Assembly (NCBI GenBank): GCA_024401565.1
Contig: JAKSKU010000019.1
Coordinates: 1-48,979 of the forward strand
Length of the DNA stretch: 48,979 nt
Direction: 5' to 3'
Source: Paludibacteraceae bacterium
GTDB lineage: Bacteria; Bacteroidota; Bacteroidia; Bacteroidales; Paludibacteraceae
A program made the translations under genes and the position numbers. This document shows, piece after piece, positions 1 to 48,979 of this stretch. The first letter of the stretch is position 1; every line of letters begins with the position of its first letter. The notes beneath the pieces were generated by a model that was not told where the DNA came from, did no database searches, and was given only the letters and a program-made list of their open reading frames with translations.

Positions 1-19
1 ATGTTCCATGTTGTCTGAA

Positions 20-250
20 TTAGCGTTTGTAAAGATGCTCGTAGAGTAGATTCGCCTCGGAGAGTTCGTTGATCGCAAAAGTGATAGCGTTGCGAAGCTT
101 CACCTCAGTCGAAGACGCATTTGATCCTGCCGAGAATGGGATGAATCCGCTGTTTGGTATTTCGTTTATTAGTCGCAACGCCTGGCTTAATCTGTCTCCT
201 ATGTTGTCGGATGCGGTGCAGGACGTGTTCTTGATATTATCCTCTTTCAT
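20..250 (-). CDS. Hypothetical 76-residue protein
   Basis: I do not recognise this protein. It is small, soluble and slightly acidic, with a predicted helical second half (ITFAINELSEANLLYEHLYKR) and no signal peptide or membrane segment. The start at 250 lies 11 nt after the stop of the leucine-rich repeat gene (262), so the two are almost certainly one operon driven by the promoter near 767-798. A further ATG (positions 9-7) lies 10 nt past its stop and may start a third gene that runs off the left edge. It is believed real because of its tight spacing inside a compact operon; function unknown. Confidence 0.6.
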   Translation of the reverse strand: MKEDNIKNTSCTASDNIGDRLSQALRLINEIPNSGFIPFSAGSNASSTEVKLRNAITFAINELSEANLLYEHLYKR

Positions 251-261
251 GATATTAGCGA

Positions 262-702
262 TTAGTGGACGTGATTTGCAAAAAATTTAGATACGCATTT
301 CGCTCCCATGTAAGCGTTGAACACTCCCATGCAGCCAGTCTTTTCAAGAAATTTGGAAGGTCTTCTCTCTGCGTCGATGTGATTGAGCTTGGAACATCCC
401 ACAAACACATACTCGTCAATGCTGACAGTTGCGAAAGGGATTCTGATGTAAGATAGCTGGTCGCACCAGGCGAATGCAAGTTCACCGATGCTTTCCACTC
501 CAGAACCGACAACAACCTGGCGAAGCTTGTTGCAGTTCATAAATGCACGGTTTCTGATAGAAGTGATTGCGTAAGTGATGCCGTTGATCTCAACTGAGGA
601 AGGGATAACCACCTTCTCCACTGAATAGTCATTCACACCGATTACCTCACAAGTGCTGTCGGTCAAAATGCCGAATCTTAAAATCTGATCAAGATTTTCC
701 AT
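262..702 (-). CDS. BspA-type leucine-rich repeat protein, cytoplasmic
   Basis: The 146-residue product carries two to three BspA/TpLRR-type repeats at about residues 30-110, with the family signature I-x-x-x-AF-x-x-C-x-x-L-x-x-V/I (SIRNRAFMNCNKLRQVVV, ESIGELAFAWCDQLSYIRI, SIDEYVFVGCSKLNHI). Such repeats usually mediate protein binding and are often found on Bacteroidales surface proteins, but this one has no signal peptide or anchor, so it should stay in the cytoplasm. I chose the ATG at 702 over the in-frame ATG at 726 because 702 directly follows the conserved TTACTTAATTTTTAC leader seen in front of many minus-strand genes here. First gene of its operon. Confidence 0.8.
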   Translation of the reverse strand: MENLDQILRFGILTDSTCEVIGVNDYSVEKVVIPSSVEINGITYAITSIRNRAFMNCNKLRQVVVGSGVESIGELAFAWCDQLSYIRIPFATVSIDEYVFVGCSKLNHIDAERRPSKFLEKTGCMGVFNAYMGAKCVSKFFANHVH

Positions 703-766
703 TTTTGTAAAAATTAAGTAAGACAAAAAGTTAAGGAAAGGGGCTTAACTCCCTCATTTCCATATA

Positions 767-798
767 CAAATATAGTAAAATTTCGGATAAATACCAAA
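767..798 (-). promoter_or_regulatory. Bacteroidota promoter for the 702-20 operon
   Basis: On the minus strand TTTG (798-795) is followed after exactly 20 nt by TATATTTG (774-767), matching the Bacteroidota sigma-ABfr consensus. The ~60-nt leader that follows contains AGTTAAG...CTTAACT (a 7-bp stem) and the conserved TTACTTAATTTTTAC before the ATG. Confidence 0.85.
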
Positions 799-837
799 TA
801 ATCAGCAAATTAAATACTAAAAATGTAGCAAAAAAAA

Positions 838-1270
838 CACCTGCAAGAAGAAGGGTTCGGGGCTTTTTTCTTCAAGGGAATCTCTGTAATCGAGCACGCT
901 GTGGCGTTGGATCTTCCGAATCGCTTTTGCGATGTCATTCCAAATTGGCAAGGTCTTCCTTTTGATAGACAAACAGAGTGTCGTTAATCTCTGATTCACG
1001 TCTCTCTGTTTGTTGTAATGGTCTGAAAGCAAAGTTTTCTTTTGGTCTGCACAACAGGTCTTCCTGATCCTCTGGTCAGGAGGCCCTGTTGTGCAATAAT
1101 TGCTTTGCAAGGAAGGAAAATGAGATGGCAAGGTATTCCTTTGGAAAAAAGCCAGAAGTGTCGCAAAAACTTGTTTTTTGTGTCTCTTCTGGCAGACCAG
1201 GATAAAGCAAGGTTTTCCTTTAGAATATGGATATGTCCGCTATTGCGGAAGAAATATAAGCTGGCGATGG
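838..1270. repeat. Spacer 1: mini-hairpin array with three larger hairpins
   Basis: About 430 bp without a convincing gene. Short hairpins with T-first loops: ACGC-TGTG-GCGT (896-907), ATCGC-TTTT-GCGAT (920-933), AAGG-TCTT-CCTT (950-961), AAAG-TTTT-CTTT (1031-1042), CAGG-TCTT-CCTG (1055-1066), TTGC-TTT-GCAA (1100-1110), AAGG-TATT-CCTT (1130-1141), AAGG-TTTT-CCTT (1209-1220), TCCGC-TATT-GCGGA (1236-1249). Larger stems: AAACAGAG/CTCTGTTT (about 968-1013), GCACAACAGG/CCTGTTGTGC (1049-1094, enclosing two smaller hairpins) and GCCAGAAG/CTTCTGGC (1151-1193). It lies between the terminator at 1271-1301 and the promoter at 767-798. Confidence 0.8.
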
Positions 1271-1301
1271 AAAAGCACCAGTCTCAAAATAAGACTGATG
1301 C
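1271..1301 (-). terminator. Intrinsic terminator after the 1885-1310 gene
   Basis: On the minus strand GCATCAGTCT and AGACTGGTGC form a 10-bp stem (one G-U) with a 7-nt loop, followed by CTTTTCC. It sits just past the stop at 1310. Confidence 0.75.
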
Positions 1302-1309
1302 AATTTGAA

Positions 1310-1885
1310 TTACTCAAAGACGAAAGGGTGTATGTAGAAGAATGTGTCGTCATCCTCGTATTCATACGAGTTGATGAACTCAATCATTTCGTCCTCTGTG
1401 CGGTCTCCCTGCTCGATGCCAGTTTTGGAAACCCAAAAGTCGATGGCGGTCTGAATATCGCAACAATCGTACATACAACCGCCGTCAAACAAGTCTCCGC
1501 TATAATCGGTGCAGCACTCCTCAGGGAAGAAATTACCTTCATCGTGAGTGTAAAAAACTTCGCATCCGCATTCACAGACTCTGAACGAGATAGATAGTCC
1601 GTCGTCAAGGACTCGGTTGATTTCTTCAAACAGTTCTGTGCAAGCATCCCAGGCTGATTCCGTCATAAAAGAAAGGATTCCTTTGTCTTCGTCCATTTCA
1701 GCCCAATAGACCTTGCCTCTGACAGAAATTTTTTTGTTTAAGAAGTCAATGCCGAAGTGTTTTGCCAGGTCATCGAGCCAAAGAGATTTTTCGTCGTCAA
1801 TAACTTTGACGAGTGCGTTTTTCAAGGCAGTGACTGCCTTTTCAGTTCCTGTAACTTTGTAGGTTGTGTCCGCATGATTTGCCAT
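1310..1885 (-). CDS. Hypothetical protein, YubB/Api92-like N terminus
   Basis: 191 residues, acidic, with a Cys-rich centre (CECGCEVFY at about 104-112, then ECC, GGCMYDCC). The opening MANHADTTYKVTG resembles the first strand of the YubB/DUF1281 ferredoxin-like family (Api92-like phage and plasmid proteins, which start M-x-N-W-x-x-N-x-L-x-x-x-G), but the usual Trp is missing, so this is only a suggestion. The Cys pairs could bind a metal. The start at 1885 follows the conserved TTACTTAATTTT leader. It is the third gene of the operon that starts at 2554 and is followed at once by the terminator at 1271-1301. Confidence 0.65.
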   Translation of the reverse strand: MANHADTTYKVTGTEKAVTALKNALVKVIDDEKSLWLDDLAKHFGIDFLNKKISVRGKVYWAEMDEDKGILSFMTESAWDACTELFEEINRVLDDGLSISFRVCECGCEVFYTHDEGNFFPEECCTDYSGDLFDGGCMYDCCDIQTAIDFWVSKTGIEQGDRTEDEMIEFINSYEYEDDDTFFYIHPFVFE

Positions 1886-1924
1886 AATTGTAAAATTAAG
1901 TAAAACAATACTTTTGAAATGTGC

Positions 1925-2074
1925 TTAATCGTAATAACCATCCCAATTAGAAAGATAGACTGTCTCCGACCAGTTGTAACGCATATTAAGGTCGGGATTC
2001 TTAGTTTTGACTTTTTTGAACTCTTTCAAAAAATAGGAAAGGTCAAAATCTAAAAATGTAAGAAAAACTCTCAT
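1925..2074 (-). CDS. Small 49-residue protein
   Basis: A short open frame reads MRVFLTFLDFDLSYFLKEF... and ends ...NWDGYYD. The ATG at 2074 lies 12 nt after the stop of the secreted-protein gene (2087) and the stop (1925-1927) lies 39 nt before the next start (1885), so it fills the only gap in this operon. Composition (aromatic, mixed charge, many Asp and Lys) looks like a soluble protein. No family recognised. Confidence rests on position and compactness, not on similarity. Confidence 0.5.
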   Translation of the reverse strand: MRVFLTFLDFDLSYFLKEFKKVKTKNPDLNMRYNWSETVYLSNWDGYYD

Positions 2075-2086
2075 ATTAGAATGAAT

Positions 2087-2554
2087 TTAGAATGAATATA
2101 GAAAATCAGTTTTTTTATTTATAGGAACGTGTTCCCAATAATTTGTCCAAAATTTATTATTCATATCCCTTTTGAAGAAATCAAAGTCGGAAATGCCGTA
2201 TTTCTTGCATAAAGCGATGAATCCGTCATCAGGGAAAATGGTGTCCTCCACAGATTCAACAGGAGAAAGCGAACCTCGTTTGTAAGCGTTGGCTGAGAAG
2301 AAGTTTCCATCTGGAAAGCGAGAAGACTTATCGTTGCAGTAATTGTCATTGGCGTGAAAAAACGCCACAACAGCATAGTCTCCATTGAACCCTTCGCATA
2401 GAGTAAGCCTTTTGTGTTCCAAATCGGAAGTCCTTATTGAATCAGGTGTATGCAAATGGTGTGTGATACCTGCACGGCTAATTTTGTTGAATCGTTGTGC
2501 CTGGAGAGGGCAAACCGACAAAAAAGCGACAAATAAATAAAATACCTTTTTCAT
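2087..2554 (-). CDS. Secreted 155-residue protein of unknown function
   Basis: The N terminus MKKVFYLFVAFLSVCPLQAQ is a clear Sec signal peptide with a predicted SPase I cut after QAQ, a typical Bacteroidota form. The mature part is about 135 residues, rich in Asp, Phe and Asn, with no lipobox, membrane helix or T9SS sorting tail, so it should be periplasmic or released. First gene of the 2554-1310 operon; the promoter is at 2614-2644. No family recognised. It is one of only two cargo proteins in the left part of the window that look exported. Confidence 0.7.
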   Translation of the reverse strand: MKKVFYLFVAFLSVCPLQAQRFNKISRAGITHHLHTPDSIRTSDLEHKRLTLCEGFNGDYAVVAFFHANDNYCNDKSSRFPDGNFFSANAYKRGSLSPVESVEDTIFPDDGFIALCKKYGISDFDFFKRDMNNKFWTNYWEHVPINKKTDFLYSF

Positions 2555-2613
2555 TAAAATTAAATTGTAAATAATACCAAAGGAAAGTGACCTAACACCT
2601 TCATTTTCATATG

Positions 2614-2644
2614 CAAATATACAAAAATTCTGCGTAACTACAAA
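2614..2644 (-). promoter_or_regulatory. Bacteroidota promoter for the 2554-1310 operon
   Basis: TTTG (2644-2641), 19-nt spacer, TATATTTG (2621-2614) on the minus strand. The spacer belongs to the TAGTTACGCAGAATTTTTG type shared with the promoter at 3572-3602. Confidence 0.85.
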
Positions 2645-2674
2645 GAAATCAATAGATTAAATACCAAAAAAGAG

Positions 2675-2960
2675 AAGAAACCATCTGAGTGGTCGGGGTT
2701 TTTCTTTCAAAGGGTATGGCAAGATCCAGGCACGCTATGGCGTTGGATCAGAACCGCCAAACCTGCACAATTCTCCGATTGTGCAGCTTAGGTGGTGTGT
2801 GAAGATCGAGATTGCTCTGGCAAAAGTCCAAAAGATAAAGCAAGGTCTTCCTTTGGTTTATCAGAATGTATTGATCGCTATGAGAAAGCAGGGTTTACCC
2901 TTGGAAAAAGAAGATCGGTTGGCAGGCTGTCGGATGCCACCGATCGCCACAGAAGCGAGA
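2675..2960. repeat. Spacer 2: mini-hairpin array
   Basis: No gene seen. Contains the conserved CGGGG-TTTTTCTTTCAAAGG block (2695-2713), ACGC-TATG-GCGT (2732-2743), a two-tier hairpin with inner stem CTGCACAAT/ATTGTGCAG (2763-2786) inside an ACCGCC/GGTGGT outer stem, TTGC-TCTG-GCAA (2812-2823), AAGG-TCTT-CCTT (2842-2853), AGGG-TTTA-CCCT (2890-2901) and a long stem GATCGGT..GGCA/TGCC..ACCGATC (about 2912-2946). Confidence 0.8.
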
Positions 2961-2963
2961 GTG

Positions 2964-2996
2964 AAAAAGTCGCCCCATATCACTACGGAACGACTT
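2964..2996 (-). terminator. Intrinsic terminator after the 3507-3032 operon
   Basis: On the minus strand AAGTCG...CGACTT followed by TTTTC forms a modest terminator about 35 nt past the stop at 3032. Confidence 0.55.
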
Positions 2997-3031
2997 CAAG
3001 TTTAATGTTTAGTTAAGTCCAAAGTTTAGCA

Positions 3032-3322
3032 CTAAATCAAACCTTTTGAAATGGCTTTTATTCGTTGGTTTCTAATTATGGTTGACTTGGGAAGATGTTT
3101 GTTCGCAAACACATCAATAGTGGTAGTGCCACGAAATCCGCCATGCTCGCCTTGCCAACGTATCGCTTTGTTGACAAAGGTAAGCATCTGCCTATTGTTG
3201 GATATAGACAAGAACTCAGAAGTCTCGTTCTTCTTCTCGCAGTAATTGAAGACTGCCATAATTGCGTCTTCGTTGCGATAGCCGAATTGTTTCATTTTTG
3301 TTGTAATTCTTGAATCCATCAT
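3032..3322 (-). CDS. Hypothetical 96-residue protein
   Basis: Basic small protein (about 96 residues; Lys/Arg-rich end RNQRIKAISKGLI). No signal or membrane segment and no family recognised. The ATG at 3322 overlaps the TGA of the upstream 62-residue gene in an ATGA arrangement, which points to translational coupling and supports both genes being real. The basic character and the helix-rich N terminus would fit a nucleic-acid-binding protein, but this is a guess. Confidence 0.6.
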   Translation of the reverse strand: MMDSRITTKMKQFGYRNEDAIMAVFNYCEKKNETSEFLSISNNRQMLTFVNKAIRWQGEHGGFRGTTTIDVFANKHLPKSTIIRNQRIKAISKGLI

Positions 3323-3507
3323 TTCAACTTTTTTAACGTGTCTTGATATTCTTTCTGCGCGTCTGCCATGCGTTTGTCATACTCCTTGCGAGAAATTCGG
3401 TCATAGTCCAAATCGTCAAACAAACGTCTTTCGGTATCGCTAAGTTTTTGTGCCGCAACTCCAAACAAAAAAAGTCTCTCGCCTTTAGAAATTTTGCGTG
3501 ATGCCAT
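3319..3507 (-). CDS. Hypothetical 62-residue charged protein
   Basis: A short, highly charged and probably all-helical protein (MASRKISKGERLFLFG... DAQKEYQDTLKKLK), possibly a coiled coil in its last 35 residues. The start at 3507 follows the conserved TTACTTAATTTTACATTT leader, and it is the first gene after the promoter at 3572-3602. It ends in an ATGA overlap with the next gene. No family recognised. Confidence 0.6.
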   Translation of the reverse strand: MASRKISKGERLFLFGVAAQKLSDTERRLFDDLDYDRISRKEYDKRMADAQKEYQDTLKKLK

Positions 3508-3571
3508 AAATGTAAAATTAAGTAAAACAAAAAAGTTAAGGAAAGGGGCGTAACTCCCTCATTTCCATACA

Positions 3572-3602
3572 CAAATATACAAAAATTCTGCGTAACTACA
3601 AA
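3572..3602 (-). promoter_or_regulatory. Bacteroidota promoter for the 3507-3032 operon
   Basis: TTTG (3602-3599), 19-nt spacer, TATATTTG (3579-3572) on the minus strand, nearly identical to the promoter at 2614-2644. Confidence 0.85.
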
Positions 3603-3641
3603 GAAATCAGCAGATTAAATACTAAAAATGTAGCGAAAAAT

Positions 3642-4030
3642 CACACCTGTAGGGACGGGGCTTTTTCTTCAAGGGATCATCATTAGCCAGGCACGCTGTT
3701 GCGTTAGAAGGAAGTGTGTTAGTTATGATAAACAAGACGGATTGCACGCTGTTGCGTTGGATCAGCACCGCCCAACCTGCTCAATTCTCTGATTGAGCTG
3801 CTTGGGTGGTGTCTGGAGATCGGGCTTGCTCTGTCAAAGGTCAGAATGTAACGCAGGCTGGCGAGCTTTGGCTTTAGGGACCAGGAGTTTTGAGGCAGAC
3901 TTTGGATGCCCCAAAACTCCCTGGAAATGGATGGCGGTGTGGTCAGGGAAAAGGTGTATTCAAAAAAGTCTTGAAAAAAACATTGATTACAGTGGAAAAC
4001 TGTATTCAAGAAAGTCAAAGATTATTTTCG
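3642..4030. repeat. Spacer 3: mini-hairpin array
   Basis: About 390 bp without a convincing gene. Conserved CGGGGCTTTTTCTTCAAGG block (3656-3674), ACGC-TGTT-GCGT twice (3693-3704, 3746-3757), the two-tier hairpin CACCGCCCAA..GCTCAAT/ATTGAGC..TTGGGTGGTG (3765-3812), a decayed TTGC-TCTG-TCAA (about 3826), a long stem GGAGTTTTG/CAAAACTCC (3884-3920) and TACAGT/ACTGTA (about 3989-4005). Two copies of a near-identical TGTATTCAAnAAAGTC tract lie at about 3955-3970 and 4002-4017. Confidence 0.75.
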
Positions 4031-4033
4031 GTG

Positions 4034-4068
4034 CAAAAAGAAAGCCGTTCCCAGTGGTGAGAACGGCT
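4034..4068 (-). terminator. Intrinsic terminator after the 4902-4097 operon
   Basis: On the minus strand AGCCGTTC and GAACGGCT form an 8-bp stem with a 10-nt loop, followed by TTCTTTTTG. It lies 29 nt past the stop at 4097. Confidence 0.85.
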
Positions 4069-4096
4069 GATGCACTGCATATATAAATCCTATTCC

Positions 4097-4507
4097 TTAC
4101 AAAGACGCAATAGAGTTATCGGAAGTTTCAGCATATTCATCAATATGTTGAATGATGTTGTAAAGGGTGTAAACTCCCATAAGGTCGCTACCCCATAGAG
4201 GGAAAACGTGATCGTTGTCGTTCCAATCTACGTTGTCCTCATTGAATTTTGAAAATTCGTCATCAATATAAACCCAAAGACCTTCGCCATTGCTTTTTAT
4301 AGCCTTGACTGCTTGTTCCGCAACTGAATCTCCACAACACACATAAGCATATATAGTTGAGCACTCATCGTAATATGTGAAGATTGTTTCATTATCGTAG
4401 TTCTTGCATAGTTCCGAAATGGTTTTGGCAACCAAACGGAAAATTTCGCTTATGCCTTTTCTTGCTTTGTCAAGCAACCAAATGTTATATTCTAAACTCA
4501 TAGCCAT
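4097..4507 (-). CDS. Hypothetical acidic 136-residue protein
   Basis: An acidic soluble protein (many Asp/Glu; DNVDWNDNDHVFPLW near residues 92-106) with a helical first third and no signal peptide. No family recognised. Two in-frame ATGs (4507 and 4501) are possible; I kept the first. It is the second gene of the operon starting at 4902 and is separated from it by 62 bp holding a 9-bp hairpin (4522-4546). Strong acidity is shared with several cargo proteins in this region, a feature also seen in DNA-mimic antirestriction proteins, but nothing here proves such a role. Confidence 0.6.
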   Translation of the reverse strand: MAMSLEYNIWLLDKARKGISEIFRLVAKTISELCKNYDNETIFTYYDECSTIYAYVCCGDSVAEQAVKAIKSNGEGLWVYIDDEFSKFNEDNVDWNDNDHVFPLWGSDLMGVYTLYNIIQHIDEYAETSDNSIASL

Positions 4508-4521
4508 AAAGAATTAAATTA

Positions 4522-4546
4522 CTTCCGTCGCTCTCACCGACGGAAG
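4522..4546 (-). other. Intercistronic hairpin, copy 1
   Basis: CTTCCGTCG and CGACGGAAG pair over 9 bp with the loop CTCTCAC. The same core, TCCGTCG-CTCTCAC-CGACGGA, recurs at 6105-6125, also between two genes of one operon. It may stabilise one part of the mRNA or lower downstream expression. Confidence 0.7.
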
Positions 4547-4569
4547 AGGATTAAAATAAAAACATACTA

Positions 4570-4902
4570 TCAGTCAGTAACCTCGCAATAGAAGGATAGT
4601 TCCTCGTTTTGCAGAGTGTTAAGAGCGAATGAATGAACCTCTTTCCAAAGAGTGTCATAAAGGCGAGAAAGAGGATCGGCATTCTTGTGTTTGCCTCGCA
4701 TTCCGTACCATTGCCAAATTTTGTGGTTCAGTACGATAGAAAGTTCTGTAAGATACTTGTAATCGTGTTTCCAACCTTCAAATGCAGAATCAAAGGTCTC
4801 TTTGATTGCGTCAACGCCGAAAGCATCTGCGACTGAGAAGTCCTCCCAAAATGTGGTTTCTTCTCTCTCTTCCTCAAAACGTGAAAAGCCAGGGAATAGC
4901 AT
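4570..4902 (-). CDS. Hypothetical acidic 110-residue protein
   Basis: Acidic, aromatic-rich soluble protein (FSRFEEEREETTFWEDF at about residues 6-22; WKHDYKYLTELSIVLNHKIWQWYG mid-protein). The middle section looks like a long amphipathic helix. No domain recognised. The ATG at 4902 follows the conserved TTACTTAATTTTATAC leader; first gene after the promoter at 4968-4999. Confidence 0.6.
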   Translation of the reverse strand: MLFPGFSRFEEEREETTFWEDFSVADAFGVDAIKETFDSAFEGWKHDYKYLTELSIVLNHKIWQWYGMRGKHKNADPLSRLYDTLWKEVHSFALNTLQNEELSFYCEVTD

Positions 4903-4967
4903 AAATGTATAAAATTAAGTAAGACAAAAAGTTAAGGAATGGGGCATAACTCCCTCATTTCCATATA

Positions 4968-4999
4968 CAAATATAGTAAAATTTCGGATAAATGCCAAA
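4968..4999 (-). promoter_or_regulatory. Bacteroidota promoter for the 4902-4097 operon
   Basis: TTTG (4999-4996), 20-nt spacer, TATATTTG (4975-4968) on the minus strand; nearly identical to the promoter at 767-798. Confidence 0.85.
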
Positions 5000-5034
5000 T
5001 AATCAGCAAATTAAATACTAAAAATGTGTTAAAA

Positions 5035-5290
5035 ATCGCACCTGCAGGGACGGGGCTTTTTCTTCAAGGGATCATCATAAGCCGAACACGCTTTTGCGTT
5101 GGAAAGAGGTGTGTTAGCTATGCTAAACAAGACGGATGGCACGCTGTTGCGTTAGCTCTGCACCGCCCAACCTGCTCAATTCTCTGATTGAGCTGCTTGG
5201 ATGGTGCATGGAGATCGGGCTTGCTTTGGCAAAGGGAAAGGGTTGAAAAGGCAAGGTTTTCCTTTAGAAGATGTGGTAAGGGCATTCTGA
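5035..5290. repeat. Spacer 4: mini-hairpin array
   Basis: Conserved CGGGGCTTTTTCTTCAAGG block (5051-5069), ACGC-TTTT-GCGT (5088-5099), TTAGC-TAT-GCTAA (5114-5126), ACGC-TGTT-GCGT (5141-5152), two-tier hairpin GCACCGCCCAA...TTGGATGGTGC (5160-5207) with inner GCTCAAT/ATTGAGC, TTGC-TTTG-GCAA (5221-5232) and AAGG-TTTT-CCTT (5253-5264). The order of elements is the same as in spacers 3 and 5. Confidence 0.8.
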
Positions 5291-5294
5291 TGCA

Positions 5295-5328
5295 AGAAAA
5301 AACGTCCAATCTTAACAGATGGACGTTT
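5295..5328 (-). terminator. Intrinsic terminator after the 6541-5346 operon
   Basis: On the minus strand AAACGTCCA and TGGACGTTT form a 9-bp stem followed by TTTCTTG, 18 nt past the stop at 5346. Confidence 0.85.
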
Positions 5329-5345
5329 GATCCTTGAATCAAGGA

Positions 5346-5540
5346 TTATTCGATAAATCCGATGTAAGAACAGTCATCGAAATCAAAATCACCATTGGGG
5401 TGTATGTCGGTGTCGATGCTGTAAAAAGAAATTTCAGAATGGGAGTCTTGCGAACAAGCGTCGTTGACGCATTCGGTGTAAGTGAGGAAGAGATCGCTGA
5501 CTCCGATCCCTTCCGAAAACCAAAGATAACGTGTTGCCAT
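5346..5540 (-). CDS. Hypothetical acidic 64-residue protein
   Basis: Small acidic protein, MATRYLWFSEGIGVSDLF... with the C-terminal half rich in Asp and Ser (SIDTDIHPNGDFDFDD). I chose the ATG at 5540; the in-frame ATG at 5555 (adding MIITI) is also possible and would put the start 7 nt after the upstream stop. No family recognised. Last gene of a four-gene operon ending at the terminator at 5295-5328. Confidence 0.55.
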   Translation of the reverse strand: MATRYLWFSEGIGVSDLFLTYTECVNDACSQDSHSEISFYSIDTDIHPNGDFDFDDCSYIGFIE

Positions 5541-5561
5541 GATGGTAATAATCAAGTGAAT

Positions 5562-5789
5562 TTATTCCCAATCCTCTGCGATGAAGAAGCACTCGAAAGA
5601 GTTGGCTTTGTTTCTCAAAGCGAAAAAACCGATTCCAGACTCCACAATAGAAGACTTGTATGATAATTTCATAGCCTCCAATCTTTTGAGTGCCATTTCA
5701 TAAGAAGGGAAAAGGTCGGAAGTAACTGACTGTTCGTACTCGGCAGAGAAAGAAGAATGTTTGATTTTGAAAACACGAGTTTTTTCCAT
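5562..5789 (-). CDS. Hypothetical 75-residue protein
   Basis: MEKTRVFKIKHSSFSAEY... ending in ...ANSFECFFIAEDWE; a mixed alpha/beta soluble protein without a recognised domain. The start at 5789 is preferred over an upstream in-frame ATG at 5876, because it follows a TTTAATTTTACTTC leader and avoids a 29-residue overlap with the previous gene. Third gene of the 6541-5346 operon. Confidence 0.6.
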   Translation of the reverse strand: MEKTRVFKIKHSSFSAEYEQSVTSDLFPSYEMALKRLEAMKLSYKSSIVESGIGFFALRNKANSFECFFIAEDWE

Positions 5790-5847
5790 AGAAGTAAAAT
5801 TAAAGTTAAAGGAAAGGGGGCAGACTGCCCCAATTCCCCAAATAAAA

Positions 5848-6063
5848 TCAGTAGTCCAACTTGCAGGATTCTCCAATTTTAGGAGTTACCTCATAGCGGA
5901 TTTTAGCCATCTGCTCAGAGCGGATAAGCCAGTTGTCTGCGTTAAGCTCGATCTTCTTGTTTGAAGAATGAGGAACAAGAGGGGTTTCCTGCTTCTTGTC
6001 CTCCTTCAAAGATGAACTAAGAGCAAACAATATCAAACCCAATAAAAGCATGAATTTTGCCAT
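5848..6063 (-). CDS. Small exported or membrane-anchored 71-residue protein
   Basis: The first ~18 residues (MAKFMLLLGLILFALSSS) form a hydrophobic signal or anchor helix. The rest, about 50 residues, is charged and soluble (LKEDKKQETPLVPHSS...). There is no lipobox Cys, so it is either cleaved by SPase I or stays as an N-terminal anchor. The start at 6063 follows the TTACTTAATTTTTACACT leader. Second gene of its operon. Confidence 0.65.
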   Translation of the reverse strand: MAKFMLLLGLILFALSSSLKEDKKQETPLVPHSSNKKIELNADNWLIRSEQMAKIRYEVTPKIGESCKLDY

Positions 6064-6104
6064 AGTGTAAAAATTAAGTAAAAAAATAAAGTAGTTAAAG
6101 AATG

Positions 6105-6125
6105 TCCGTCGCTCTCACCGACGGA
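6105..6125 (-). other. Intercistronic hairpin, copy 2
   Basis: TCCGTCG-CTCTCAC-CGACGGA, identical core to the hairpin at 4522-4546. It lies between the stop at 6131 and the start at 6063. Confidence 0.7.
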
Positions 6126-6130
6126 AATAA

Positions 6131-6541
6131 TTATTTTTTCATTACTGAAAACTCGAAATTGTTGCAGGGAATGGAATCCCAAAAGTCGTCAGCCGACCAG
6201 TCGAAATCCTCGTCTACTTCGGAGAAGAGATATTCTTTGCATTTGACAACGATATTGTCAGCCCCGAAAAACACGTCATATCTCCATTCGATGTCTGAAT
6301 GTGGGTAGGGCTTATCTGTAACGTAGTCGTCAATCTCGTAAGATGGATCATCGTTTGACATTTCAGTCACAAAATCAGCAGGGGAGTCTTTGCCCTCGCC
6401 CAAAAAGCTTACAATACGGCTTGCGAGTTCTGCCCCGACACCTTCAAGATAACCGTCTGAATGGTGGTAAATCTGAGCCACAAACTTAGACTCTTGGCTG
6501 TCTGTGTTGTTCCAGACAATAATGTTACATCTTGTACACAT
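6131..6541 (-). CDS. Hypothetical protein with HxDGYxEGVG motif
   Basis: 136 residues, acidic. The segment VAQIYHHSDGYLEGVGAEL at about residues 21-39 matches a motif common in small phage and plasmid hypotheticals (Y-x-H-W/S-D-G-Y-P/L-E-G-V-G). The family is widespread on mobile elements but has no known function to my knowledge. The C-terminal third is very acidic and aromatic (SEVDEDFDWSADDFWDS). First gene after the promoter at 6605-6635; the start at 6541 follows the conserved TTAATTTTATTTCT leader. Confidence 0.7.
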   Translation of the reverse strand: MCTRCNIIVWNNTDSQESKFVAQIYHHSDGYLEGVGAELASRIVSFLGEGKDSPADFVTEMSNDDPSYEIDDYVTDKPYPHSDIEWRYDVFFGADNIVVKCKEYLFSEVDEDFDWSADDFWDSIPCNNFEFSVMKK

Positions 6542-6604
6542 AGAAATAAAATTAAGTATAACAAAAAGTTAAGGAAAGGGGCGTAACTCCCTCATTTCCA
6601 TATA

Positions 6605-6635
6605 CAAATATAGTAAAATTTTATGTAACTACAAA
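6605..6635 (-). promoter_or_regulatory. Bacteroidota promoter for the 6541-5346 operon
   Basis: TTTG (6635-6632), 19-nt spacer, TATATTTG (6612-6605) on the minus strand. The spacer is a hybrid of the two promoter types used in neighbouring units. Confidence 0.85.
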
Positions 6636-6669
6636 GAAATCAGTAAATTAAATACTAAAAATGTAGCAA

Positions 6670-6952
6670 AAATCACACCTGTAGGGACGGGGCTTTTTCT
6701 TCAAGGGATCTTCATAAGCCAGGCACGCTTTTGCGTTGGAAAGATGTGTGTTGGTTATGCCAAACAAGACGGATGGCACGCTATGGCGTTGGATCAGCAC
6801 CGTCCAACCTGCTCAATTCTCCGATTGGGCAGCTTAGACGGTGCCTGGTAATATGGGCTTGCTCTGCAATAGGAAGGGGTTAAAAGGCAAGGTCTCACTT
6901 AGTCTGGAGTAGCCAGGCTTGCTTTGGCAAAAGGTGGAAACAAAGCGGAGGG
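6670..6952. repeat. Spacer 5: mini-hairpin array
   Basis: Conserved CGGGGCTTTTTCTTCAAGG block (6688-6706), ACGC-TTTT-GCGT (6725-6736), TTGG-TTATG-CCAA (about 6751-6763), ACGC-TATG-GCGT (6778-6789), two-tier hairpin GCACCGTC...GACGGTGC (6797-6844), TTGC-TCT-GCAA (6859-6869), a decayed AAGG-TCTCA-CTT (about 6889) and TTGC-TTTG-GCAA (6919-6930). The outer stem here is GTC/GAC where spacers 3 and 4 have GCC/GGT or GCC/GAT. Confidence 0.8.
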
Positions 6953-6987
6953 CAAAAAAATACGCCAGTCTTCACAGATTGACGTAT
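6953..6987 (-). terminator. Intrinsic terminator after the 8196-7036 operon
   Basis: On the minus strand ATACGTCA and TGGCGTAT pair (one G-U) and are followed by a run of seven T. It is 49 nt past the stop at 7036. Confidence 0.8.
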
Positions 6988-7035
6988 GATGATATTATGA
7001 AATTATGGTTAATATTATGCTTAATCTGCAATCGG

Positions 7036-7395
7036 CTATCGCCATTCCGTCCAATAGCTTTGGTCGTTGTTTTTGCACTCCTCCTCCCAATCACTGAAAG
7101 AGAAATCGGAGTGAAGACATTCATCACTGCAGTAATAGTCGCTACCACCGTCACGGCAATAGCCTTCACGCATGAGTCTGCCACAAACGGTACAGCGACG
7201 GCATGGCTTGTCTGAGTCCCAAAAATAATCGACAAAGGATTCTGCGATAACCCACCCACTTGTCTCCTCGTCCCATTTGTCGGTGTGGAATTGGGCGAAT
7301 TTATCAAGTTCCTCGTCAGTGTAAAATTCTTTCTCCGAACCGCTGACCTCTTCGGAGAGGCGTTTAAGAATAGATTCTTTGGTTGTGAAATCCAT
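7036..7395 (-). CDS. Cys-rich, probably zinc-binding 119-residue protein
   Basis: The centre carries C-x2-C-x2-C-G-x6-YC, then YYCSDEC (about residues 65-93: CRRCTVCGRLMREGYC and YYCSDECL), a short treble-clef-like or ribbon-like cluster that probably holds zinc. Similar CG-x-x-M-x-x-GYC...YYCSDEC segments occur in small plasmid and phage hypotheticals of Firmicutes and Bacteroidota. The flanks are acidic and helical. It is the second gene after the promoter at 8262-8292, but a strong hairpin with a T tail (7423-7451) lies between it and the first gene, so its level may be tuned by partial termination. Confidence 0.7.
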   Translation of the reverse strand: MDFTTKESILKRLSEEVSGSEKEFYTDEELDKFAQFHTDKWDEETSGWVIAESFVDYFWDSDKPCRRCTVCGRLMREGYCRDGGSDYYCSDECLHSDFSFSDWEEECKNNDQSYWTEWR

Positions 7396-7422
7396 AACGG
7401 AAAATATAAAGTTTGAGAAAAA

Positions 7423-7451
7423 CCTATGTTGGGGATAGCCCCCAACATAGG
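7423..7451 (-). terminator. Strong intercistronic hairpin or attenuator
   Basis: CCTATGTTGGGG pairs perfectly with CCCCAACATAGG over 12 bp with a 5-nt loop. On the minus strand it is followed by TTTTTCTC, so it can act as an intrinsic terminator between the genes at 8196-7471 and 7395-7036. Confidence 0.75.
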
Positions 7452-7470
7452 AGAAATCAATCTATGTGAA

Positions 7471-8196
7471 TTATCTGCGTTTGCAGAAACACCAATAGTC
7501 ACTAAGATGATAAAGCATCGAATTGATTCGATATTGAATGCAACGAGGAATATCATTGTTGTCTCTTGGCTCGTCGCTCACGATGTCATCATCGGGGTCG
7601 TTAATGGCAAACATATCACCATAGTCGCTATCGTATGCGAGTTTGATTTTAGCGTCCGAGCATTTCAGCAAAACGGATTCAAGTTCTTCAAGCAAAGCAG
7701 TCTGCTCGTCAGTGACCATATACTTTGCGAACTCTCCGTGCATTTTTTCAGTAGTGCCGTCAAGTTTGTGAAGGGTAATAGACTCGCATTTTTGAAAGTC
7801 ATTCAAATCGTCGTACCAACAAGACAAATCTTTAAGGTCGATAATATGGTCGTTGACCTCGATGACTGAATTTTCGGGATCCTTGTCCCAAATCAAAAGT
7901 TTGGCTTCGCCCTCCACACCTACACCGTCTATCAAAGTGTAGCCGTTTTTGCCATTGTGGTTGAAAGAACCACAATCCGAAGAAGAGCTGAATTGGCTTG
8001 CAGACATTTTGTGTGTAAGTTCAGCGTTGGCGAAAAGAGAAGAAAGGGAGGAATAATACAACTTGCCGTTCGGTGCGATAAGACTGCACACATCGCCAGT
8101 GAAATCAACCTTGATGACTTCAACCTCCAAAACACCCTTCAACTCACAATCCTTCAAGTCGCTTGACTTGACAAAAACAATCTTTTTGTTTTCCAT
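7471..8196 (-). CDS. Hypothetical acidic 241-residue protein
   Basis: Acidic, soluble protein. It opens with beta-like segments (MENKKIVFVKSSDLK, GVLEVEVIKVDFTGDV), has a helical middle (EFAKYMVTDEQTALLEELE) and ends YHLSDYWCFCKRR. No recognised domain. The start at 8196 was chosen because it directly follows the TTACTTAATTTTTACGCA leader; the in-frame ATG at 8262 lies inside the promoter. First gene of its operon. Confidence 0.65.
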   Translation of the reverse strand: MENKKIVFVKSSDLKDCELKGVLEVEVIKVDFTGDVCSLIAPNGKLYYSSLSSLFANAELTHKMSASQFSSSSDCGSFNHNGKNGYTLIDGVGVEGEAKLLIWDKDPENSVIEVNDHIIDLKDLSCWYDDLNDFQKCESITLHKLDGTTEKMHGEFAKYMVTDEQTALLEELESVLLKCSDAKIKLAYDSDYGDMFAINDPDDDIVSDEPRDNNDIPRCIQYRINSMLYHLSDYWCFCKRR

Positions 8197-8261
8197 TGCG
8201 TAAAAATTAAGTAAGACAAATAAAGTTAAGGAAAGGGGATTAACTCCCTCATTTCCATACA

Positions 8262-8292
8262 TAAATATACAAAAATTTTGCGTAACTACAAA
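8262..8292 (-). promoter_or_regulatory. Bacteroidota promoter for the 8196-7036 operon
   Basis: TTTG (8292-8289), 19-nt spacer, TATATTTA (8269-8262) on the minus strand. The last base of the -7 box differs from the other units (A for G), which may lower its strength. Confidence 0.75.
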
Positions 8293-8329
8293 GAAATCAA
8301 CAAATTAAATACTAAAAATGTAGTAAAAA

Positions 8330-8582
8330 ATCGCACCTGCAGGGACGGGGCTTTTTCTTCAATGGAGACATCAGAAGCCCAGGCACGCTATGGCGTTGGA
8401 GGTGTGCTGACGACACTCCGAACTTTGCGGAGGAATGTGATCAGCTGCGACCGCTTAGCGGAAACTGAATACGGACAGGCACGCTGTTGCGTTGGGGTTA
8501 GGTGATGGGCTTGCTCTGGCAAAGGGTAAGAGGTTGGAAAGGCAAGGTTTTCCTTTAGGGGAAGCTGGATGGGGCGACCAGG
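8330..8582. repeat. Spacer 6: mini-hairpin array
   Basis: Conserved CGGGGCTTTTTCTTCAA block (8346-8362), ACGC-TATG-GCGT (8385-8396), a composite fold with outer GCTGA/TCAGC (about 8406-8445) around CTCCG/CGGAG (about 8416-8432), CCGC-TTA-GCGG (about 8451-8461), ACGC-TGTT-GCGT (8481-8492), TTGC-TCTG-GCAA (8511-8522) and AAGG-TTTT-CCTT (8544-8555). The composite fold recurs at 12354-12395 with GCTGG/CCAGC. Confidence 0.8.
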
Positions 8583-8613
8583 AAAAAAGAAGGACAGCCC
8601 CGAAGGACTGTCC
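8583..8613 (-). terminator. Intrinsic terminator after the PcfJ-like gene
   Basis: On the minus strand GGACAG...CTGTCC with an inner CC/GG pair is followed by TTCTTTTTTCC; it starts 3 nt past the stop codon at 8617. Confidence 0.85.
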
Positions 8614-8616
8614 GGA

Positions 8617-9978
8617 TCAGGCGGAGACTCTGACCTGGGAAGCGGTCTCCGTCATCTTCTTTTTACGCATGATCTTCTTGATGGAAAGCATATTGTCATT
8701 GACAAGGCTGACGATCTGATCGTGGAAGTCGGTATGCGAGTTGCAGACACCTCTGCTTTGGACTACGCAGAACCCTTTAAGACTGACCTCCACGGTCTCC
8801 AGCCTGTTGCCGTCGATGTCCCTTGCTGTGAGGATAAGGGAATCCTTTTCCTTGTAATAACCTCTCGCATAGACGCAATGGTGCATCTTGGTGCCTTCCT
8901 CTTCAAATTCGGCAACGGAGAGAAGAGGTCTGACGAAGACAGTTCCGTTGTTGAAGGCGAGGGAGAAGAAGTCTTCCTTGTCTGTCCTGTAACGTGACTC
9001 CCATTTGCGTGCCTCCTGGCGACGCTGCTCATCCTCCTTCCTCTTTTCCTTTTGATCTTTAAGGGCGATGAACTTGTCGTGAGCCGCCTTTAGGTCAAAA
9101 GGGCAGACATAGTGAGGGGAGTGGAGGTCTTTGCCGAGATATTCGAGGGCACGGAGAAGGTCAACCCAAAGAGAAGCGTCCTTGATGATGTATTTGTTTC
9201 TGTTGCAGATGTTGACTGCGAACATATAAGGGATTTCGGACTCCGAACCGCAGACCATTTTGAGCATAGAGACCTGGGTGGTCTTTGCGAGGCATTCGCA
9301 CATAGGGTCGGTCAGAAGCCTTGAAGCGAGGACGGAAGGAGTGATGCCGAAGAAGTCACCGCTGAATCCGTTTCTTTTAAGGACAGGAATAACCCTTGTG
9401 CGAGGGCAGTAGAAGTCGGGATTGATTGCGTAGATGTCATATCCGTAGTAGGAAGGGGCTTTGTGCTTGACGGACATGGGCTTGTCGAAGTTCCAACCGT
9501 CATTGCACCTCGCCCCCATGAACGCCTGGTCTCTTGCGACGATGGTGGTCTTTCCGTCCTCGCCGATCCAGTGCTGAACAGCCTCCAGCACGGAGATAAC
9601 GGCATCACGGTTTTTTGCCGACTCCTTCTTGATCCAAAAGTGACGGAAGACCTGATAGCCGGAACACGTTGTCACGACAGTCATATAGGCGGTGTCATAG
9701 TGGACCGAACCGACGGAGTTTTCCTTTACAACGAGGTGCTTGCCACAGTGAGGGCAGACCGTAGTCTTGTTGTCATCGTCGAGGATGTCGACAAGGCGAG
9801 TCTTGACGGAAATGCCGAGGGGCTGACCGCACTCACCGCACCAGGAGTTACGCCTGTTCACATAGGCGAAGCGGAGGTCAATTTTTTTTACAGCCCAATC
9901 CCTTTGCGAGGGGGATAAGGAAGGGAGTCTTGAAGACAGTTCCCAAACCCTTTTTTCCACTTTAGTTCTCGGTGTCAT
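8617..9978 (-). CDS. PcfJ-like protein
   Basis: 453 residues. The N-terminal part has a zinc-ribbon-like pair (CGECG near residue 43 and CPHCG near 77) and the C-terminal part holds the PcfJ-type block (LSVAEFEEEGTKMHHCVY, then SLILTARDIDGNRLETVEV). PcfJ was named from the Enterococcus pCF10 conjugation region and the family is widespread on plasmids, phages and ICEs of Firmicutes and Bacteroidota; its biochemical role is not settled. The start at 9978 is 3 nt downstream of the PcfK stop, the classic PcfK-PcfJ order. Last gene of a five-gene operon. Confidence 0.85.
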   Translation of the reverse strand: MTPRTKVEKRVWELSSRLPSLSPSQRDWAVKKIDLRFAYVNRRNSWCGECGQPLGISVKTRLVDILDDDNKTTVCPHCGKHLVVKENSVGSVHYDTAYMTVVTTCSGYQVFRHFWIKKESAKNRDAVISVLEAVQHWIGEDGKTTIVARDQAFMGARCNDGWNFDKPMSVKHKAPSYYGYDIYAINPDFYCPRTRVIPVLKRNGFSGDFFGITPSVLASRLLTDPMCECLAKTTQVSMLKMVCGSESEIPYMFAVNICNRNKYIIKDASLWVDLLRALEYLGKDLHSPHYVCPFDLKAAHDKFIALKDQKEKRKEDEQRRQEARKWESRYRTDKEDFFSLAFNNGTVFVRPLLSVAEFEEEGTKMHHCVYARGYYKEKDSLILTARDIDGNRLETVEVSLKGFCVVQSRGVCNSHTDFHDQIVSLVNDNMLSIKKIMRKKKMTETASQVRVSA

Positions 9979-9981
9979 AGG

Positions 9982-10410
9982 TCAGTCAAAAAGGGTTGGA
10001 CGATTCTGTTCGTTGTCTGCCGACTCCTTTGAGGAAGTCTTTTTCGCTTTGAGGTTGTTAGCGACCATCTGGTCATACAGTGCCTTTTGGTACTGCTTCA
10101 TAGCCTCTGCCCTTGCTTCCTCCTTCTGCTCGTCTGTGAGTTCGACATGATAGTTGCAAGTGACTTGGTAGTTGACATTCTGATCGATCTTGACATCAGA
10201 TTCGTCATAGTAATGTACGGCAAGACCGTAGACCTCGGAGTCTTCAAGACCACACACGCCCATTTTACGGACTTCGGACGCAATGAAGTCACAGCATTGG
10301 GAGATCGATTTGTCGGGGTTCGCATATTTGAGGGCGAACACGGAGTCATTTGACGCAAACTCGTCAAGATATTTTTTGATAGCGTTCTCAAACGCCAATG
10401 TTTGTTTCAT
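9982..10410 (-). CDS. PcfK-like protein
   Basis: 142 residues, mostly helical, matching the PcfK-like family: an N-terminal FENAIKKYLDEFA helix, KSISQCCDFIASEVRKMG in the middle, and a charged C-terminal tail (ELTDEQKEEARAEAMKQYQK) ending ...QNRPTLFD. I chose the ATG at 10410, which follows the TTACTTAATTTTCTTTGCG leader, over the upstream in-frame ATG at 10476. It is coupled to the PcfJ-like gene 3 nt downstream. Function unknown; the pair probably works together in plasmid biology. Confidence 0.85.
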   Translation of the reverse strand: MKQTLAFENAIKKYLDEFASNDSVFALKYANPDKSISQCCDFIASEVRKMGVCGLEDSEVYGLAVHYYDESDVKIDQNVNYQVTCNYHVELTDEQKEEARAEAMKQYQKALYDQMVANNLKAKKTSSKESADNEQNRPTLFD

Positions 10411-10446
10411 CGCAAAGAAAATTAAGTAAGACAATAAAAATAGGGG

Positions 10447-10465
10447 GGTGGGGGCAAGCCCCACC
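10447..10465 (-). other. Intercistronic GC hairpin
   Basis: GGTGGGG-GCAAG-CCCCACC (7 bp) between the 10473 stop and the PcfK start; on the minus strand a CCCCTATTTTTATTG stretch follows, so it could attenuate expression of PcfK/PcfJ. Confidence 0.6.
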
Positions 10466-10472
10466 GAAAGAA

Positions 10473-10913
10473 TCAAAAGTTTGAAATGGAAAGGAGAGTG
10501 CCGTACCCATCAATCACGTTGACCTCCACGTTGTCGAAAGGCTTCTCGTTTGGAGGGAGGTTTTCAAGCCTTTCGGCATACTCCTCCTGAGACCATTCAG
10601 GATCACGCTCGACAACGCTGTCGAGGGCTTCCCCGATATTGTCGCAATAGAGGTCGGACACGCATCGAGTCTCCTTTCCGTCCTTGTCAAAAAGACGGAC
10701 TACATAAGTGTCGGATGAATCGTCGTAAGAAACGAGGGCGAGACCTTTGTGAAGGAGACCGTTGACTGCGAGGAGGAGAGAGGGCTGATCCTTGAAATAA
10801 GCGGCGCCGACATTAGCGACTCCCCAAGACCAGTAGGTGCTTATTCCGACACCTGCGATTATTTGGTGAAGGATAGTGTCGGCTATTCCGACAAGATACG
10901 AATTTTGTGCCAT
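10473..10913 (-). CDS. Phage/plasmid-type hypothetical protein, 146 residues
   Basis: The sequence starts MAQNSYLVGIADTILHQIIAG and contains a hydrophobic helix-like segment (SLLLAVNGLLHKGLALVSY) followed by a strand-rich part with VVRLFDKDGKE. It resembles the small mobile-element proteins that begin I-A-x-x-I-L-x-Q-L-G-G, known in many phages and plasmids without assigned function. The start at 10913 follows the conserved TTACTTGATTTTTACATCT leader, preferred over the in-frame ATG at 10937. Third gene of the 11404-8617 operon. Confidence 0.7.
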   Translation of the reverse strand: MAQNSYLVGIADTILHQIIAGVGISTYWSWGVANVGAAYFKDQPSLLLAVNGLLHKGLALVSYDDSSDTYVVRLFDKDGKETRCVSDLYCDNIGEALDSVVERDPEWSQEEYAERLENLPPNEKPFDNVEVNVIDGYGTLLSISNF

Positions 10914-10958
10914 AGATGTAAAAATCAAGTAAAACAAATAAATAAAGAACCATAGGTT

Positions 10959-11165
10959 TTATATAATCCTGTCCTCAGGGTCAAGCCATTTTTTTATCAA
11001 AACCCTTTGGATTTTGCTGACATCGTTAATCACTTCTTTGTCATCGTAATAGAATCTTGAAATATTCCTATCCGCGCAGACAGACTGAACGATGTCACTG
11101 ATTCGCCAATCTTCGTTTATATTCCATTTTTTGACGAACTCTTTAGCTTCTTTGTAAGTCATCAT
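10959..11165 (-). CDS. Hypothetical 68-residue protein
   Basis: MMTYKEAKEFVKKWNINEDW... ; small, helical, with a basic C terminus (VLIKKWLDPEDRII). The ATG pair at 11165/11162 lies 2 nt after the TGA of the previous gene, so translation is probably coupled. No family recognised. Second gene of the 11404-8617 operon that ends with PcfK and PcfJ. Confidence 0.6.
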   Translation of the reverse strand: MMTYKEAKEFVKKWNINEDWRISDIVQSVCADRNISRFYYDDKEVINDVSKIQRVLIKKWLDPEDRII

Positions 11166-11167
11166 AG

Positions 11168-11404
11168 TCAGTGGATGTAGTATGTGTAACGGAAGTTGTT
11201 TTCGGAGCAGGAGAACGAGTTGTCGCAAACCTGAGTGCAGTCGAAAGTAGCCTCGTTAGAGGCGCGTCTGCCGTGGATTCTAAAAAGATGCTCCTTGCAA
11301 AGTTCAAGTGAACCCTTGAAGATCACTTTCAGTCTGCCCTGGTACATATAGCCGTCATTGCCTTTGAAGACGGATTTACGGCAAAGTTCAAATTCCTTTT
11401 CCAT
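11168..11404 (-). CDS. Hypothetical Cys-containing 78-residue protein
   Basis: MEKEFELCRKSVFKGNDGYMYQGRLKV... ; small beta-rich protein with five Cys, including CTQVCDNSFSC near the C terminus. The start at 11404 follows the TTACTTAATTTTCTTCGAT leader, preferred over the in-frame ATG at 11470. First gene of the operon that carries PcfK/PcfJ; promoter at 11468-11499. No family recognised. Confidence 0.6.
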   Translation of the reverse strand: MEKEFELCRKSVFKGNDGYMYQGRLKVIFKGSLELCKEHLFRIHGRRASNEATFDCTQVCDNSFSCSENNFRYTYYIH

Positions 11405-11467
11405 ATCGAAGAAAATTAAGTAAGACAATAAGTAAGGGAAAGAGGCTAACTGCCTCATTTCCATACA

Positions 11468-11499
11468 CAAATATACAAATTTTTTTGCGTAACTGCAAA
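11468..11499 (-). promoter_or_regulatory. Bacteroidota promoter for the PcfK/PcfJ operon
   Basis: TTTG (11499-11496), 20-nt spacer, TATATTTG (11475-11468) on the minus strand. No hairpin array separates this promoter from the next unit upstream; the stop of the 61-residue gene is only 55 bp away. Confidence 0.85.
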
Positions 11500-11554
11500 G
11501 AAATCAGCAGATTAAATACTAAAAAATAAGTAAGGAATGATTAGTGTTCGGTGG

Positions 11555-11740
11555 TTACTCCTTGCAATCAGTCCAATCCTTGCAATCGGTAGGTTTATGG
11601 ACAGAAAACTGATGCTTCATATCTGCAATTACCTGATTTTTCTTTTGGCAGATATATTTTCTTACACCTATGTCCACAATACCAAACTTACAAGTATAGC
11701 AACATTCAAATCGAAACCATCTTTCAAAATCTTCATCCAT
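11555..11740 (-). CDS. Hypothetical Cys-rich 61-residue protein
   Basis: MDEDFERWFRFECCYTCKFG... with Cys at C-C-x2-C in the first third, one C in KYICQKK, and two near the end (TDCKDWTDCKE). The pattern suggests a small metal-binding or disulfide protein of the C-x2-C type. Starts 12 nt after the stop of the preceding gene (11753), so the two form an operon. No family recognised. Confidence 0.55.
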   Translation of the reverse strand: MDEDFERWFRFECCYTCKFGIVDIGVRKYICQKKNQVIADMKHQFSVHKPTDCKDWTDCKE

Positions 11741-11752
11741 CGTAATAGAAAA

Positions 11753-12103
11753 TTAAAGTAAGGAAAGATCGGTATTCGGTTTCACATCAATCATGTCATC
11801 GTAAGAGTCAACGATTTTGCCTACAGCGTCACGAAACAAACCAGTATTGACGATCTGCAAGAAAGATTCTTTGTAAATCTCGCAATTATCGGAGTTTTTG
11901 ACAAAATCCAACATCAACTCCAAAATTTTAGGAAGGTCGTGGCATGAGAATATGCCATGACCAATCATCATGAGGTATTGAGGTATATAGAGAGAGGCAG
12001 ACCAATTTTCATAGACCATCATCAAACCAACTTTATTCTTCTGTGTGTAGGACATGAACTCACTCATGGATTCCCAACGCCAATTACCATAATAAACTAA
12101 CAT
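11753..12103 (-). CDS. Hypothetical 116-residue protein
   Basis: MLVYYGNWRWESMSEFMSYTQ... ; all-helical looking, Met- and aromatic-rich, ending VKPNTDLSLL. I chose 12103 rather than the in-frame ATG at 12211 because the longer form would run back into the promoter (12170-12200). No recognised domain. First of two genes in its unit. Confidence 0.55.
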   Translation of the reverse strand: MLVYYGNWRWESMSEFMSYTQKNKVGLMMVYENWSASLYIPQYLMMIGHGIFSCHDLPKILELMLDFVKNSDNCEIYKESFLQIVNTGLFRDAVGKIVDSYDDMIDVKPNTDLSLL

Positions 12104-12169
12104 AAGATTAGAAATTAAAGTTAAAAACTGTACCAAAGAGGGGAGGGCTAACTGCCTGATTCCCATACA

Positions 12170-12200
12170 CAAATATAGCAAAAAATAACGTAACTGCAAA
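12170..12200 (-). promoter_or_regulatory. Bacteroidota promoter for the 12103-11555 operon
   Basis: TTTG (12200-12197), 19-nt spacer, TATATTTG (12177-12170) on the minus strand. Confidence 0.85.
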
Positions 12201-12234
12201 GAAATCAGCAAATTAAATACTAAAAATGTAGCGA

Positions 12235-12469
12235 AAAAAGCACCTGAGGAGGTCGGGGCTTTTCCTTCAAGGGAGACATCAGAAGCCCAGGCACGCTATG
12301 GCGTTGGAAAGGCATGGGGGGCAAGCCAGGCACGCTGTTGCGTTGGAGGGGTGGCTGGCGACACTCCGAGCTTTGCGGAGGAATGTGACCAGCCGCGACC
12401 GCTAAGCGGAAACGGAATGAGGACAGGCACGCTATGGCGTTTGGGGCAGTGATCAAGCCTGCTGTGGCA
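12235..12469. repeat. Spacer 7: mini-hairpin array
   Basis: ACCT-GAGG-AGGT (12242-12253) before the conserved CGGGGCTTTTCCTTCAAGG block, ACGC-TATG-GCGT (12293-12304 and 12429-12440), ACGC-TGTT-GCGT (12332-12343), the composite fold with outer GCTGG/CCAGC and inner CTCCG/CGGAG (about 12354-12395), and CCGC-TAA-GCGG (about 12399-12409). CTGC-TGTG-GCAG (12459-12470) joins the array to the first terminator. Confidence 0.8.
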
Positions 12470-12496
12470 GAAAAAAAGAGTGAGCCGGATGCTCAC
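12470..12496 (-). terminator. Intrinsic terminator, distal
   Basis: On the minus strand GTGAGC-ATCCG-GCTCAC is followed by TCTTTTTTT. It is the third of three terminators downstream of radC. Confidence 0.8.
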
Positions 12497-12580
12497 GCAA
12501 AAGGCTCACGACTGGTAAAATAAAATTCCCCGAATAAGGGGAAGTGAACTTCAAGCAAAGATATGCAAAAAATGGGAAAA
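12497..12580. other. Short non-coding stretch with two hairpins
   Basis: TTCCCC-GAATAA-GGGGAA (12526-12543) overlaps GAAGT-GA-ACTTC (12541-12552). No gene seen. Confidence 0.6.
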
Positions 12581-12615
12581 GAAAAAGCCCCACGCTCTTC
12601 ACAGGCAAGTGGGGC
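12581..12615 (-). terminator. Intrinsic terminator, middle
   Basis: On the minus strand GCCCCAC...GTGGGGC (7 bp) is followed by TTTTTCTTTTC. Confidence 0.85.
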
Positions 12616-12696
12616 AAATAAAACAATACAAATACGTTTAATACCCCACAAAAGGGGATGATTAAGAAAATATTCCACGGACGCAAATATACGGAA

Positions 12697-12726
12697 AAAA
12701 GGCGACATTCTTCGCAGAGTGCCGCC
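12697..12726 (-). terminator. Intrinsic terminator, proximal to radC
   Basis: On the minus strand GGCGGCA...TGTCGCC (7 bp, one G-U) followed by TTTTTTCC, 28 nt past the radC stop. A TATATTTG box (12691-12684) lies directly after it, so a short minus-strand RNA ending at the 12581-12615 terminator is possible but unproven. Confidence 0.8.
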
Positions 12727-12754
12727 TTGGTGATATAAAAGGATTTATATAGGA

Positions 12755-13378
12755 CTATTGAAAGTCAAGATTCTCGTTGTCGTCGAAAGAGTAGTAGCCG
12801 TCCTTTGTGACTATCAGGTGGTCGATAAGACGGATTCTCATGAGCCTGCAGCCACGGACTATCTCGGCGGTGGACTCAATGTCGTAAGAGGATGGCTTAG
12901 CCACGCCAGAAGGGTGGTTGTGGGCTATTGCGACATGGGTGCAGTTGTTGTCAAGGGCGTGCTTGACAATCATGCGCACATCAAGAAGGGAGCAGTCAAG
13001 AGAGCCTTTGGAGAGGAGTATTCTCCTGGTTATTCTGCATCCTGCGTCAATGAGCATGAGCCACACCTCCTCGCAAGTGGCGTTGTCGAAAACGGGCGCT
13101 ATGTAGTTGTAGATGTCGGCTGAACACTGAACCTTGCAGGGGGCGTCCGTCTTCTTGCGAGTGAAAAGGGTGTGGAGAGCCTTGATTTTCTCGGCGGTCT
13201 TCTTCCCGATGCCCTCAAACTCTGCGAGTTTGGCGAGGGAGGGAGTTCCGTACTCGAAATAGTCGCTGAGAAGAAGGGCGTTCTCCTCGTTGCCAGTGAC
13301 GATAGAAAGAAGCTCGGAGTTGGAAAGCGAGTTCCACCCGAAAGTCTCGGCATAGCCGACAAGATTGGTTTTAGCCAT
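12755..13378 (-). CDS. radC: RadC-like JAB/MPN domain protein
   Basis: 207 residues. A helix-hairpin-helix segment (FEGIGKKTAEKIKAL, about 54-68) precedes a RadC-type JAB domain: HNHPSG at 153-158, Asp166, and an upstream Glu (EEVW, about 103-106), the usual metal-binding set of JAMM folds. RadC proteins were once thought to act in DNA repair, but their role is unsettled; many are carried by mobile elements in Bacteroidota. The start at 13378 (MAKTNLVGYAETFGW) follows the conserved TTTAATTTTACTCTT leader. It is a single-gene unit with its own promoter and three tandem terminators. Confidence 0.9.
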   Translation of the reverse strand: MAKTNLVGYAETFGWNSLSNSELLSIVTGNEENALLLSDYFEYGTPSLAKLAEFEGIGKKTAEKIKALHTLFTRKKTDAPCKVQCSADIYNYIAPVFDNATCEEVWLMLIDAGCRITRRILLSKGSLDCSLLDVRMIVKHALDNNCTHVAIAHNHPSGVAKPSSYDIESTAEIVRGCRLMRIRLIDHLIVTKDGYYSFDDNENLDFQ

Positions 13379-13438
13379 AAGAGTAAAATTAAAGTAAAAC
13401 AACATAGGGAAAGGGGCTAACTGCCTCATTTCCATATA

Positions 13439-13470
13439 CAAATATAGTAAAATTTCGGATAAATACCAAA
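13439..13470 (-). promoter_or_regulatory. Bacteroidota promoter for radC
   Basis: TTTG (13470-13467), 20-nt spacer, TATATTTG (13446-13439) on the minus strand; practically the same as at 767-798 and 4968-4999. Confidence 0.85.
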
Positions 13471-13499
13471 TAATCAGCAAATTAAATACTAAAAAAGTG

Positions 13500-13740
13500 G
13501 CAAAAAAACGCACCTGCAGGACGGGGCTTTTCCTTCAAGGGCGGGATCATAAGCCAGGCACGCTGTTGCGTTGGAGGAGAGGGATGGGGATAAGGCAAGG
13601 TCTCCCTTTGGAGGAAAGGACGGCTGTGGCGTTGTGGAAAAGCGGCTCTGGCGCAGGGGGAGGATGACGGCGAAAAAAGCGACGGGGCGAACCCCACCGC
13701 ATAAAATTAAGTAAAACAAATAAAACAAATAAAATCAAGT
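13500..13740. repeat. Spacer 8: mini-hairpin array and leader remnant
   Basis: CCTGCAGG followed by the CGGGGCTTTTCCTTCAAGG block, ACGC-TGTT-GCGT (13560-13571), AAGG-TCTC-CCTT (13597-13608), two decayed hairpins (CGGC-TGTG-GCGT near 13622; GCGGC-TCTG-GCGC near 13642) and GGGG-CGAA-CCCC (about 13684-13695). At 13702-13740 the standard TTACTTAATTTT leader is present twice in tandem and is followed by an ATG, but the frame reads straight through the hairpins and is not believed. Confidence 0.7.
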
Positions 13741-13762
13741 AAAACAATAAAGCCGACCGGTG

Positions 13763-14008
13763 TCAGAAGTCAATCTTGGTTTCAAGAAAGGATTTGTGGA
13801 ACTCTTCCCACTTCTCAAAGTCAAGGTAGAAAGGCTTGACGCAAGTGTCGGAATCCGAATAGGTGAAATGCTCCTTGGCGAAAGACGCAAGGGAGAGAGA
13901 CCAAAGGGATGAAATGTGAAAGAAGAAAGGCGAGCCTTTAAGCCTTTTCTTAGCCGAGTTGAGTTTGGCAAGCGAGCCGAACACGAAAGAAAGCATGTAA
14001 ATCTTCAT
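13763..14008 (-). CDS. Hypothetical 81-residue protein
   Basis: MKIYMLSFVFGSLAKLNSAKKRLKG... ; basic N-terminal half, aromatic C-terminal half (FYLDFEKWEEFHKSFLETKIDF). The first 12 residues are hydrophobic but too short for a good signal peptide. No family recognised. Sole gene of the tenth unit, promoter 14078-14109. No clear terminator follows. Confidence 0.55.
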   Translation of the reverse strand: MKIYMLSFVFGSLAKLNSAKKRLKGSPFFFHISSLWSLSLASFAKEHFTYSDSDTCVKPFYLDFEKWEEFHKSFLETKIDF

Positions 14009-14077
14009 AAGACACCGAATAAAAAAACAAACTTAAATTTAACATTAGGAAAGGTGGCAGCCCCCCATTTCCATATA

Positions 14078-14109
14078 CAAATATAGCAAAATTTCGGATA
14101 ACTGCCAAA
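14078..14109 (-). promoter_or_regulatory. Bacteroidota promoter for the 14008-13763 gene
   Basis: TTTG (14109-14106), 20-nt spacer, TATATTTG (14085-14078) on the minus strand. It is the last of ten copies and lies back-to-back with the plus-strand promoter at 14286-14317. Confidence 0.85.
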
Positions 14110-14285
14110 TAATCAGCAAATTAAATACTAAAAAGTGAAAAAAAAACGAGCCTGCAAGTCGGGGCTTTTTCTTCAAGGGGAGGGGCGAGCCTGCGGCGTT
14201 TCGGGGGTGTTCCCCAGGAGGAAGGAAACAGGGTTTCGGAACGGTGATTTTTTTGTCGGGAAGGGGTGATTTTTGACCTTGAAAA

Positions 14286-14317
14286 ATTGCGTATCTCATT
14301 AAAAAACACTATATTTG
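14286..14317 (+). promoter_or_regulatory. Plus-strand promoter of the DUF3945 operon, with a dyad over the -7 box
   Basis: ATTG (14286-14289), 20-nt spacer, TATATTTG (14310-14317). The -7 box lies inside the inverted repeat ACACTA-TATTTG-TAGTGT (14306-14323), a plausible operator. It starts the long plus-strand transfer-associated operon. Confidence 0.75.
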
Positions 14318-14350
14318 TAGTGTAAAATTAAGTAAAACAATAAAGTTTAT

Positions 14351-14389
14351 ACGGTAGCTCATGCGTGAGCACGGACTACCGTTTTTTTA
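14351..14389 (+). terminator. Attenuator-like terminator in the operon leader
   Basis: ACGGTAG (14351-14357) and CTACCGT (14376-14382) pair and are followed by T7. The loop itself holds GCTCA-TGCG-TGAGC. It lies only ~30 nt after the expected transcription start, before all genes of the operon, so it could set how much RNA polymerase reads through. Confidence 0.75.
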
Positions 14390-15431
14390 ACATTTCCCTC
14401 CGATCAGTCGGGGAAGGGAGGACGGCTCAGCCACGGTGCGCGGAAAAGATCCGGCTTAGGAACATGGAAGGTGCCCTCCATGAGGGCAGTCTCCCCAAGA
14501 GACCGAGCGGACAGCGAGCCTGGAATACTCCGACCCGAAGGGGAAGCCCCAAAAGAAAAGAGGGGAAAAAAATTTATTACAATTAATCTTTAACTAAAAA
14601 AAGTTGGAACTATGAAAACTGAAACATAAGGTCAAAACAAAGAAAGGCAATCTGTTAGAGGAAAAAAAAGTGCGTCTGGAACAGAAACCGAAACAGGAGC
14701 TGGCGGTGAAAGAAACGGATCTGCTGAAACCGAAAAAAAAGGTAAAAATGGTAAAAAAAACACTCTTGGAAGTGAAAAAGAAACCTGTAAAACAGCTTTC
14801 ATTCATGAAAAAGGTGCTAAATAACCAAATGAAAACCAAAAGGTTAAAAATGGCAGTGAAAGTGAAGCCGCAAATGGAACAGAACGAAAAAAATCTGAAA
14901 AAGAAAGAGAAAGCCCTGCGGAAAGTGAGACGGACGGTACAGAAAAAAATAAAGTTGAAACAACTAATAGACAACAAGTTAAAAGAGAAAAAGAAACGCC
15001 TTAAACGACTTTCATCCTTGAAAAAGAAACCCTTGCAAAAAGTTTCCTTCAAGAAAAAGAAGCTGAAAGAAGTCTAAAAGCAAAGAAAACAAAAAGAGGA
15101 GCAAAAGGACTTCAAGCGACTGATAGAGAAGAACTTAGTGAAGAAAATAATCAGTGTAAACCAGCTTCCATAACTGGAACGGAAAATTGTAAACCAGCTG
15201 AAAAAAGGGGCGGAAAGGAGCGAAACCCACGCAAAACCGAAGAAAAAGGGGGAGTGGAAAAGCTGAGTGACCTCATAGTGAGTCACTGGCTACGCCAGCT
15301 GAAAAAGGAGGTGAAGGAAGGGAAAAGGAAATGGAAGAGGAGGAAAGGGAAAGTGTAGGCGAGCCTGGTCACCCAGGAAAAGGGGTGAGAAGGGAGAAAA
15401 AATTATTACAAACCGAAGATAAAAGAGTTAT
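14390..15431 (+). other. Long purine-rich, hairpin-rich leader without a convincing gene
   Basis: About 1 kb between the attenuator and the first believed start (15432). The first 170 nt have CTCCGA-TCAG-TCGGGG, GCCCTC-CAT-GAGGGC (14473-14487) and GGGG-AAG-CCCC. An ATTACAATT leader (14576-14584) then introduces an ATG at 14611 that meets a stop after five codons (MKTET). From 14640 the plus strand is mostly A and G, with small hairpins such as GTTG-AAA-CAAC, TTTCA-TCCT-TGAAA, TTCCA-TAAC-TGGAA, CTGGC-TAC-GCCAG and CCTGG-TCAC-CCAGG (15364-15377). An open frame at 14670-15077 is more than one-third Lys and looks like a by-product of the purine bias. Confidence 0.6.
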
Positions 15432-17687
15432 ATGAAGAGAAGAAACGGATTCGAGTGGGAAGAGGAGAGCGGAGGCTACACGAGGGTATATACGAGTGTG
15501 GAGAAGAACGAGGACGGAACGGAGACCACCACAACGAGAAGCACGACGATAGACGCTGATCTGAACGAGAAGATCAAGGCGCTTGCGGAAAAGGCGAGGA
15601 ACAGCGAGAAGTTCACGATCGAGCAGTTGAAGTTCATCGCAATGCACAAGGATGACGGAGACGTGGCACCTGAGCTGAACGTGTTCAGAAGGGAGTTCCT
15701 TGAACATATAAACGACAAGATAAGGGAATACAGGTATGAGCAGCTTGAAGACCAGAGGGATGTGACGGAAGAGTGGAGGAGGATAAAGCAGGAGGCTATG
15801 GATCCGATGACTGCGTTCCTCGGAAGCTTCATGACGGTGTATTCGAGAAACAAGGAGAAGCTTGTGAGAGAGGCAAAGTATCTTGACGGAGAGATATTGA
15901 AGAAGGAAATGGGGCAGAGGAACGACGCTGTTGCGAACCTGCTCAACGGACTGGAGTACAAGGAAGGTGACGTGAAGATATTCCATATCGAGAACGAGAG
16001 CGGAGAGAAGGTGTATGTGGCGAAGGACAAGGAAGAGTGGCTGAACCTTGCGAAGGACGAGGCGTTCAGAAGCGAAATGACAGACGTTAAGAGCCAGTCC
16101 ACGGTCTATGACACGGACAGGGAGACATTCTCAAAGATAGAGGAGGGGCTTGGAAAAGCCGAGAACAAGAGGGAGTATCTTGACGAGAACGTGGGCGAGC
16201 CTGTGATGCAGAAGTGCTATGGCGAGGGAGTAGGCAAGGGCTACAGCCAGAAGATGGAGCAAAGCCAGGAGCAGAGCGTTTCCGGGGAAAAGAAAGAGGC
16301 TGACGAGGCAAAGTCTGAGACTGTGAAGGAGGAGACGATCGAGTTCAAGGAGGACATCACTGTCGGTCAGATGTGGGAGAAGTTCAGAGGCTACGAGAAG
16401 GACGGAAGTCTGAAATCCCAGAGCTGGGAAAACAGCGAGTGGCAAAGGTACGGAGACCAGGTGACTGTGGAAAGAGAGTTCTCGAAAGAGGAGTTGGCAG
16501 CCATCAAAGAGTTTGTGAAAAAGACATCGTATGATCCGGAACACCCGAACGTCACAATGGAATACGACGAGGAAAAGAAGGTGCTCACACTTTCGGGAAG
16601 CATGGCTTATGCCAAAGGAAAGGTGCTTGGAACTGACAGTGAAAATCTAAAGAAAGATCTTGGCATTGACGAGAACACCATCGTGGTGGAGAAGACCTTC
16701 TCGCTGGAGAAGGAGCAGAAGAGGGAGGAGGAGATCAGAAAGAGGATCGAGAGTATAGCCGAAGGAACTGCGGACAAAAGGGATCTTCCCCTTATAAGGG
16801 AGGAACTAAAAGAAATGAAGAGAAGCATCGACCGCCAGATAGAGAGGAGCGGAGGCGAGAAGGAGACCACCCAGACGGTGGCTGACCTGCAGAGCCTGAA
16901 AGAAAAGGCTGAGTCAACGGAAAAGAGGCTTGATGAAGTGGCTGACAAAATCTCTGAGGAGGAAAAGAAGGTTGAACAGGAGAAGAAAGAGGAGCAGGAG
17001 CCGAAGATGACGCCTGAGGAAGAGCAGAGGATAGAGGCGATTGAGAAGCTGGAGAAGACGGTCCTTCTTAGCGGACTCGGCAAGGACATACTGGAGAAAG
17101 AGGTTTCTCGTCTGGAGAAGACTCTGGAGAAGTACGGGCAGGATGTGCAGGGAATGAAGGAGGACGGACGTTTCGAGAAACTCCTCAACGGAGAGAAGGT
17201 AAGGCTTGAAGCTGTCGGTCACTTCGAGTTCGACATGGCTGTGAACAGGGAGAAGAGCGGAAAGCTCGGAGTCATGGTCGGCGACATACAGATGAAGGAC
17301 GAGGCGAACATCCCCGAAGAGGCGAGAAGACTCGCTCAGAACGACCAGGGCAAATACCTTCTGCACTACATGGACTCGAACGAGAGGATAGCGTGGTGCG
17401 CCGTAAGGGAGTCAAACCTTCCAAAGCAGGTCAACGGTCACTCGCTGACAAGCCAGGAGAAGATAGCTCTTCTGAAAGGGGAGTCGATAGTTCTCACGGA
17501 CTGCACGGAAGGGGCGAAGACTCCGTACACTGCGGAGGTTCACATGAACCTGGAGAAGAAGGGCAAGAACGTGAAGCCTGTGCTGAGCGTGAATCCCAGT
17601 GAGTTCACGAAAAGAAACGAGGTCTCGCACAAGCAGAGCCAGCAACAGCAGAGGATGAACGTCCAGAAGCACGGACTTGGCAGATAG
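15432..17687 (+). CDS. DUF3945-type plasmid protein, 751 residues
   Basis: A long, highly charged, mostly helical protein. Residues ~655-735 (HSLTSQEKIALLKGESI... PYTAEVHMNLEKKGKNVKP... VNPSEF) match the DUF3945 pattern found near transfer or topoisomerase genes on Bacteroidota plasmids and ICEs. A second recognisable block starts TVGQMWEKF (about residue 312) and recurs in the next gene. Coiled-coil stretches lie at about 430-550 (KEQKREEEIRKRIES, EEEKKVEQEKKEEQEPK). Function unknown. It is preceded by the ATTACA...GAGTTAT leader and by a ~1.1 kb untranslated region. Codons are richer in G/C-ending forms than in the surface operon downstream. Confidence 0.8.
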   Translation: MKRRNGFEWEEESGGYTRVYTSVEKNEDGTETTTTRSTTIDADLNEKIKALAEKARNSEKFTIEQLKFIAMHKDDGDVAPELNVFRREFLEHINDKIREYRYEQLEDQRDVTEEWRRIKQEAMDPMTAFLGSFMTVYSRNKEKLVREAKYLDGEILKKEMGQRNDAVANLLNGLEYKEGDVKIFHIENESGEKVYVAKDKEEWLNLAKDEAFRSEMTDVKSQSTVYDTDRETFSKIEEGLGKAENKREYLDENVGEPVMQKCYGEGVGKGYSQKMEQSQEQSVSGEKKEADEAKSETVKEETIEFKEDITVGQMWEKFRGYEKDGSLKSQSWENSEWQRYGDQVTVEREFSKEELAAIKEFVKKTSYDPEHPNVTMEYDEEKKVLTLSGSMAYAKGKVLGTDSENLKKDLGIDENTIVVEKTFSLEKEQKREEEIRKRIESIAEGTADKRDLPLIREELKEMKRSIDRQIERSGGEKETTQTVADLQSLKEKAESTEKRLDEVADKISEEEKKVEQEKKEEQEPKMTPEEEQRIEAIEKLEKTVLLSGLGKDILEKEVSRLEKTLEKYGQDVQGMKEDGRFEKLLNGEKVRLEAVGHFEFDMAVNREKSGKLGVMVGDIQMKDEANIPEEARRLAQNDQGKYLLHYMDSNERIAWCAVRESNLPKQVNGHSLTSQEKIALLKGESIVLTDCTEGAKTPYTAEVHMNLEKKGKNVKPVLSVNPSEFTKRNEVSHKQSQQQQRMNVQKHGLGR

Positions 17688-17705
17688 GGCATAAAGCTTA
17701 AAGGC

Positions 17706-18410
17706 ATGGAAGAAAAAAGAATCTATGAATCCGAAGAACCCACTGTCGGACAGATGTGGGAAAGGACAGGCGACCTGTGGAAGCAGGGGAAGGTCAAGGT
17801 GGACCATGACCACCGCCCGGAGGAGGTCAGAGACTGGAGGACAAGGGTGACGCTTGAAGGGAAATTCAGCGACATCGAGAGGGAGGCTTACAGAATCCTC
17901 TGCGAAAAATGCGGAGGCGAGCTTGCCGACACAAAGGCGAGGAAGGACGCAGGGGAGAGGCTGACCTTCGAGTTCAAATTTGGAGAGGGGTACCAGCAGT
18001 TCATGGGAAGGTACGAGAACGACTGGCAGGAGAAACCCGGACAGCTCACTGCGAGGGAGATAGCCAGGAGGGACATGGGCTTGACGGAGGAGACTCCGCT
18101 TGGCGGTGGAATGAGACGGGACATCGGGAGGAAGATCATGGACGGAATGCCAGGGAACGTGAAAGGTCACTCTCTGACGGAAAAGGAGAAGGAAGCCCTT
18201 CTTAGGGGCGAGACCATAACCGTCACGGACTGCACCGAAGGTACATGCAAGCCCTACACAGCCGAGATCAGCATGGAGCTGGAAAAAAAGGGCAGGGGCG
18301 TGAAGCCTGTCCTTAAAGTGAACCCCAAGGAGTTCACGAGGACGGAGGAAACTAAACAAAGCCAGACACTGCGAAAGCCGAAGGCGAAGACGCAGGGGCT
18401 TGGCGTATAG
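17706..18410 (+). CDS. DUF3945-type paralogue, 234 residues
   Basis: A condensed version of the previous protein: TVGQMWERTG at about residues 12-21, a middle block with a beta-like VTLEGKFSDIEREAY, and a C-terminal DUF3945 segment (GHSLTEKEKEALLRGETI, DCTEGTCKPYTAEISMELE, VNPKEF). The C-terminal parts of the two proteins share the order GHSLT...LLxGExIxxTDCTEG...PYTAE, and both end in GLG plus one residue. The gap between the genes is 18 bp, so they are one operon and arose by partial duplication. Function unknown. Confidence 0.8.
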   Translation: MEEKRIYESEEPTVGQMWERTGDLWKQGKVKVDHDHRPEEVRDWRTRVTLEGKFSDIEREAYRILCEKCGGELADTKARKDAGERLTFEFKFGEGYQQFMGRYENDWQEKPGQLTAREIARRDMGLTEETPLGGGMRRDIGRKIMDGMPGNVKGHSLTEKEKEALLRGETITVTDCTEGTCKPYTAEISMELEKKGRGVKPVLKVNPKEFTRTEETKQSQTLRKPKAKTQGLGV

Positions 18411-18470
18411 AGGATGGGCAGTCCTCAAAACTGCCGGAAAAACAATGTGAAACAAAAAAAACTATATATT

Positions 18471-19118
18471 ATGTCATTGAATTACAAGTATCAGTTGGAA
18501 CCGCTTAGAGACTGGTTCCTAAAGGAGTCTCCGAGAGAGGCTGTCCTTGATTTCAAAGAGAAGGTGATGGATCTTCTTGACACACCAGAAAGTTTTGTGG
18601 AGAAAATACAGGACAATGGGCTGATGCAAGCCCTTAACAAGGACATGCAGGAGATGGACCAGTCCTTCGCTGAGCTTGAGAGCATCTCCAACTTCATCGA
18701 CTACAACGCTGACGAGGACGAGGGCATCACGCCGTTCGAGTATCTTCTTGGATCGAAAGTGACTGTCGGCAGGGAGAAACTGGAGTTCATAAGAAGCCAG
18801 TTCATGTTCTATAGGGACATCCATTCCGTTATCGAGATACAGAAGGTGAACGATCCCGACAACATCGAGCCGTTTTTGGAAGCGTTGAAGAATGTGATCA
18901 AGAAGACGTGCGGTGAGAAAGAGCATCTGAGACTTCATTTAGAGGGGTACGCCCAATATATGAGCGAGCTAAACAATGTGGAGGAGGCGAACGAGAGCTA
19001 CGCGCTTATGGAGTGCATGACCGACGAGAACTACGAGGGCTTCCTTCGACACGGACAGCAGATGATCGACAATTTCTTGGCGGTCAGAAAACAGAGGGAG
19101 GATAAGGAGGCGTTCTGA
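18471..19118 (+). CDS. Hypothetical acidic 215-residue protein
   Basis: MSLNYKYQLEPLRDWFLKES... ; all-helical, acidic (pI clearly low), soluble. No domain recognised. The start at 18471 follows an A-rich CAAAAAAAACTATATATT leader; the longer frame from 18414 overlaps the previous gene's end region and has a poor start context. Last gene before the terminator at 19149-19180, so it closes the DUF3945 operon. Confidence 0.7.
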   Translation: MSLNYKYQLEPLRDWFLKESPREAVLDFKEKVMDLLDTPESFVEKIQDNGLMQALNKDMQEMDQSFAELESISNFIDYNADEDEGITPFEYLLGSKVTVGREKLEFIRSQFMFYRDIHSVIEIQKVNDPDNIEPFLEALKNVIKKTCGEKEHLRLHLEGYAQYMSELNNVEEANESYALMECMTDENYEGFLRHGQQMIDNFLAVRKQREDKEAF

Positions 19119-19148
19119 CGACGGAAAGTCTGACGAGGACAGTATGAG

Positions 19149-19180
19149 TCCCCATCACGGAAAGTGGTGGGGATTTTTTT
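19149..19180 (+). terminator. Intrinsic terminator of the DUF3945 operon
   Basis: TCCCCATCAC and GTGGTGGGGA pair over 10 bp (one G-U) around GGAAA, followed by TTTTTTT. Confidence 0.9.
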
Positions 19181-19226
19181 GTGTGCCGGGCAAACCTGCG
19201 TCGAAAGCGAAAATTTTTTGAAAAAG

Positions 19227-19259
19227 TTTAGGATTTCTCAAAAAATGCCTTTACTTTTG
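19227..19259 (+). promoter_or_regulatory. Promoter of the three-gene shared-module operon
   Basis: TTTA (19227-19230), 21-nt spacer, TACTTTTG (19252-19259). An ATTACAATTT leader follows at 19307-19316, 34 nt before the ATG at 19341. Confidence 0.65.
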
Positions 19260-19340
19260 CTTTCGCAAAAAATCTTAGACATCATGGTTGTCGGGACGCT
19301 TTGCCTATTACAATTTACCGTTTAATAAAAAATAAGAGTT

Positions 19341-20075
19341 ATGGCAGAAGAGAATAAGGAGCAGAACGCTCAGCAAACAGAACAGCCACAGCAGCAGCCA
19401 GAGGCTCAGACTCAGCAGAAACAGGAGTGGCAATCCTATACATCGGGGAACAAGACTACAACAATGTATTCGAGAATAGAGGGCGACACTTTTGAGAAGG
19501 TCAGCCTGCAGGAGGCTATCGCAAGAGTCGAGGGCATCGTTAAGGACAACGAGAAGAAGATGAAGGATGCGTTTGAGAACGCCCCCGAATGGCAATCGAG
19601 AAAAAAACTTGAAATGAAAACTTTCAGAGTTGACGCCACTGGTGCCGAGAACACGAAGAAGGAAATCCACACTCTTGTGAAGATTCCGCCAACATTCACC
19701 AAAGTGCAGAGAGAAGCCTTGAAGGAATACGCAAAGAAGCTTGGAGGCAGTTATCAGAACATGAAGGTGGTGACAAAACTTGCCGACGGCACTGAGAAGC
19801 AGACTTTCCCTGCGCAGATCGAGTTCGGAAAAGGAAACGCATATTCCGCTGACATCTGCGCAAGATTCATCCTGGGCGATGATCCAGTCAAGCTTTTGGA
19901 GACAATCAAGGAGAGAGCCAAAGAGTCCGAGGAAAGAAAACAGGCAAGAGACCAGGCTAAGTCTCAGTCTCAGGAACAGCCTAAGGTGGAGCAGAAGCCT
20001 GAGGCAAAACCAAAGATCGAGCAACCAAAGGTTCAGACTCCGAAGCCACAGCAGAAGAAGGGTCCAAAACTATAA
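19341..20075 (+). CDS. Shared-module protein 1, 244 residues
   Basis: The N-terminal 35 residues are Gln-rich and probably disordered. Residues ~107-195 form a module also found in the next two genes: a beta-like segment, then REALKEYAKKLGGSYQNM, FPAQIEFG, ICARFILGDDPVKLLETI. The tail is Gln/Pro/Lys-rich (KPQQKKGPKL). No named family recognised. Its leader is of the ATTACAATT type, and it is the first gene of a three-gene run (19341-22288). Function unknown; linkage to DUF3945 genes suggests plasmid housekeeping or transfer. Confidence 0.7.
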   Translation: MAEENKEQNAQQTEQPQQQPEAQTQQKQEWQSYTSGNKTTTMYSRIEGDTFEKVSLQEAIARVEGIVKDNEKKMKDAFENAPEWQSRKKLEMKTFRVDATGAENTKKEIHTLVKIPPTFTKVQREALKEYAKKLGGSYQNMKVVTKLADGTEKQTFPAQIEFGKGNAYSADICARFILGDDPVKLLETIKERAKESEERKQARDQAKSQSQEQPKVEQKPEAKPKIEQPKVQTPKPQQKKGPKL

Positions 20076-20103
20076 TCCGAAGACACAATTTTCATTTATA
20101 CGA

Positions 20104-20146
20104 GGGAGAGGGGGGTGTTTCCGCACTGCTCCCTTTCCTTTTTTTG
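20104..20146 (+). terminator. Possible attenuator between shared-module genes 1 and 2
   Basis: GGGAG...CTCCC with a G-rich loop is followed by TTTCCTTTTTTT. It is weaker than the others and could allow partial read-through to 20165. Confidence 0.5.
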
Positions 20147-20164
20147 TGCTTAAAAGACAACGCT

Positions 20165-20629
20165 ATGGCAAAATTCACTAAAAAATACGAGAGCGAGACA
20201 AGGGTTGAACCAAGAGACCAGTTCCTTAACGAGTTTGCGGAGGCTGTAAGCAAGATTTCCGAGATCATGGAGACAACGAAGCCTATCGGACAGGAACAAA
20301 GGGTTATGATCTCAGACTCCCTGGGCGAGACTCAGAAGGAAAAGATCAGGGAGTACACGGAGAAACTTGGTGGCGAATACATACCGAAAGCCGAATACGG
20401 AATGTCATCCGTGAGATTTGCGGAAGATTCGCTCGCTAACCCAAAGGTGTGCGTGAGCCTTGTGATGGGGGAGAAACCTGAGGTTGTCGCTCAGACCATA
20501 AAGGAGACCAGGACGGAGAAGTCGCAGAAAGCGGAAACCTCAGTCAAAAATGAGGAGAAGCGAAACTCACAGTCACAGAAGAGTGTGAAAAAGCAGTTTC
20601 CTCAGAAGAAAAAAGGTGTGTCAAAGTAA
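20165..20629 (+). CDS. Shared-module protein 2, 154 residues
   Basis: MAKFTKKYESETRVEPRD... ; residues ~45-117 carry the shared module in shortened form (KIREYTEKLGGEYIPKAEYG, VCVSLVMGEKPEVVAQTIKE). The tail is Lys/Ser/Gln-rich (KKQFPQKKKGVSK). The start at 20165 gives MAKF; the upstream in-frame ATG at 20144 lies within the attenuator T tract. It is 12 nt upstream of the next gene. No family recognised. Confidence 0.7.
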   Translation: MAKFTKKYESETRVEPRDQFLNEFAEAVSKISEIMETTKPIGQEQRVMISDSLGETQKEKIREYTEKLGGEYIPKAEYGMSSVRFAEDSLANPKVCVSLVMGEKPEVVAQTIKETRTEKSQKAETSVKNEEKRNSQSQKSVKKQFPQKKKGVSK

Positions 20630-20641
20630 AAACGGAACGTC

Positions 20642-22288
20642 ATGGAAAGAATAAACTGGAAGAATCTTGAAGAGAAATACAATGGGGAGGCTGTGTCCCC
20701 CCGATCAATAACCGCCATGAAGCGAAAACCAGGATATAAGGAGGCGAAGGAGAACGGAAGCTATGAAAGCGCGGTGCAGGTCATAGACGCTCTTGTCGGT
20801 GACGGCAAGGACTACGCAGGCATCCTGGAGAACAAGAACGCTGTCCTTATCCCTATAATGGGGGAGGACAGGACAAAGAGCAAGAACCAGCTCCCTATCG
20901 CCCTTGCGTTGAAACTCTCTGAACTGGGAGGTATGCAGGTGAACATGGGCGTTTACTGCGAGAAGAATTACAAACTGACAGACGCCAAACAAGTGGATCG
21001 TGTAATGAATCCTCTGCCTCAATGGTACGGAGAGATAGCCAAAGGCAAAGACTACATAATTGTGGACGATGTGCTTACCTCTGGTGTCACGATCAACAGC
21101 CTTAAAAATTACATTGAGGGTAATGGGGGCAAGGTTACTGCGGTTGCGACTATTGCGTCGAGCATTTCGGGGAAACGTCTTGAAATATCATCTGAACAGA
21201 TCGAAAAAATGAAGAGAGTTGACCTTGCCGAATGTGACGGATGCCTGGAAAGATATTTCAGTACCAAGTATAGGAACGGTATTGAGGGGATGACGCATAA
21301 CGAGGCGGAAATTATTTTGGGGAACAAGAATATCCGTCAACAGATTGTGAGGACTGAAAGGTACGGAAGTCTACTCGAAAAGCAGAGGCTGAACAACAGC
21401 AAGATTGAACTGTATTCAGACAAAGGTATCACATGGAATGAGAGCATTGTTATCGCAAAGGAAATCGTGGAAGAGAACGAGAAAAGTCTGAATGAGATCT
21501 TTTCGAAAAGAGCTGGCAAAAGAGAAGACCTTAAATTTACGATGGAAGGTGAGAACGCGCAGATCAAAGTTCCGTGGTTCATCTGCAAGGAGGCGAGGGC
21601 AGTGATCAAAGACTATGTTCAACGTCTTAACGGCACATACGAAAACATCAGACAACAGGACGCACAAGGCAACTGGCAGTACCCCGCGCTTATCAATTTT
21701 GACGAGAAATCGAAAATGCCGCCCGAAATATGCGCCATGATTGTGATGGGAAACAAGCCAGAGGAGGTGCAGGAAAGGCTTCGCCAGAGACAATCGGAAG
21801 CGAGAGCCAGCCGTGTCTCGCAAGAAGTGGTCAAAAACGAACCGCAGAAACAGACTGCCGTAAAAGAGAATGCTGTAAAGGAGAAGCAGACATCAGTCAA
21901 GAAGGAGAAGCCGGCTAAAGAAAAGAAGGAAGAGACTCTTTCGATGATGGAGACATACGAAAAGGTAAAGGCAGGAGACCAGAGCGTCATGGTATTGTTC
22001 AGAATGGGGGATTTCTACACAACCATTGCGGACGACGCTAACAAGGCAGAGGAAGTGCTTGGAAGGGAAAAACTGCAGGAAGCCAGACTTGAAGCCAAGA
22101 AAGGCGTCCTGGTGAAGGGAGAGTGTTTCCACCACACCAAACTTGACACATACCTTCCTGAACTTGTAAGGGCAGGAATGCGTGTCGCAATCTGTGACGG
22201 ACCGATGAAAAAGCCTAAAAAGCAAGAAAAAAAGGCTGTGGACAAGACTGCGAAAAAGCCAGAGAAAAAGAAAGGCAAGGGCATCTGA
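20642..22288 (+). CDS. Phosphoribosyltransferase-like, shared-module and MutS-I-like fusion
   Basis: Three recognisable parts in 548 residues. Residues ~40-180 resemble a type I phosphoribosyltransferase, with the PRPP-binding loop VDDVLTSGVT (141-150). Residues ~295-386 are the shared module (AVIKDYVQRLNGTYENIR, ICAMIVMGNKPEEVQERL). Residues ~434-515 look like the MutS N-terminal mismatch-binding fold (YEKVKAGDQSVMVLFRMGDFY, ADDANKAEEVLG), a segment seen in several Bacteroidota mobile-element proteins. The tail is Lys-rich (EKKKGKGI). Activity is unproven; the PRTase part could act in nucleotide salvage or be a binding domain only. Last gene of its operon. Confidence 0.8.
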   Translation: MERINWKNLEEKYNGEAVSPRSITAMKRKPGYKEAKENGSYESAVQVIDALVGDGKDYAGILENKNAVLIPIMGEDRTKSKNQLPIALALKLSELGGMQVNMGVYCEKNYKLTDAKQVDRVMNPLPQWYGEIAKGKDYIIVDDVLTSGVTINSLKNYIEGNGGKVTAVATIASSISGKRLEISSEQIEKMKRVDLAECDGCLERYFSTKYRNGIEGMTHNEAEIILGNKNIRQQIVRTERYGSLLEKQRLNNSKIELYSDKGITWNESIVIAKEIVEENEKSLNEIFSKRAGKREDLKFTMEGENAQIKVPWFICKEARAVIKDYVQRLNGTYENIRQQDAQGNWQYPALINFDEKSKMPPEICAMIVMGNKPEEVQERLRQRQSEARASRVSQEVVKNEPQKQTAVKENAVKEKQTSVKKEKPAKEKKEETLSMMETYEKVKAGDQSVMVLFRMGDFYTTIADDANKAEEVLGREKLQEARLEAKKGVLVKGECFHHTKLDTYLPELVRAGMRVAICDGPMKKPKKQEKKAVDKTAKKPEKKKGKGI

Positions 22289-22294
22289 CAAATG

Positions 22295-22314
22295 TATTAT
22301 ATTATAATATAATA
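22295..22314. repeat. Perfect 20-bp A/T palindrome
   Basis: The ten bases TATTATATTA are followed at once by their exact reverse complement, 7 bp past the stop of the preceding gene. It may be a protein-binding site or an easily melted spot. Confidence 0.8.
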
Positions 22315-22359
22315 GGATGGAAAAATGTGCGGAATGTTTGATAAAAACAAGTCTAATTT

Positions 22360-22391
22360 ATTGCAAATCAGCGATAAAAATAGTATCTTTG
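22360..22391 (+). promoter_or_regulatory. Promoter of the surface operon
   Basis: ATTG (22360-22363), 20-nt spacer, TATCTTTG (22384-22391), 50 nt before the ATG at 22441. Confidence 0.8.
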
Positions 22392-22440
22392 TCAGTAATA
22401 AAAGATACATCAAAATAATGTTGAATTTAAAAATTAATTT

Positions 22441-22638
22441 ATGGCAAAAGTATGGAGTGAGAGCCAGAAAAGGGCATTCGCAATGTATGAGCGAAACACT
22501 GGCGAGAAGCTAACAGAGGAAGACAAGGAGTTGATTATTGACGATCTTCCGCTTGACGAACCTCTTTCCTTTATGGAAATTTTGAAGTACGCCCAAATGT
22601 ATGCTGATTCAAGACTTAAAATGAAAATGAAATCATAA
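22441..22638 (+). CDS. Small 65-residue protein, first gene of the surface operon
   Basis: MAKVWSESQKRAFAMYERNTGEK... ; helical, soluble, with no signal peptide. The stop TAA shares its last base with the ATG of the lipoprotein gene (TAATG), so the two are translationally coupled. No family recognised. Its place in front of an exported set could mean a regulatory or chaperone-like role, but nothing in the sequence shows that. Confidence 0.65.
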   Translation: MAKVWSESQKRAFAMYERNTGEKLTEEDKELIIDDLPLDEPLSFMEILKYAQMYADSRLKMKMKS

Positions 22639-23843
22639 TGAAAGCTACGAGATTTTTATGGCTGACAGCCATTCTTGCGTCGCTCAGTGCGTGTGACACA
22701 AGAGACGATTACTTCCTTGAACATGGGGAGGAACCAGTTGTTGACATGACAACAACTAATGATACCATGAACAGTGAATACTGGGATGGAAAGAGATACC
22801 GAATCGTAGAGGTGGGGTTTGGAAAGCCAGACACTTTGAATTTTGCGATTAGTGACGCTTATGGTAAGGAGTGCACATATGAGTTTAAGTTGGAAAGCTT
22901 CCCTGCCGATAATGAGAGGAACGGAGTATATGCAGAAGAACTATTGTATTACTTTGGAAAAGAAGGTTGTATAAATGGGCTTATGGCAACAAGCATGAAC
23001 TTGTATAATTTAGGGTCTCCAATAGATTTGGGCACATTGTCGGATTATGTTGTTTATGGTCAGAATTATGGACCTGGACTTAAAAGATTTGTGTCATCAG
23101 GGAAGGTTATTTATAGTCTAAAGGAAGGAAAGAATCCTGGAATGGCAGGTAGTTATCTGCACGATTTGATAAGACATGCAACACCTACAGAGAATGTCGC
23201 ACTTTCAAATACAGAAGAGATTTTAGGATGTAGGTTAGCGTCTACAAAAACCACGCTGCTTCATGACATACCTTTTTCAAAAGAAGTGTCAGCAAGATAT
23301 TCTCTTACAGCTAAAAACAAGATAGGGGTAAGCACTACGGATTATGTAGTGGTAAAAATAAAACCAAATAGACAGCCTGTGCCGGAAATAACAGCGACTT
23401 GTGTAAACAGTGAAACAAATGAGTACAAAATAACTGTAGGAGGAGTTGATCCAGACGGTCATAAGATTGAAAAATGGTCATATGTATTTGACTACATTCC
23501 ATTTGAATTGGGAAGCAAGACGTTGACTGAACATCATATGAACGGAAATGTAGGAGAAATGGAGAATATTTTGGATGGTTATCTTTATTATGACTGGTTT
23601 GTGAGACCACATATGGAGCACGGAATAGAAGAAGAATGCTTTTATTGGTTTACATTTGGAATGAGTAAAGAAGAAGTCCAAAAAGAGTTTAAAAACAAGG
23701 AAGTTGATTTTATAACGCCTACAACAAAAAACGAGGTTTATCATGTTTTCCAGTCAAAGGGAGAGCATACAATATCAGTTCGTTGTAAGGACGAGTACGG
23801 ATTGTGGAGTGATTATAAAACGGAAAAAATTTACATAGAATAG
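22638..23843 (+). CDS. Surface or periplasmic lipoprotein, 401 residues
   Basis: The N terminus ends ...AILASLSAC, a clear SPase II lipobox with Cys at residue 19, followed by DTRDDYF. Acidic residues just after the Cys resemble the lipoprotein surface-export signal of Bacteroidetes, though not exactly. The rest looks beta-rich, with an Ig/PKD-like feel near residues 230-300 (PVPEITATCVN, ITVGGVDPDGHKIEKW) and an end VRCKDEYGLWSDYKTEKIYIE. No family recognised. It lies between a small coupled gene and a barrel protein upstream of the giant adhesin. Confidence 0.75.
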   Translation: MKATRFLWLTAILASLSACDTRDDYFLEHGEEPVVDMTTTNDTMNSEYWDGKRYRIVEVGFGKPDTLNFAISDAYGKECTYEFKLESFPADNERNGVYAEELLYYFGKEGCINGLMATSMNLYNLGSPIDLGTLSDYVVYGQNYGPGLKRFVSSGKVIYSLKEGKNPGMAGSYLHDLIRHATPTENVALSNTEEILGCRLASTKTTLLHDIPFSKEVSARYSLTAKNKIGVSTTDYVVVKIKPNRQPVPEITATCVNSETNEYKITVGGVDPDGHKIEKWSYVFDYIPFELGSKTLTEHHMNGNVGEMENILDGYLYYDWFVRPHMEHGIEEECFYWFTFGMSKEEVQKEFKNKEVDFITPTTKNEVYHVFQSKGEHTISVRCKDEYGLWSDYKTEKIYIE

Positions 23844-23847
23844 TAAC

Positions 23848-24384
23848 ATGAGAAAAGTAATTTCAATTTTAATCGCATTATTCTCATTGACATCTGTATA
23901 TGCGGAGCATGAGAAGATAAGTCTATTGCATACGAAAGGACAACAATCCGTCGGAGCAAGATTCGGAAAAGGAACAAAAAACAAATTTGATGTCGGTCTT
24001 GAATATCAACGTTGTTTCAATCAAAGAACTTCTTTATTGTGTCAACTTGACATGGAAAGAGCTACATTTGGCTATTCCGACTTTAGCAATATATTTTTGT
24101 TTGGAGCAGGACTTGACATAATGTGTTTTCATCCCAAAACTTGGATGTTCATAGATCTGGACATTATGGGAAACGTAGGATATGACAAGTGGACGTGTGA
24201 ACTTCTTGAAGCCGAAAAATCCGGAATTGTAGGAGGTGCAAATGTAGGAGGACTCATAGAGTTTTATCCAACAACGAAATTTTCCATAGTTCTCGGAGGG
24301 CAGGAATACCTTTTGTTCGGTAATGACAATAATTATCTGAAACCAAATTTCTATTTAGGATTCAGATATGTATGGAACAAATAA
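23848..24384 (+). CDS. Outer-membrane beta-barrel protein, TraO-like
   Basis: 178 residues with a signal peptide (MRKVISILIALFSLTSVYA) and alternating-residue strands throughout: VGARFGKG, FDVGLEYQRCF, TSLLCQLDMERATFGY, IFLFGAGLDIMCF, VGGLIEFYPTTKFSIVLGG, and a final FYLGFRYVWNK. The layout and order (short barrel, gla/vgg strand motifs, terminal aromatic strand) recall the Bacteroides TraO conjugation proteins, but identity is not certain without a profile search. It lies 4 bp after the lipoprotein gene and 31 bp before the giant adhesin gene. Confidence 0.65.
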   Translation: MRKVISILIALFSLTSVYAEHEKISLLHTKGQQSVGARFGKGTKNKFDVGLEYQRCFNQRTSLLCQLDMERATFGYSDFSNIFLFGAGLDIMCFHPKTWMFIDLDIMGNVGYDKWTCELLEAEKSGIVGGANVGGLIEFYPTTKFSIVLGGQEYLLFGNDNNYLKPNFYLGFRYVWNK

Positions 24385-24415
24385 AAACATTACAATTAAC
24401 CTTTTATAAAAAAGT

Positions 24416-27400
24416 ATGAAAAAAACATTAAGGTTGCTGGCTCTGCTGGTGATGCAACTATGTGTGCTTAACGTAAACAGTCAAAGATCACGAGGAGAAT
24501 CTCATGACGCAGAATTTAAGTTTAGCACAGTGGAGCCCAAAATTACAAGCATAGAATTGTTATCTACAGAAGATGAATTTGTGACCGTCCGTGTCCTTTC
24601 TCCTAAAACAACTTTATTATGTATAGGACAAAGTGGTGCGTTTTCTCATAGTTCTGTTACATCTTTGAAATATAATCTCAGATGGCAGTATAAATTGGAA
24701 GATGAAGAATGGGAAGATTTTCTTAGATACGGTGAGGGTGAATGGAGATCGTTAGAAAATGCACCTGATGGTTGGGAAGGAACCCTGTATAAGAGTCCAG
24801 CTTATGAGTCTACACTCAGCATAAAAAGTGTATATTCAGATTTTGAAATTCCAATTACTGAAAGCCAACGAGATAAGAAAGTCCTAAGGGTGAAATTCAG
24901 ATTGACATGGGATATGAGTCTTGAATTAAAAAAACAGACTTTGTCTACAGGAAATGTTAATGAAAGAATTTGGCAAGACTCTGGCAGTGAAACAAAAATA
25001 TTAAAAGGAGAAGCAGAAGCTGATGCCATTACGATATATCAATGTAAAGGTGGTACAATCGCAATGGGATCAGAAACTTCAATACCCAATGTTGGAGACC
25101 AATATGTGATTTATAATAGCGAAGACTATAAAAAAACTCACAAAGTGCAGTTTTATCATACAACAGACTATGTGGGAGATATAGACTCGGAGAAAGGAGG
25201 ATCCTCTTATGTGGATAACCAGTCGCACAAATGGAACAATATCAGAGAGGAAAAGGATTTCCCTTATACATCTAACATATTAAGTGTAGACGATTTTGAA
25301 AAAGGATGCGAGAGCAGTGATGAGGTAGGAGGAAATTCCTGGATCCTAAAGAAATATTACATAACTAAAAATGGAAATGATTGTTCCTCTAACTCTATAA
25401 AGTTTGTTCATTATGATATTGTCAAAATGGAAGGTTTTCCTGTTCACTATACTCAGGATAAAATTCAGTATGTCTGTATGGACAAGGAAGATAGTAAAGT
25501 GACACTATATGGAATTTCTGCAACTTTGGGTAATGGGTACAGTGAAAAAGATTATGATTTGCAATACAAATGGGAATATTCATTGAGTGGTCAAACTTGG
25601 AGAGATGTTGAAAAAAATGCTGATTATGTGACTTATAATGGAACTGATTTAATAGTTAGCGGAGCATTTTTGTCTGCAAACAATGTAAAAACTTCAATCT
25701 TTTTCAGACCTAAGGCATATTTGAAATTGTTTGACACTGATGTAAGACCAGAGCAGAATGTTATATATGAAGTGATTCCATATACTGCTCCTACATCAAA
25801 AAACATGAAATTGGCAGTTTTGAATGAGAAGAATGCGACTATTGAAAAGGTCTGTGAAGGGAAGGAGTTTGACGGATATATAACATTGTCTCAGAGATAT
25901 TCAACTGATGTTTTCAATCCAACTCTTAAGTGTTCAATAACTCCATCAGCGACAGAGATCATCAGCGACAGCTTGGGCAAAGGGGTTATAGCTAAGTGGA
26001 AGATAGAGAACGTACTATCAGAAAACACAACTTACACGGTCAAAGTTGAAAATGACGAGTGCAAAACAGATGATGTAGAATATCAGACAACTATTAAGGT
26101 AGAGAATGTTGTGTCTGAGCCAGAAAAAGAATTGAAAATAGAAGGATGTTCCTATGAATATATAGAAGATGGAACTTTGTATATAAAAGCCAAAAAGAAC
26201 ACCAACATAACATTTAGATGCAACTCTGCTAATTACAAATATGTTTTAAATGACGAAGGTGTTCAAAGAAACATAACAAGTTCTTTGACTATCGCCCCAT
26301 ATCATTTTGTCGGCAAAAGAAACATAAGTTTGCAAAAGTTTAATCTTGGAATATCCCAAGGTTGTGGTGGTAGTCTAATACCAGTTATCATAGAAGAGGT
26401 TGACAACATTAGTGGAAACACTATTTACCTACAAAATCAAACAAGCAATACTTACTATGTTTGTAAAGGAGACAAAAATCCAATTATCAATGGAACAGAA
26501 AAGATTGATGGAGGATATGGAGACAAAACAATCAAATGGAGAAGAAGAACGGTAGGAAGTCAGGACAAAGGAAGTCAGATTATAGGATCAGAGAGCGAAA
26601 CCAATAGTCTTCCTGCTGACATATTCGACATTACAGAAGATTGTGAGGTGGTGCGTGAAGTGACTATGGGCAATGGAGATTTTGTAAGTATCAGTAATCC
26701 AATTATATTCAAAGTCTATAAAACTCCAGATTTCAGCATTACAAAGTATGATTCTGTAATGACTGCAGATGATGTATGTTTCGGTGAAAATCCAATATTT
26801 AACATTGTTAATTCAAGTGCAGAGCCAAACATAAAAAACCGTTTGGGAAAAACTTCATACAGAATCCAGACGTATGAAGATGGATCGAGGGTAGACACAA
26901 CCATTATCGGAGCCTCTGTATATAAGGATTGGAAATTCAAATACGATGCTACAATATCTGCAACACAAGAATTTTGTGGTGCAAGTGTTGAAGCTGTAAA
27001 CTCTATGAAATTGAAAGTAAAGGAAGACTTGACTTTCACAGACAAAGATTTCAGTTATGACTGTCCAATGTTTGGAAAAGAGTTGGATATTACTCCTGTT
27101 ATAGACGACACTTCCAAGTACACATACAAAATTGGATCAATAGTTTATGCAAACAAGAAAGGTACGTCGAAGGTAAAATTGCCATCAGTTGGAGGTTCCG
27201 ATTTCGTGGAGGCAACAGTGACACGATCATTGAATGGATGTGATGAAACAAAGGCAATCAAGATTCGCAATGTTTTGACTCCTCTTGAAGACAGAAAGTT
27301 GTATTTGAAAGGATCTTTGGATAGTAAGAACTTGGTGTGCTTGTCAAAAGACTACGAAATATCTGATAATTTTGACAATGATGAAGCAAATGTAAGATAC

Positions 27401-30400
27401 GCATGGAAATCTAAAACAGATGGTGCGACAATACAAAATGCCACTTCGTCAAAAGTCAGCGTGTCGTTGTTGAATGGAAATGACTTCATCAGAACAAGAA
27501 CACTTGGAAACAACTGTGAAGTAAAAAGAGATACTATATCAATAGCGGTCCTTGAAAAAAGCACATCAACTCCAACAATCAATGTTTCAGAAGATGAATT
27601 GTGTTATGGGGAGGAAGTGAAAGTCAGTGTCGATCCTATTGAAGGTTACAAAATTACAAGTTTTAAGAAGAACGAAATAGAATCTGCATTGCTGTCAAAT
27701 AATACTTTGACTGAGTTGGTCAAAACTTCTGGCACTGTGACATATTCCGTTGAAATGACAAGTGAGAAATGTGATAACTATATCCTCAACGGAAAAACAA
27801 GCATCAATGTGGCTAAAAATCTAAATGAGGTAAAAAAAATCACTGTGTCTCCAACCGACTTGAACAAGAGTTTGTTCAGCGATAAACAAACTCATTATCC
27901 TGTAAAGGTGACGGACAAAAACGATCTTGGTCAAGATGTAGTGGCATTCAGTTTTAACAAAAGTGATTTTATAGAGACTCATTATTATGACGGCGAGTGG
28001 TCAACAAGTTTCGATATTGTCGAGAGCGACTTGGATGGAGGTCAGTTGGAGGGAAGGGTTTATAGGACATTGTCTTTGACAAAGACAAAAACATGTGTCA
28101 GTGACACATTCCCTTTCTATGTAAGTCCGAATGTTGGATTTGATGAGATCTCCATAAACACAGCCGGCAACTATCTAAAGGCAGGTGATGTGTTCTACTT
28201 CTGTGGAGAAGGAAAATTGCAGTTGCAGAATAAAGAAATCATCTTCAATTTAGAAGTTGTGGATGACTATAAATTGCAATGGTATAAAAAAACATCAGGA
28301 GGAAACTGGTTCTCGTTGAAAGAAACCGAAAATGAGATTGGAATAACAACAACTGATAATGAAAATTCAAGTGAGTATTATAAGTTGGAGGTTAGTCTGA
28401 CAAAAGACGGAAAGGTATATAAGCAATCTTCTAATGTGATCGAAGTAAGAAATGTGGCAAAACCAAATCTTAATATTCGTTTGACTGAGGGAGACATGGA
28501 TTTCTGTTATGCTGGAAATGTTGATTTTGAATTACAGACAACGACATGGAGCAGCCCAACTGGAGTAACTGACGCAAAGAACACATACGTTTGGCAAAAA
28601 AGTTACGACACAAAGACATGGAGCGATATTGAAGCTGGTGTGACGGATGATGAAACAATCGCAATCACTGCAAACAATGATGTCTCTACATTGGCATACA
28701 GCGAATCTGCCATGATAAAAGGCACTTATTTCAGAGCTGTAATGAAAGACGTTTGTGGAAAGACTGCAACATCAAACACTCTCCTTACAAAAACATACAA
28801 GGGTATGGATTTGACTGCGAATGATGTGAAGGTTATGTCTAACAAATTGGTGCAAAGCAAAGACAACTTTGAAGTGAAATTCTTTGTAAACTACAGTGAT
28901 GATAAAACATACTCGTATGTTTATTATAATGAAGACGGAGAACCTATTGAAAGTGAGGGTACTGCGTTACAGGTATTCAAGTATGACTCAAACAATGGAG
29001 AAAGCCATCCTAATTTTGATTATTCTTTCGACAAACATAAAGTATATGTTGAGAAGGTAATGAAAGAAACAGGATGTAAGAGCGAAAGGGTAGAGGTAGA
29101 ATATGAGCTTATCGCTCCTATTGTAATAAAAGTTGAACTTGGATTGGAGAATGGATGTCCTAACAGCGACGAGCAAAGCGGACACCTTCATCTTGATTAT
29201 AAAGAGGGTGGATTGCCAAAGAATGGCATGAAAGCGACATGGTTCTATAGATACGATGATGAGGACTCATACCAAAAAATCGATTCGTCTACAGTCGGGT
29301 TCAAATATGCTTTGAAACCAAATTATGACGAGGACATAAAGGATGGTTTGATTTATAACATCAATGGTCTTGACCGTACATGTTGGATCTATGCAGAGGT
29401 TACGAATGAAGGTTATCCAATAAAATCATTAAAGACAGAAGAGAAAAAGTTGGTTATTTATCCTAACTTTAAGATCGCACGAGCAACAAGCGACAAGTCT
29501 TTGTATTGTTATGGTGATGATGTGAGACTTAATGCAGGTGAAGTTTTGTCTGCTTATGGGGATGTGACTTACAAATGGATAGATGTTAATGACGAAAAGA
29601 AAATCTATTCGTCTACAGAAACACTTGAATTAGATGCGATAACGAAAGAGACAACTTTCAGAAGAATAGCAACAGACGAGTGTGGTGTAAACGACACATA
29701 CGAGATTGACCTTGCCGTTAGAGACAAACTTGAAATGGATGCAGAAGAGTATATGCACGCAGAGTTTGCAGAAAAAGGCAAAGTCCCTTATGTCGCAGTA
29801 AAAAGTATGCAGCATGTAGCGTCTTATGTGTTATCTCATATTGATCAAGAAGGTATGAGTGATGTGACAGAAGTGAAGAATGAAGATGACCTACTTTTGA
29901 ATTTCGGAACAATGCCGGTCGTTCGATATGAGACAGAAAGATTTGAAATATACAAGGTAGACCATGCAGGATGCCGAAGTGTGGCTGACACTTTCTTTGT
30001 CACAGGAATTGATAAAATCACAGCTGGAACTATTGTATTTGAAAAATATGGAGACCAAAAATCTATTGATATTTGTCATGGAGAGAAGATAGGACGAATC
30101 ATTGATGAGAAGGTTGCCAGTGGAGGATCAGATATTACATACAAGTGGTTTTATATCGAGAAGGGAGAAACATTTGCGGTAAACGATGATAAAGGTTATC
30201 AGATTACTTCTCCTGTATTTGATCTTGATTCTATCAAATTTGGAAATAATGTTGCTTCCAATGGCAAAGAAAATGGTAATGGAATCAAGACTTATGCGTT
30301 GTATAGAGAGGCAAGCGTTAACGTATTGCAACCAGATGGTAATTATAAACCATATATCAAGGAAAGCGATACTCTATATATTAACGTTGCACCTCAGCTT

Positions 30401-33400
30401 AGATATTGTAATATCGACAATCTTACTGGTGTGATAGAGTCAAAAGAGTATGCTTATTGCGGTGGAGTGGATATGAGCGAGGCTATAACTCTTTCAACAG
30501 ACAGTGATGTTGAAGATTATTATTACGCAGCTGACAATTTCGGAGCAATGTTGTTCAAAGACGGAAGAAAGTTGTATGGTTACTGGGAGGAGTCAAGAGG
30601 AAAGGACAATTTTGCTCAAACTTCGGAGGCGATAACTTATGAGGACGGCTTTGATTACAAGTATTACGTTGAGGATCTCGACACAACAACGTATGTGAGA
30701 TTTACTATTAGTGACGGATGTTCTTCTTTAAGTACAAATGAAATTACCCTTACTGTAATCTCATTTGATGAAGACAGCCAGGATAACTACACGGTGAGAT
30801 ATGAGTATGTGGAAGAGGGAGACAACATTAAGGTTACAAATACAGAAAAAACTATATCAGACGAGTGGTATTCAAGTAAGAATGAAAATGGTCTGATAGG
30901 TGAATCCAAATCTGTAAATCTTGAAGATGTGACTTATTCTACTCGTTTGTACCATAAGAGAATTAAAGAGGTAAGGAAGAATAATAGAACAACTTATTGT
31001 ACTGAACCTTCATTCTATGAGGTGAAGTTGGACATTCATCCTGTCAGCAATGGAGGAAGTATTAGATCAAACCAACAGATATGTCCAACTGGAGAGTTTG
31101 CAGACATAAAAAATTATGTTTCTGCATCGGGTGGAACTGGAATGTTCCGTTACAGATGGGAAATCACAACAGATAGTTCTGAAGCCTGCGATTGTTGGAA
31201 TCCTATTGAGAATGCGTATGAAGATTCATTGAAGTATGCAACTTATAGAAAGGTTCTTGATCCAAAGAAAACAAACTATATCAGAAGAACCGCTACTCCT
31301 ATCTACAACGAGAAGGAAGTGGTAGAGTCATATACTCGATATTCTAATGTGGTGGCTCTTGAAAGATATAAGACTTTAAGTGTTTCTGAATTGGAATGGA
31401 AAGAAGAAGGTTCTAACAACTCATTCTGTGTTGACGACATTGTTCCAAATATTGTAGTAAAAGCCCCTACTGGAGGTGCTGGCGAATACAAAAAATCAAA
31501 GTATGATTTGGATTGGATGTATTCGGTTGATGGAATAGAATGGGTATCATATAGAAGTGCAAGTGTGGTTTTCGGAAACTCAAGCGAAATAAATGGCAAT
31601 GGTTTGGTATATTCTTACTTTGAGGACAAACCGAGAGACAAGGATGTCACATTCTATGTAAAGGCTGTGTTCACAGATGAAAAGTGTGGAGAGATCGATA
31701 CCAAACCTTTCTCTTTCAAGGTATGGGCTGAAACAGAGACTCCTTCTCTTTATATCGGTGCTGACAGCTGTGATTCAAAGTACATAAGTTTCATCGTAGA
31801 GAACAAGACTGACTATCTGTATAACTGGACTATCGGAACAGATTCTGTGAACCCAGTAAAGACAGATTTCAAGGACAAGTACGAAATGGACTTCGAGAGA
31901 CATCCAGCCTATGTTGTGGAAGCTGGATATTCAGTGCAGGGTATGCACAAGGTAAGCGGATGCAAGACAAGCATTGTGAATTTCAATGTGGACAGTCTTC
32001 CAGAGCTACAGCAGATCGCTGTTCCTGCTCAGTCTTCTGTCCTATGTTACGGATCAGACTTGAAGATTGAACATGGTGCTGCTACAGGAGGAACTGGAAC
32101 AAGAAACTACCTATGGCAGTATTCTTATGACAATGAGAAGTGGAATGACGCAACTGCAACTAAAGATTTCTCTTATGAGGATGTAAGAAGCGACATCTAT
32201 GTAAGAAGACTTGTCTATACAGATGTGTGCCAGGACACAATAGCAACTGAACCTGTACTTTACAAGGTGGCTGACAAGATTGAACCTATCCAGGTTACAA
32301 TCGAGGAGCATCTATGTAAGAACCAGGATATGGTGGTGTCTCTTGACAGTATGCCGGGCAATTTCAATGTGGTTGTCTACAGAATGGAGAAAGACACAAT
32401 CAAAGAGACTGAAATCACTCCTTTGAAGCTGACAGGAAAGATCAAGGGTAACGATCTTGCAGAGAACAATTTCGGTATTGTCACTTGGGATAGCACTTAC
32501 ACTTGTAAGTCTGAAATGATCAAGAAGACTATGCTTCCTCGCCCAGACTTTACTGGTGTGGTAAACAACATCGTGTCTGACGCAGAGATTGTTTGTGAGG
32601 GAAGCTCAATAACAATTACTTCTTCCACAGATTACGCTTTGCCTGAGTATTTGAAGCAGAGAGTCGAAAGCTCGGCAGACGGCATGGCATGGAGTGTTGT
32701 AAAGGACAACAGCGAATACCAGGAGGAAAGTAAGGTTGTTGTCAATGACACTGCATATTTCCGAACTGTTCTTCTCAACGGATGTAAGGACAGCATCATA
32801 AGCAATTCTGTTAAGGTCGGAGGTAAGAAGACTGTTTCTAATCCTATGACATTTGATGTTGAGACTACTTCTGATGGAGAGATTAAGATAGCCGGAAACA
32901 ACAATGTAGACATGGCAGCTCTTGCTCTTGTGGTCAACGATTCTATTGACTATGATTTCAAGGATAAGATAACTCTTGCTAAGGAAACTGAAAAGATTAT
33001 CGTGTCTTCAAAGATTGGCGTTGACGGAGCTATGATCTGTTACTCGCCAGTAGTTTTGACTCCATTGAAGGGAGGAAACATCTTCACTGAGTGCTTGTCA
33101 ACTGGCAAGCAGATTGTAGGAGAGGATGTGATCAACGCAGGTTCTGATGTCACTTACAAGTGGTACAAGTACGGAAACGACTCTATGATGTACTTCACTG
33201 ACAAGACAGACAAGAATTATTCTTTGACAATAGACGATGAGAAGAGCAAAGTGGTGAGAGTCGCAAACTTCAATACAGATAACATCAGTTATGTATTGAG
33301 AAGTAATGTTCTGACAGTGAACGCAAACGGACCTGCATTGTCAAAAATTGTGGCTGTTGAGAAGGATTCTTTGATTTCAGCCGGATTAAAGGTTTCTGAC

Positions 33401-34543
33401 TACTACATGGAGCTTAACATCGGCATGAATGCGACATTAAGCTGTTTCATCGACGACGCTTCAAATGGAGAATGGCAGCGTTCAAGTGACGGAATCACTT
33501 GGATCACAGAAAACAAGTTTGACTCAACTCACTTGGTTTCTCAGACTTTGGCTATTGATCCGAAAGAAAACATCTACTACAGAGTTGTCGCAACAAACTC
33601 ATGCGGTACAACAACAGGAGATTCGATGTTCGTCTCTGTAGAGGAGATTCCGGCTATTACGGAAGGATGCCTTGAACTTACTCTTGACGACTGCGAGAAG
33701 ACTGCAAAGATCATCTGCTATGATGACGAGCAGAAGAACTACAGACCTAACTACTACGAGTATTCGTTTGAGGTCATTGGCGAGTGTGCTAAATATCTTG
33801 ACGGAGACCACGGCATTTCTTTGAGTGGAATCGTTGGCGAGATTGAAGTGGTTGTCACAAGACACTATAAGGGAATATCTACGAAGTATGTGAAGAGAAT
33901 AGACATGAGCAAGTCGGTCGGAGCATCATTCAGCATCATTGCTGAGAATGTCGAGTACGGATCATCTGAAATGACTGGAGACTGGCTTGAATCAGTCCAG
34001 GTGACATCTTCTGCAGAGGTCGCTTCTGGAACTAAGATCTACCTTAACAACAGAAGCGAGAACGGAAAATCCTACAAATGGGAAGTCTTCTATGACGGCA
34101 TTAAGATGGCTACAAGCATGGTGGAGAATCCACAGCTTTATGTTTACAATGAGGGAACATATTCGTTCCACTTGACTTCTTATTCGGGCAAATGTGAAAA
34201 CACTGCAAGCTGGGAGTCTGGTATAAGAGTGCAGACAGGAACATTGAGATCAGCGACAGTCTATGAGTTTGACGATTTCATTGTCGAGCCTGAGTTTGTT
34301 AGTCCGTTGAAGGAAAAGAAGACTTCAGATGACATCATTGAGGTATATCCTACATTGGTTGAATCTGAAATCCATGTGTCTTGTCCTGGAGATTTCACTT
34401 ATTCTGTCTACGGAACAAATGGAGTCTTGGTTATGGCAGGAGAAGGTAATGGAGCGGTGACAATTAACGCAGAAAATCTTAACACAGGAGTCTACACGAT
34501 CCTGGTCAAAGATTCAGCGTTCAAGGTAATGAAAAAACAATAA
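24416..34543 (+). CDS. Giant T9SS-exported adhesin-like protein, 3,375 residues
   Basis: A signal peptide (MKKTLRLLALLVMQLCVLNVNS) is followed by many Ig/PKD-like repeats. They share the pattern C-x-G/E..., GGTG or GG-x-G, Y/W-x-W-x-x-S, an acidic loop and Y-x-R-R (for example LCYGSDLKIEHGAATGGTG, YLWQYSYDNEKWNDA). The last ~75 residues fit the T9SS sorting domain (VYPTLVESEIHVSC, YSVYGTNGVLVMAGEG, LNTGVYTILVKDSAFKVMKK). It should cross the outer membrane by T9SS and sit on the surface. From about 31,700 onward codons become richer in G/C, unlike the A/T-rich first two-thirds, so the gene may be mosaic. The leader is of the ATTACAATT type. Likely role: attachment to cells or matrices. Confidence 0.85.
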   Translation: MKKTLRLLALLVMQLCVLNVNSQRSRGESHDAEFKFSTVEPKITSIELLSTEDEFVTVRVLSPKTTLLCIGQSGAFSHSSVTSLKYNLRWQYKLEDEEWEDFLRYGEGEWRSLENAPDGWEGTLYKSPAYESTLSIKSVYSDFEIPITESQRDKKVLRVKFRLTWDMSLELKKQTLSTGNVNERIWQDSGSETKILKGEAEADAITIYQCKGGTIAMGSETSIPNVGDQYVIYNSEDYKKTHKVQFYHTTDYVGDIDSEKGGSSYVDNQSHKWNNIREEKDFPYTSNILSVDDFEKGCESSDEVGGNSWILKKYYITKNGNDCSSNSIKFVHYDIVKMEGFPVHYTQDKIQYVCMDKEDSKVTLYGISATLGNGYSEKDYDLQYKWEYSLSGQTWRDVEKNADYVTYNGTDLIVSGAFLSANNVKTSIFFRPKAYLKLFDTDVRPEQNVIYEVIPYTAPTSKNMKLAVLNEKNATIEKVCEGKEFDGYITLSQRYSTDVFNPTLKCSITPSATEIISDSLGKGVIAKWKIENVLSENTTYTVKVENDECKTDDVEYQTTIKVENVVSEPEKELKIEGCSYEYIEDGTLYIKAKKNTNITFRCNSANYKYVLNDEGVQRNITSSLTIAPYHFVGKRNISLQKFNLGISQGCGGSLIPVIIEEVDNISGNTIYLQNQTSNTYYVCKGDKNPIINGTEKIDGGYGDKTIKWRRRTVGSQDKGSQIIGSESETNSLPADIFDITEDCEVVREVTMGNGDFVSISNPIIFKVYKTPDFSITKYDSVMTADDVCFGENPIFNIVNSSAEPNIKNRLGKTSYRIQTYEDGSRVDTTIIGASVYKDWKFKYDATISATQEFCGASVEAVNSMKLKVKEDLTFTDKDFSYDCPMFGKELDITPVIDDTSKYTYKIGSIVYANKKGTSKVKLPSVGGSDFVEATVTRSLNGCDETKAIKIRNVLTPLEDRKLYLKGSLDSKNLVCLSKDYEISDNFDNDEANVRYAWKSKTDGATIQNATSSKVSVSLLNGNDFIRTRTLGNNCEVKRDTISIAVLEKSTSTPTINVSEDELCYGEEVKVSVDPIEGYKITSFKKNEIESALLSNNTLTELVKTSGTVTYSVEMTSEKCDNYILNGKTSINVAKNLNEVKKITVSPTDLNKSLFSDKQTHYPVKVTDKNDLGQDVVAFSFNKSDFIETHYYDGEWSTSFDIVESDLDGGQLEGRVYRTLSLTKTKTCVSDTFPFYVSPNVGFDEISINTAGNYLKAGDVFYFCGEGKLQLQNKEIIFNLEVVDDYKLQWYKKTSGGNWFSLKETENEIGITTTDNENSSEYYKLEVSLTKDGKVYKQSSNVIEVRNVAKPNLNIRLTEGDMDFCYAGNVDFELQTTTWSSPTGVTDAKNTYVWQKSYDTKTWSDIEAGVTDDETIAITANNDVSTLAYSESAMIKGTYFRAVMKDVCGKTATSNTLLTKTYKGMDLTANDVKVMSNKLVQSKDNFEVKFFVNYSDDKTYSYVYYNEDGEPIESEGTALQVFKYDSNNGESHPNFDYSFDKHKVYVEKVMKETGCKSERVEVEYELIAPIVIKVELGLENGCPNSDEQSGHLHLDYKEGGLPKNGMKATWFYRYDDEDSYQKIDSSTVGFKYALKPNYDEDIKDGLIYNINGLDRTCWIYAEVTNEGYPIKSLKTEEKKLVIYPNFKIARATSDKSLYCYGDDVRLNAGEVLSAYGDVTYKWIDVNDEKKIYSSTETLELDAITKETTFRRIATDECGVNDTYEIDLAVRDKLEMDAEEYMHAEFAEKGKVPYVAVKSMQHVASYVLSHIDQEGMSDVTEVKNEDDLLLNFGTMPVVRYETERFEIYKVDHAGCRSVADTFFVTGIDKITAGTIVFEKYGDQKSIDICHGEKIGRIIDEKVASGGSDITYKWFYIEKGETFAVNDDKGYQITSPVFDLDSIKFGNNVASNGKENGNGIKTYALYREASVNVLQPDGNYKPYIKESDTLYINVAPQLRYCNIDNLTGVIESKEYAYCGGVDMSEAITLSTDSDVEDYYYAADNFGAMLFKDGRKLYGYWEESRGKDNFAQTSEAITYEDGFDYKYYVEDLDTTTYVRFTISDGCSSLSTNEITLTVISFDEDSQDNYTVRYEYVEEGDNIKVTNTEKTISDEWYSSKNENGLIGESKSVNLEDVTYSTRLYHKRIKEVRKNNRTTYCTEPSFYEVKLDIHPVSNGGSIRSNQQICPTGEFADIKNYVSASGGTGMFRYRWEITTDSSEACDCWNPIENAYEDSLKYATYRKVLDPKKTNYIRRTATPIYNEKEVVESYTRYSNVVALERYKTLSVSELEWKEEGSNNSFCVDDIVPNIVVKAPTGGAGEYKKSKYDLDWMYSVDGIEWVSYRSASVVFGNSSEINGNGLVYSYFEDKPRDKDVTFYVKAVFTDEKCGEIDTKPFSFKVWAETETPSLYIGADSCDSKYISFIVENKTDYLYNWTIGTDSVNPVKTDFKDKYEMDFERHPAYVVEAGYSVQGMHKVSGCKTSIVNFNVDSLPELQQIAVPAQSSVLCYGSDLKIEHGAATGGTGTRNYLWQYSYDNEKWNDATATKDFSYEDVRSDIYVRRLVYTDVCQDTIATEPVLYKVADKIEPIQVTIEEHLCKNQDMVVSLDSMPGNFNVVVYRMEKDTIKETEITPLKLTGKIKGNDLAENNFGIVTWDSTYTCKSEMIKKTMLPRPDFTGVVNNIVSDAEIVCEGSSITITSSTDYALPEYLKQRVESSADGMAWSVVKDNSEYQEESKVVVNDTAYFRTVLLNGCKDSIISNSVKVGGKKTVSNPMTFDVETTSDGEIKIAGNNNVDMAALALVVNDSIDYDFKDKITLAKETEKIIVSSKIGVDGAMICYSPVVLTPLKGGNIFTECLSTGKQIVGEDVINAGSDVTYKWYKYGNDSMMYFTDKTDKNYSLTIDDEKSKVVRVANFNTDNISYVLRSNVLTVNANGPALSKIVAVEKDSLISAGLKVSDYYMELNIGMNATLSCFIDDASNGEWQRSSDGITWITENKFDSTHLVSQTLAIDPKENIYYRVVATNSCGTTTGDSMFVSVEEIPAITEGCLELTLDDCEKTAKIICYDDEQKNYRPNYYEYSFEVIGECAKYLDGDHGISLSGIVGEIEVVVTRHYKGISTKYVKRIDMSKSVGASFSIIAENVEYGSSEMTGDWLESVQVTSSAEVASGTKIYLNNRSENGKSYKWEVFYDGIKMATSMVENPQLYVYNEGTYSFHLTSYSGKCENTASWESGIRVQTGTLRSATVYEFDDFIVEPEFVSPLKEKKTSDDIIEVYPTLVESEIHVSCPGDFTYSVYGTNGVLVMAGEGNGAVTINAENLNTGVYTILVKDSAFKVMKKQ

Positions 34544-34569
34544 TTTAAATTTAACATTTTTTTGAATAA

Positions 34570-34607
34570 AGAGAGGCTGGTTGTGAAACTCGCCTCTCTT
34601 GCTTTTT
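34570..34607 (+). terminator. Intrinsic terminator of the surface operon
   Basis: AGAGAGGC (34570-34577) and GCCTCTCT (34592-34599) pair over 8 bp, followed by TGCTTTTTT. Confidence 0.9.
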
Positions 34608-34641
34608 TGATTGAAAATCAATGATAATAGGTTGGATAAAA

Positions 34642-34673
34642 CTTGCATAAGTGACGGATTTTTAGTAACTTTA
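34642..34673 (+). promoter_or_regulatory. Promoter of the 34713-36253 operon
   Basis: CTTG (34642-34645), 20-nt spacer, TAACTTTA (34666-34673); both boxes are one or two bases off the consensus. Confidence 0.6.
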
Positions 34674-34712
34674 TAAAGAAAAAAGGAACAATAAAAAACT
34701 AATATATCGATT

Positions 34713-35264
34713 ATGGTAAGGTACATTTACGAGCAAAGAGAGTCTGGAGAAATGGCAGAATACCCTTCGTTCACTGTATATGCTCCAGACACTGACAGTA
34801 TGAGCAAGCTGTATTATACTTGCGTGGCAAAAAGTGAGACTATCTGGGTTGTTGAAATTGAGGAGGAAATTCTGTTTCATATTAACGAAGACGAATATGA
34901 TTATGCGATAATAATGACGTCAGGTGATGTGTTGTATCAAGGAGACTCGTTGCCAAAAATGGAATTGGAAGATTTCGTAAGGAATAATGAGAATATAGTA
35001 GCCGTATGTGAAGACAAACATGGTAATTCTCAAATAATGTCTGTCAAGAGAAACGTTGAGAAGAATTTGCTATTGGAACTTATCGATTCGTCTCAAAAGA
35101 TTTATTTCAACGACATTTATCATGAGTATGAGTATTCGGAAGTTGCGTACAAGTATCTTAAAGAGACTGGCTTGTTGGAAAACTCATATCAGATACAGCC
35201 ATTTGTGTTTGAATTGGAGCATTCTAAGTATGAGGTGTTTTTCATTAGCGACATCCAAAAATAA
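34713..35264 (+). CDS. Hypothetical acidic 183-residue protein
   Basis: MVRYIYEQRESGEMAEYPSF... ; soluble, acidic, alpha/beta, with no signal peptide. The C-terminal half is helix-rich (YSEVAYKYLKETGLLENSYQ) and ends FELEHSKYEVFFISDIQK. No family recognised. The stop is 6 nt before the ribbon-helix-helix gene, so it leads a four-gene operon. Confidence 0.65.
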   Translation: MVRYIYEQRESGEMAEYPSFTVYAPDTDSMSKLYYTCVAKSETIWVVEIEEEILFHINEDEYDYAIIMTSGDVLYQGDSLPKMELEDFVRNNENIVAVCEDKHGNSQIMSVKRNVEKNLLLELIDSSQKIYFNDIYHEYEYSEVAYKYLKETGLLENSYQIQPFVFELEHSKYEVFFISDIQK

Positions 35265-35270
35265 AGCAAC

Positions 35271-35459
35271 ATGACTGAATCAAAAGAGAAAATGATCCGA
35301 AACAAGAATGTGGTGGTGAATCTTAACGAGAAGGAGTACCAGGCACTTTCTCAATACTGCGAGAAACATAAACTGCAGAAGTCTGATGTGATAAGAAACA
35401 TCGTATTCAAGGAGATAATGGCAAAGCAATACGAGGAATCACCGACATTGTTCGATTAA
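35271..35459 (+). CDS. Ribbon-helix-helix DNA-binding protein, 62 residues
   Basis: The layout fits a CopG/MetJ/Arc-type fold: a short strand (KNVVVNLNEKEYQAL, about 13-27), helix 1 (SQYCEKHKL) and helix 2 (KSDVIRNIVFKEIMAKQ). Such dimers bind short palindromes and often repress their own operon. It ends ESPTLFD, like the end of the PcfK-like protein (RPTLFD). Possible targets are its own promoter or the TTACCAAA repeats at 42462-42644; neither is shown. Confidence 0.75.
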   Translation: MTESKEKMIRNKNVVVNLNEKEYQALSQYCEKHKLQKSDVIRNIVFKEIMAKQYEESPTLFD

Positions 35460-35472
35460 AAACAAAAGTAAG

Positions 35473-35835
35473 ATGAAGATAGCGATAGTAGGAAGCAGGT
35501 CATTCAACGACTATGATCTGATGAAACAAGTGATAGACAACTATAAGGAGAGTAACAATGTTTTTTTCTCTGCGGTAGTGTCAGGAGGAGCAAGAGGTGC
35601 TGACTCCCTGGGTGAAAGGTATGCGGAAGAGAATGGTCTTGAAAAGATCATCTTCAAGGCAGACTGGAACAAATACGGGAAACGGGCAGGATTCATCCGC
35701 AACGTGGACATCATCAAGAATTGCGACATTTGTTTCGCATTTTGGGACGGAGAGAGCCACGGAACAAAGCATGACATAGGTTTGTGCAATGAATATGGAA
35801 AAGATTGCGTTGTGACAATCTTTGTTATGAATTAG
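35473..35835 (+). CDS. SLOG-family (DUF2493/YspA-like) protein
   Basis: 120 residues. Signature blocks of the DUF2493/YspA branch of the SLOG superfamily: KIAIVGSRSFNDYDLM at the N terminus, VSGGARGADSLGERYAEE (about 37-54), FKADWNKYGKRAGFIRN (about 60-76) and FAFWDGESHGTKHDIGL (about 88-104). SLOG domains bind nucleotide-like ligands, and phage or plasmid forms have been tied by others to nucleotide signalling or conflict, but the role of this one is unknown. It starts 14 nt after the ribbon-helix-helix stop and belongs to the same operon. Confidence 0.85.
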   Translation: MKIAIVGSRSFNDYDLMKQVIDNYKESNNVFFSAVVSGGARGADSLGERYAEENGLEKIIFKADWNKYGKRAGFIRNVDIIKNCDICFAFWDGESHGTKHDIGLCNEYGKDCVVTIFVMN

Positions 35836-35863
35836 AACTTACAATCAAGAAGAAAAATAATCT

Positions 35864-36253
35864 ATGGAATTAACATTAGATCTTGTACTAAAAGGTAAAT
35901 GGTACGACATGATTGAATCAGGAGAAAAGCCAGAGGAGTACAGAAACATAATACCGTTCTGGTGTAATCGTCTTCTCCTCGCAAGACCTTGTCCTCATGG
36001 GTTTGATTTTATGAGAAAATCTGCGGACTGGTGGGACCATAAGTTAAATATGATGTCAAAGTCTGAATTAGCCTGTCAAATAGGAAATTTAATAGATTTT
36101 CAAAAATATGATCAAGTGACATTTCACCGTGGTTACACAAACCGAACAATGACTTTTGAGATAGGAAACATGATGATAGGTACAGGCAACCCAAACTGGG
36201 GAGCCGAAGAAGGAAACGAATATTTCGTGATCCGATTGGGAAAGAGAATATGA
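35864..36253 (+). CDS. ASCH-domain protein, 129 residues
   Basis: Matches the ASCH (RNA- or modified-nucleotide-binding) pattern in its first half: LDLVLKGKWYDMIESGEK, then EEYRN (W-x-x-x-I-x-x-G-x-K-x-x-E-Y-R). The C-terminal half (YDQVTFHRGYTN, GNEYFVIRLGKRI) is usual for the phage/plasmid ASCH subgroup. It may bind RNA or a modified base; target unknown. Its last 10 codons form the first part of a ~235 bp repeat that is found again at 39198, so this end was duplicated with the restriction-modification insertion. Confidence 0.8.
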   Translation: MELTLDLVLKGKWYDMIESGEKPEEYRNIIPFWCNRLLLARPCPHGFDFMRKSADWWDHKLNMMSKSELACQIGNLIDFQKYDQVTFHRGYTNRTMTFEIGNMMIGTGNPNWGAEEGNEYFVIRLGKRI

Positions 36254-36266
36254 AGTATGAAAAAGA

Positions 36267-36295
36267 AAACGGAGGTCAAAATGATCTCCGTTTTT
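36267..36295 (+). terminator. Intrinsic terminator, present in both repeat copies
   Basis: AAACGGAG (36267-36274) and CTCCGTTT (36286-36293) pair over 8 bp and are followed by TTG; the second copy lies at 39243-39271. It can act on both strands. Confidence 0.8.
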
Positions 36296-36386
36296 GTTAT
36301 AGCTTTCCCAAAATTTAATTCCAAGGAGGAATCTCAGATGCAAATATACAAAAAATCACATCCGTTCTTTCATTCCAAAGGGAAAA

Positions 36387-36419
36387 GTTGTTTTAAGTGC
36401 CACAAAAAGAATATATTTG
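36387..36419 (+). promoter_or_regulatory. Promoter of the PstI-type cassette (in repeat copy 1)
   Basis: GTTG (36387-36390), 21-nt spacer, TATATTTG (36412-36419), 28 nt before the methylase ATG at 36447. Confidence 0.8.
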
Positions 36420-36446
36420 CAAAGCATCGTAAGATGAATTGCAAAG

Positions 36447-37892
36447 ATGTTAAATTTAAGAAGTATGCTAAGAAAAGTAATAGAAAGTACAAAAGCGTTT
36501 GTAGAGACAATGCCCAAAAAACTAAGAAAAGAATATGGTCAGTTCTTTACAACAGAAACAACAGCCAAGTTCATGGCTGGTTTATTCGAAATTGACTTGA
36601 CTGCACCTTCAATAAGAATACTCGATGCAGGAGCCGGTACTGGAATCTTATCGGCAGCACTCATAGAATCTATTTTGGAAAAAGGATATAATGGAAGAAT
36701 ACAACTTGTATGTTATGAAAATGACGAGAACGTTTTTCCTATATTGCAAAGCAATCTTGAATATATTCGAGAAGGTAATGATATTGAGTATGAAATAAGA
36801 AGAGAAAACTATTTAATATCACAGAAGGAAGAGGAATGTTACGATTACATTATTGGTAATCCTCCATACAAAAAAATAGTCAAAGAAGCTCCAGAAGCAG
36901 TAGCCATGCCTCATGTGTGTTATGGCGCTCCAAACCTTTACTTCTTGTTTTTTGCGAAGTCAGTGGAAAGACTGCAAAAAGATCAGGAACTTGTGTACAT
37001 AATACCAAGATCTTGGACATCTGGTGCTTATTTTTCAAAATTCAGAGAGTTCCTTTTCTCAAATTGTCATATAACGCATCTGCATCTTTTTGCCAGCAGG
37101 GACAAGGTTTTTGACGGAGAAAGTGTATTGCAGGAAACTATGATTGTAAAAGTCAAAAAGAATACATGCAACCCATCTACTGTTTGTATTACATCGTCAT
37201 CAACATCAGATTTTTCTGATGTATGTGAGTTTCACGCACCTTACAATGTTGTTGTGTCAAACAATAATTATGTGTTCCTTGTGACTGACAAGAATGAAGC
37301 TACAACATTGAATTGTCTTTCTCATTTTGACAGAACCCTATCGACGATAAAACATCCAATGAGAACTGGATTGATTGTTGATTTCAGAACAAGAGAAGTC
37401 CTTCGAAATGAACCTACAAACGATACATATCCTTTGTTGTACTCGCAGCATATCAAGAATGGGCGAATTGTATTTCCTGTGGGAAAAGAGGACGAATATA
37501 TCTGTACTGACAGATCAGGATATTTGCAAGAGAACACGAACTATCTTCTTGTAAAACGATTTACAGCGAAAGAAGAAAAACGTAGACTACAGTGTGGAAT
37601 CTACTTGAAGTCGGATCATCCGGAATATAGTCATATTAGCACGCAAAACAAGGTGAACTTTATTAAATGTGACACTCCAGAACTGGCTTATGGCTTATAT
37701 GTACTAATGAACTCGACAATCTATGATAAATATTATCGAATATTGAATGGTTCAACACAGGTAAACTCAACAGAAATAAATAATATGCCTATTCCTGATA
37801 TTGCTATAATAACAGAAATGGGAAAACTTTTGATGGGGAAAGATCTATCTGAACAAAATTGTAATAAAATTATAGAGAAATGGATAAAATAG
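36447..37892 (+). CDS. N6-adenine DNA methyltransferase, PstI/BsuBI type
   Basis: 481 residues. SAM-binding motif I LDAGAGTGIL (about 59-68) and catalytic motif IV IIGNPPYKK (about 135-143) define a gamma-class N6-adenine methylase. YGQFFTTETTAKFMAGLF just before motif I is typical of the Eco57I/M.BsuBI group. By its neighbour, a BsuBI/PstI-type endonuclease, it should protect CTGCAG sites. The stop overlaps the endonuclease start by 13 nt. The ATG at 36465 (MLRKVIES) is an alternative start. A DNA-recognition part fills the C-terminal ~230 residues. Confidence 0.9.
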   Translation: MLNLRSMLRKVIESTKAFVETMPKKLRKEYGQFFTTETTAKFMAGLFEIDLTAPSIRILDAGAGTGILSAALIESILEKGYNGRIQLVCYENDENVFPILQSNLEYIREGNDIEYEIRRENYLISQKEEECYDYIIGNPPYKKIVKEAPEAVAMPHVCYGAPNLYFLFFAKSVERLQKDQELVYIIPRSWTSGAYFSKFREFLFSNCHITHLHLFASRDKVFDGESVLQETMIVKVKKNTCNPSTVCITSSSTSDFSDVCEFHAPYNVVVSNNNYVFLVTDKNEATTLNCLSHFDRTLSTIKHPMRTGLIVDFRTREVLRNEPTNDTYPLLYSQHIKNGRIVFPVGKEDEYICTDRSGYLQENTNYLLVKRFTAKEEKRRLQCGIYLKSDHPEYSHISTQNKVNFIKCDTPELAYGLYVLMNSTIYDKYYRILNGSTQVNSTEINNMPIPDIAIITEMGKLLMGKDLSEQNCNKIIEKWIK

Positions 37893-38821
37893 AAACGGTT
37901 AAGTCCTTAATGAAGGAAATCGGAATGCCAGTTCAACAACAATCACAACTTTGTTGTTTGACATTGCTTGCTATGTCATCGTTAAAAAATGATTCGCCGT
38001 ATGAAGAAGCCACAAATGGATGGATTCGCATACACGATGTCATTGACTTTATAAGAGAGAAATATGAAATTGAATATGCGGAGAATAGCCGAGAAACATT
38101 CCGCAAACAGGCGATGCACCATTTCCGCACAGCTGCCATAATAGAAGACAATGGCGAAGCGACTAATAGTCCTAATTACAGATATAGGGTGACTGATGAA
38201 TTTTTAACTGTTATTAAGTCTTTGAAGAAAGTCAAAGGAAATTCATTAGAAGATATTGAAGAAATAAAAGCATTTCTCTCTCAACATCAGAGTTTAAAAG
38301 AAATTTATTCTTCTAAAAAGACTATGCAAAAGATGCCCGTCAAGATAAACAATGAGGATTTCACATTTTCTCCTGGCAAACACAATCAGTTGCAAAAAGC
38401 GATAATAGAAGAATTTGCTCCACGCTTTGCTCCTAATTCAGAATGTCTGTATGTAGGAGATACTACAGAAAAAGACCTTGTGAAAAAAGTAGAAAAGTTA
38501 AAAAGCCTTGGGTTTGAAATTACTCTTCATGACAAGATGCCAGACGTTGTTCTATATCGAGAAGACAAAGATTGGATATATTTTATAGAGTCTGTAACAT
38601 CTGTTGGTCCTATGGATTCCAAAAGAATCATGGAAATAGGACAAATGACGGAAAACGTGACGGCAGGTAAGATTTTTGTTACAGCATTTCTTGATTTTAA
38701 AACATTTAAGCAATTCTCAGAATCCCTGGCTTGGGAGACAGAAGTTTGGATTGCAGATATGCCAGAACATATGATTCACCTAAATGGAGACCGATTTATG
38801 GGTCCAAGAAATATAAAATGA
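37880..38821 (+). CDS. Type II restriction endonuclease, BsuBI/PstI family
   Basis: 313 residues, close to the usual length. C-terminal signature blocks: YVGDTTEKDL (191-200), HDKMPDVVLY (217-226), FIESVTSVGPMD (235-246) and WETEVWIADMPEHMIHLNGD (about 283-302), followed by RFMGP. These fit the BsuBI/PstI family, which cuts CTGCAG. The N-terminal ~150 residues form the family's helical domain. Overlap of 13 nt with the methylase gene keeps the pair together. Many CTGCAG sites occur in this window, so the methylase must be active if the nuclease is. Confidence 0.92.
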   Translation: MDKIETVKSLMKEIGMPVQQQSQLCCLTLLAMSSLKNDSPYEEATNGWIRIHDVIDFIREKYEIEYAENSRETFRKQAMHHFRTAAIIEDNGEATNSPNYRYRVTDEFLTVIKSLKKVKGNSLEDIEEIKAFLSQHQSLKEIYSSKKTMQKMPVKINNEDFTFSPGKHNQLQKAIIEEFAPRFAPNSECLYVGDTTEKDLVKKVEKLKSLGFEITLHDKMPDVVLYREDKDWIYFIESVTSVGPMDSKRIMEIGQMTENVTAGKIFVTAFLDFKTFKQFSESLAWETEVWIADMPEHMIHLNGDRFMGPRNIK

Positions 38822-38830
38822 TTTAAGAAT

Positions 38831-39193
38831 ATGACAAAGATTTTTGAAATTTACGAGGCTAATTCGGCATTTGTATATTATATTATGTCAATGGTAGCTG
38901 GTCGCTGTGCAGGAGAACAAGAAGATCCTGATGGCGATGATTGGACGAAGTTTGACAATATAGATGTGTCTATAGTAAAGTCAACAAAAGCTATTGACAA
39001 AGGTGCTTTTGAAAACCATAGTCAAGTAGGAGACTTACGTTGGGAATATACGGTAGAAGAAATAGCCGAAGACTATAAGTCAGTAGAACCTCTACTTGAC
39101 ATAGATGAAATTGGTAGAGAAGTTCAAAGACTTCCTGTTGGCAGATCCATGTTTCATTTCTACATTAAAGTAGAATTGTCTCTTAATGTTTAA
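38831..39193 (+). CDS. Hypothetical 120-residue protein in the restriction-modification cassette
   Basis: MTKIFEIYEANSAFVYYIMSM... ; soluble, acidic, with no signal peptide and no recognised domain. It starts 9 nt after the endonuclease stop and ends 5 bp before the second flanking repeat, so it travelled in with the cassette. Possible roles (controller, antirestriction or passenger) cannot be separated from the sequence. Confidence 0.65.
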   Translation: MTKIFEIYEANSAFVYYIMSMVAGRCAGEQEDPDGDDWTKFDNIDVSIVKSTKAIDKGAFENHSQVGDLRWEYTVEEIAEDYKSVEPLLDIDEIGREVQRLPVGRSMFHFYIKVELSLNV

Positions 39194-39197
39194 GTAC

Positions 39198-39229
39198 ATT
39201 TCGTGATCCGATTGGGAAAGAGAATATGA
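39198..39229 (+). pseudogene. Duplicated 3' end of the ASCH gene
   Basis: The last codons of ASCH (FVIRLGKRI, stop) are present again here without the rest of the gene, right after the cassette's last gene. It is a leftover of the duplication that brought in the cassette. Confidence 0.85.
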
Positions 39230-39362
39230 AGTATGAAAAAGAAAACGGAGGTCAAAATGATCTCCGTTTTTGTTATAGCTTTCCCAAAATTTAATTCCAA
39301 GGAGGAATCTCAGATGCAAATATACAACAAATCACATTCGTTTTTTTATTTCAAAGGGAAAA

Positions 39363-39395
39363 GCTGTTTTAAGTGCCACAAAAAGAATATATTTG
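39363..39395 (+). promoter_or_regulatory. Promoter of the fused restriction-modification gene (in repeat copy 2)
   Basis: GCTG (39363-39366), 21-nt spacer, TATATTTG (39388-39395). The first box carries one change from copy 1 (CTG for TTG). A 15-codon frame (39442-39489, MKDLILRIKEINVKK) lies between this promoter and the gene and could be a leader peptide. Confidence 0.7.
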
Positions 39396-39490
39396 CAGAG
39401 CATCGTAAGATGAACAAAAATGTTAAATTTATAAGACTAATATGAAGGATTTGATCTTGCGAATCAAAGAAATTAACGTAAAAAAATGAT

Positions 39491-42121
39491 ATGAAAGATA
39501 TAACCGAGGTTGAGTTTAATGATGACGGTCAAATAATAGATTGTCTATCTGAGACTGCCATAAAAGACACTCCTGAAGAAAGAGTTAGGCAGAGATTCAT
39601 AAAAATTTTACAATCAGATTATGGCTATCCTAAAGATTGTATATTGAGAGAAATACCTGTGCAATCAGGATCTTCTATACTAACTAATGAAAGCGATGGT
39701 TCTCCAATCAGAGCAGATATTGTTGTATACAAGGATAAAAAGGCAGCTCTGAAAAAGGATCAAGGGAATATACTTTTTGTGGTAGAATGTAAAAAACCAA
39801 ATGTTACTGAAGGATATGCACAATTAGTGTCGTATATATTTAATACATCTGCTGTTGGTGGTGTTTGGACCAATGGCGAGGGTATTTCAGTATATAAGAA
39901 AACAAAGGATAGTGTTGGGTTAGAGGAAATATTGTCATTGCCTCGTTACAGAGAAAATTGGCAAGATGAAGATTCCATTCCTAATAAGAGCTCTCTACCT
40001 CGTCCTCACAATGTCCGATTCTTGTTATCCACTTGCCATAATAAGTTATATGGTAGAGGAATGGAGAATGAGGATTTTGACTTAGCAATGGATATGGTTC
40101 GTATCCTTTTAGCTAAAATTCAAGATGAAACTTCAATTGGTGAGAATCCTAAATTTTGGATAACTAATACAGAATACCAAACAGTAGAAGGTCGTGCTCT
40201 TGTTGCGAAAACAGTACAAGATCTTTTCAGAGAATATGCGAACCAATTCCCAGATGTATTTGATGAACATGAAAAAATTCAGGTAGGAAATGATTGTATC
40301 GCAGAAGCTGTAGGTATTCTTAAAGATTGGAGTCTTGCTGCAAAATATGATGATGCCGACGATTGGGATTTAATGGGAGAAACATACGAGCAGTTTACTC
40401 ACATCAATTTGAAAAGACAACAAGGTCAGTTTTTTACGAACCGATTAGTTGTCAATATGATGACAAGAATGCTTGACCCAGAAATAGGAGAACGAACTCT
40501 TGATCCTGCTGGAGGTAGTGGTGGCTTTAGTACAGGTATGTTTAGGTATCTCCGAAGAAAAGTTATAGAAAATTCGTTGCCAAATTCTCATCAGCGAGAA
40601 AGAATGCTTGGCACTATAAAAGATAGCGTTTTTTTGGTAGAAATTGCTAAGCGATTAGTTAAGATTGCAAAATGTGCAATGTTGATGACAGGCGACGGTC
40701 AATCAGGAATGACAAGAGGAAACTCTTTAGATGCCTATGATAAATTAGATCCTTGGATTCAAGCACGCTGTTGCAAAGGAAAACAAAACGCACCTGATAT
40801 TATTGCTACAAATCCTCCATTCTCAGGACAGAAAATAGAGTCCATGGTTTCAGATGCTTCTATCTTAAAGTCATTTGTGTTTGGTCATAAGGCAAAGATG
40901 GATAACGAGGGAAATTACACTTTCAGTACTACTGATGATGATATTTTATTAACTCAGGCTCCAGAAATCTTGTTTTTGGAAAGGTGTCTTGATTGGATAA
41001 AGCCTGGAGGCAGATTAGGTATTGTAATGCCCAAAGGATTCCTTGACAACATCAGTTATGAGCAATATAGACAATGGCTTTTGAAAAACTACATACTGAA
41101 TGGGGTTGTTACCTTACACAAAGATACATTTCAGCCTGACACTGGGGTAAGAACTTGTATTCTTTTTGTCTCAAAGCCTAAAGAAGGTGAAGTTATACCA
41201 GAAGATTACAAAATATTTATGGCTATATCTCAGAGAATCGGACAAGACTCAAAGGGAAATAGTGTATTTATCTTGGATGGTAATGGTAAAAGCACAGGAA
41301 AGCTTAACCATGATTTGGATGTAATCGCAGAGGCATACGAAGATTTCAAGAATGGCAATCCTCATCAAGATTCTGAATATATCTTCACATATACTTTGAA
41401 AGGACTTAAAGATCACTACAATATAAATCCACAGCATTATTCTCCAAAACTTAATGCTGCACTTAATCAAGTTTTGGAATTTGATAATAAAGACCATTGG
41501 GCTACTACAACGATTGGTCAGTTGGAGTCCAATATAAAGATATATATGGGACCTCGATGGAATTCGTCTAACATAAAGGTAGATAATCCATCTGACACAT
41601 CTGGGCTTACGCCATATTTAACAGCAAATGGAGCTTTGGAGCTTAGAAGATTCTCCATCAAATGGATTGATTCGACAAAAGCAAGTTCCTCGCAGAAAGC
41701 GTTTATGAATATGCTAAAAGTCAAAGAAGGAGATATAATGATTACTCGTTCTGGAACTATTGGCAAAATGACGTATGCGACTAAGGATATGGCTGACAAT
41801 TATCTTGTAAGCGATGACTTAGTAAGGATCAGAGTACAGGATGAAAAACTACGTGCTTATTTGGTTGCATATTTTGCCTCAAAAACGGCATTGTCTTTAA
41901 TGCTGCTTGACGAGTATGGATCAGTACAACAACATCTTCAACCAAGACATATACAGGAAATGTTAGTCCCCGTTCCAGATGATTGGTCATTAGCACAAGA
42001 AATGATCGATGCCGGCAATAAATTTATTGAGGCAATGGAAGCAATGTCAAAAGCTGATTGTGGAATCAGAGAACATGGTTTTGATAAAATGTGCAAAGAA
42101 GAAAATAAAACTTTTGAATGA
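39491..42121 (+). CDS. Fused nuclease-methylase-specificity protein (type I-like / type IIG-like)
   Basis: 876 residues in three parts. Residues ~28-130 look like a PD-(D/E)xK nuclease of the HSDR_N type (ADIVVY with Asp76, then FVVECKKP with Glu99 and Lys101). Residues ~270-560 are an HsdM-like N6-adenine methylase (QGQFFTNRLV, TLDPAGGSGGFS at ~335-346, ATNPPFSG at ~439-446). Residues ~670-860 resemble one HsdS target-recognition unit (GDIMITRSGTIGK, YGSVQQHLQPRHIQEM). There is no translocase gene, so this is a single-chain enzyme rather than a type I complex. Cutting and modification specificity are unknown. Confidence 0.85.
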   Translation: MKDITEVEFNDDGQIIDCLSETAIKDTPEERVRQRFIKILQSDYGYPKDCILREIPVQSGSSILTNESDGSPIRADIVVYKDKKAALKKDQGNILFVVECKKPNVTEGYAQLVSYIFNTSAVGGVWTNGEGISVYKKTKDSVGLEEILSLPRYRENWQDEDSIPNKSSLPRPHNVRFLLSTCHNKLYGRGMENEDFDLAMDMVRILLAKIQDETSIGENPKFWITNTEYQTVEGRALVAKTVQDLFREYANQFPDVFDEHEKIQVGNDCIAEAVGILKDWSLAAKYDDADDWDLMGETYEQFTHINLKRQQGQFFTNRLVVNMMTRMLDPEIGERTLDPAGGSGGFSTGMFRYLRRKVIENSLPNSHQRERMLGTIKDSVFLVEIAKRLVKIAKCAMLMTGDGQSGMTRGNSLDAYDKLDPWIQARCCKGKQNAPDIIATNPPFSGQKIESMVSDASILKSFVFGHKAKMDNEGNYTFSTTDDDILLTQAPEILFLERCLDWIKPGGRLGIVMPKGFLDNISYEQYRQWLLKNYILNGVVTLHKDTFQPDTGVRTCILFVSKPKEGEVIPEDYKIFMAISQRIGQDSKGNSVFILDGNGKSTGKLNHDLDVIAEAYEDFKNGNPHQDSEYIFTYTLKGLKDHYNINPQHYSPKLNAALNQVLEFDNKDHWATTTIGQLESNIKIYMGPRWNSSNIKVDNPSDTSGLTPYLTANGALELRRFSIKWIDSTKASSSQKAFMNMLKVKEGDIMITRSGTIGKMTYATKDMADNYLVSDDLVRIRVQDEKLRAYLVAYFASKTALSLMLLDEYGSVQQHLQPRHIQEMLVPVPDDWSLAQEMIDAGNKFIEAMEAMSKADCGIREHGFDKMCKEENKTFE

Positions 42122-42135
42122 CCTTCATAAAGACA

Positions 42136-42167
42136 TTTGGTTATAAAGCTAATATTTATTACCTTTG
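42136..42167 (+). promoter_or_regulatory. Consensus promoter of a small RNA
   Basis: TTTG (42136-42139), 20-nt spacer, TACCTTTG (42160-42167): a perfect Bacteroidota promoter with no gene-sized frame after it. Confidence 0.85.
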
Positions 42168-42173
42168 CGTCGT

Positions 42174-42272
42174 TCTACAAATGTAGTTATTTATCTTGTA
42201 TTAGTTGATGACTAAACAAGCATTCAGAAAAGTCATTCTATGCGGTGGGTGTCCTATCCTACCGCATTTTTT
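42174..42272 (+). ncRNA. Putative ~100-nt small RNA with its own promoter and terminator
   Basis: The expected start (about 42174) is 7 nt after the -7 box. The RNA ends at a strong intrinsic terminator: ATGCGGTGGG pairs with TCCTACCGCAT (42240-42267; one G-U) and is followed by a T run. A 25-codon frame (42208-42285, MTKQAFRKVILCGG...) overlaps the terminator and is less likely. Position between the defence genes and the iteron-like repeats suggests a regulatory RNA for copy number, transfer or a nearby gene, but no target is evident. Confidence 0.65.
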
Positions 42273-42363
42273 GTTTAAGACATAGACCAAACTCTATCAT
42301 TGCGGTATTCCGAACAAAGCTACCAATCTGTTTCAGAATAATGCCAGGTCAATGATGGGTACG

Positions 42364-42406
42364 CAAAGGATGGAGAGGCATTCTTGCCGAACTGTCCTTT
42401 GTTTTT
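42364..42406 (+). terminator. Second plus-strand terminator
   Basis: CAAAGGA (42364-42370) and TCCTTTG (42395-42401) pair and enclose GGCA-TTCT-TGCC; a TTTTT run follows. It backs up the small-RNA terminator or ends an unseen transcript. Confidence 0.65.
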
Positions 42407-42461
42407 GACTGTTACAAAAGTAAGAGACTGAGATCATTATTTCCATTCCGGATATTCAGAT

Positions 42462-42548
42462 TTACCAAAAATGTCACAAATAAATCAGATTGATTGAAGA
42501 TTAATAATATAAAATACAGGCAAAGAAAACATTACCAAATTTGTCACA
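42462..42548. repeat. Iteron-like 17-bp repeats, direct pair
   Basis: TTACCAAAAATGTCACA (42462-42478) and TTACCAAATTTGTCACA (42532-42548), same orientation, starts 70 bp apart. Consensus TTACCAAAnnTGTCACA. Possible binding sites for a replication, partition, relaxosome or repressor protein. Confidence 0.85.
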
Positions 42549-42607
42549 ATTTATATAAAGTGTATTTTATTGATATGTAATAGAATAACTATATAGGCAT
42601 CAGATAA

Positions 42608-42644
42608 TGTGACATTCTTGGTAACTATTACCAAAATTGTCACA
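42608..42644. repeat. Iteron-like 17-bp repeats, inverted pair
   Basis: An inverted copy TGTGACATTCTTGGTAA (42608-42624) and a direct copy TTACCAAAATTGTCACA (42628-42644) face each other with 3 nt between, forming a 37-bp dyad. It lies just before the terminator of the histone-H1-like gene. Confidence 0.85.
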
Positions 42645-42654
42645 GTTCTTTTCA

Positions 42655-42685
42655 TAAAAAAGAGACGGACATCACTGTCCATCTC
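42655..42685 (-). terminator. Intrinsic terminator after the histone-H1-like gene
   Basis: On the minus strand GAGA.GGACA-GTGA-TGTCC.TCTC forms a stem followed by TTTTTT, 47 nt past the stop at 42732. Confidence 0.85.
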
Positions 42686-42731
42686 TCCGTCTATTCAAAT
42701 ATTGATTAATTCAAGTATAGCGAAAAAATTG

Positions 42732-42908
42732 TTATTTCTTTGATTCCTCCAAGGAAGCCTTGCGGAACTCTTTCAAGAGTTTTTCCAACTCCAAACTTGC
42801 CTTTCTCGCTCTTGTGCCAGCTGCCTTGTTTGATGTCTCAACCTGTGCAACCGCATCCTTTTGGAATGCCTCGAATGAGGCGTTGATCTTTTCTACGATT
42901 TCTTTCAT
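42732..42908 (-). CDS. Histone H1-like (Hc1-type) protein, 58 residues
   Basis: MKEIVEKINASFEAFQKDA... with KAAGTRARKASLELEKLLKE in the second half matches the short Hc1-type histone-H1-like proteins common in Bacteroidales chromosomes. They are small, Lys/Ala-rich, helical and thought to bind DNA. The ATG at 42908 is supported by a promoter at 42937-42967; the longer frame from 43088 would overlap the coupling-protein gene. A nucleoid-type protein on a mobile element could hide it from the host's regulation or replace a host copy, but that is inference. Confidence 0.85.
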   Translation of the reverse strand: MKEIVEKINASFEAFQKDAVAQVETSNKAAGTRARKASLELEKLLKEFRKASLEESKK

Positions 42909-42936
42909 ACTATGAAAATTAGATTTATAATTGACA

Positions 42937-42967
42937 CAAAGATAATGAATTTCAAATTTCTGCCAAA
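42937..42967 (-). promoter_or_regulatory. Promoter of the histone-H1-like gene
   Basis: TTTG (42967-42964), 19-nt spacer, TATCTTTG (42944-42937) on the minus strand, just past the stop of the coupling-protein gene. Confidence 0.85.
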
Positions 42968-42969
42968 AC

Positions 42970-45369
42970 TTATGAATTAGCGTTATTTTCATTTTGCTCA
43001 TCCTCCTCATCCAGCATTCCCTGGTTGCGAAGAACATTTTGACGCATATCCCACAATCTCTTGTATGGTTGTACGCCTTCCTCGGCAAGTTCCTTCATCC
43101 TTGCAAGTTCTGCAGTACAGATATTTTCCGCTTCCTGACGGATGCACTCTCGATTGTTTTGCAGATACTCACGCATACGAGTGTCACGAATCTCACATAC
43201 CTTGTTGAACAGATCGTCTTTTGCAAGAATTGAAGGGAACACTTCTTTCATCTTCTTTGAAGGTTTGCGAACCTTACGGATAAGAGTGGAAAGAGTCTTG
43301 TATTTGTGATGGTCAAAACCTTTAGACGCTATATCGTTGCGGTCGAACCAGTGCCTAATCATAGCTTGAACCAGGTCTGATGTAGACTTGTATCTGTGAT
43401 GTTCAAATTTGATCTGATCCGCATATTCACGAAGATTAGCGTCAACCACATCATCGTCAAAATTGTAAGTCTCAGGCAATTCGAGATAATGGGATTCTTC
43501 CTCATTGCAAGCTTGAACATCAATGTCGATGTCAGCTGCGAATACTCTGTCGGGATTGTCTGTTCCGTTGTTGTCACAAACAAGACCACTGAACCATCCC
43601 TGCCCTGCCTGGGCGAAACGCTCTGGAGGAACCATGTAGTCCATCTGATCAGAGATAGATATGGAAGTTCCGTTTTCGGAAATTGAGATTGATTCCTTCT
43701 GCTGTTTGTTTTTACCGATACGTTTTGAGATTTTTTCAGCTGTCTCGTCAAAACACTGACCTACAAAGATGTTTCCTACAGTCTGAATGATTTTGTTTGC
43801 GTTTGCCTCTTTGTATTCGGCTTTAAGCTGAGTGAAATCCTGGAATCCTAACAATACAGCAACCTCGTTAGATCGGGCTGTTGCAATAAGCTCATCAAGT
43901 CCGTTGACGTACATTGTAGGTAACTCGTCGATGACAACAGCACATTTATGCTTACCCTTGTTGTTTGCCATTTTCAGCATTCGGGCAGTATAGACACCTA
44001 ACGCTGTACCATACACTTGTGTCTTCTGAGGATCATTGCCAAAACAAAGAAGTTTTGGTTCAAGAGGGTTGTTGATGTCAATATCAATATCATCGCCGGA
44101 CATAGCCCAGTACAAGAAGATAGACGCAAGTCGACCAAGCGGAATCTGAACGGAAGCGATCTGACCTTGAATTTGATCAGTCGCTCCTGCTGACCAGGCA
44201 TTAAGGAAAGGAGCAAGTGTAATAGACAAGTCACTGTAACTTGCAAGAATCGGAATCACCTGATCCATCGGCTGAGATATGAAGTCTATGACATGAGGGA
44301 ATGTGCAATACTTTCCATCTTCATAGATTCGCAAGAACCATATACATGCACCAAGATAGTTGATCGCAGACTCAACGAAGAAGTCTCCTTGCTTGTCAGC
44401 CCAAGTTCGTGCCAGGTTATAACAGATTACCTGGGCTATCTGGTTTGCGTCTTCCTGTGATTCAAGAAGCTCTGCTTTAAGAGGATTGCAACGAAGTGAA
44501 ACACGAGGCTCATTGAAGTCCACCATTCCATATTTTGGCTCTACCCCTCCATAGATTTCTTTCCACTTGTCTTTGTTCCACATAAGATTTGAAAATGCGA
44601 GCTCTGAAAGATCGGGGATTTTGAAGTCGTACAGATACATTGCGAAACCTTTTGCAAGTGCCTGACGGATATAATTGTTTATAATTGTGAATGACTTTCC
44701 TGCTCCTGGCGAACCTAATACAATCGTTGCACGGAATGGAGCTTCAAGGTTGATCCATCCATGATGAAGCTTTCCCAATCTATAATATTTAGTAGGAAAG
44801 TTGATTGTGTATTGGTCGGTCTTGAATTTTTCATTCTGAGGAAATGCCGACTGTTCCTTTTTGTTGAACGGATCTTCTCTCGATAGATTCCTCTCTGGAG
44901 TCGCAGTATAGATAGCAAGTCCGTAAATGAATGGTAAGAATCCTGCCAAAAGAAGAACTATATAGAAGAATGTTTTTGGCACAGTGAAAGGTATGAGTAA
45001 CGCAACTGGTGAAACAAGTGCGATGATCAGACCAACACCAGCGACCTTCATACCTAATTCATGTGTAGGTTCAAAAGGTCTGCCAAAGAATTTTTTTTCA
45101 TTCGTCTGTTGTGCTTTGTCTCCAAAACTTGCACCGAAGAAGATGATCAGAGCTGGAACAATCGTAGCATAAGGAGAATGAAGAAGGTATAGTCCTTTGT
45201 CCAATCCATCAAGGATGTTGAACCACGCTTGCGTAAGGATCGCATACATTCCTGATGCTGATGTGTCATGGTCGAGACAATACCAGTACACATTCAATGC
45301 AAGTAAAGCCATGCCAACCAACTTGAAGAGGTTGAGGAATTTTCTTGCAGCTTCTTGATTTTCTTTCAT
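42970..45369 (-). CDS. mobC: Type IV coupling protein (VirD4/TraG family, MobC-type)
   Basis: 799 residues. N-terminal helices (about 13-30, 64-82, 108-128, 133-154) contain NVYWYC, as in the YWFCY segment of Bacteroidota coupling proteins. Walker A is GSPGAGKS (219-226) and Walker B is AVVIDELP (477-484). The protein pumps the relaxase-DNA complex into the transfer channel at the inner membrane. In Bacteroidota nomenclature this is MobC or TraG. It follows the relaxase gene by 62 bp. The C-terminal ~180 residues are acidic and helix-rich and may contact the relaxosome. Confidence 0.92.
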   Translation of the reverse strand: MKENQEAARKFLNLFKLVGMALLALNVYWYCLDHDTSASGMYAILTQAWFNILDGLDKGLYLLHSPYATIVPALIIFFGASFGDKAQQTNEKKFFGRPFEPTHELGMKVAGVGLIIALVSPVALLIPFTVPKTFFYIVLLLAGFLPFIYGLAIYTATPERNLSREDPFNKKEQSAFPQNEKFKTDQYTINFPTKYYRLGKLHHGWINLEAPFRATIVLGSPGAGKSFTIINNYIRQALAKGFAMYLYDFKIPDLSELAFSNLMWNKDKWKEIYGGVEPKYGMVDFNEPRVSLRCNPLKAELLESQEDANQIAQVICYNLARTWADKQGDFFVESAINYLGACIWFLRIYEDGKYCTFPHVIDFISQPMDQVIPILASYSDLSITLAPFLNAWSAGATDQIQGQIASVQIPLGRLASIFLYWAMSGDDIDIDINNPLEPKLLCFGNDPQKTQVYGTALGVYTARMLKMANNKGKHKCAVVIDELPTMYVNGLDELIATARSNEVAVLLGFQDFTQLKAEYKEANANKIIQTVGNIFVGQCFDETAEKISKRIGKNKQQKESISISENGTSISISDQMDYMVPPERFAQAGQGWFSGLVCDNNGTDNPDRVFAADIDIDVQACNEEESHYLELPETYNFDDDVVDANLREYADQIKFEHHRYKSTSDLVQAMIRHWFDRNDIASKGFDHHKYKTLSTLIRKVRKPSKKMKEVFPSILAKDDLFNKVCEIRDTRMREYLQNNRECIRQEAENICTAELARMKELAEEGVQPYKRLWDMRQNVLRNQGMLDEEDEQNENNANS

Positions 45370-45431
45370 AGAAAAATGAGTTTAATTATTTATACTGTTT
45401 ATTAATATGTGTGAAAGAGAAAAGTATGGGG

Positions 45432-47738
45432 TTAGATACCCATACCCTTTCTCTTGTCTTTTTTCTTGTCTTTTGACTTGTCTGTAGTTTGGTCTGACTT
45501 CTGACCTACGCTTGTCTGAATTTGCGAGTCGTTTTTAACCTGTGGCTTCGGACGGTTGTTGTAATAGAAGCCGACTGCCTTGTCTTCGCAATACTTTGTA
45601 TAGTTGAGGAATGAAAGGTCTGTCTCCGCATATTTTGTAAGATGCTTCAATATGTTGGCGTACTGCTCCTGCTCAACCATACGTCTGATGTCGGTAGCCA
45701 AAGTTGGATTATGCTGAGCCATCCAGTCACATATATATATGTATCGCTCTTTCTGCTTGAAATCAGATTCCATTACACGATAGAACTTCTGCATAGCCTG
45801 GTAAAGCAATGTCGCATATCCATTCTTTGTCCTGTAGATGTCGTTCATCGCAAGAAGATAGTCTTTGCGACTCAACAGACTCTCACGCATCTTCTTGTCT
45901 GTTACGACAAGTTTAGCGGAAGAATTAGGAGAAGAAATCACAATGTCATCGCCCTTAAAGTCAAACAGCATTCCGCTCATGACAATTCTGTTTATAGCCT
46001 CGCTGTCTGGATAAGAATCCATCAAGCTGGCGATCTTGTCCTGCATCATCTTTGCGTGAACCTTTGTCTTGTCCTCGTCGGAAAGAAATCTGAACAGCTT
46101 GTCGTTCAAATTGAAGAAGTCAAACTTGATGTTTTCGATTCCCTTGTCTGCGACAAGTGTGTAGAAGTCGATCTCACGCTGAGTCAGTTTCTTGTCGTCG
46201 TCATGTCGACGGAAGTTAGAGAACTCAGGGAACGGAATGCCAGTGTCCTCAACATGGAAGTCTGGTCTGCGAGAATCGTAGAGTCTACCTTCCTCAAAGT
46301 TGAATTTGGATGCACGAAGCAGATCATCAAGTTTGTTCGGATCAACGACAGAAGCGATTTTCTTGAACTGTGCGACATCCTCATTGAACTGCATTTCCTC
46401 CTTCTCGTAGATGGCATCCAACTGTTTGGTCTTGTCTTCAAGGAATTTCTCTATTGCAAAACGTGTGTTGTACTCGTTTGCGTGGTAGAACTCTTGGCAA
46501 TAAGAAATGTAAAGGTCAGTCTCATATCGCAAGAAGCGAATAGCGTTAGATTCAAAATCAAAGTGTTCTTTGACACGACGTTGCAACATTTCTTCGAGTG
46601 CCTTTTGAAGACGATTGGTTTCACGAATCTCTGGAGACTCGCCTACCCCACCAGGAATAAGTCTGCTTTTGAGCTCTTTGGAAAGCTCTCTGTCAACTTC
46701 GCTTGCCTTATACTGATAGCCTCTCGCATGGTCAACAAAGTTGAATCCGATAAGCAAACCGTAATCGTTGACCAAAGGCTGTGCGTCGATGCCATGTGTT
46801 TTGACCTGTGCGATGTAATCGCCATAAGTGATTTTGCCGGCATATTTCTTCAAAATCTGGTCTGTAGCCCAACGCACATGCTTCTTTGATACGTTGATCT
46901 GATTCTTTCTGCGTTCAAACAGAACCTCGTTACGCTCAAACTGCTCCTGCCATGTGTTGTATGAATACAAGAACTTGCTACCTGCGATAGCCTTTCCGTT
47001 ACGTTTTCCGTTCTCGTCAACCGAGTAGAAAGACACTCCCTGGTATATATCGTTCACTTCGGATTTGATTCCGAATGACGCAAGGATTCGGTTAAGCTCG
47101 TCAAAGTTTCTGAACTCATACTCGTTTCTGACCTTGCGAAGGACTCTCTGGATGTTGTTTTTGTAGTCGGCATTGGGAACTTCATTCTGAAGGAATGATG
47201 TTTTGTCTACGAAGTTGATCGCATTTGAGACTCGCTGCTTTGCCTGTTCCTTGAAATCTTTGCTCTTTTCGGGTGAAGAAAGGCTGTATCTCTGTTCAAG
47301 ATTCTTGCGGATTTCGCTTGTTTTTCTGTATTGGAAACTGTCGTCAATGCACTTTTTACCCTTCTTGTCGATGTCGATTGAAACGATATGGACATGTGTG
47401 TGGTTGGTGTCCTGGTGCTTGACAACGAAATAAGGCTGGTTTTCATAGCCCATTTCCTTCATGTAGTCGTCGGACAACTGCTTTAAAGTTGCGTCGGACA
47501 GGTCTTTTTCTTCGGGGGAGATCACTCCGTGGAACACGTATTTCTCGACTTTTGTCTTGAATCCTTTCAACGGAGTTGCGATATGTCGCATCACTCGCTC
47601 CAGACGAGTGAGGTTTTTCAAGTCATCAACAGGCATATTTTGGGCAGAAAGCACGCTCGCACATTCGTTACTAACCTTCTGGAAGTTGTAACGAATGGTC
47701 GCTTTCAAGTCCGAACCTTTGATAACTTTGATGATCAT
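45432..47738 (-). CDS. mobB: Relaxase (MobB-type)
   Basis: 768 residues. The N-terminal ~300 residues fit the relaxase/mobilisation-nuclease family: a likely nicking Tyr early on (TIRYNF, about 14-19), GYENQPYFVV, and the metal-binding histidine cluster HQDTNHTHVHIVSID (about 108-122). The remainder is long, charged and helical, with a Lys-rich tail (KDKKKDKRKGMGI). It nicks oriT and leads the strand into the recipient. The gene lies between the MobA-like gene (19 nt upstream) and the coupling-protein gene, the standard Bacteroidota mobA-mobB-mobC order. Confidence 0.92.
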   Translation of the reverse strand: MIIKVIKGSDLKATIRYNFQKVSNECASVLSAQNMPVDDLKNLTRLERVMRHIATPLKGFKTKVEKYVFHGVISPEEKDLSDATLKQLSDDYMKEMGYENQPYFVVKHQDTNHTHVHIVSIDIDKKGKKCIDDSFQYRKTSEIRKNLEQRYSLSSPEKSKDFKEQAKQRVSNAINFVDKTSFLQNEVPNADYKNNIQRVLRKVRNEYEFRNFDELNRILASFGIKSEVNDIYQGVSFYSVDENGKRNGKAIAGSKFLYSYNTWQEQFERNEVLFERRKNQINVSKKHVRWATDQILKKYAGKITYGDYIAQVKTHGIDAQPLVNDYGLLIGFNFVDHARGYQYKASEVDRELSKELKSRLIPGGVGESPEIRETNRLQKALEEMLQRRVKEHFDFESNAIRFLRYETDLYISYCQEFYHANEYNTRFAIEKFLEDKTKQLDAIYEKEEMQFNEDVAQFKKIASVVDPNKLDDLLRASKFNFEEGRLYDSRRPDFHVEDTGIPFPEFSNFRRHDDDKKLTQREIDFYTLVADKGIENIKFDFFNLNDKLFRFLSDEDKTKVHAKMMQDKIASLMDSYPDSEAINRIVMSGMLFDFKGDDIVISSPNSSAKLVVTDKKMRESLLSRKDYLLAMNDIYRTKNGYATLLYQAMQKFYRVMESDFKQKERYIYICDWMAQHNPTLATDIRRMVEQEQYANILKHLTKYAETDLSFLNYTKYCEDKAVGFYYNNRPKPQVKNDSQIQTSVGQKSDQTTDKSKDKKKDKRKGMGI

Positions 47739-47757
47739 ACCCCAAAAACTTTAGTTT

Positions 47758-48171
47758 TTAATCCTTGTCATCCTGGTAAATTTGATCTATGTGATCAAGA
47801 TAAGCCTTTTGGATTGAGCTGGTTTTCACATCCAGTTCCTTCTGCAGGTCCAAAATTTTGGGTAGATACTCCAACATTTTGTTCACGTTGTAGCCGAGGA
47901 TCGCATCTTTGCGACTCTCGTTTAGGTGTCTCGCCATCTGATTCACGTTAGTGGCGATACCCTCAATCTGTTTTTTTACGGATTTTAATTCGTTCAGAAT
48001 ATCATCCGCACCGAAAACAGGAAGCTGCACAATCTTTGTTTTGTGCAATAGGTGGCAGATATACTCTGACTTTGTTCTGAAATTTGACTTTTCAAAACAT
48101 GACAGAAAATCTTTGTATTGGTCTGTCGTTAGTCGAACATGAAGCTGACTTTCCTTTAAGGATTTAGCCAT
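47758..48171 (-). CDS. mobA: Relaxosome accessory protein (MobA-type, ribbon-helix-helix)
   Basis: 137 residues. The N-terminal part reads as a ribbon-helix-helix (QLHVRLTTDQYKDFL, then RTKSEYICHLL) and the next part as the mobilisation-protein signature (LKSVKKQIEGIATNVNQMAR, N-x-N-Q-x-A-x-x-x-N). Such proteins bind oriT and help the relaxase. I chose the ATG at 48171; the in-frame ATG at 48258 lies within the leader hairpins. The leader is of the ATTACAATT type. First gene of the mobilisation operon. Confidence 0.88.
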   Translation of the reverse strand: MAKSLKESQLHVRLTTDQYKDFLSCFEKSNFRTKSEYICHLLHKTKIVQLPVFGADDILNELKSVKKQIEGIATNVNQMARHLNESRKDAILGYNVNKMLEYLPKILDLQKELDVKTSSIQKAYLDHIDQIYQDDKD

Positions 48172-48254
48172 AAAAATCTTTTTTATCAAAATGAAAAATT
48201 GTAATAAAAACGCCTTGAGGCGGTATCTAAAAAAATGCGACTTGGGAGCATTTT

Positions 48255-48366
48255 TCAAACCAAAAATCCGAAAAAATTAGAAGTCTAATTTTGGATTTTT
48301 GGGATTGTGTTTTGAAGTACTTTTGTGTACCAAAACACACATCTTGCTCACGCATCCTTTTGCGTG
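48255..48366. other. Candidate oriT: three strong hairpins upstream of mobA
   Basis: CCAAAAATCC/GGATTTTTGG (48260-48302) encloses AATTAGA/TCTAATT; TGTGTTTTG/CAAAACACA (48306-48339) encloses GTAC/GTAC; CACGCA/TGCGTG lies at 48349-48366. All are in the expected 5' region of the mobilisation operon, where Bacteroidota oriT sites usually lie. No known nic sequence was recognised. Confidence 0.55.
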
Positions 48367-48398
48367 CGAAGATAGTGAAAATTTTTGGATTTATCAAA
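48367..48398 (-). promoter_or_regulatory. Promoter of the mobilisation operon
   Basis: TTTG (48398-48395), 20-nt spacer, TATCTTCG (48374-48367) on the minus strand. Transcription would start near 48360, so the candidate oriT hairpins are also in the mRNA leader. Confidence 0.75.
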
Positions 48399-48753
48399 CT
48401 CTTTTTTTCTGATAAAAAGAGCAAAAATTTGAAACTGTAAAACCTGTTGGTTTGGCTTTGGAAAATTGCAGTTTTCTCTGGAATTTTTCACCACATTTTT
48501 TTGGCGTAAGATTGTTCTGAACAAAACGGAATCCGTGAGGATCAGCATTGTCTGATGAAGAGGATGAAAGAGTTCAAAGAATATGCTTGTTCCAAATGGA
48601 TTTGGATGAACGGAGGCTTAGACCTCAAATTAGACTGTTTTTAGGCAGAATAAGGCACTTTTCTTTGTTTGATGCAGTTCTGTCTGCAAAAGGCAAAGAA
48701 AGTGCGAAAAAAGCGTTTTAGGCGACGTAAGAAGTTGAAAGATAGGAAAAAAG
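48399..48753. other. Non-coding stretch with one hairpin
   Basis: No gene seen apart from a doubtful 29-codon plus-strand frame (48557-48646, MKRMKEFKEYACSK...). A hairpin lies at 48655-48705 (GCACTT/AAGTGC, CTTTG/CAAAG and an inner TGCAG/CTGCA). Confidence 0.6.
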
Positions 48754-48979
48754 GTGGGTAATGTGCGTAACGTGCGTAACGTGCGTAATGTGGGTAACGT
48801 GCGTAATGTGCGTAATGTGCGTAACGTGCGTAATGTGCGTAACGTGCGTAATGTGCGTAATGTGCGTAATGTGCGTAACGTGGGTAACGTGCGTAATGTG
48901 CGTAATGTGCGTAACGTGGGTAACGTGGGTAACGTGCGTAATGTGCGTAACGTGGGTAACGTGCGTAACGTGGGTAACG
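48754..48979. repeat. 9-bp minisatellite, 25 units, running off the window
   Basis: Twenty-five contiguous copies of GTGSGTAAY (48754-48978) differ only at position 4 (C or G) and position 9 (T or C). GTGCGTAAT and GTGCGTAAC dominate; GTGGGTAAC occurs six times and GTGGGTAAT once. Two plus-strand frames and all three minus-strand frames stay open through it (minus: Thr-His-Val/Ile), but no start or gene is evident. It could be an iteron array or a recombination-prone spacer. Confidence 0.9.

Follow-up and report, generated by a model that had tools for sequence, protein, structure and literature searches.

Relation to described DNA structures

To our knowledge, the switching-on of genes after entry and the copying of the entering strand are open questions for conjugative elements of the Bacteroidales. 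Among the closest described systems, the sso1 of ICEBs1 has three hairpins, is active only as a single strand and is orientation-specific (PMC4595007). In Frpo, the -35 and -10 boxes are folded into structure (PMC11541004), and REP elements carry a GTAG or CGTC tag (PMC3733652). The searched text of a survey of single-strand promoters (PMC11541004) contained no word beginning with Bacteroid.

The sequence studied here (the window) is a stretch of 48,979 nt from a Paludibacteraceae bacterium (GCA_024401565.1, contig JAKSKU010000019.1, forward strand). Like ICEBs1 sso1 and the plasmid single-strand origins (PMC4595007), it presents hairpins on an apparent ICE; it differs in that the tiny hairpins number in the tens, are grouped into eight clear arrays upstream of promoters, and combine fixed flanks with stems that are swapped. 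With Frpo and ssi sites (PMC11541004), it shares the placement of structured DNA ahead of a conjugative element's small genes and the presence, in the relatives, of an SSB gene in the block, but its promoter boxes lie outside convincing stems and its arrays are away from the oriT candidate. Compared with REP/BIME sequences and RAYTs (PMC3733652; see also PMC8266576), the hairpins are likewise short, intergenic, multi-copy and small-looped; they lack the GTAG/CGTC tag, keep one orientation, have interchangeable stems and, as far as the searches reached, occur in one type of element only. The REP-with-RAYT arrangement, in which copies flank a transposase gene and are spread genome-wide, was not found at the three Y1 places covered (of 22 listed) or for two units sought by pattern in the window's own genome. 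Integron attC sites contain R and L boxes with a GTT/AAC core and are accompanied by an integron integrase; they resemble the arrays in that the fold is kept while the letters are free and in that one strand matters, whereas here there are many hairpins per site and no integron integrase was seen on the element. Sponge RNAs of the CsrB/RsmZ type likewise string together small hairpins that vary in the stem and keep one recognition motif; the motif here is different.

Location of the arrays and the host element

The arrays occupy nine spacers and are all read on the plus strand; in them, longer imperfect hairpins alternate with tiny ones. Spacer w1 (846-1290) contains tiny hairpins with T-first loops at 896, 920, 950, 1031, 1055, 1130, 1209, and 1236, and three long imperfect hairpins. 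The tiny hairpins are found at 2732, 2812, 2842, and 2890 in w2 (2691-2985; long hairpin near 2753), at 3693 and 3746 in w3 (3656-3975; long near 3766), at 5088, 5141, 5221, 5253, and 5282 in w4 (5051-5330; long near 5159), and at 6725, 6778, and 6919 in w5 (6686-6985; long near 6797). They are located at 8385, 8481, 8511, and 8544 in w6 (8341-8570), at 12293, 12332, 12429, and 12459 in w7 (12256-12500), and at 13560 and 13597 in w8 (13516-13660). The short last spacer, w9 (14140-14240), has one weak candidate, GGGG-TGTT-CCCC (14204), and a left-boundary motif (T-run, TTCAAGGG), which the motif scan placed at 3662-3676 on the plus strand and which recurs at 864, 2699, 5057, 6694, 14166, and seven places in two relatives.

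Promoters were scanned with TTTG-N18-22-TAnnTTTG, the Bacteroidetes-type consensus. On the minus strand, matches were obtained at 767-798 (for the unit beside w1), 2614-2644, 3572-3602, 4968-4999, 6605-6635, 11468-11499, 12170-12200, 13439-13470, and 14078-14109, and a one-mismatch variant was noticed by eye near 8265; the arrays are positioned upstream of these promoters of the opposite-strand genes. Across three elements, the scanned stretches had 25 such promoters on the gene strand and one on the hairpin strand, the latter to the right of the last array of G007 and directed away from it; none in the window's spacers reads the hairpin strand. A sigma-70-type scan of the spacers gave 34 sites on both strands against 23.2 ± 4.7 in shuffles. 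Clear terminator-like sites serving the minus strand were detected at the right ends of the spacers, and weak plus-strand ones at the left boundaries (3646, 6678, 12243, and 14148). These scans agree with an earlier note on this DNA, which had placed the hairpins between terminators and promoters. When promoters and spacers w1-w8 were folded together with DNA parameters, the boxes, judged by eye, were for the most part unpaired or paired weakly through A and T.

The following genes, identified with Pfam, are on the minus strand. PcfJ-like (8617-9978) and PcfK-like (9982-10476) genes lie among the spacers, and a RadC-like frame with a JAB domain (12755-13513, the longest frame, its true start being probably lower) is situated between w7 and w8. 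At the other end of the window are a TraG-type coupling protein (42970-45369), a MobA/VirD2-like relaxase (45432-47738), and a MobC-like accessory protein (47758-48258), followed by an oriT candidate (48340-48400) recognized by alignment. In five elements, this stretch ahead of mobC is conserved and contains an inverted repeat, which is less clear in G005. In both relatives that carry arrays (G007 and G001), SSB is encoded within this gene block; another SSB gene is on contig C29, the last 55 bases of which are identical to the window's first 55. Among the 31 predicted frames of 60 aa or more left of 14.3 kb, spurious ones included, 11 had tblastn matches, some of them short, in the fetched relatives.

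The element had been taken for a plasmid; it looks like an ICE instead, having a relaxase, a coupling protein, and MobC, while an integrase terminates the syntenic elements G001, G006, and G007. The integrase is outside the window itself, and a TraO-like match scored below its cut-off. No direct repeats of at least 15 bases were found at the element ends in the compared stretches, and tRNA-Gln was rejected as the integration site, since its ends have no second copy. No arrays are beside the oriT candidate in G007 or G001. In G007, the arrays are at 173-177 kb, the oriT candidate at 213 kb, and the integrase at 224 kb; in a circular form, by estimate, about 20 kb or more would enter before the arrays.

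The hairpin unit and its conservation

The tiny hairpin pattern is confirmed to be real, strand-specific, and common to two relatives. Hairpins with a Watson-Crick stem of at least 4 bp and a 4-nt loop were counted in the nine spacers (3,211 bases) and in 100 dinucleotide shuffles. There were 43 hairpins with any loop (13.5 ± 3.1 in shuffles), 35 with a T-first loop (3.1 ± 2.0), and 33 with a T-N-T-N loop (0.81 ± 0.95, maximum 4), the two remaining T-first loops being TGAA and TAAC. No clear excess was seen for T-N-T-N loops in 6,717 bases of nearby coding DNA (3 vs. 2.7 ± 1.6) or for the mirror loop N-A-N-A, equivalent to a minus-strand reading, in the spacers (2 vs. 0.95 ± 0.93). The proposed family of hairpins with T-first loops of mostly 4 nt is thus upheld, shuffled sequence does not give similar counts, and all seven examples quoted for it were found in 838-13608. 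Many of the window's tiny hairpins are near-identical copies of one another. When only distinct sequences whose stems have two or more G/C are counted, w1-w8 contain 19 hairpins with four-base loops, 16 of them T-first; distinct 3-nt loops are T-first in 7 of 7 cases in the window and 8 of 13 in the relatives, which also carry the T-first loops TCAT, TGCT, and TCAG. One of the seven examples, CAGG-TCTT-CCTG at 1055, sits within an arm of a longer hairpin.

Counted over the three elements, the distinct T-N-T-N units number 48 and use 12 different 4-bp stems. In the unit consensus, the flanks RGY ... TRGA and the loop are conserved (G at -2 in 38 of 48 units, G at +3 in 36 of 48), and the stem letters are exchanged, except for the third stem pair, which is an invariant G-C in 30 aligned rows. 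At homologous positions, stems were exchanged rather than hairpins inserted. In the largest ortholog spacer pair (G007/G001), with long and tiny hairpins pooled, compensatory pairs numbered 9 against 2.9 ± 1.6 expected, and broken pairs 25 against 40.7 ± 3.4. The second pair is 98% identical and too alike to discriminate; the third (75%) had no excess of compensatory pairs (0 and 1 vs. 1.3 and 0.8 expected), with 13 and 9 broken pairs vs. 10.6 and 10.8. The earlier note had read the changing stems as selection for the fold and not the sequence: counts, compensation, and the covariance model support selection for the fold, but the loop and both flanks are kept as well, which points to recognition of the unit by something. 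Its further expectation, that one stem arm would not change without the other, agrees with the largest ortholog pair, where broken pairs are below expectation, and not with the two shorter pairs; single-arm changes do exist at some places (TTGC-TCTG-TCAA at 3826 and AAGG-TCTC-ACTT at 6889).

In 23 long hairpins scored in a strand-neutral way, with orthologs included so that the rows are not independent, G-T mismatches outnumbered A-C ones (35 vs. 17), and T-T outnumbered A-A (10 vs. 3). Folding energies did not separate the plus and minus strands.

Distribution in other elements and databases

A covariance model trained on the window recovered the unit out of sample in the two same-genus elements, G007 and G001, on the corresponding strand; in 42 other loci it gave, up to E 0.11, nothing except one coding match. 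Arrays were found neither in the G006 element nor in 20 PcfJ regions taken from 18 other genomes, where the model gave nothing below E 1 (the PcfJ matches of eight further genomes lie outside this set), and they are accordingly dispensable for related elements; the G005 contig (8,879 bases) is too short to judge. A loose count of at least three T-N-T-N hairpins in 700 nt was reached in 5 of the 20 other PcfJ regions (L127, L128, L132, L137, and L142). In 800 nt, it was reached at three places on G001:C15 and one on G007:C25 outside the arrays, all four rejected because the flanks do not fit. The flank-scored motif formed clusters of at least two in 600 nt on 7 of 188 locus strands: five represent the three elements (two of them twice), and the others are a Cas12a-like array and L144 (two units).

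PLSDB contained no megablast match to window positions 1-14400. For the relaxase it yielded 153 records, each with less than 60% identity and no more than 80% of the query covered, and five fetched records of the 39 with PcfJ had no clusters, with one covariance-model match at E 1.3. Relaxase and PcfJ alignments found nothing in IMG/VR. When IMG/VR was scanned for exact units, 14 single matches turned up, and among these loci at least three T-N-T-N hairpins per kb occurred only in L029, on the minus strand; a two-hairpin pattern returned 24 stretches, by eye repeats or chance. Of 393 genomes of the order, the same pattern occurred in two, the window's own genome and one with a chance-like match. 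The hairpin unit matches no tested family: Rfam 15 covariance models gave no match over the whole window up to E 0.5, and REP tags are absent, in line with the earlier statement that no described family was known to fit exactly.

Possible roles of the arrays

As to function, we infer, tentatively and with somewhat less than even confidence, that the arrays are DNA structures acting on a single strand, probably the transferred one. By analogy with RP4, the plus strand would be the one moved by the relaxase, with the relaxase operon entering last. The arrays, which lie ahead of the transcription units in an accessory block of genes, would work while the plus strand is single-stranded, after transfer or in rolling-circle replication. 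The long hairpins would hold this stretch in a folded state that SSB covers only in part, and a protein (primase, RNA polymerase, or one encoded by the ICE) may dock at the tiny hairpins with their RGY...TRGA flanks; copying of the second strand, or early expression of the small genes nearby, could begin there. Such arrays would be functionally akin to sso/ssi/Frpo sites, of a novel form and repeated many times.

This reading is supported by the strand bias of the T-N-T-N loops (33 plus vs. 2 minus) and of the long-hairpin mismatches, the compensatory changes between G007 and G001, the out-of-sample covariance matches, the 25 vs. 1 promoter strands, an SSB gene in this block of the two relatives and on C29, RadC, PcfJ, and PcfK in that of the window, and the presence of a relaxase, a coupling protein, and an oriT candidate. 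Against it stand the failure to find a nic site, which would show the transferred strand, the distance of the arrays from the oriT candidate and the integrase in G007, the boxes outside convincing stems, the strand-neutral energies, the two of three ortholog spacer pairs that give no support, the compensation test being positive, though less strongly, for minus-strand structure as well, sigma-70-type plus-strand matches inside spacers (e.g., 1073-1100), and the arrays not found in the G006 element or the 20 PcfJ regions. In addition, most known sso/ssi sites are present in one or a few copies on an element. Of the two forms of DNA action suggested earlier, the single strand is preferred, and a cruciform is disfavoured because the loop and mismatch bias is bound to one strand. 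With more reserve still, the arrays may constitute an undescribed class of transferred-strand multi-hairpin arrays, one before nearly each unit, with the tiny stem-swapping hairpin, its TNTK loop and RGY/TRGA as the recognition unit of a protein at work on the entering strand, a Bacteroidales counterpart of Frpo/ssi. The scannable signature with its predicted strand and position makes this reading testable.

Rather doubtful, yet the strongest alternative, is that each spacer encodes a plus-strand non-coding RNA of 150-600 nt made of tiny and long hairpins, a scaffold or sponge for an RNA-binding protein that recognizes the UNUK loop together with the UGGA flank. The bias to one strand, the tolerance of G-U pairs, and the covariation fit it equally, and the largest spacers have strong RNA folding z-scores (-13.8 in G007, -9.9 in G001); the conserved left boundary and some sigma-70-type plus matches also agree. 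The plus-strand start suspected earlier may exist, but the window's spacers contain no Bacteroidetes-type plus promoter, the clear terminators serve the minus strand while the plus ones are weak, and the Rfam search was negative. GNRA and UNCG loops, favoured in structured RNAs, are not in excess (G-first in 2 of 43 four-base loops vs. 3.8 expected). If RNA after all, the arrays would represent a structured-RNA family not described before, built on an unusual hairpin unit that swaps its stems.

The many near-identical copies inside the window, and Y1 transposases in all five genomes searched, could suggest miniature mobile palindromes, REP/RAYT-like or similar to mitochondrial double hairpins, spreading through the spacers. 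This is unlikely given the stem swaps instead of insertions at homologous sites and a flank consensus without a GTAG or CGTC tag in the 48 distinct units. No array was present at the three Y1 places covered, of 22 listed (G007:C25 at 230 kb; G001:C15 at 68.5 and 116 kb), and two units sought by pattern in the window's own genome were on C11 only. Operators in double-stranded DNA, with a dimeric regulator binding inverted repeats 4 bp apart next to each promoter, are similarly improbable: adjacency to promoters, conserved flanks, and the invariant G-C third pair would suit them, but stems exchanged for unrelated letters and asymmetric loop conservation are hardly compatible with a base-reading dimer, and pairing is preserved in the long hairpins too. 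Least likely, to the point of being very improbable, are attC-like recombination sites shuffling small-gene units as cassettes, for although fold-conserved, strand-fixed hairpins between units with gene turnover (11 of 31 frames matched) recall them, there are several hairpins per spacer, and on the G007 and G001 element contigs the sole integrase-family match is that at the element's end (other contigs have more).

Mimicry of a Cas12a-type repeat was considered for the unit and set aside: the CRISPR repeat of G007 shares its loop form, but has a fixed stem that does not resemble those of the window.

Abundance and Strand of the Tiny Hairpins

The window represents an entire contig (48,979 bases) of a 2.18 Mb genome comprising 53 contigs. 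Nine spacers between the minus-strand genes located left of 14.3 kb (3,211 bases in total) were searched for hairpins with at least four Watson-Crick pairs and a T-N-T-N loop, and 100 dinucleotide shuffles served as a control. In total, 33 such hairpins were found on the plus strand of the spacers, against 0.81 ± 0.95 (maximum 4) in shuffled sequence, so the shuffling control proposed in the earlier note yielded clearly dissimilar counts; the seven example hairpins quoted there were all recovered from the window. The adjacent coding DNA (6,717 bases) contained 3 hairpins (2.7 expected), and the opposite strand of the spacers, read as N-A-N-A loops, contained 2 (0.95 expected). Spacer hairpins with T-first loops numbered 35 (3.1 expected), and loops with another first base were not enriched: A-first 2 (3.8), C-first 4 (2.4), and G-first 2 (3.8).

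Close relatives of the relaxase were detected in four other genomes of the same genus among 300 genomes of the family. Two of their contigs, G001:C15 (apparently DGHQ01000059.1, Bacteroidales UBA3844) and G007:C25 (apparently SUXE01000005.1, SIG116), have comparable arrays in the gaps separating small genes, and the layout with respect to PcfJ, the tra genes, and the relaxase matches that of the window.

Anatomy of the T-N-T-N Unit

The spacers of the three elements contain 48 distinct T-N-T-N hairpins using 12 different 4-bp stems. At the fourth loop position, 41 of them have T or G, 6 have C, and 1 has A. The flanks are conserved on the 5' side (G at −2 in 38/48, a purine at −3 in 42/48, and a pyrimidine at −1 in 35/48) and on the 3' side (T at +1 in 27/48, G at +3 in 36/48, and A at +4 in 27/48).

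The unit alignment included 30 of the window's 33 hairpins (27 distinct; those at 1031, 5282, and 14204 were left out), and its rows, picked for pairing, are 100% paired by construction. The third stem pair is G-C in all 30 rows and differs in two of the three left-out hairpins; the remaining three pairs vary on both sides. Cells altered on both sides numbered 31 versus 8.4 in shuffles, and the covariation score was 0.80 versus 0.15 ± 0.04 for shuffled and at most 0.25 for slid alignments. The numbers of pairs with two-sided changes (3; 2.9 in shuffles) and of further pair types (6; 5.4) showed no clear excess. At homologous places of paralogous spacers, the stem is swapped between AAGG/CCTT in the second and fourth spacers and ACGC/GCGT in the sixth and seventh; the third, fifth, and eighth have imperfect versions there.

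Long Imperfect Hairpins and Folding

The tiny hairpins alternate with long imperfect ones with arms of 13–30 bases and scattered mismatches. Strand-neutral scoring of 23 long hairpins gave 35 G-T versus 17 A-C and 10 T-T versus 3 A-A mismatches, along with 6 C-C, 5 G-G, 5 C-T, and 9 A-G; these counts include orthologs, and no significance is claimed for them. The largest spacers fold far better than shuffled sequence (RNA z-scores of −13.8 and −9.9 on the plus strand, −10.3 and −10.0 on the minus strand), and several small spacers have weak z-scores. Folding energy did not separate the strands, the mean z-scores with DNA parameters being −3.5 (plus) and −4.2 (minus) across 15 spacers.

The largest spacers of G007 and G001 are alignable with 76% identity. 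As the control for compensation, letters were redistributed in 1000 rounds within groups of paired columns that share a base. The structure predicted from G007 alone had 9 compensatory pairs (2.9 ± 1.6 expected; reached in 2 of 1000 rounds) and 25 broken pairs (40.7 ± 3.4); that from G001 alone had 8 (3.0 ± 1.6) and 32 (44.5 ± 2.8), respectively. Minus-strand structures of the same spacer pair gave 6 compensatory pairs in each direction (2.6 and 2.2 expected). Of two shorter ortholog spacer pairs, one was 98% identical and the other had no excess of compensatory change.

The Conjugative Element and Its Gene Content

The window encodes a MobA/VirD2-like relaxase, a TraG/YWFCY coupling protein, MobC, and a TraO-like protein with a match below the cut-off. 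The oriT candidate (48340–48400), located upstream of mobC, is conserved and includes an inverted repeat. Syntenic elements have a tyrosine integrase 11–12 kb past the oriT candidate, and the window itself has none. Based on the conjugation genes and the synteny with integrase-bearing elements, the element was called a putative integrative conjugative element (ICE). About 400 bases past the oriT candidate, the contig ends in tandem 9-mers (GTGCGTAAY; 48760–48979), where the assembly breaks.

The last 55 bases of contig C29 of the same genome (locus L185) are identical to the first 55 of the window, and C29 is probably its left neighbour. It encodes a single-strand binding protein (SSB) on the same strand as the genes of the array block, and in G007 and G001 an SSB gene lies within the same block. 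The window's block holds PcfJ, PcfK, and RadC. In a profile search of ten block proteins, PcfK and an LRR_5 protein passed a cut-off; the remaining eight did not. Elsewhere in the window, a 3,375-aa protein (24416–34543) has a weak Ig-like (CHU_C associated) match under the cut-off and tblastn relatives in G001, G006, and G007. The window also has a BsuBI/PstI-type restriction-modification pair plus an N-6 methylase carrying a specificity domain (36447–38821 and 39491–42121); tblastn against the retrieved stretches of G001, G005, G006, and G007 gave no match for them.

Promoters and Spacer Boundaries

Bacteroidetes-type promoters follow the consensus TTTG-N18-22-TAnnTTTG, which was used as the scan pattern. 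It occurs at 9 minus-strand and 0 plus-strand sites in the first 14.4 kb of the window; for the loci covering the relatives' arrays, the counts on the gene strand and the hairpin strand were 8 and 1 (L065, 9001–20000) and 8 and 0 (part of L083). A looser pattern added plus-strand sites at 1888, where two genes belonging to a single unit are separated by a gap, and at 14287, at the start of the plus-strand block, both outside the hairpin arrays. With a variant near 8265, ten minus promoters were considered; a clear array lies directly upstream of eight, a short one at 14078, and none at 11468. Minus-strand terminator-like sequences mark the right ends of spacers (e.g., 1301, 4068, 8613, 12496, and 13700), and weak plus-strand ones occur at left boundaries (3646, 6678, 12243, and 14148). 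A recurrent motif with an A-run and a T-run, TTCAAGGG, lies close to the left ends of spacers (6 matched sites in the window and 7 in the relatives).

Next to the minus promoters (e.g., 735–761), a hairpin GGAAATGAGGG...CCTTTCC was read by eye, with which minus-strand transcripts seem to begin; its 5' arm is fixed and its 3' arm variable, and similar hairpins were seen by eye in both relatives. At 14594–15380, between the plus-strand promoter and a 751-aa gene, the sequence is odd: it is rich in purines and repeats short motifs.

Single-Stranded DNA or RNA

A cruciform, one option of the earlier note, would treat both strands alike and is contradicted by the strand bias of loops and mismatches; thus, a single strand remains, either DNA or RNA. 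We tentatively favour single-stranded DNA as the acting form, since Bacteroidetes-type plus promoters are lacking in the window's spacers, SSB, RadC, and conjugation genes are nearby, and the plus strand would be the transferred one. A protein may read the T-N-T-N unit, and the outcome could be early expression or second-strand synthesis. The arrays lie at a distance from oriT and the promoter boxes do not sit in stems; both points argue against a plain Frpo-like site (single-strand promoter). Function as plus-strand RNA fits the same strand bias and is the main rival, only somewhat less likely than DNA; the missing promoters speak against it.

Covariance Model Search

The covariance model, built from window rows only, was run against the window together with 42 of 190 loci (822,266 bases) and re-found 29 of 30 training rows. 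Seven matches outside the window had E-values up to 0.11: two in L065 arrays, four in L083 arrays, and one in L083 coding sequence (2268). The next best were in an L065 array (E 0.38) and contig C29 (E 0.41). Up to E 10, there were 6 matches in L065, all on the plus strand, 8 in L083, all on the minus strand, in agreement with element orientation, and 13 in the remaining 40 loci together. No array was detected in the more distant element of G006 by the model (C68, 1–80,000) or by plain counting (whole contig), nor by the model in 20 PcfJ regions from 18 other family genomes (30 genomes had a PcfJ match); by plain counting, loose hairpin groups occur in five of these 20 regions. The titles and abstract openings returned by searches of one literature collection (including PMC11541004, PMC4595007, and PMC3733652) named no family like these arrays.

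An element on JAKSHY010000017.1 (L144) encodes a PcfJ 54% identical to that of the window; its genome is labelled Lachnospiraceae and is possibly misbinned. A hairpin of the form AAGG-TGTA-CCTT occurs at more than one place of a 66-kb viral contig (IMGVR_UViG_2700989045_000001; L152 and L160). In addition, G007:C25 contains a CRISPR array (L088, about 10620–12990) with a period of about 64 nt, presumably type V-A-like, whose repeat hairpin, TCTAC-TATT-GTAGA, has a T-N-T-T loop form like the tiny hairpins of the window.
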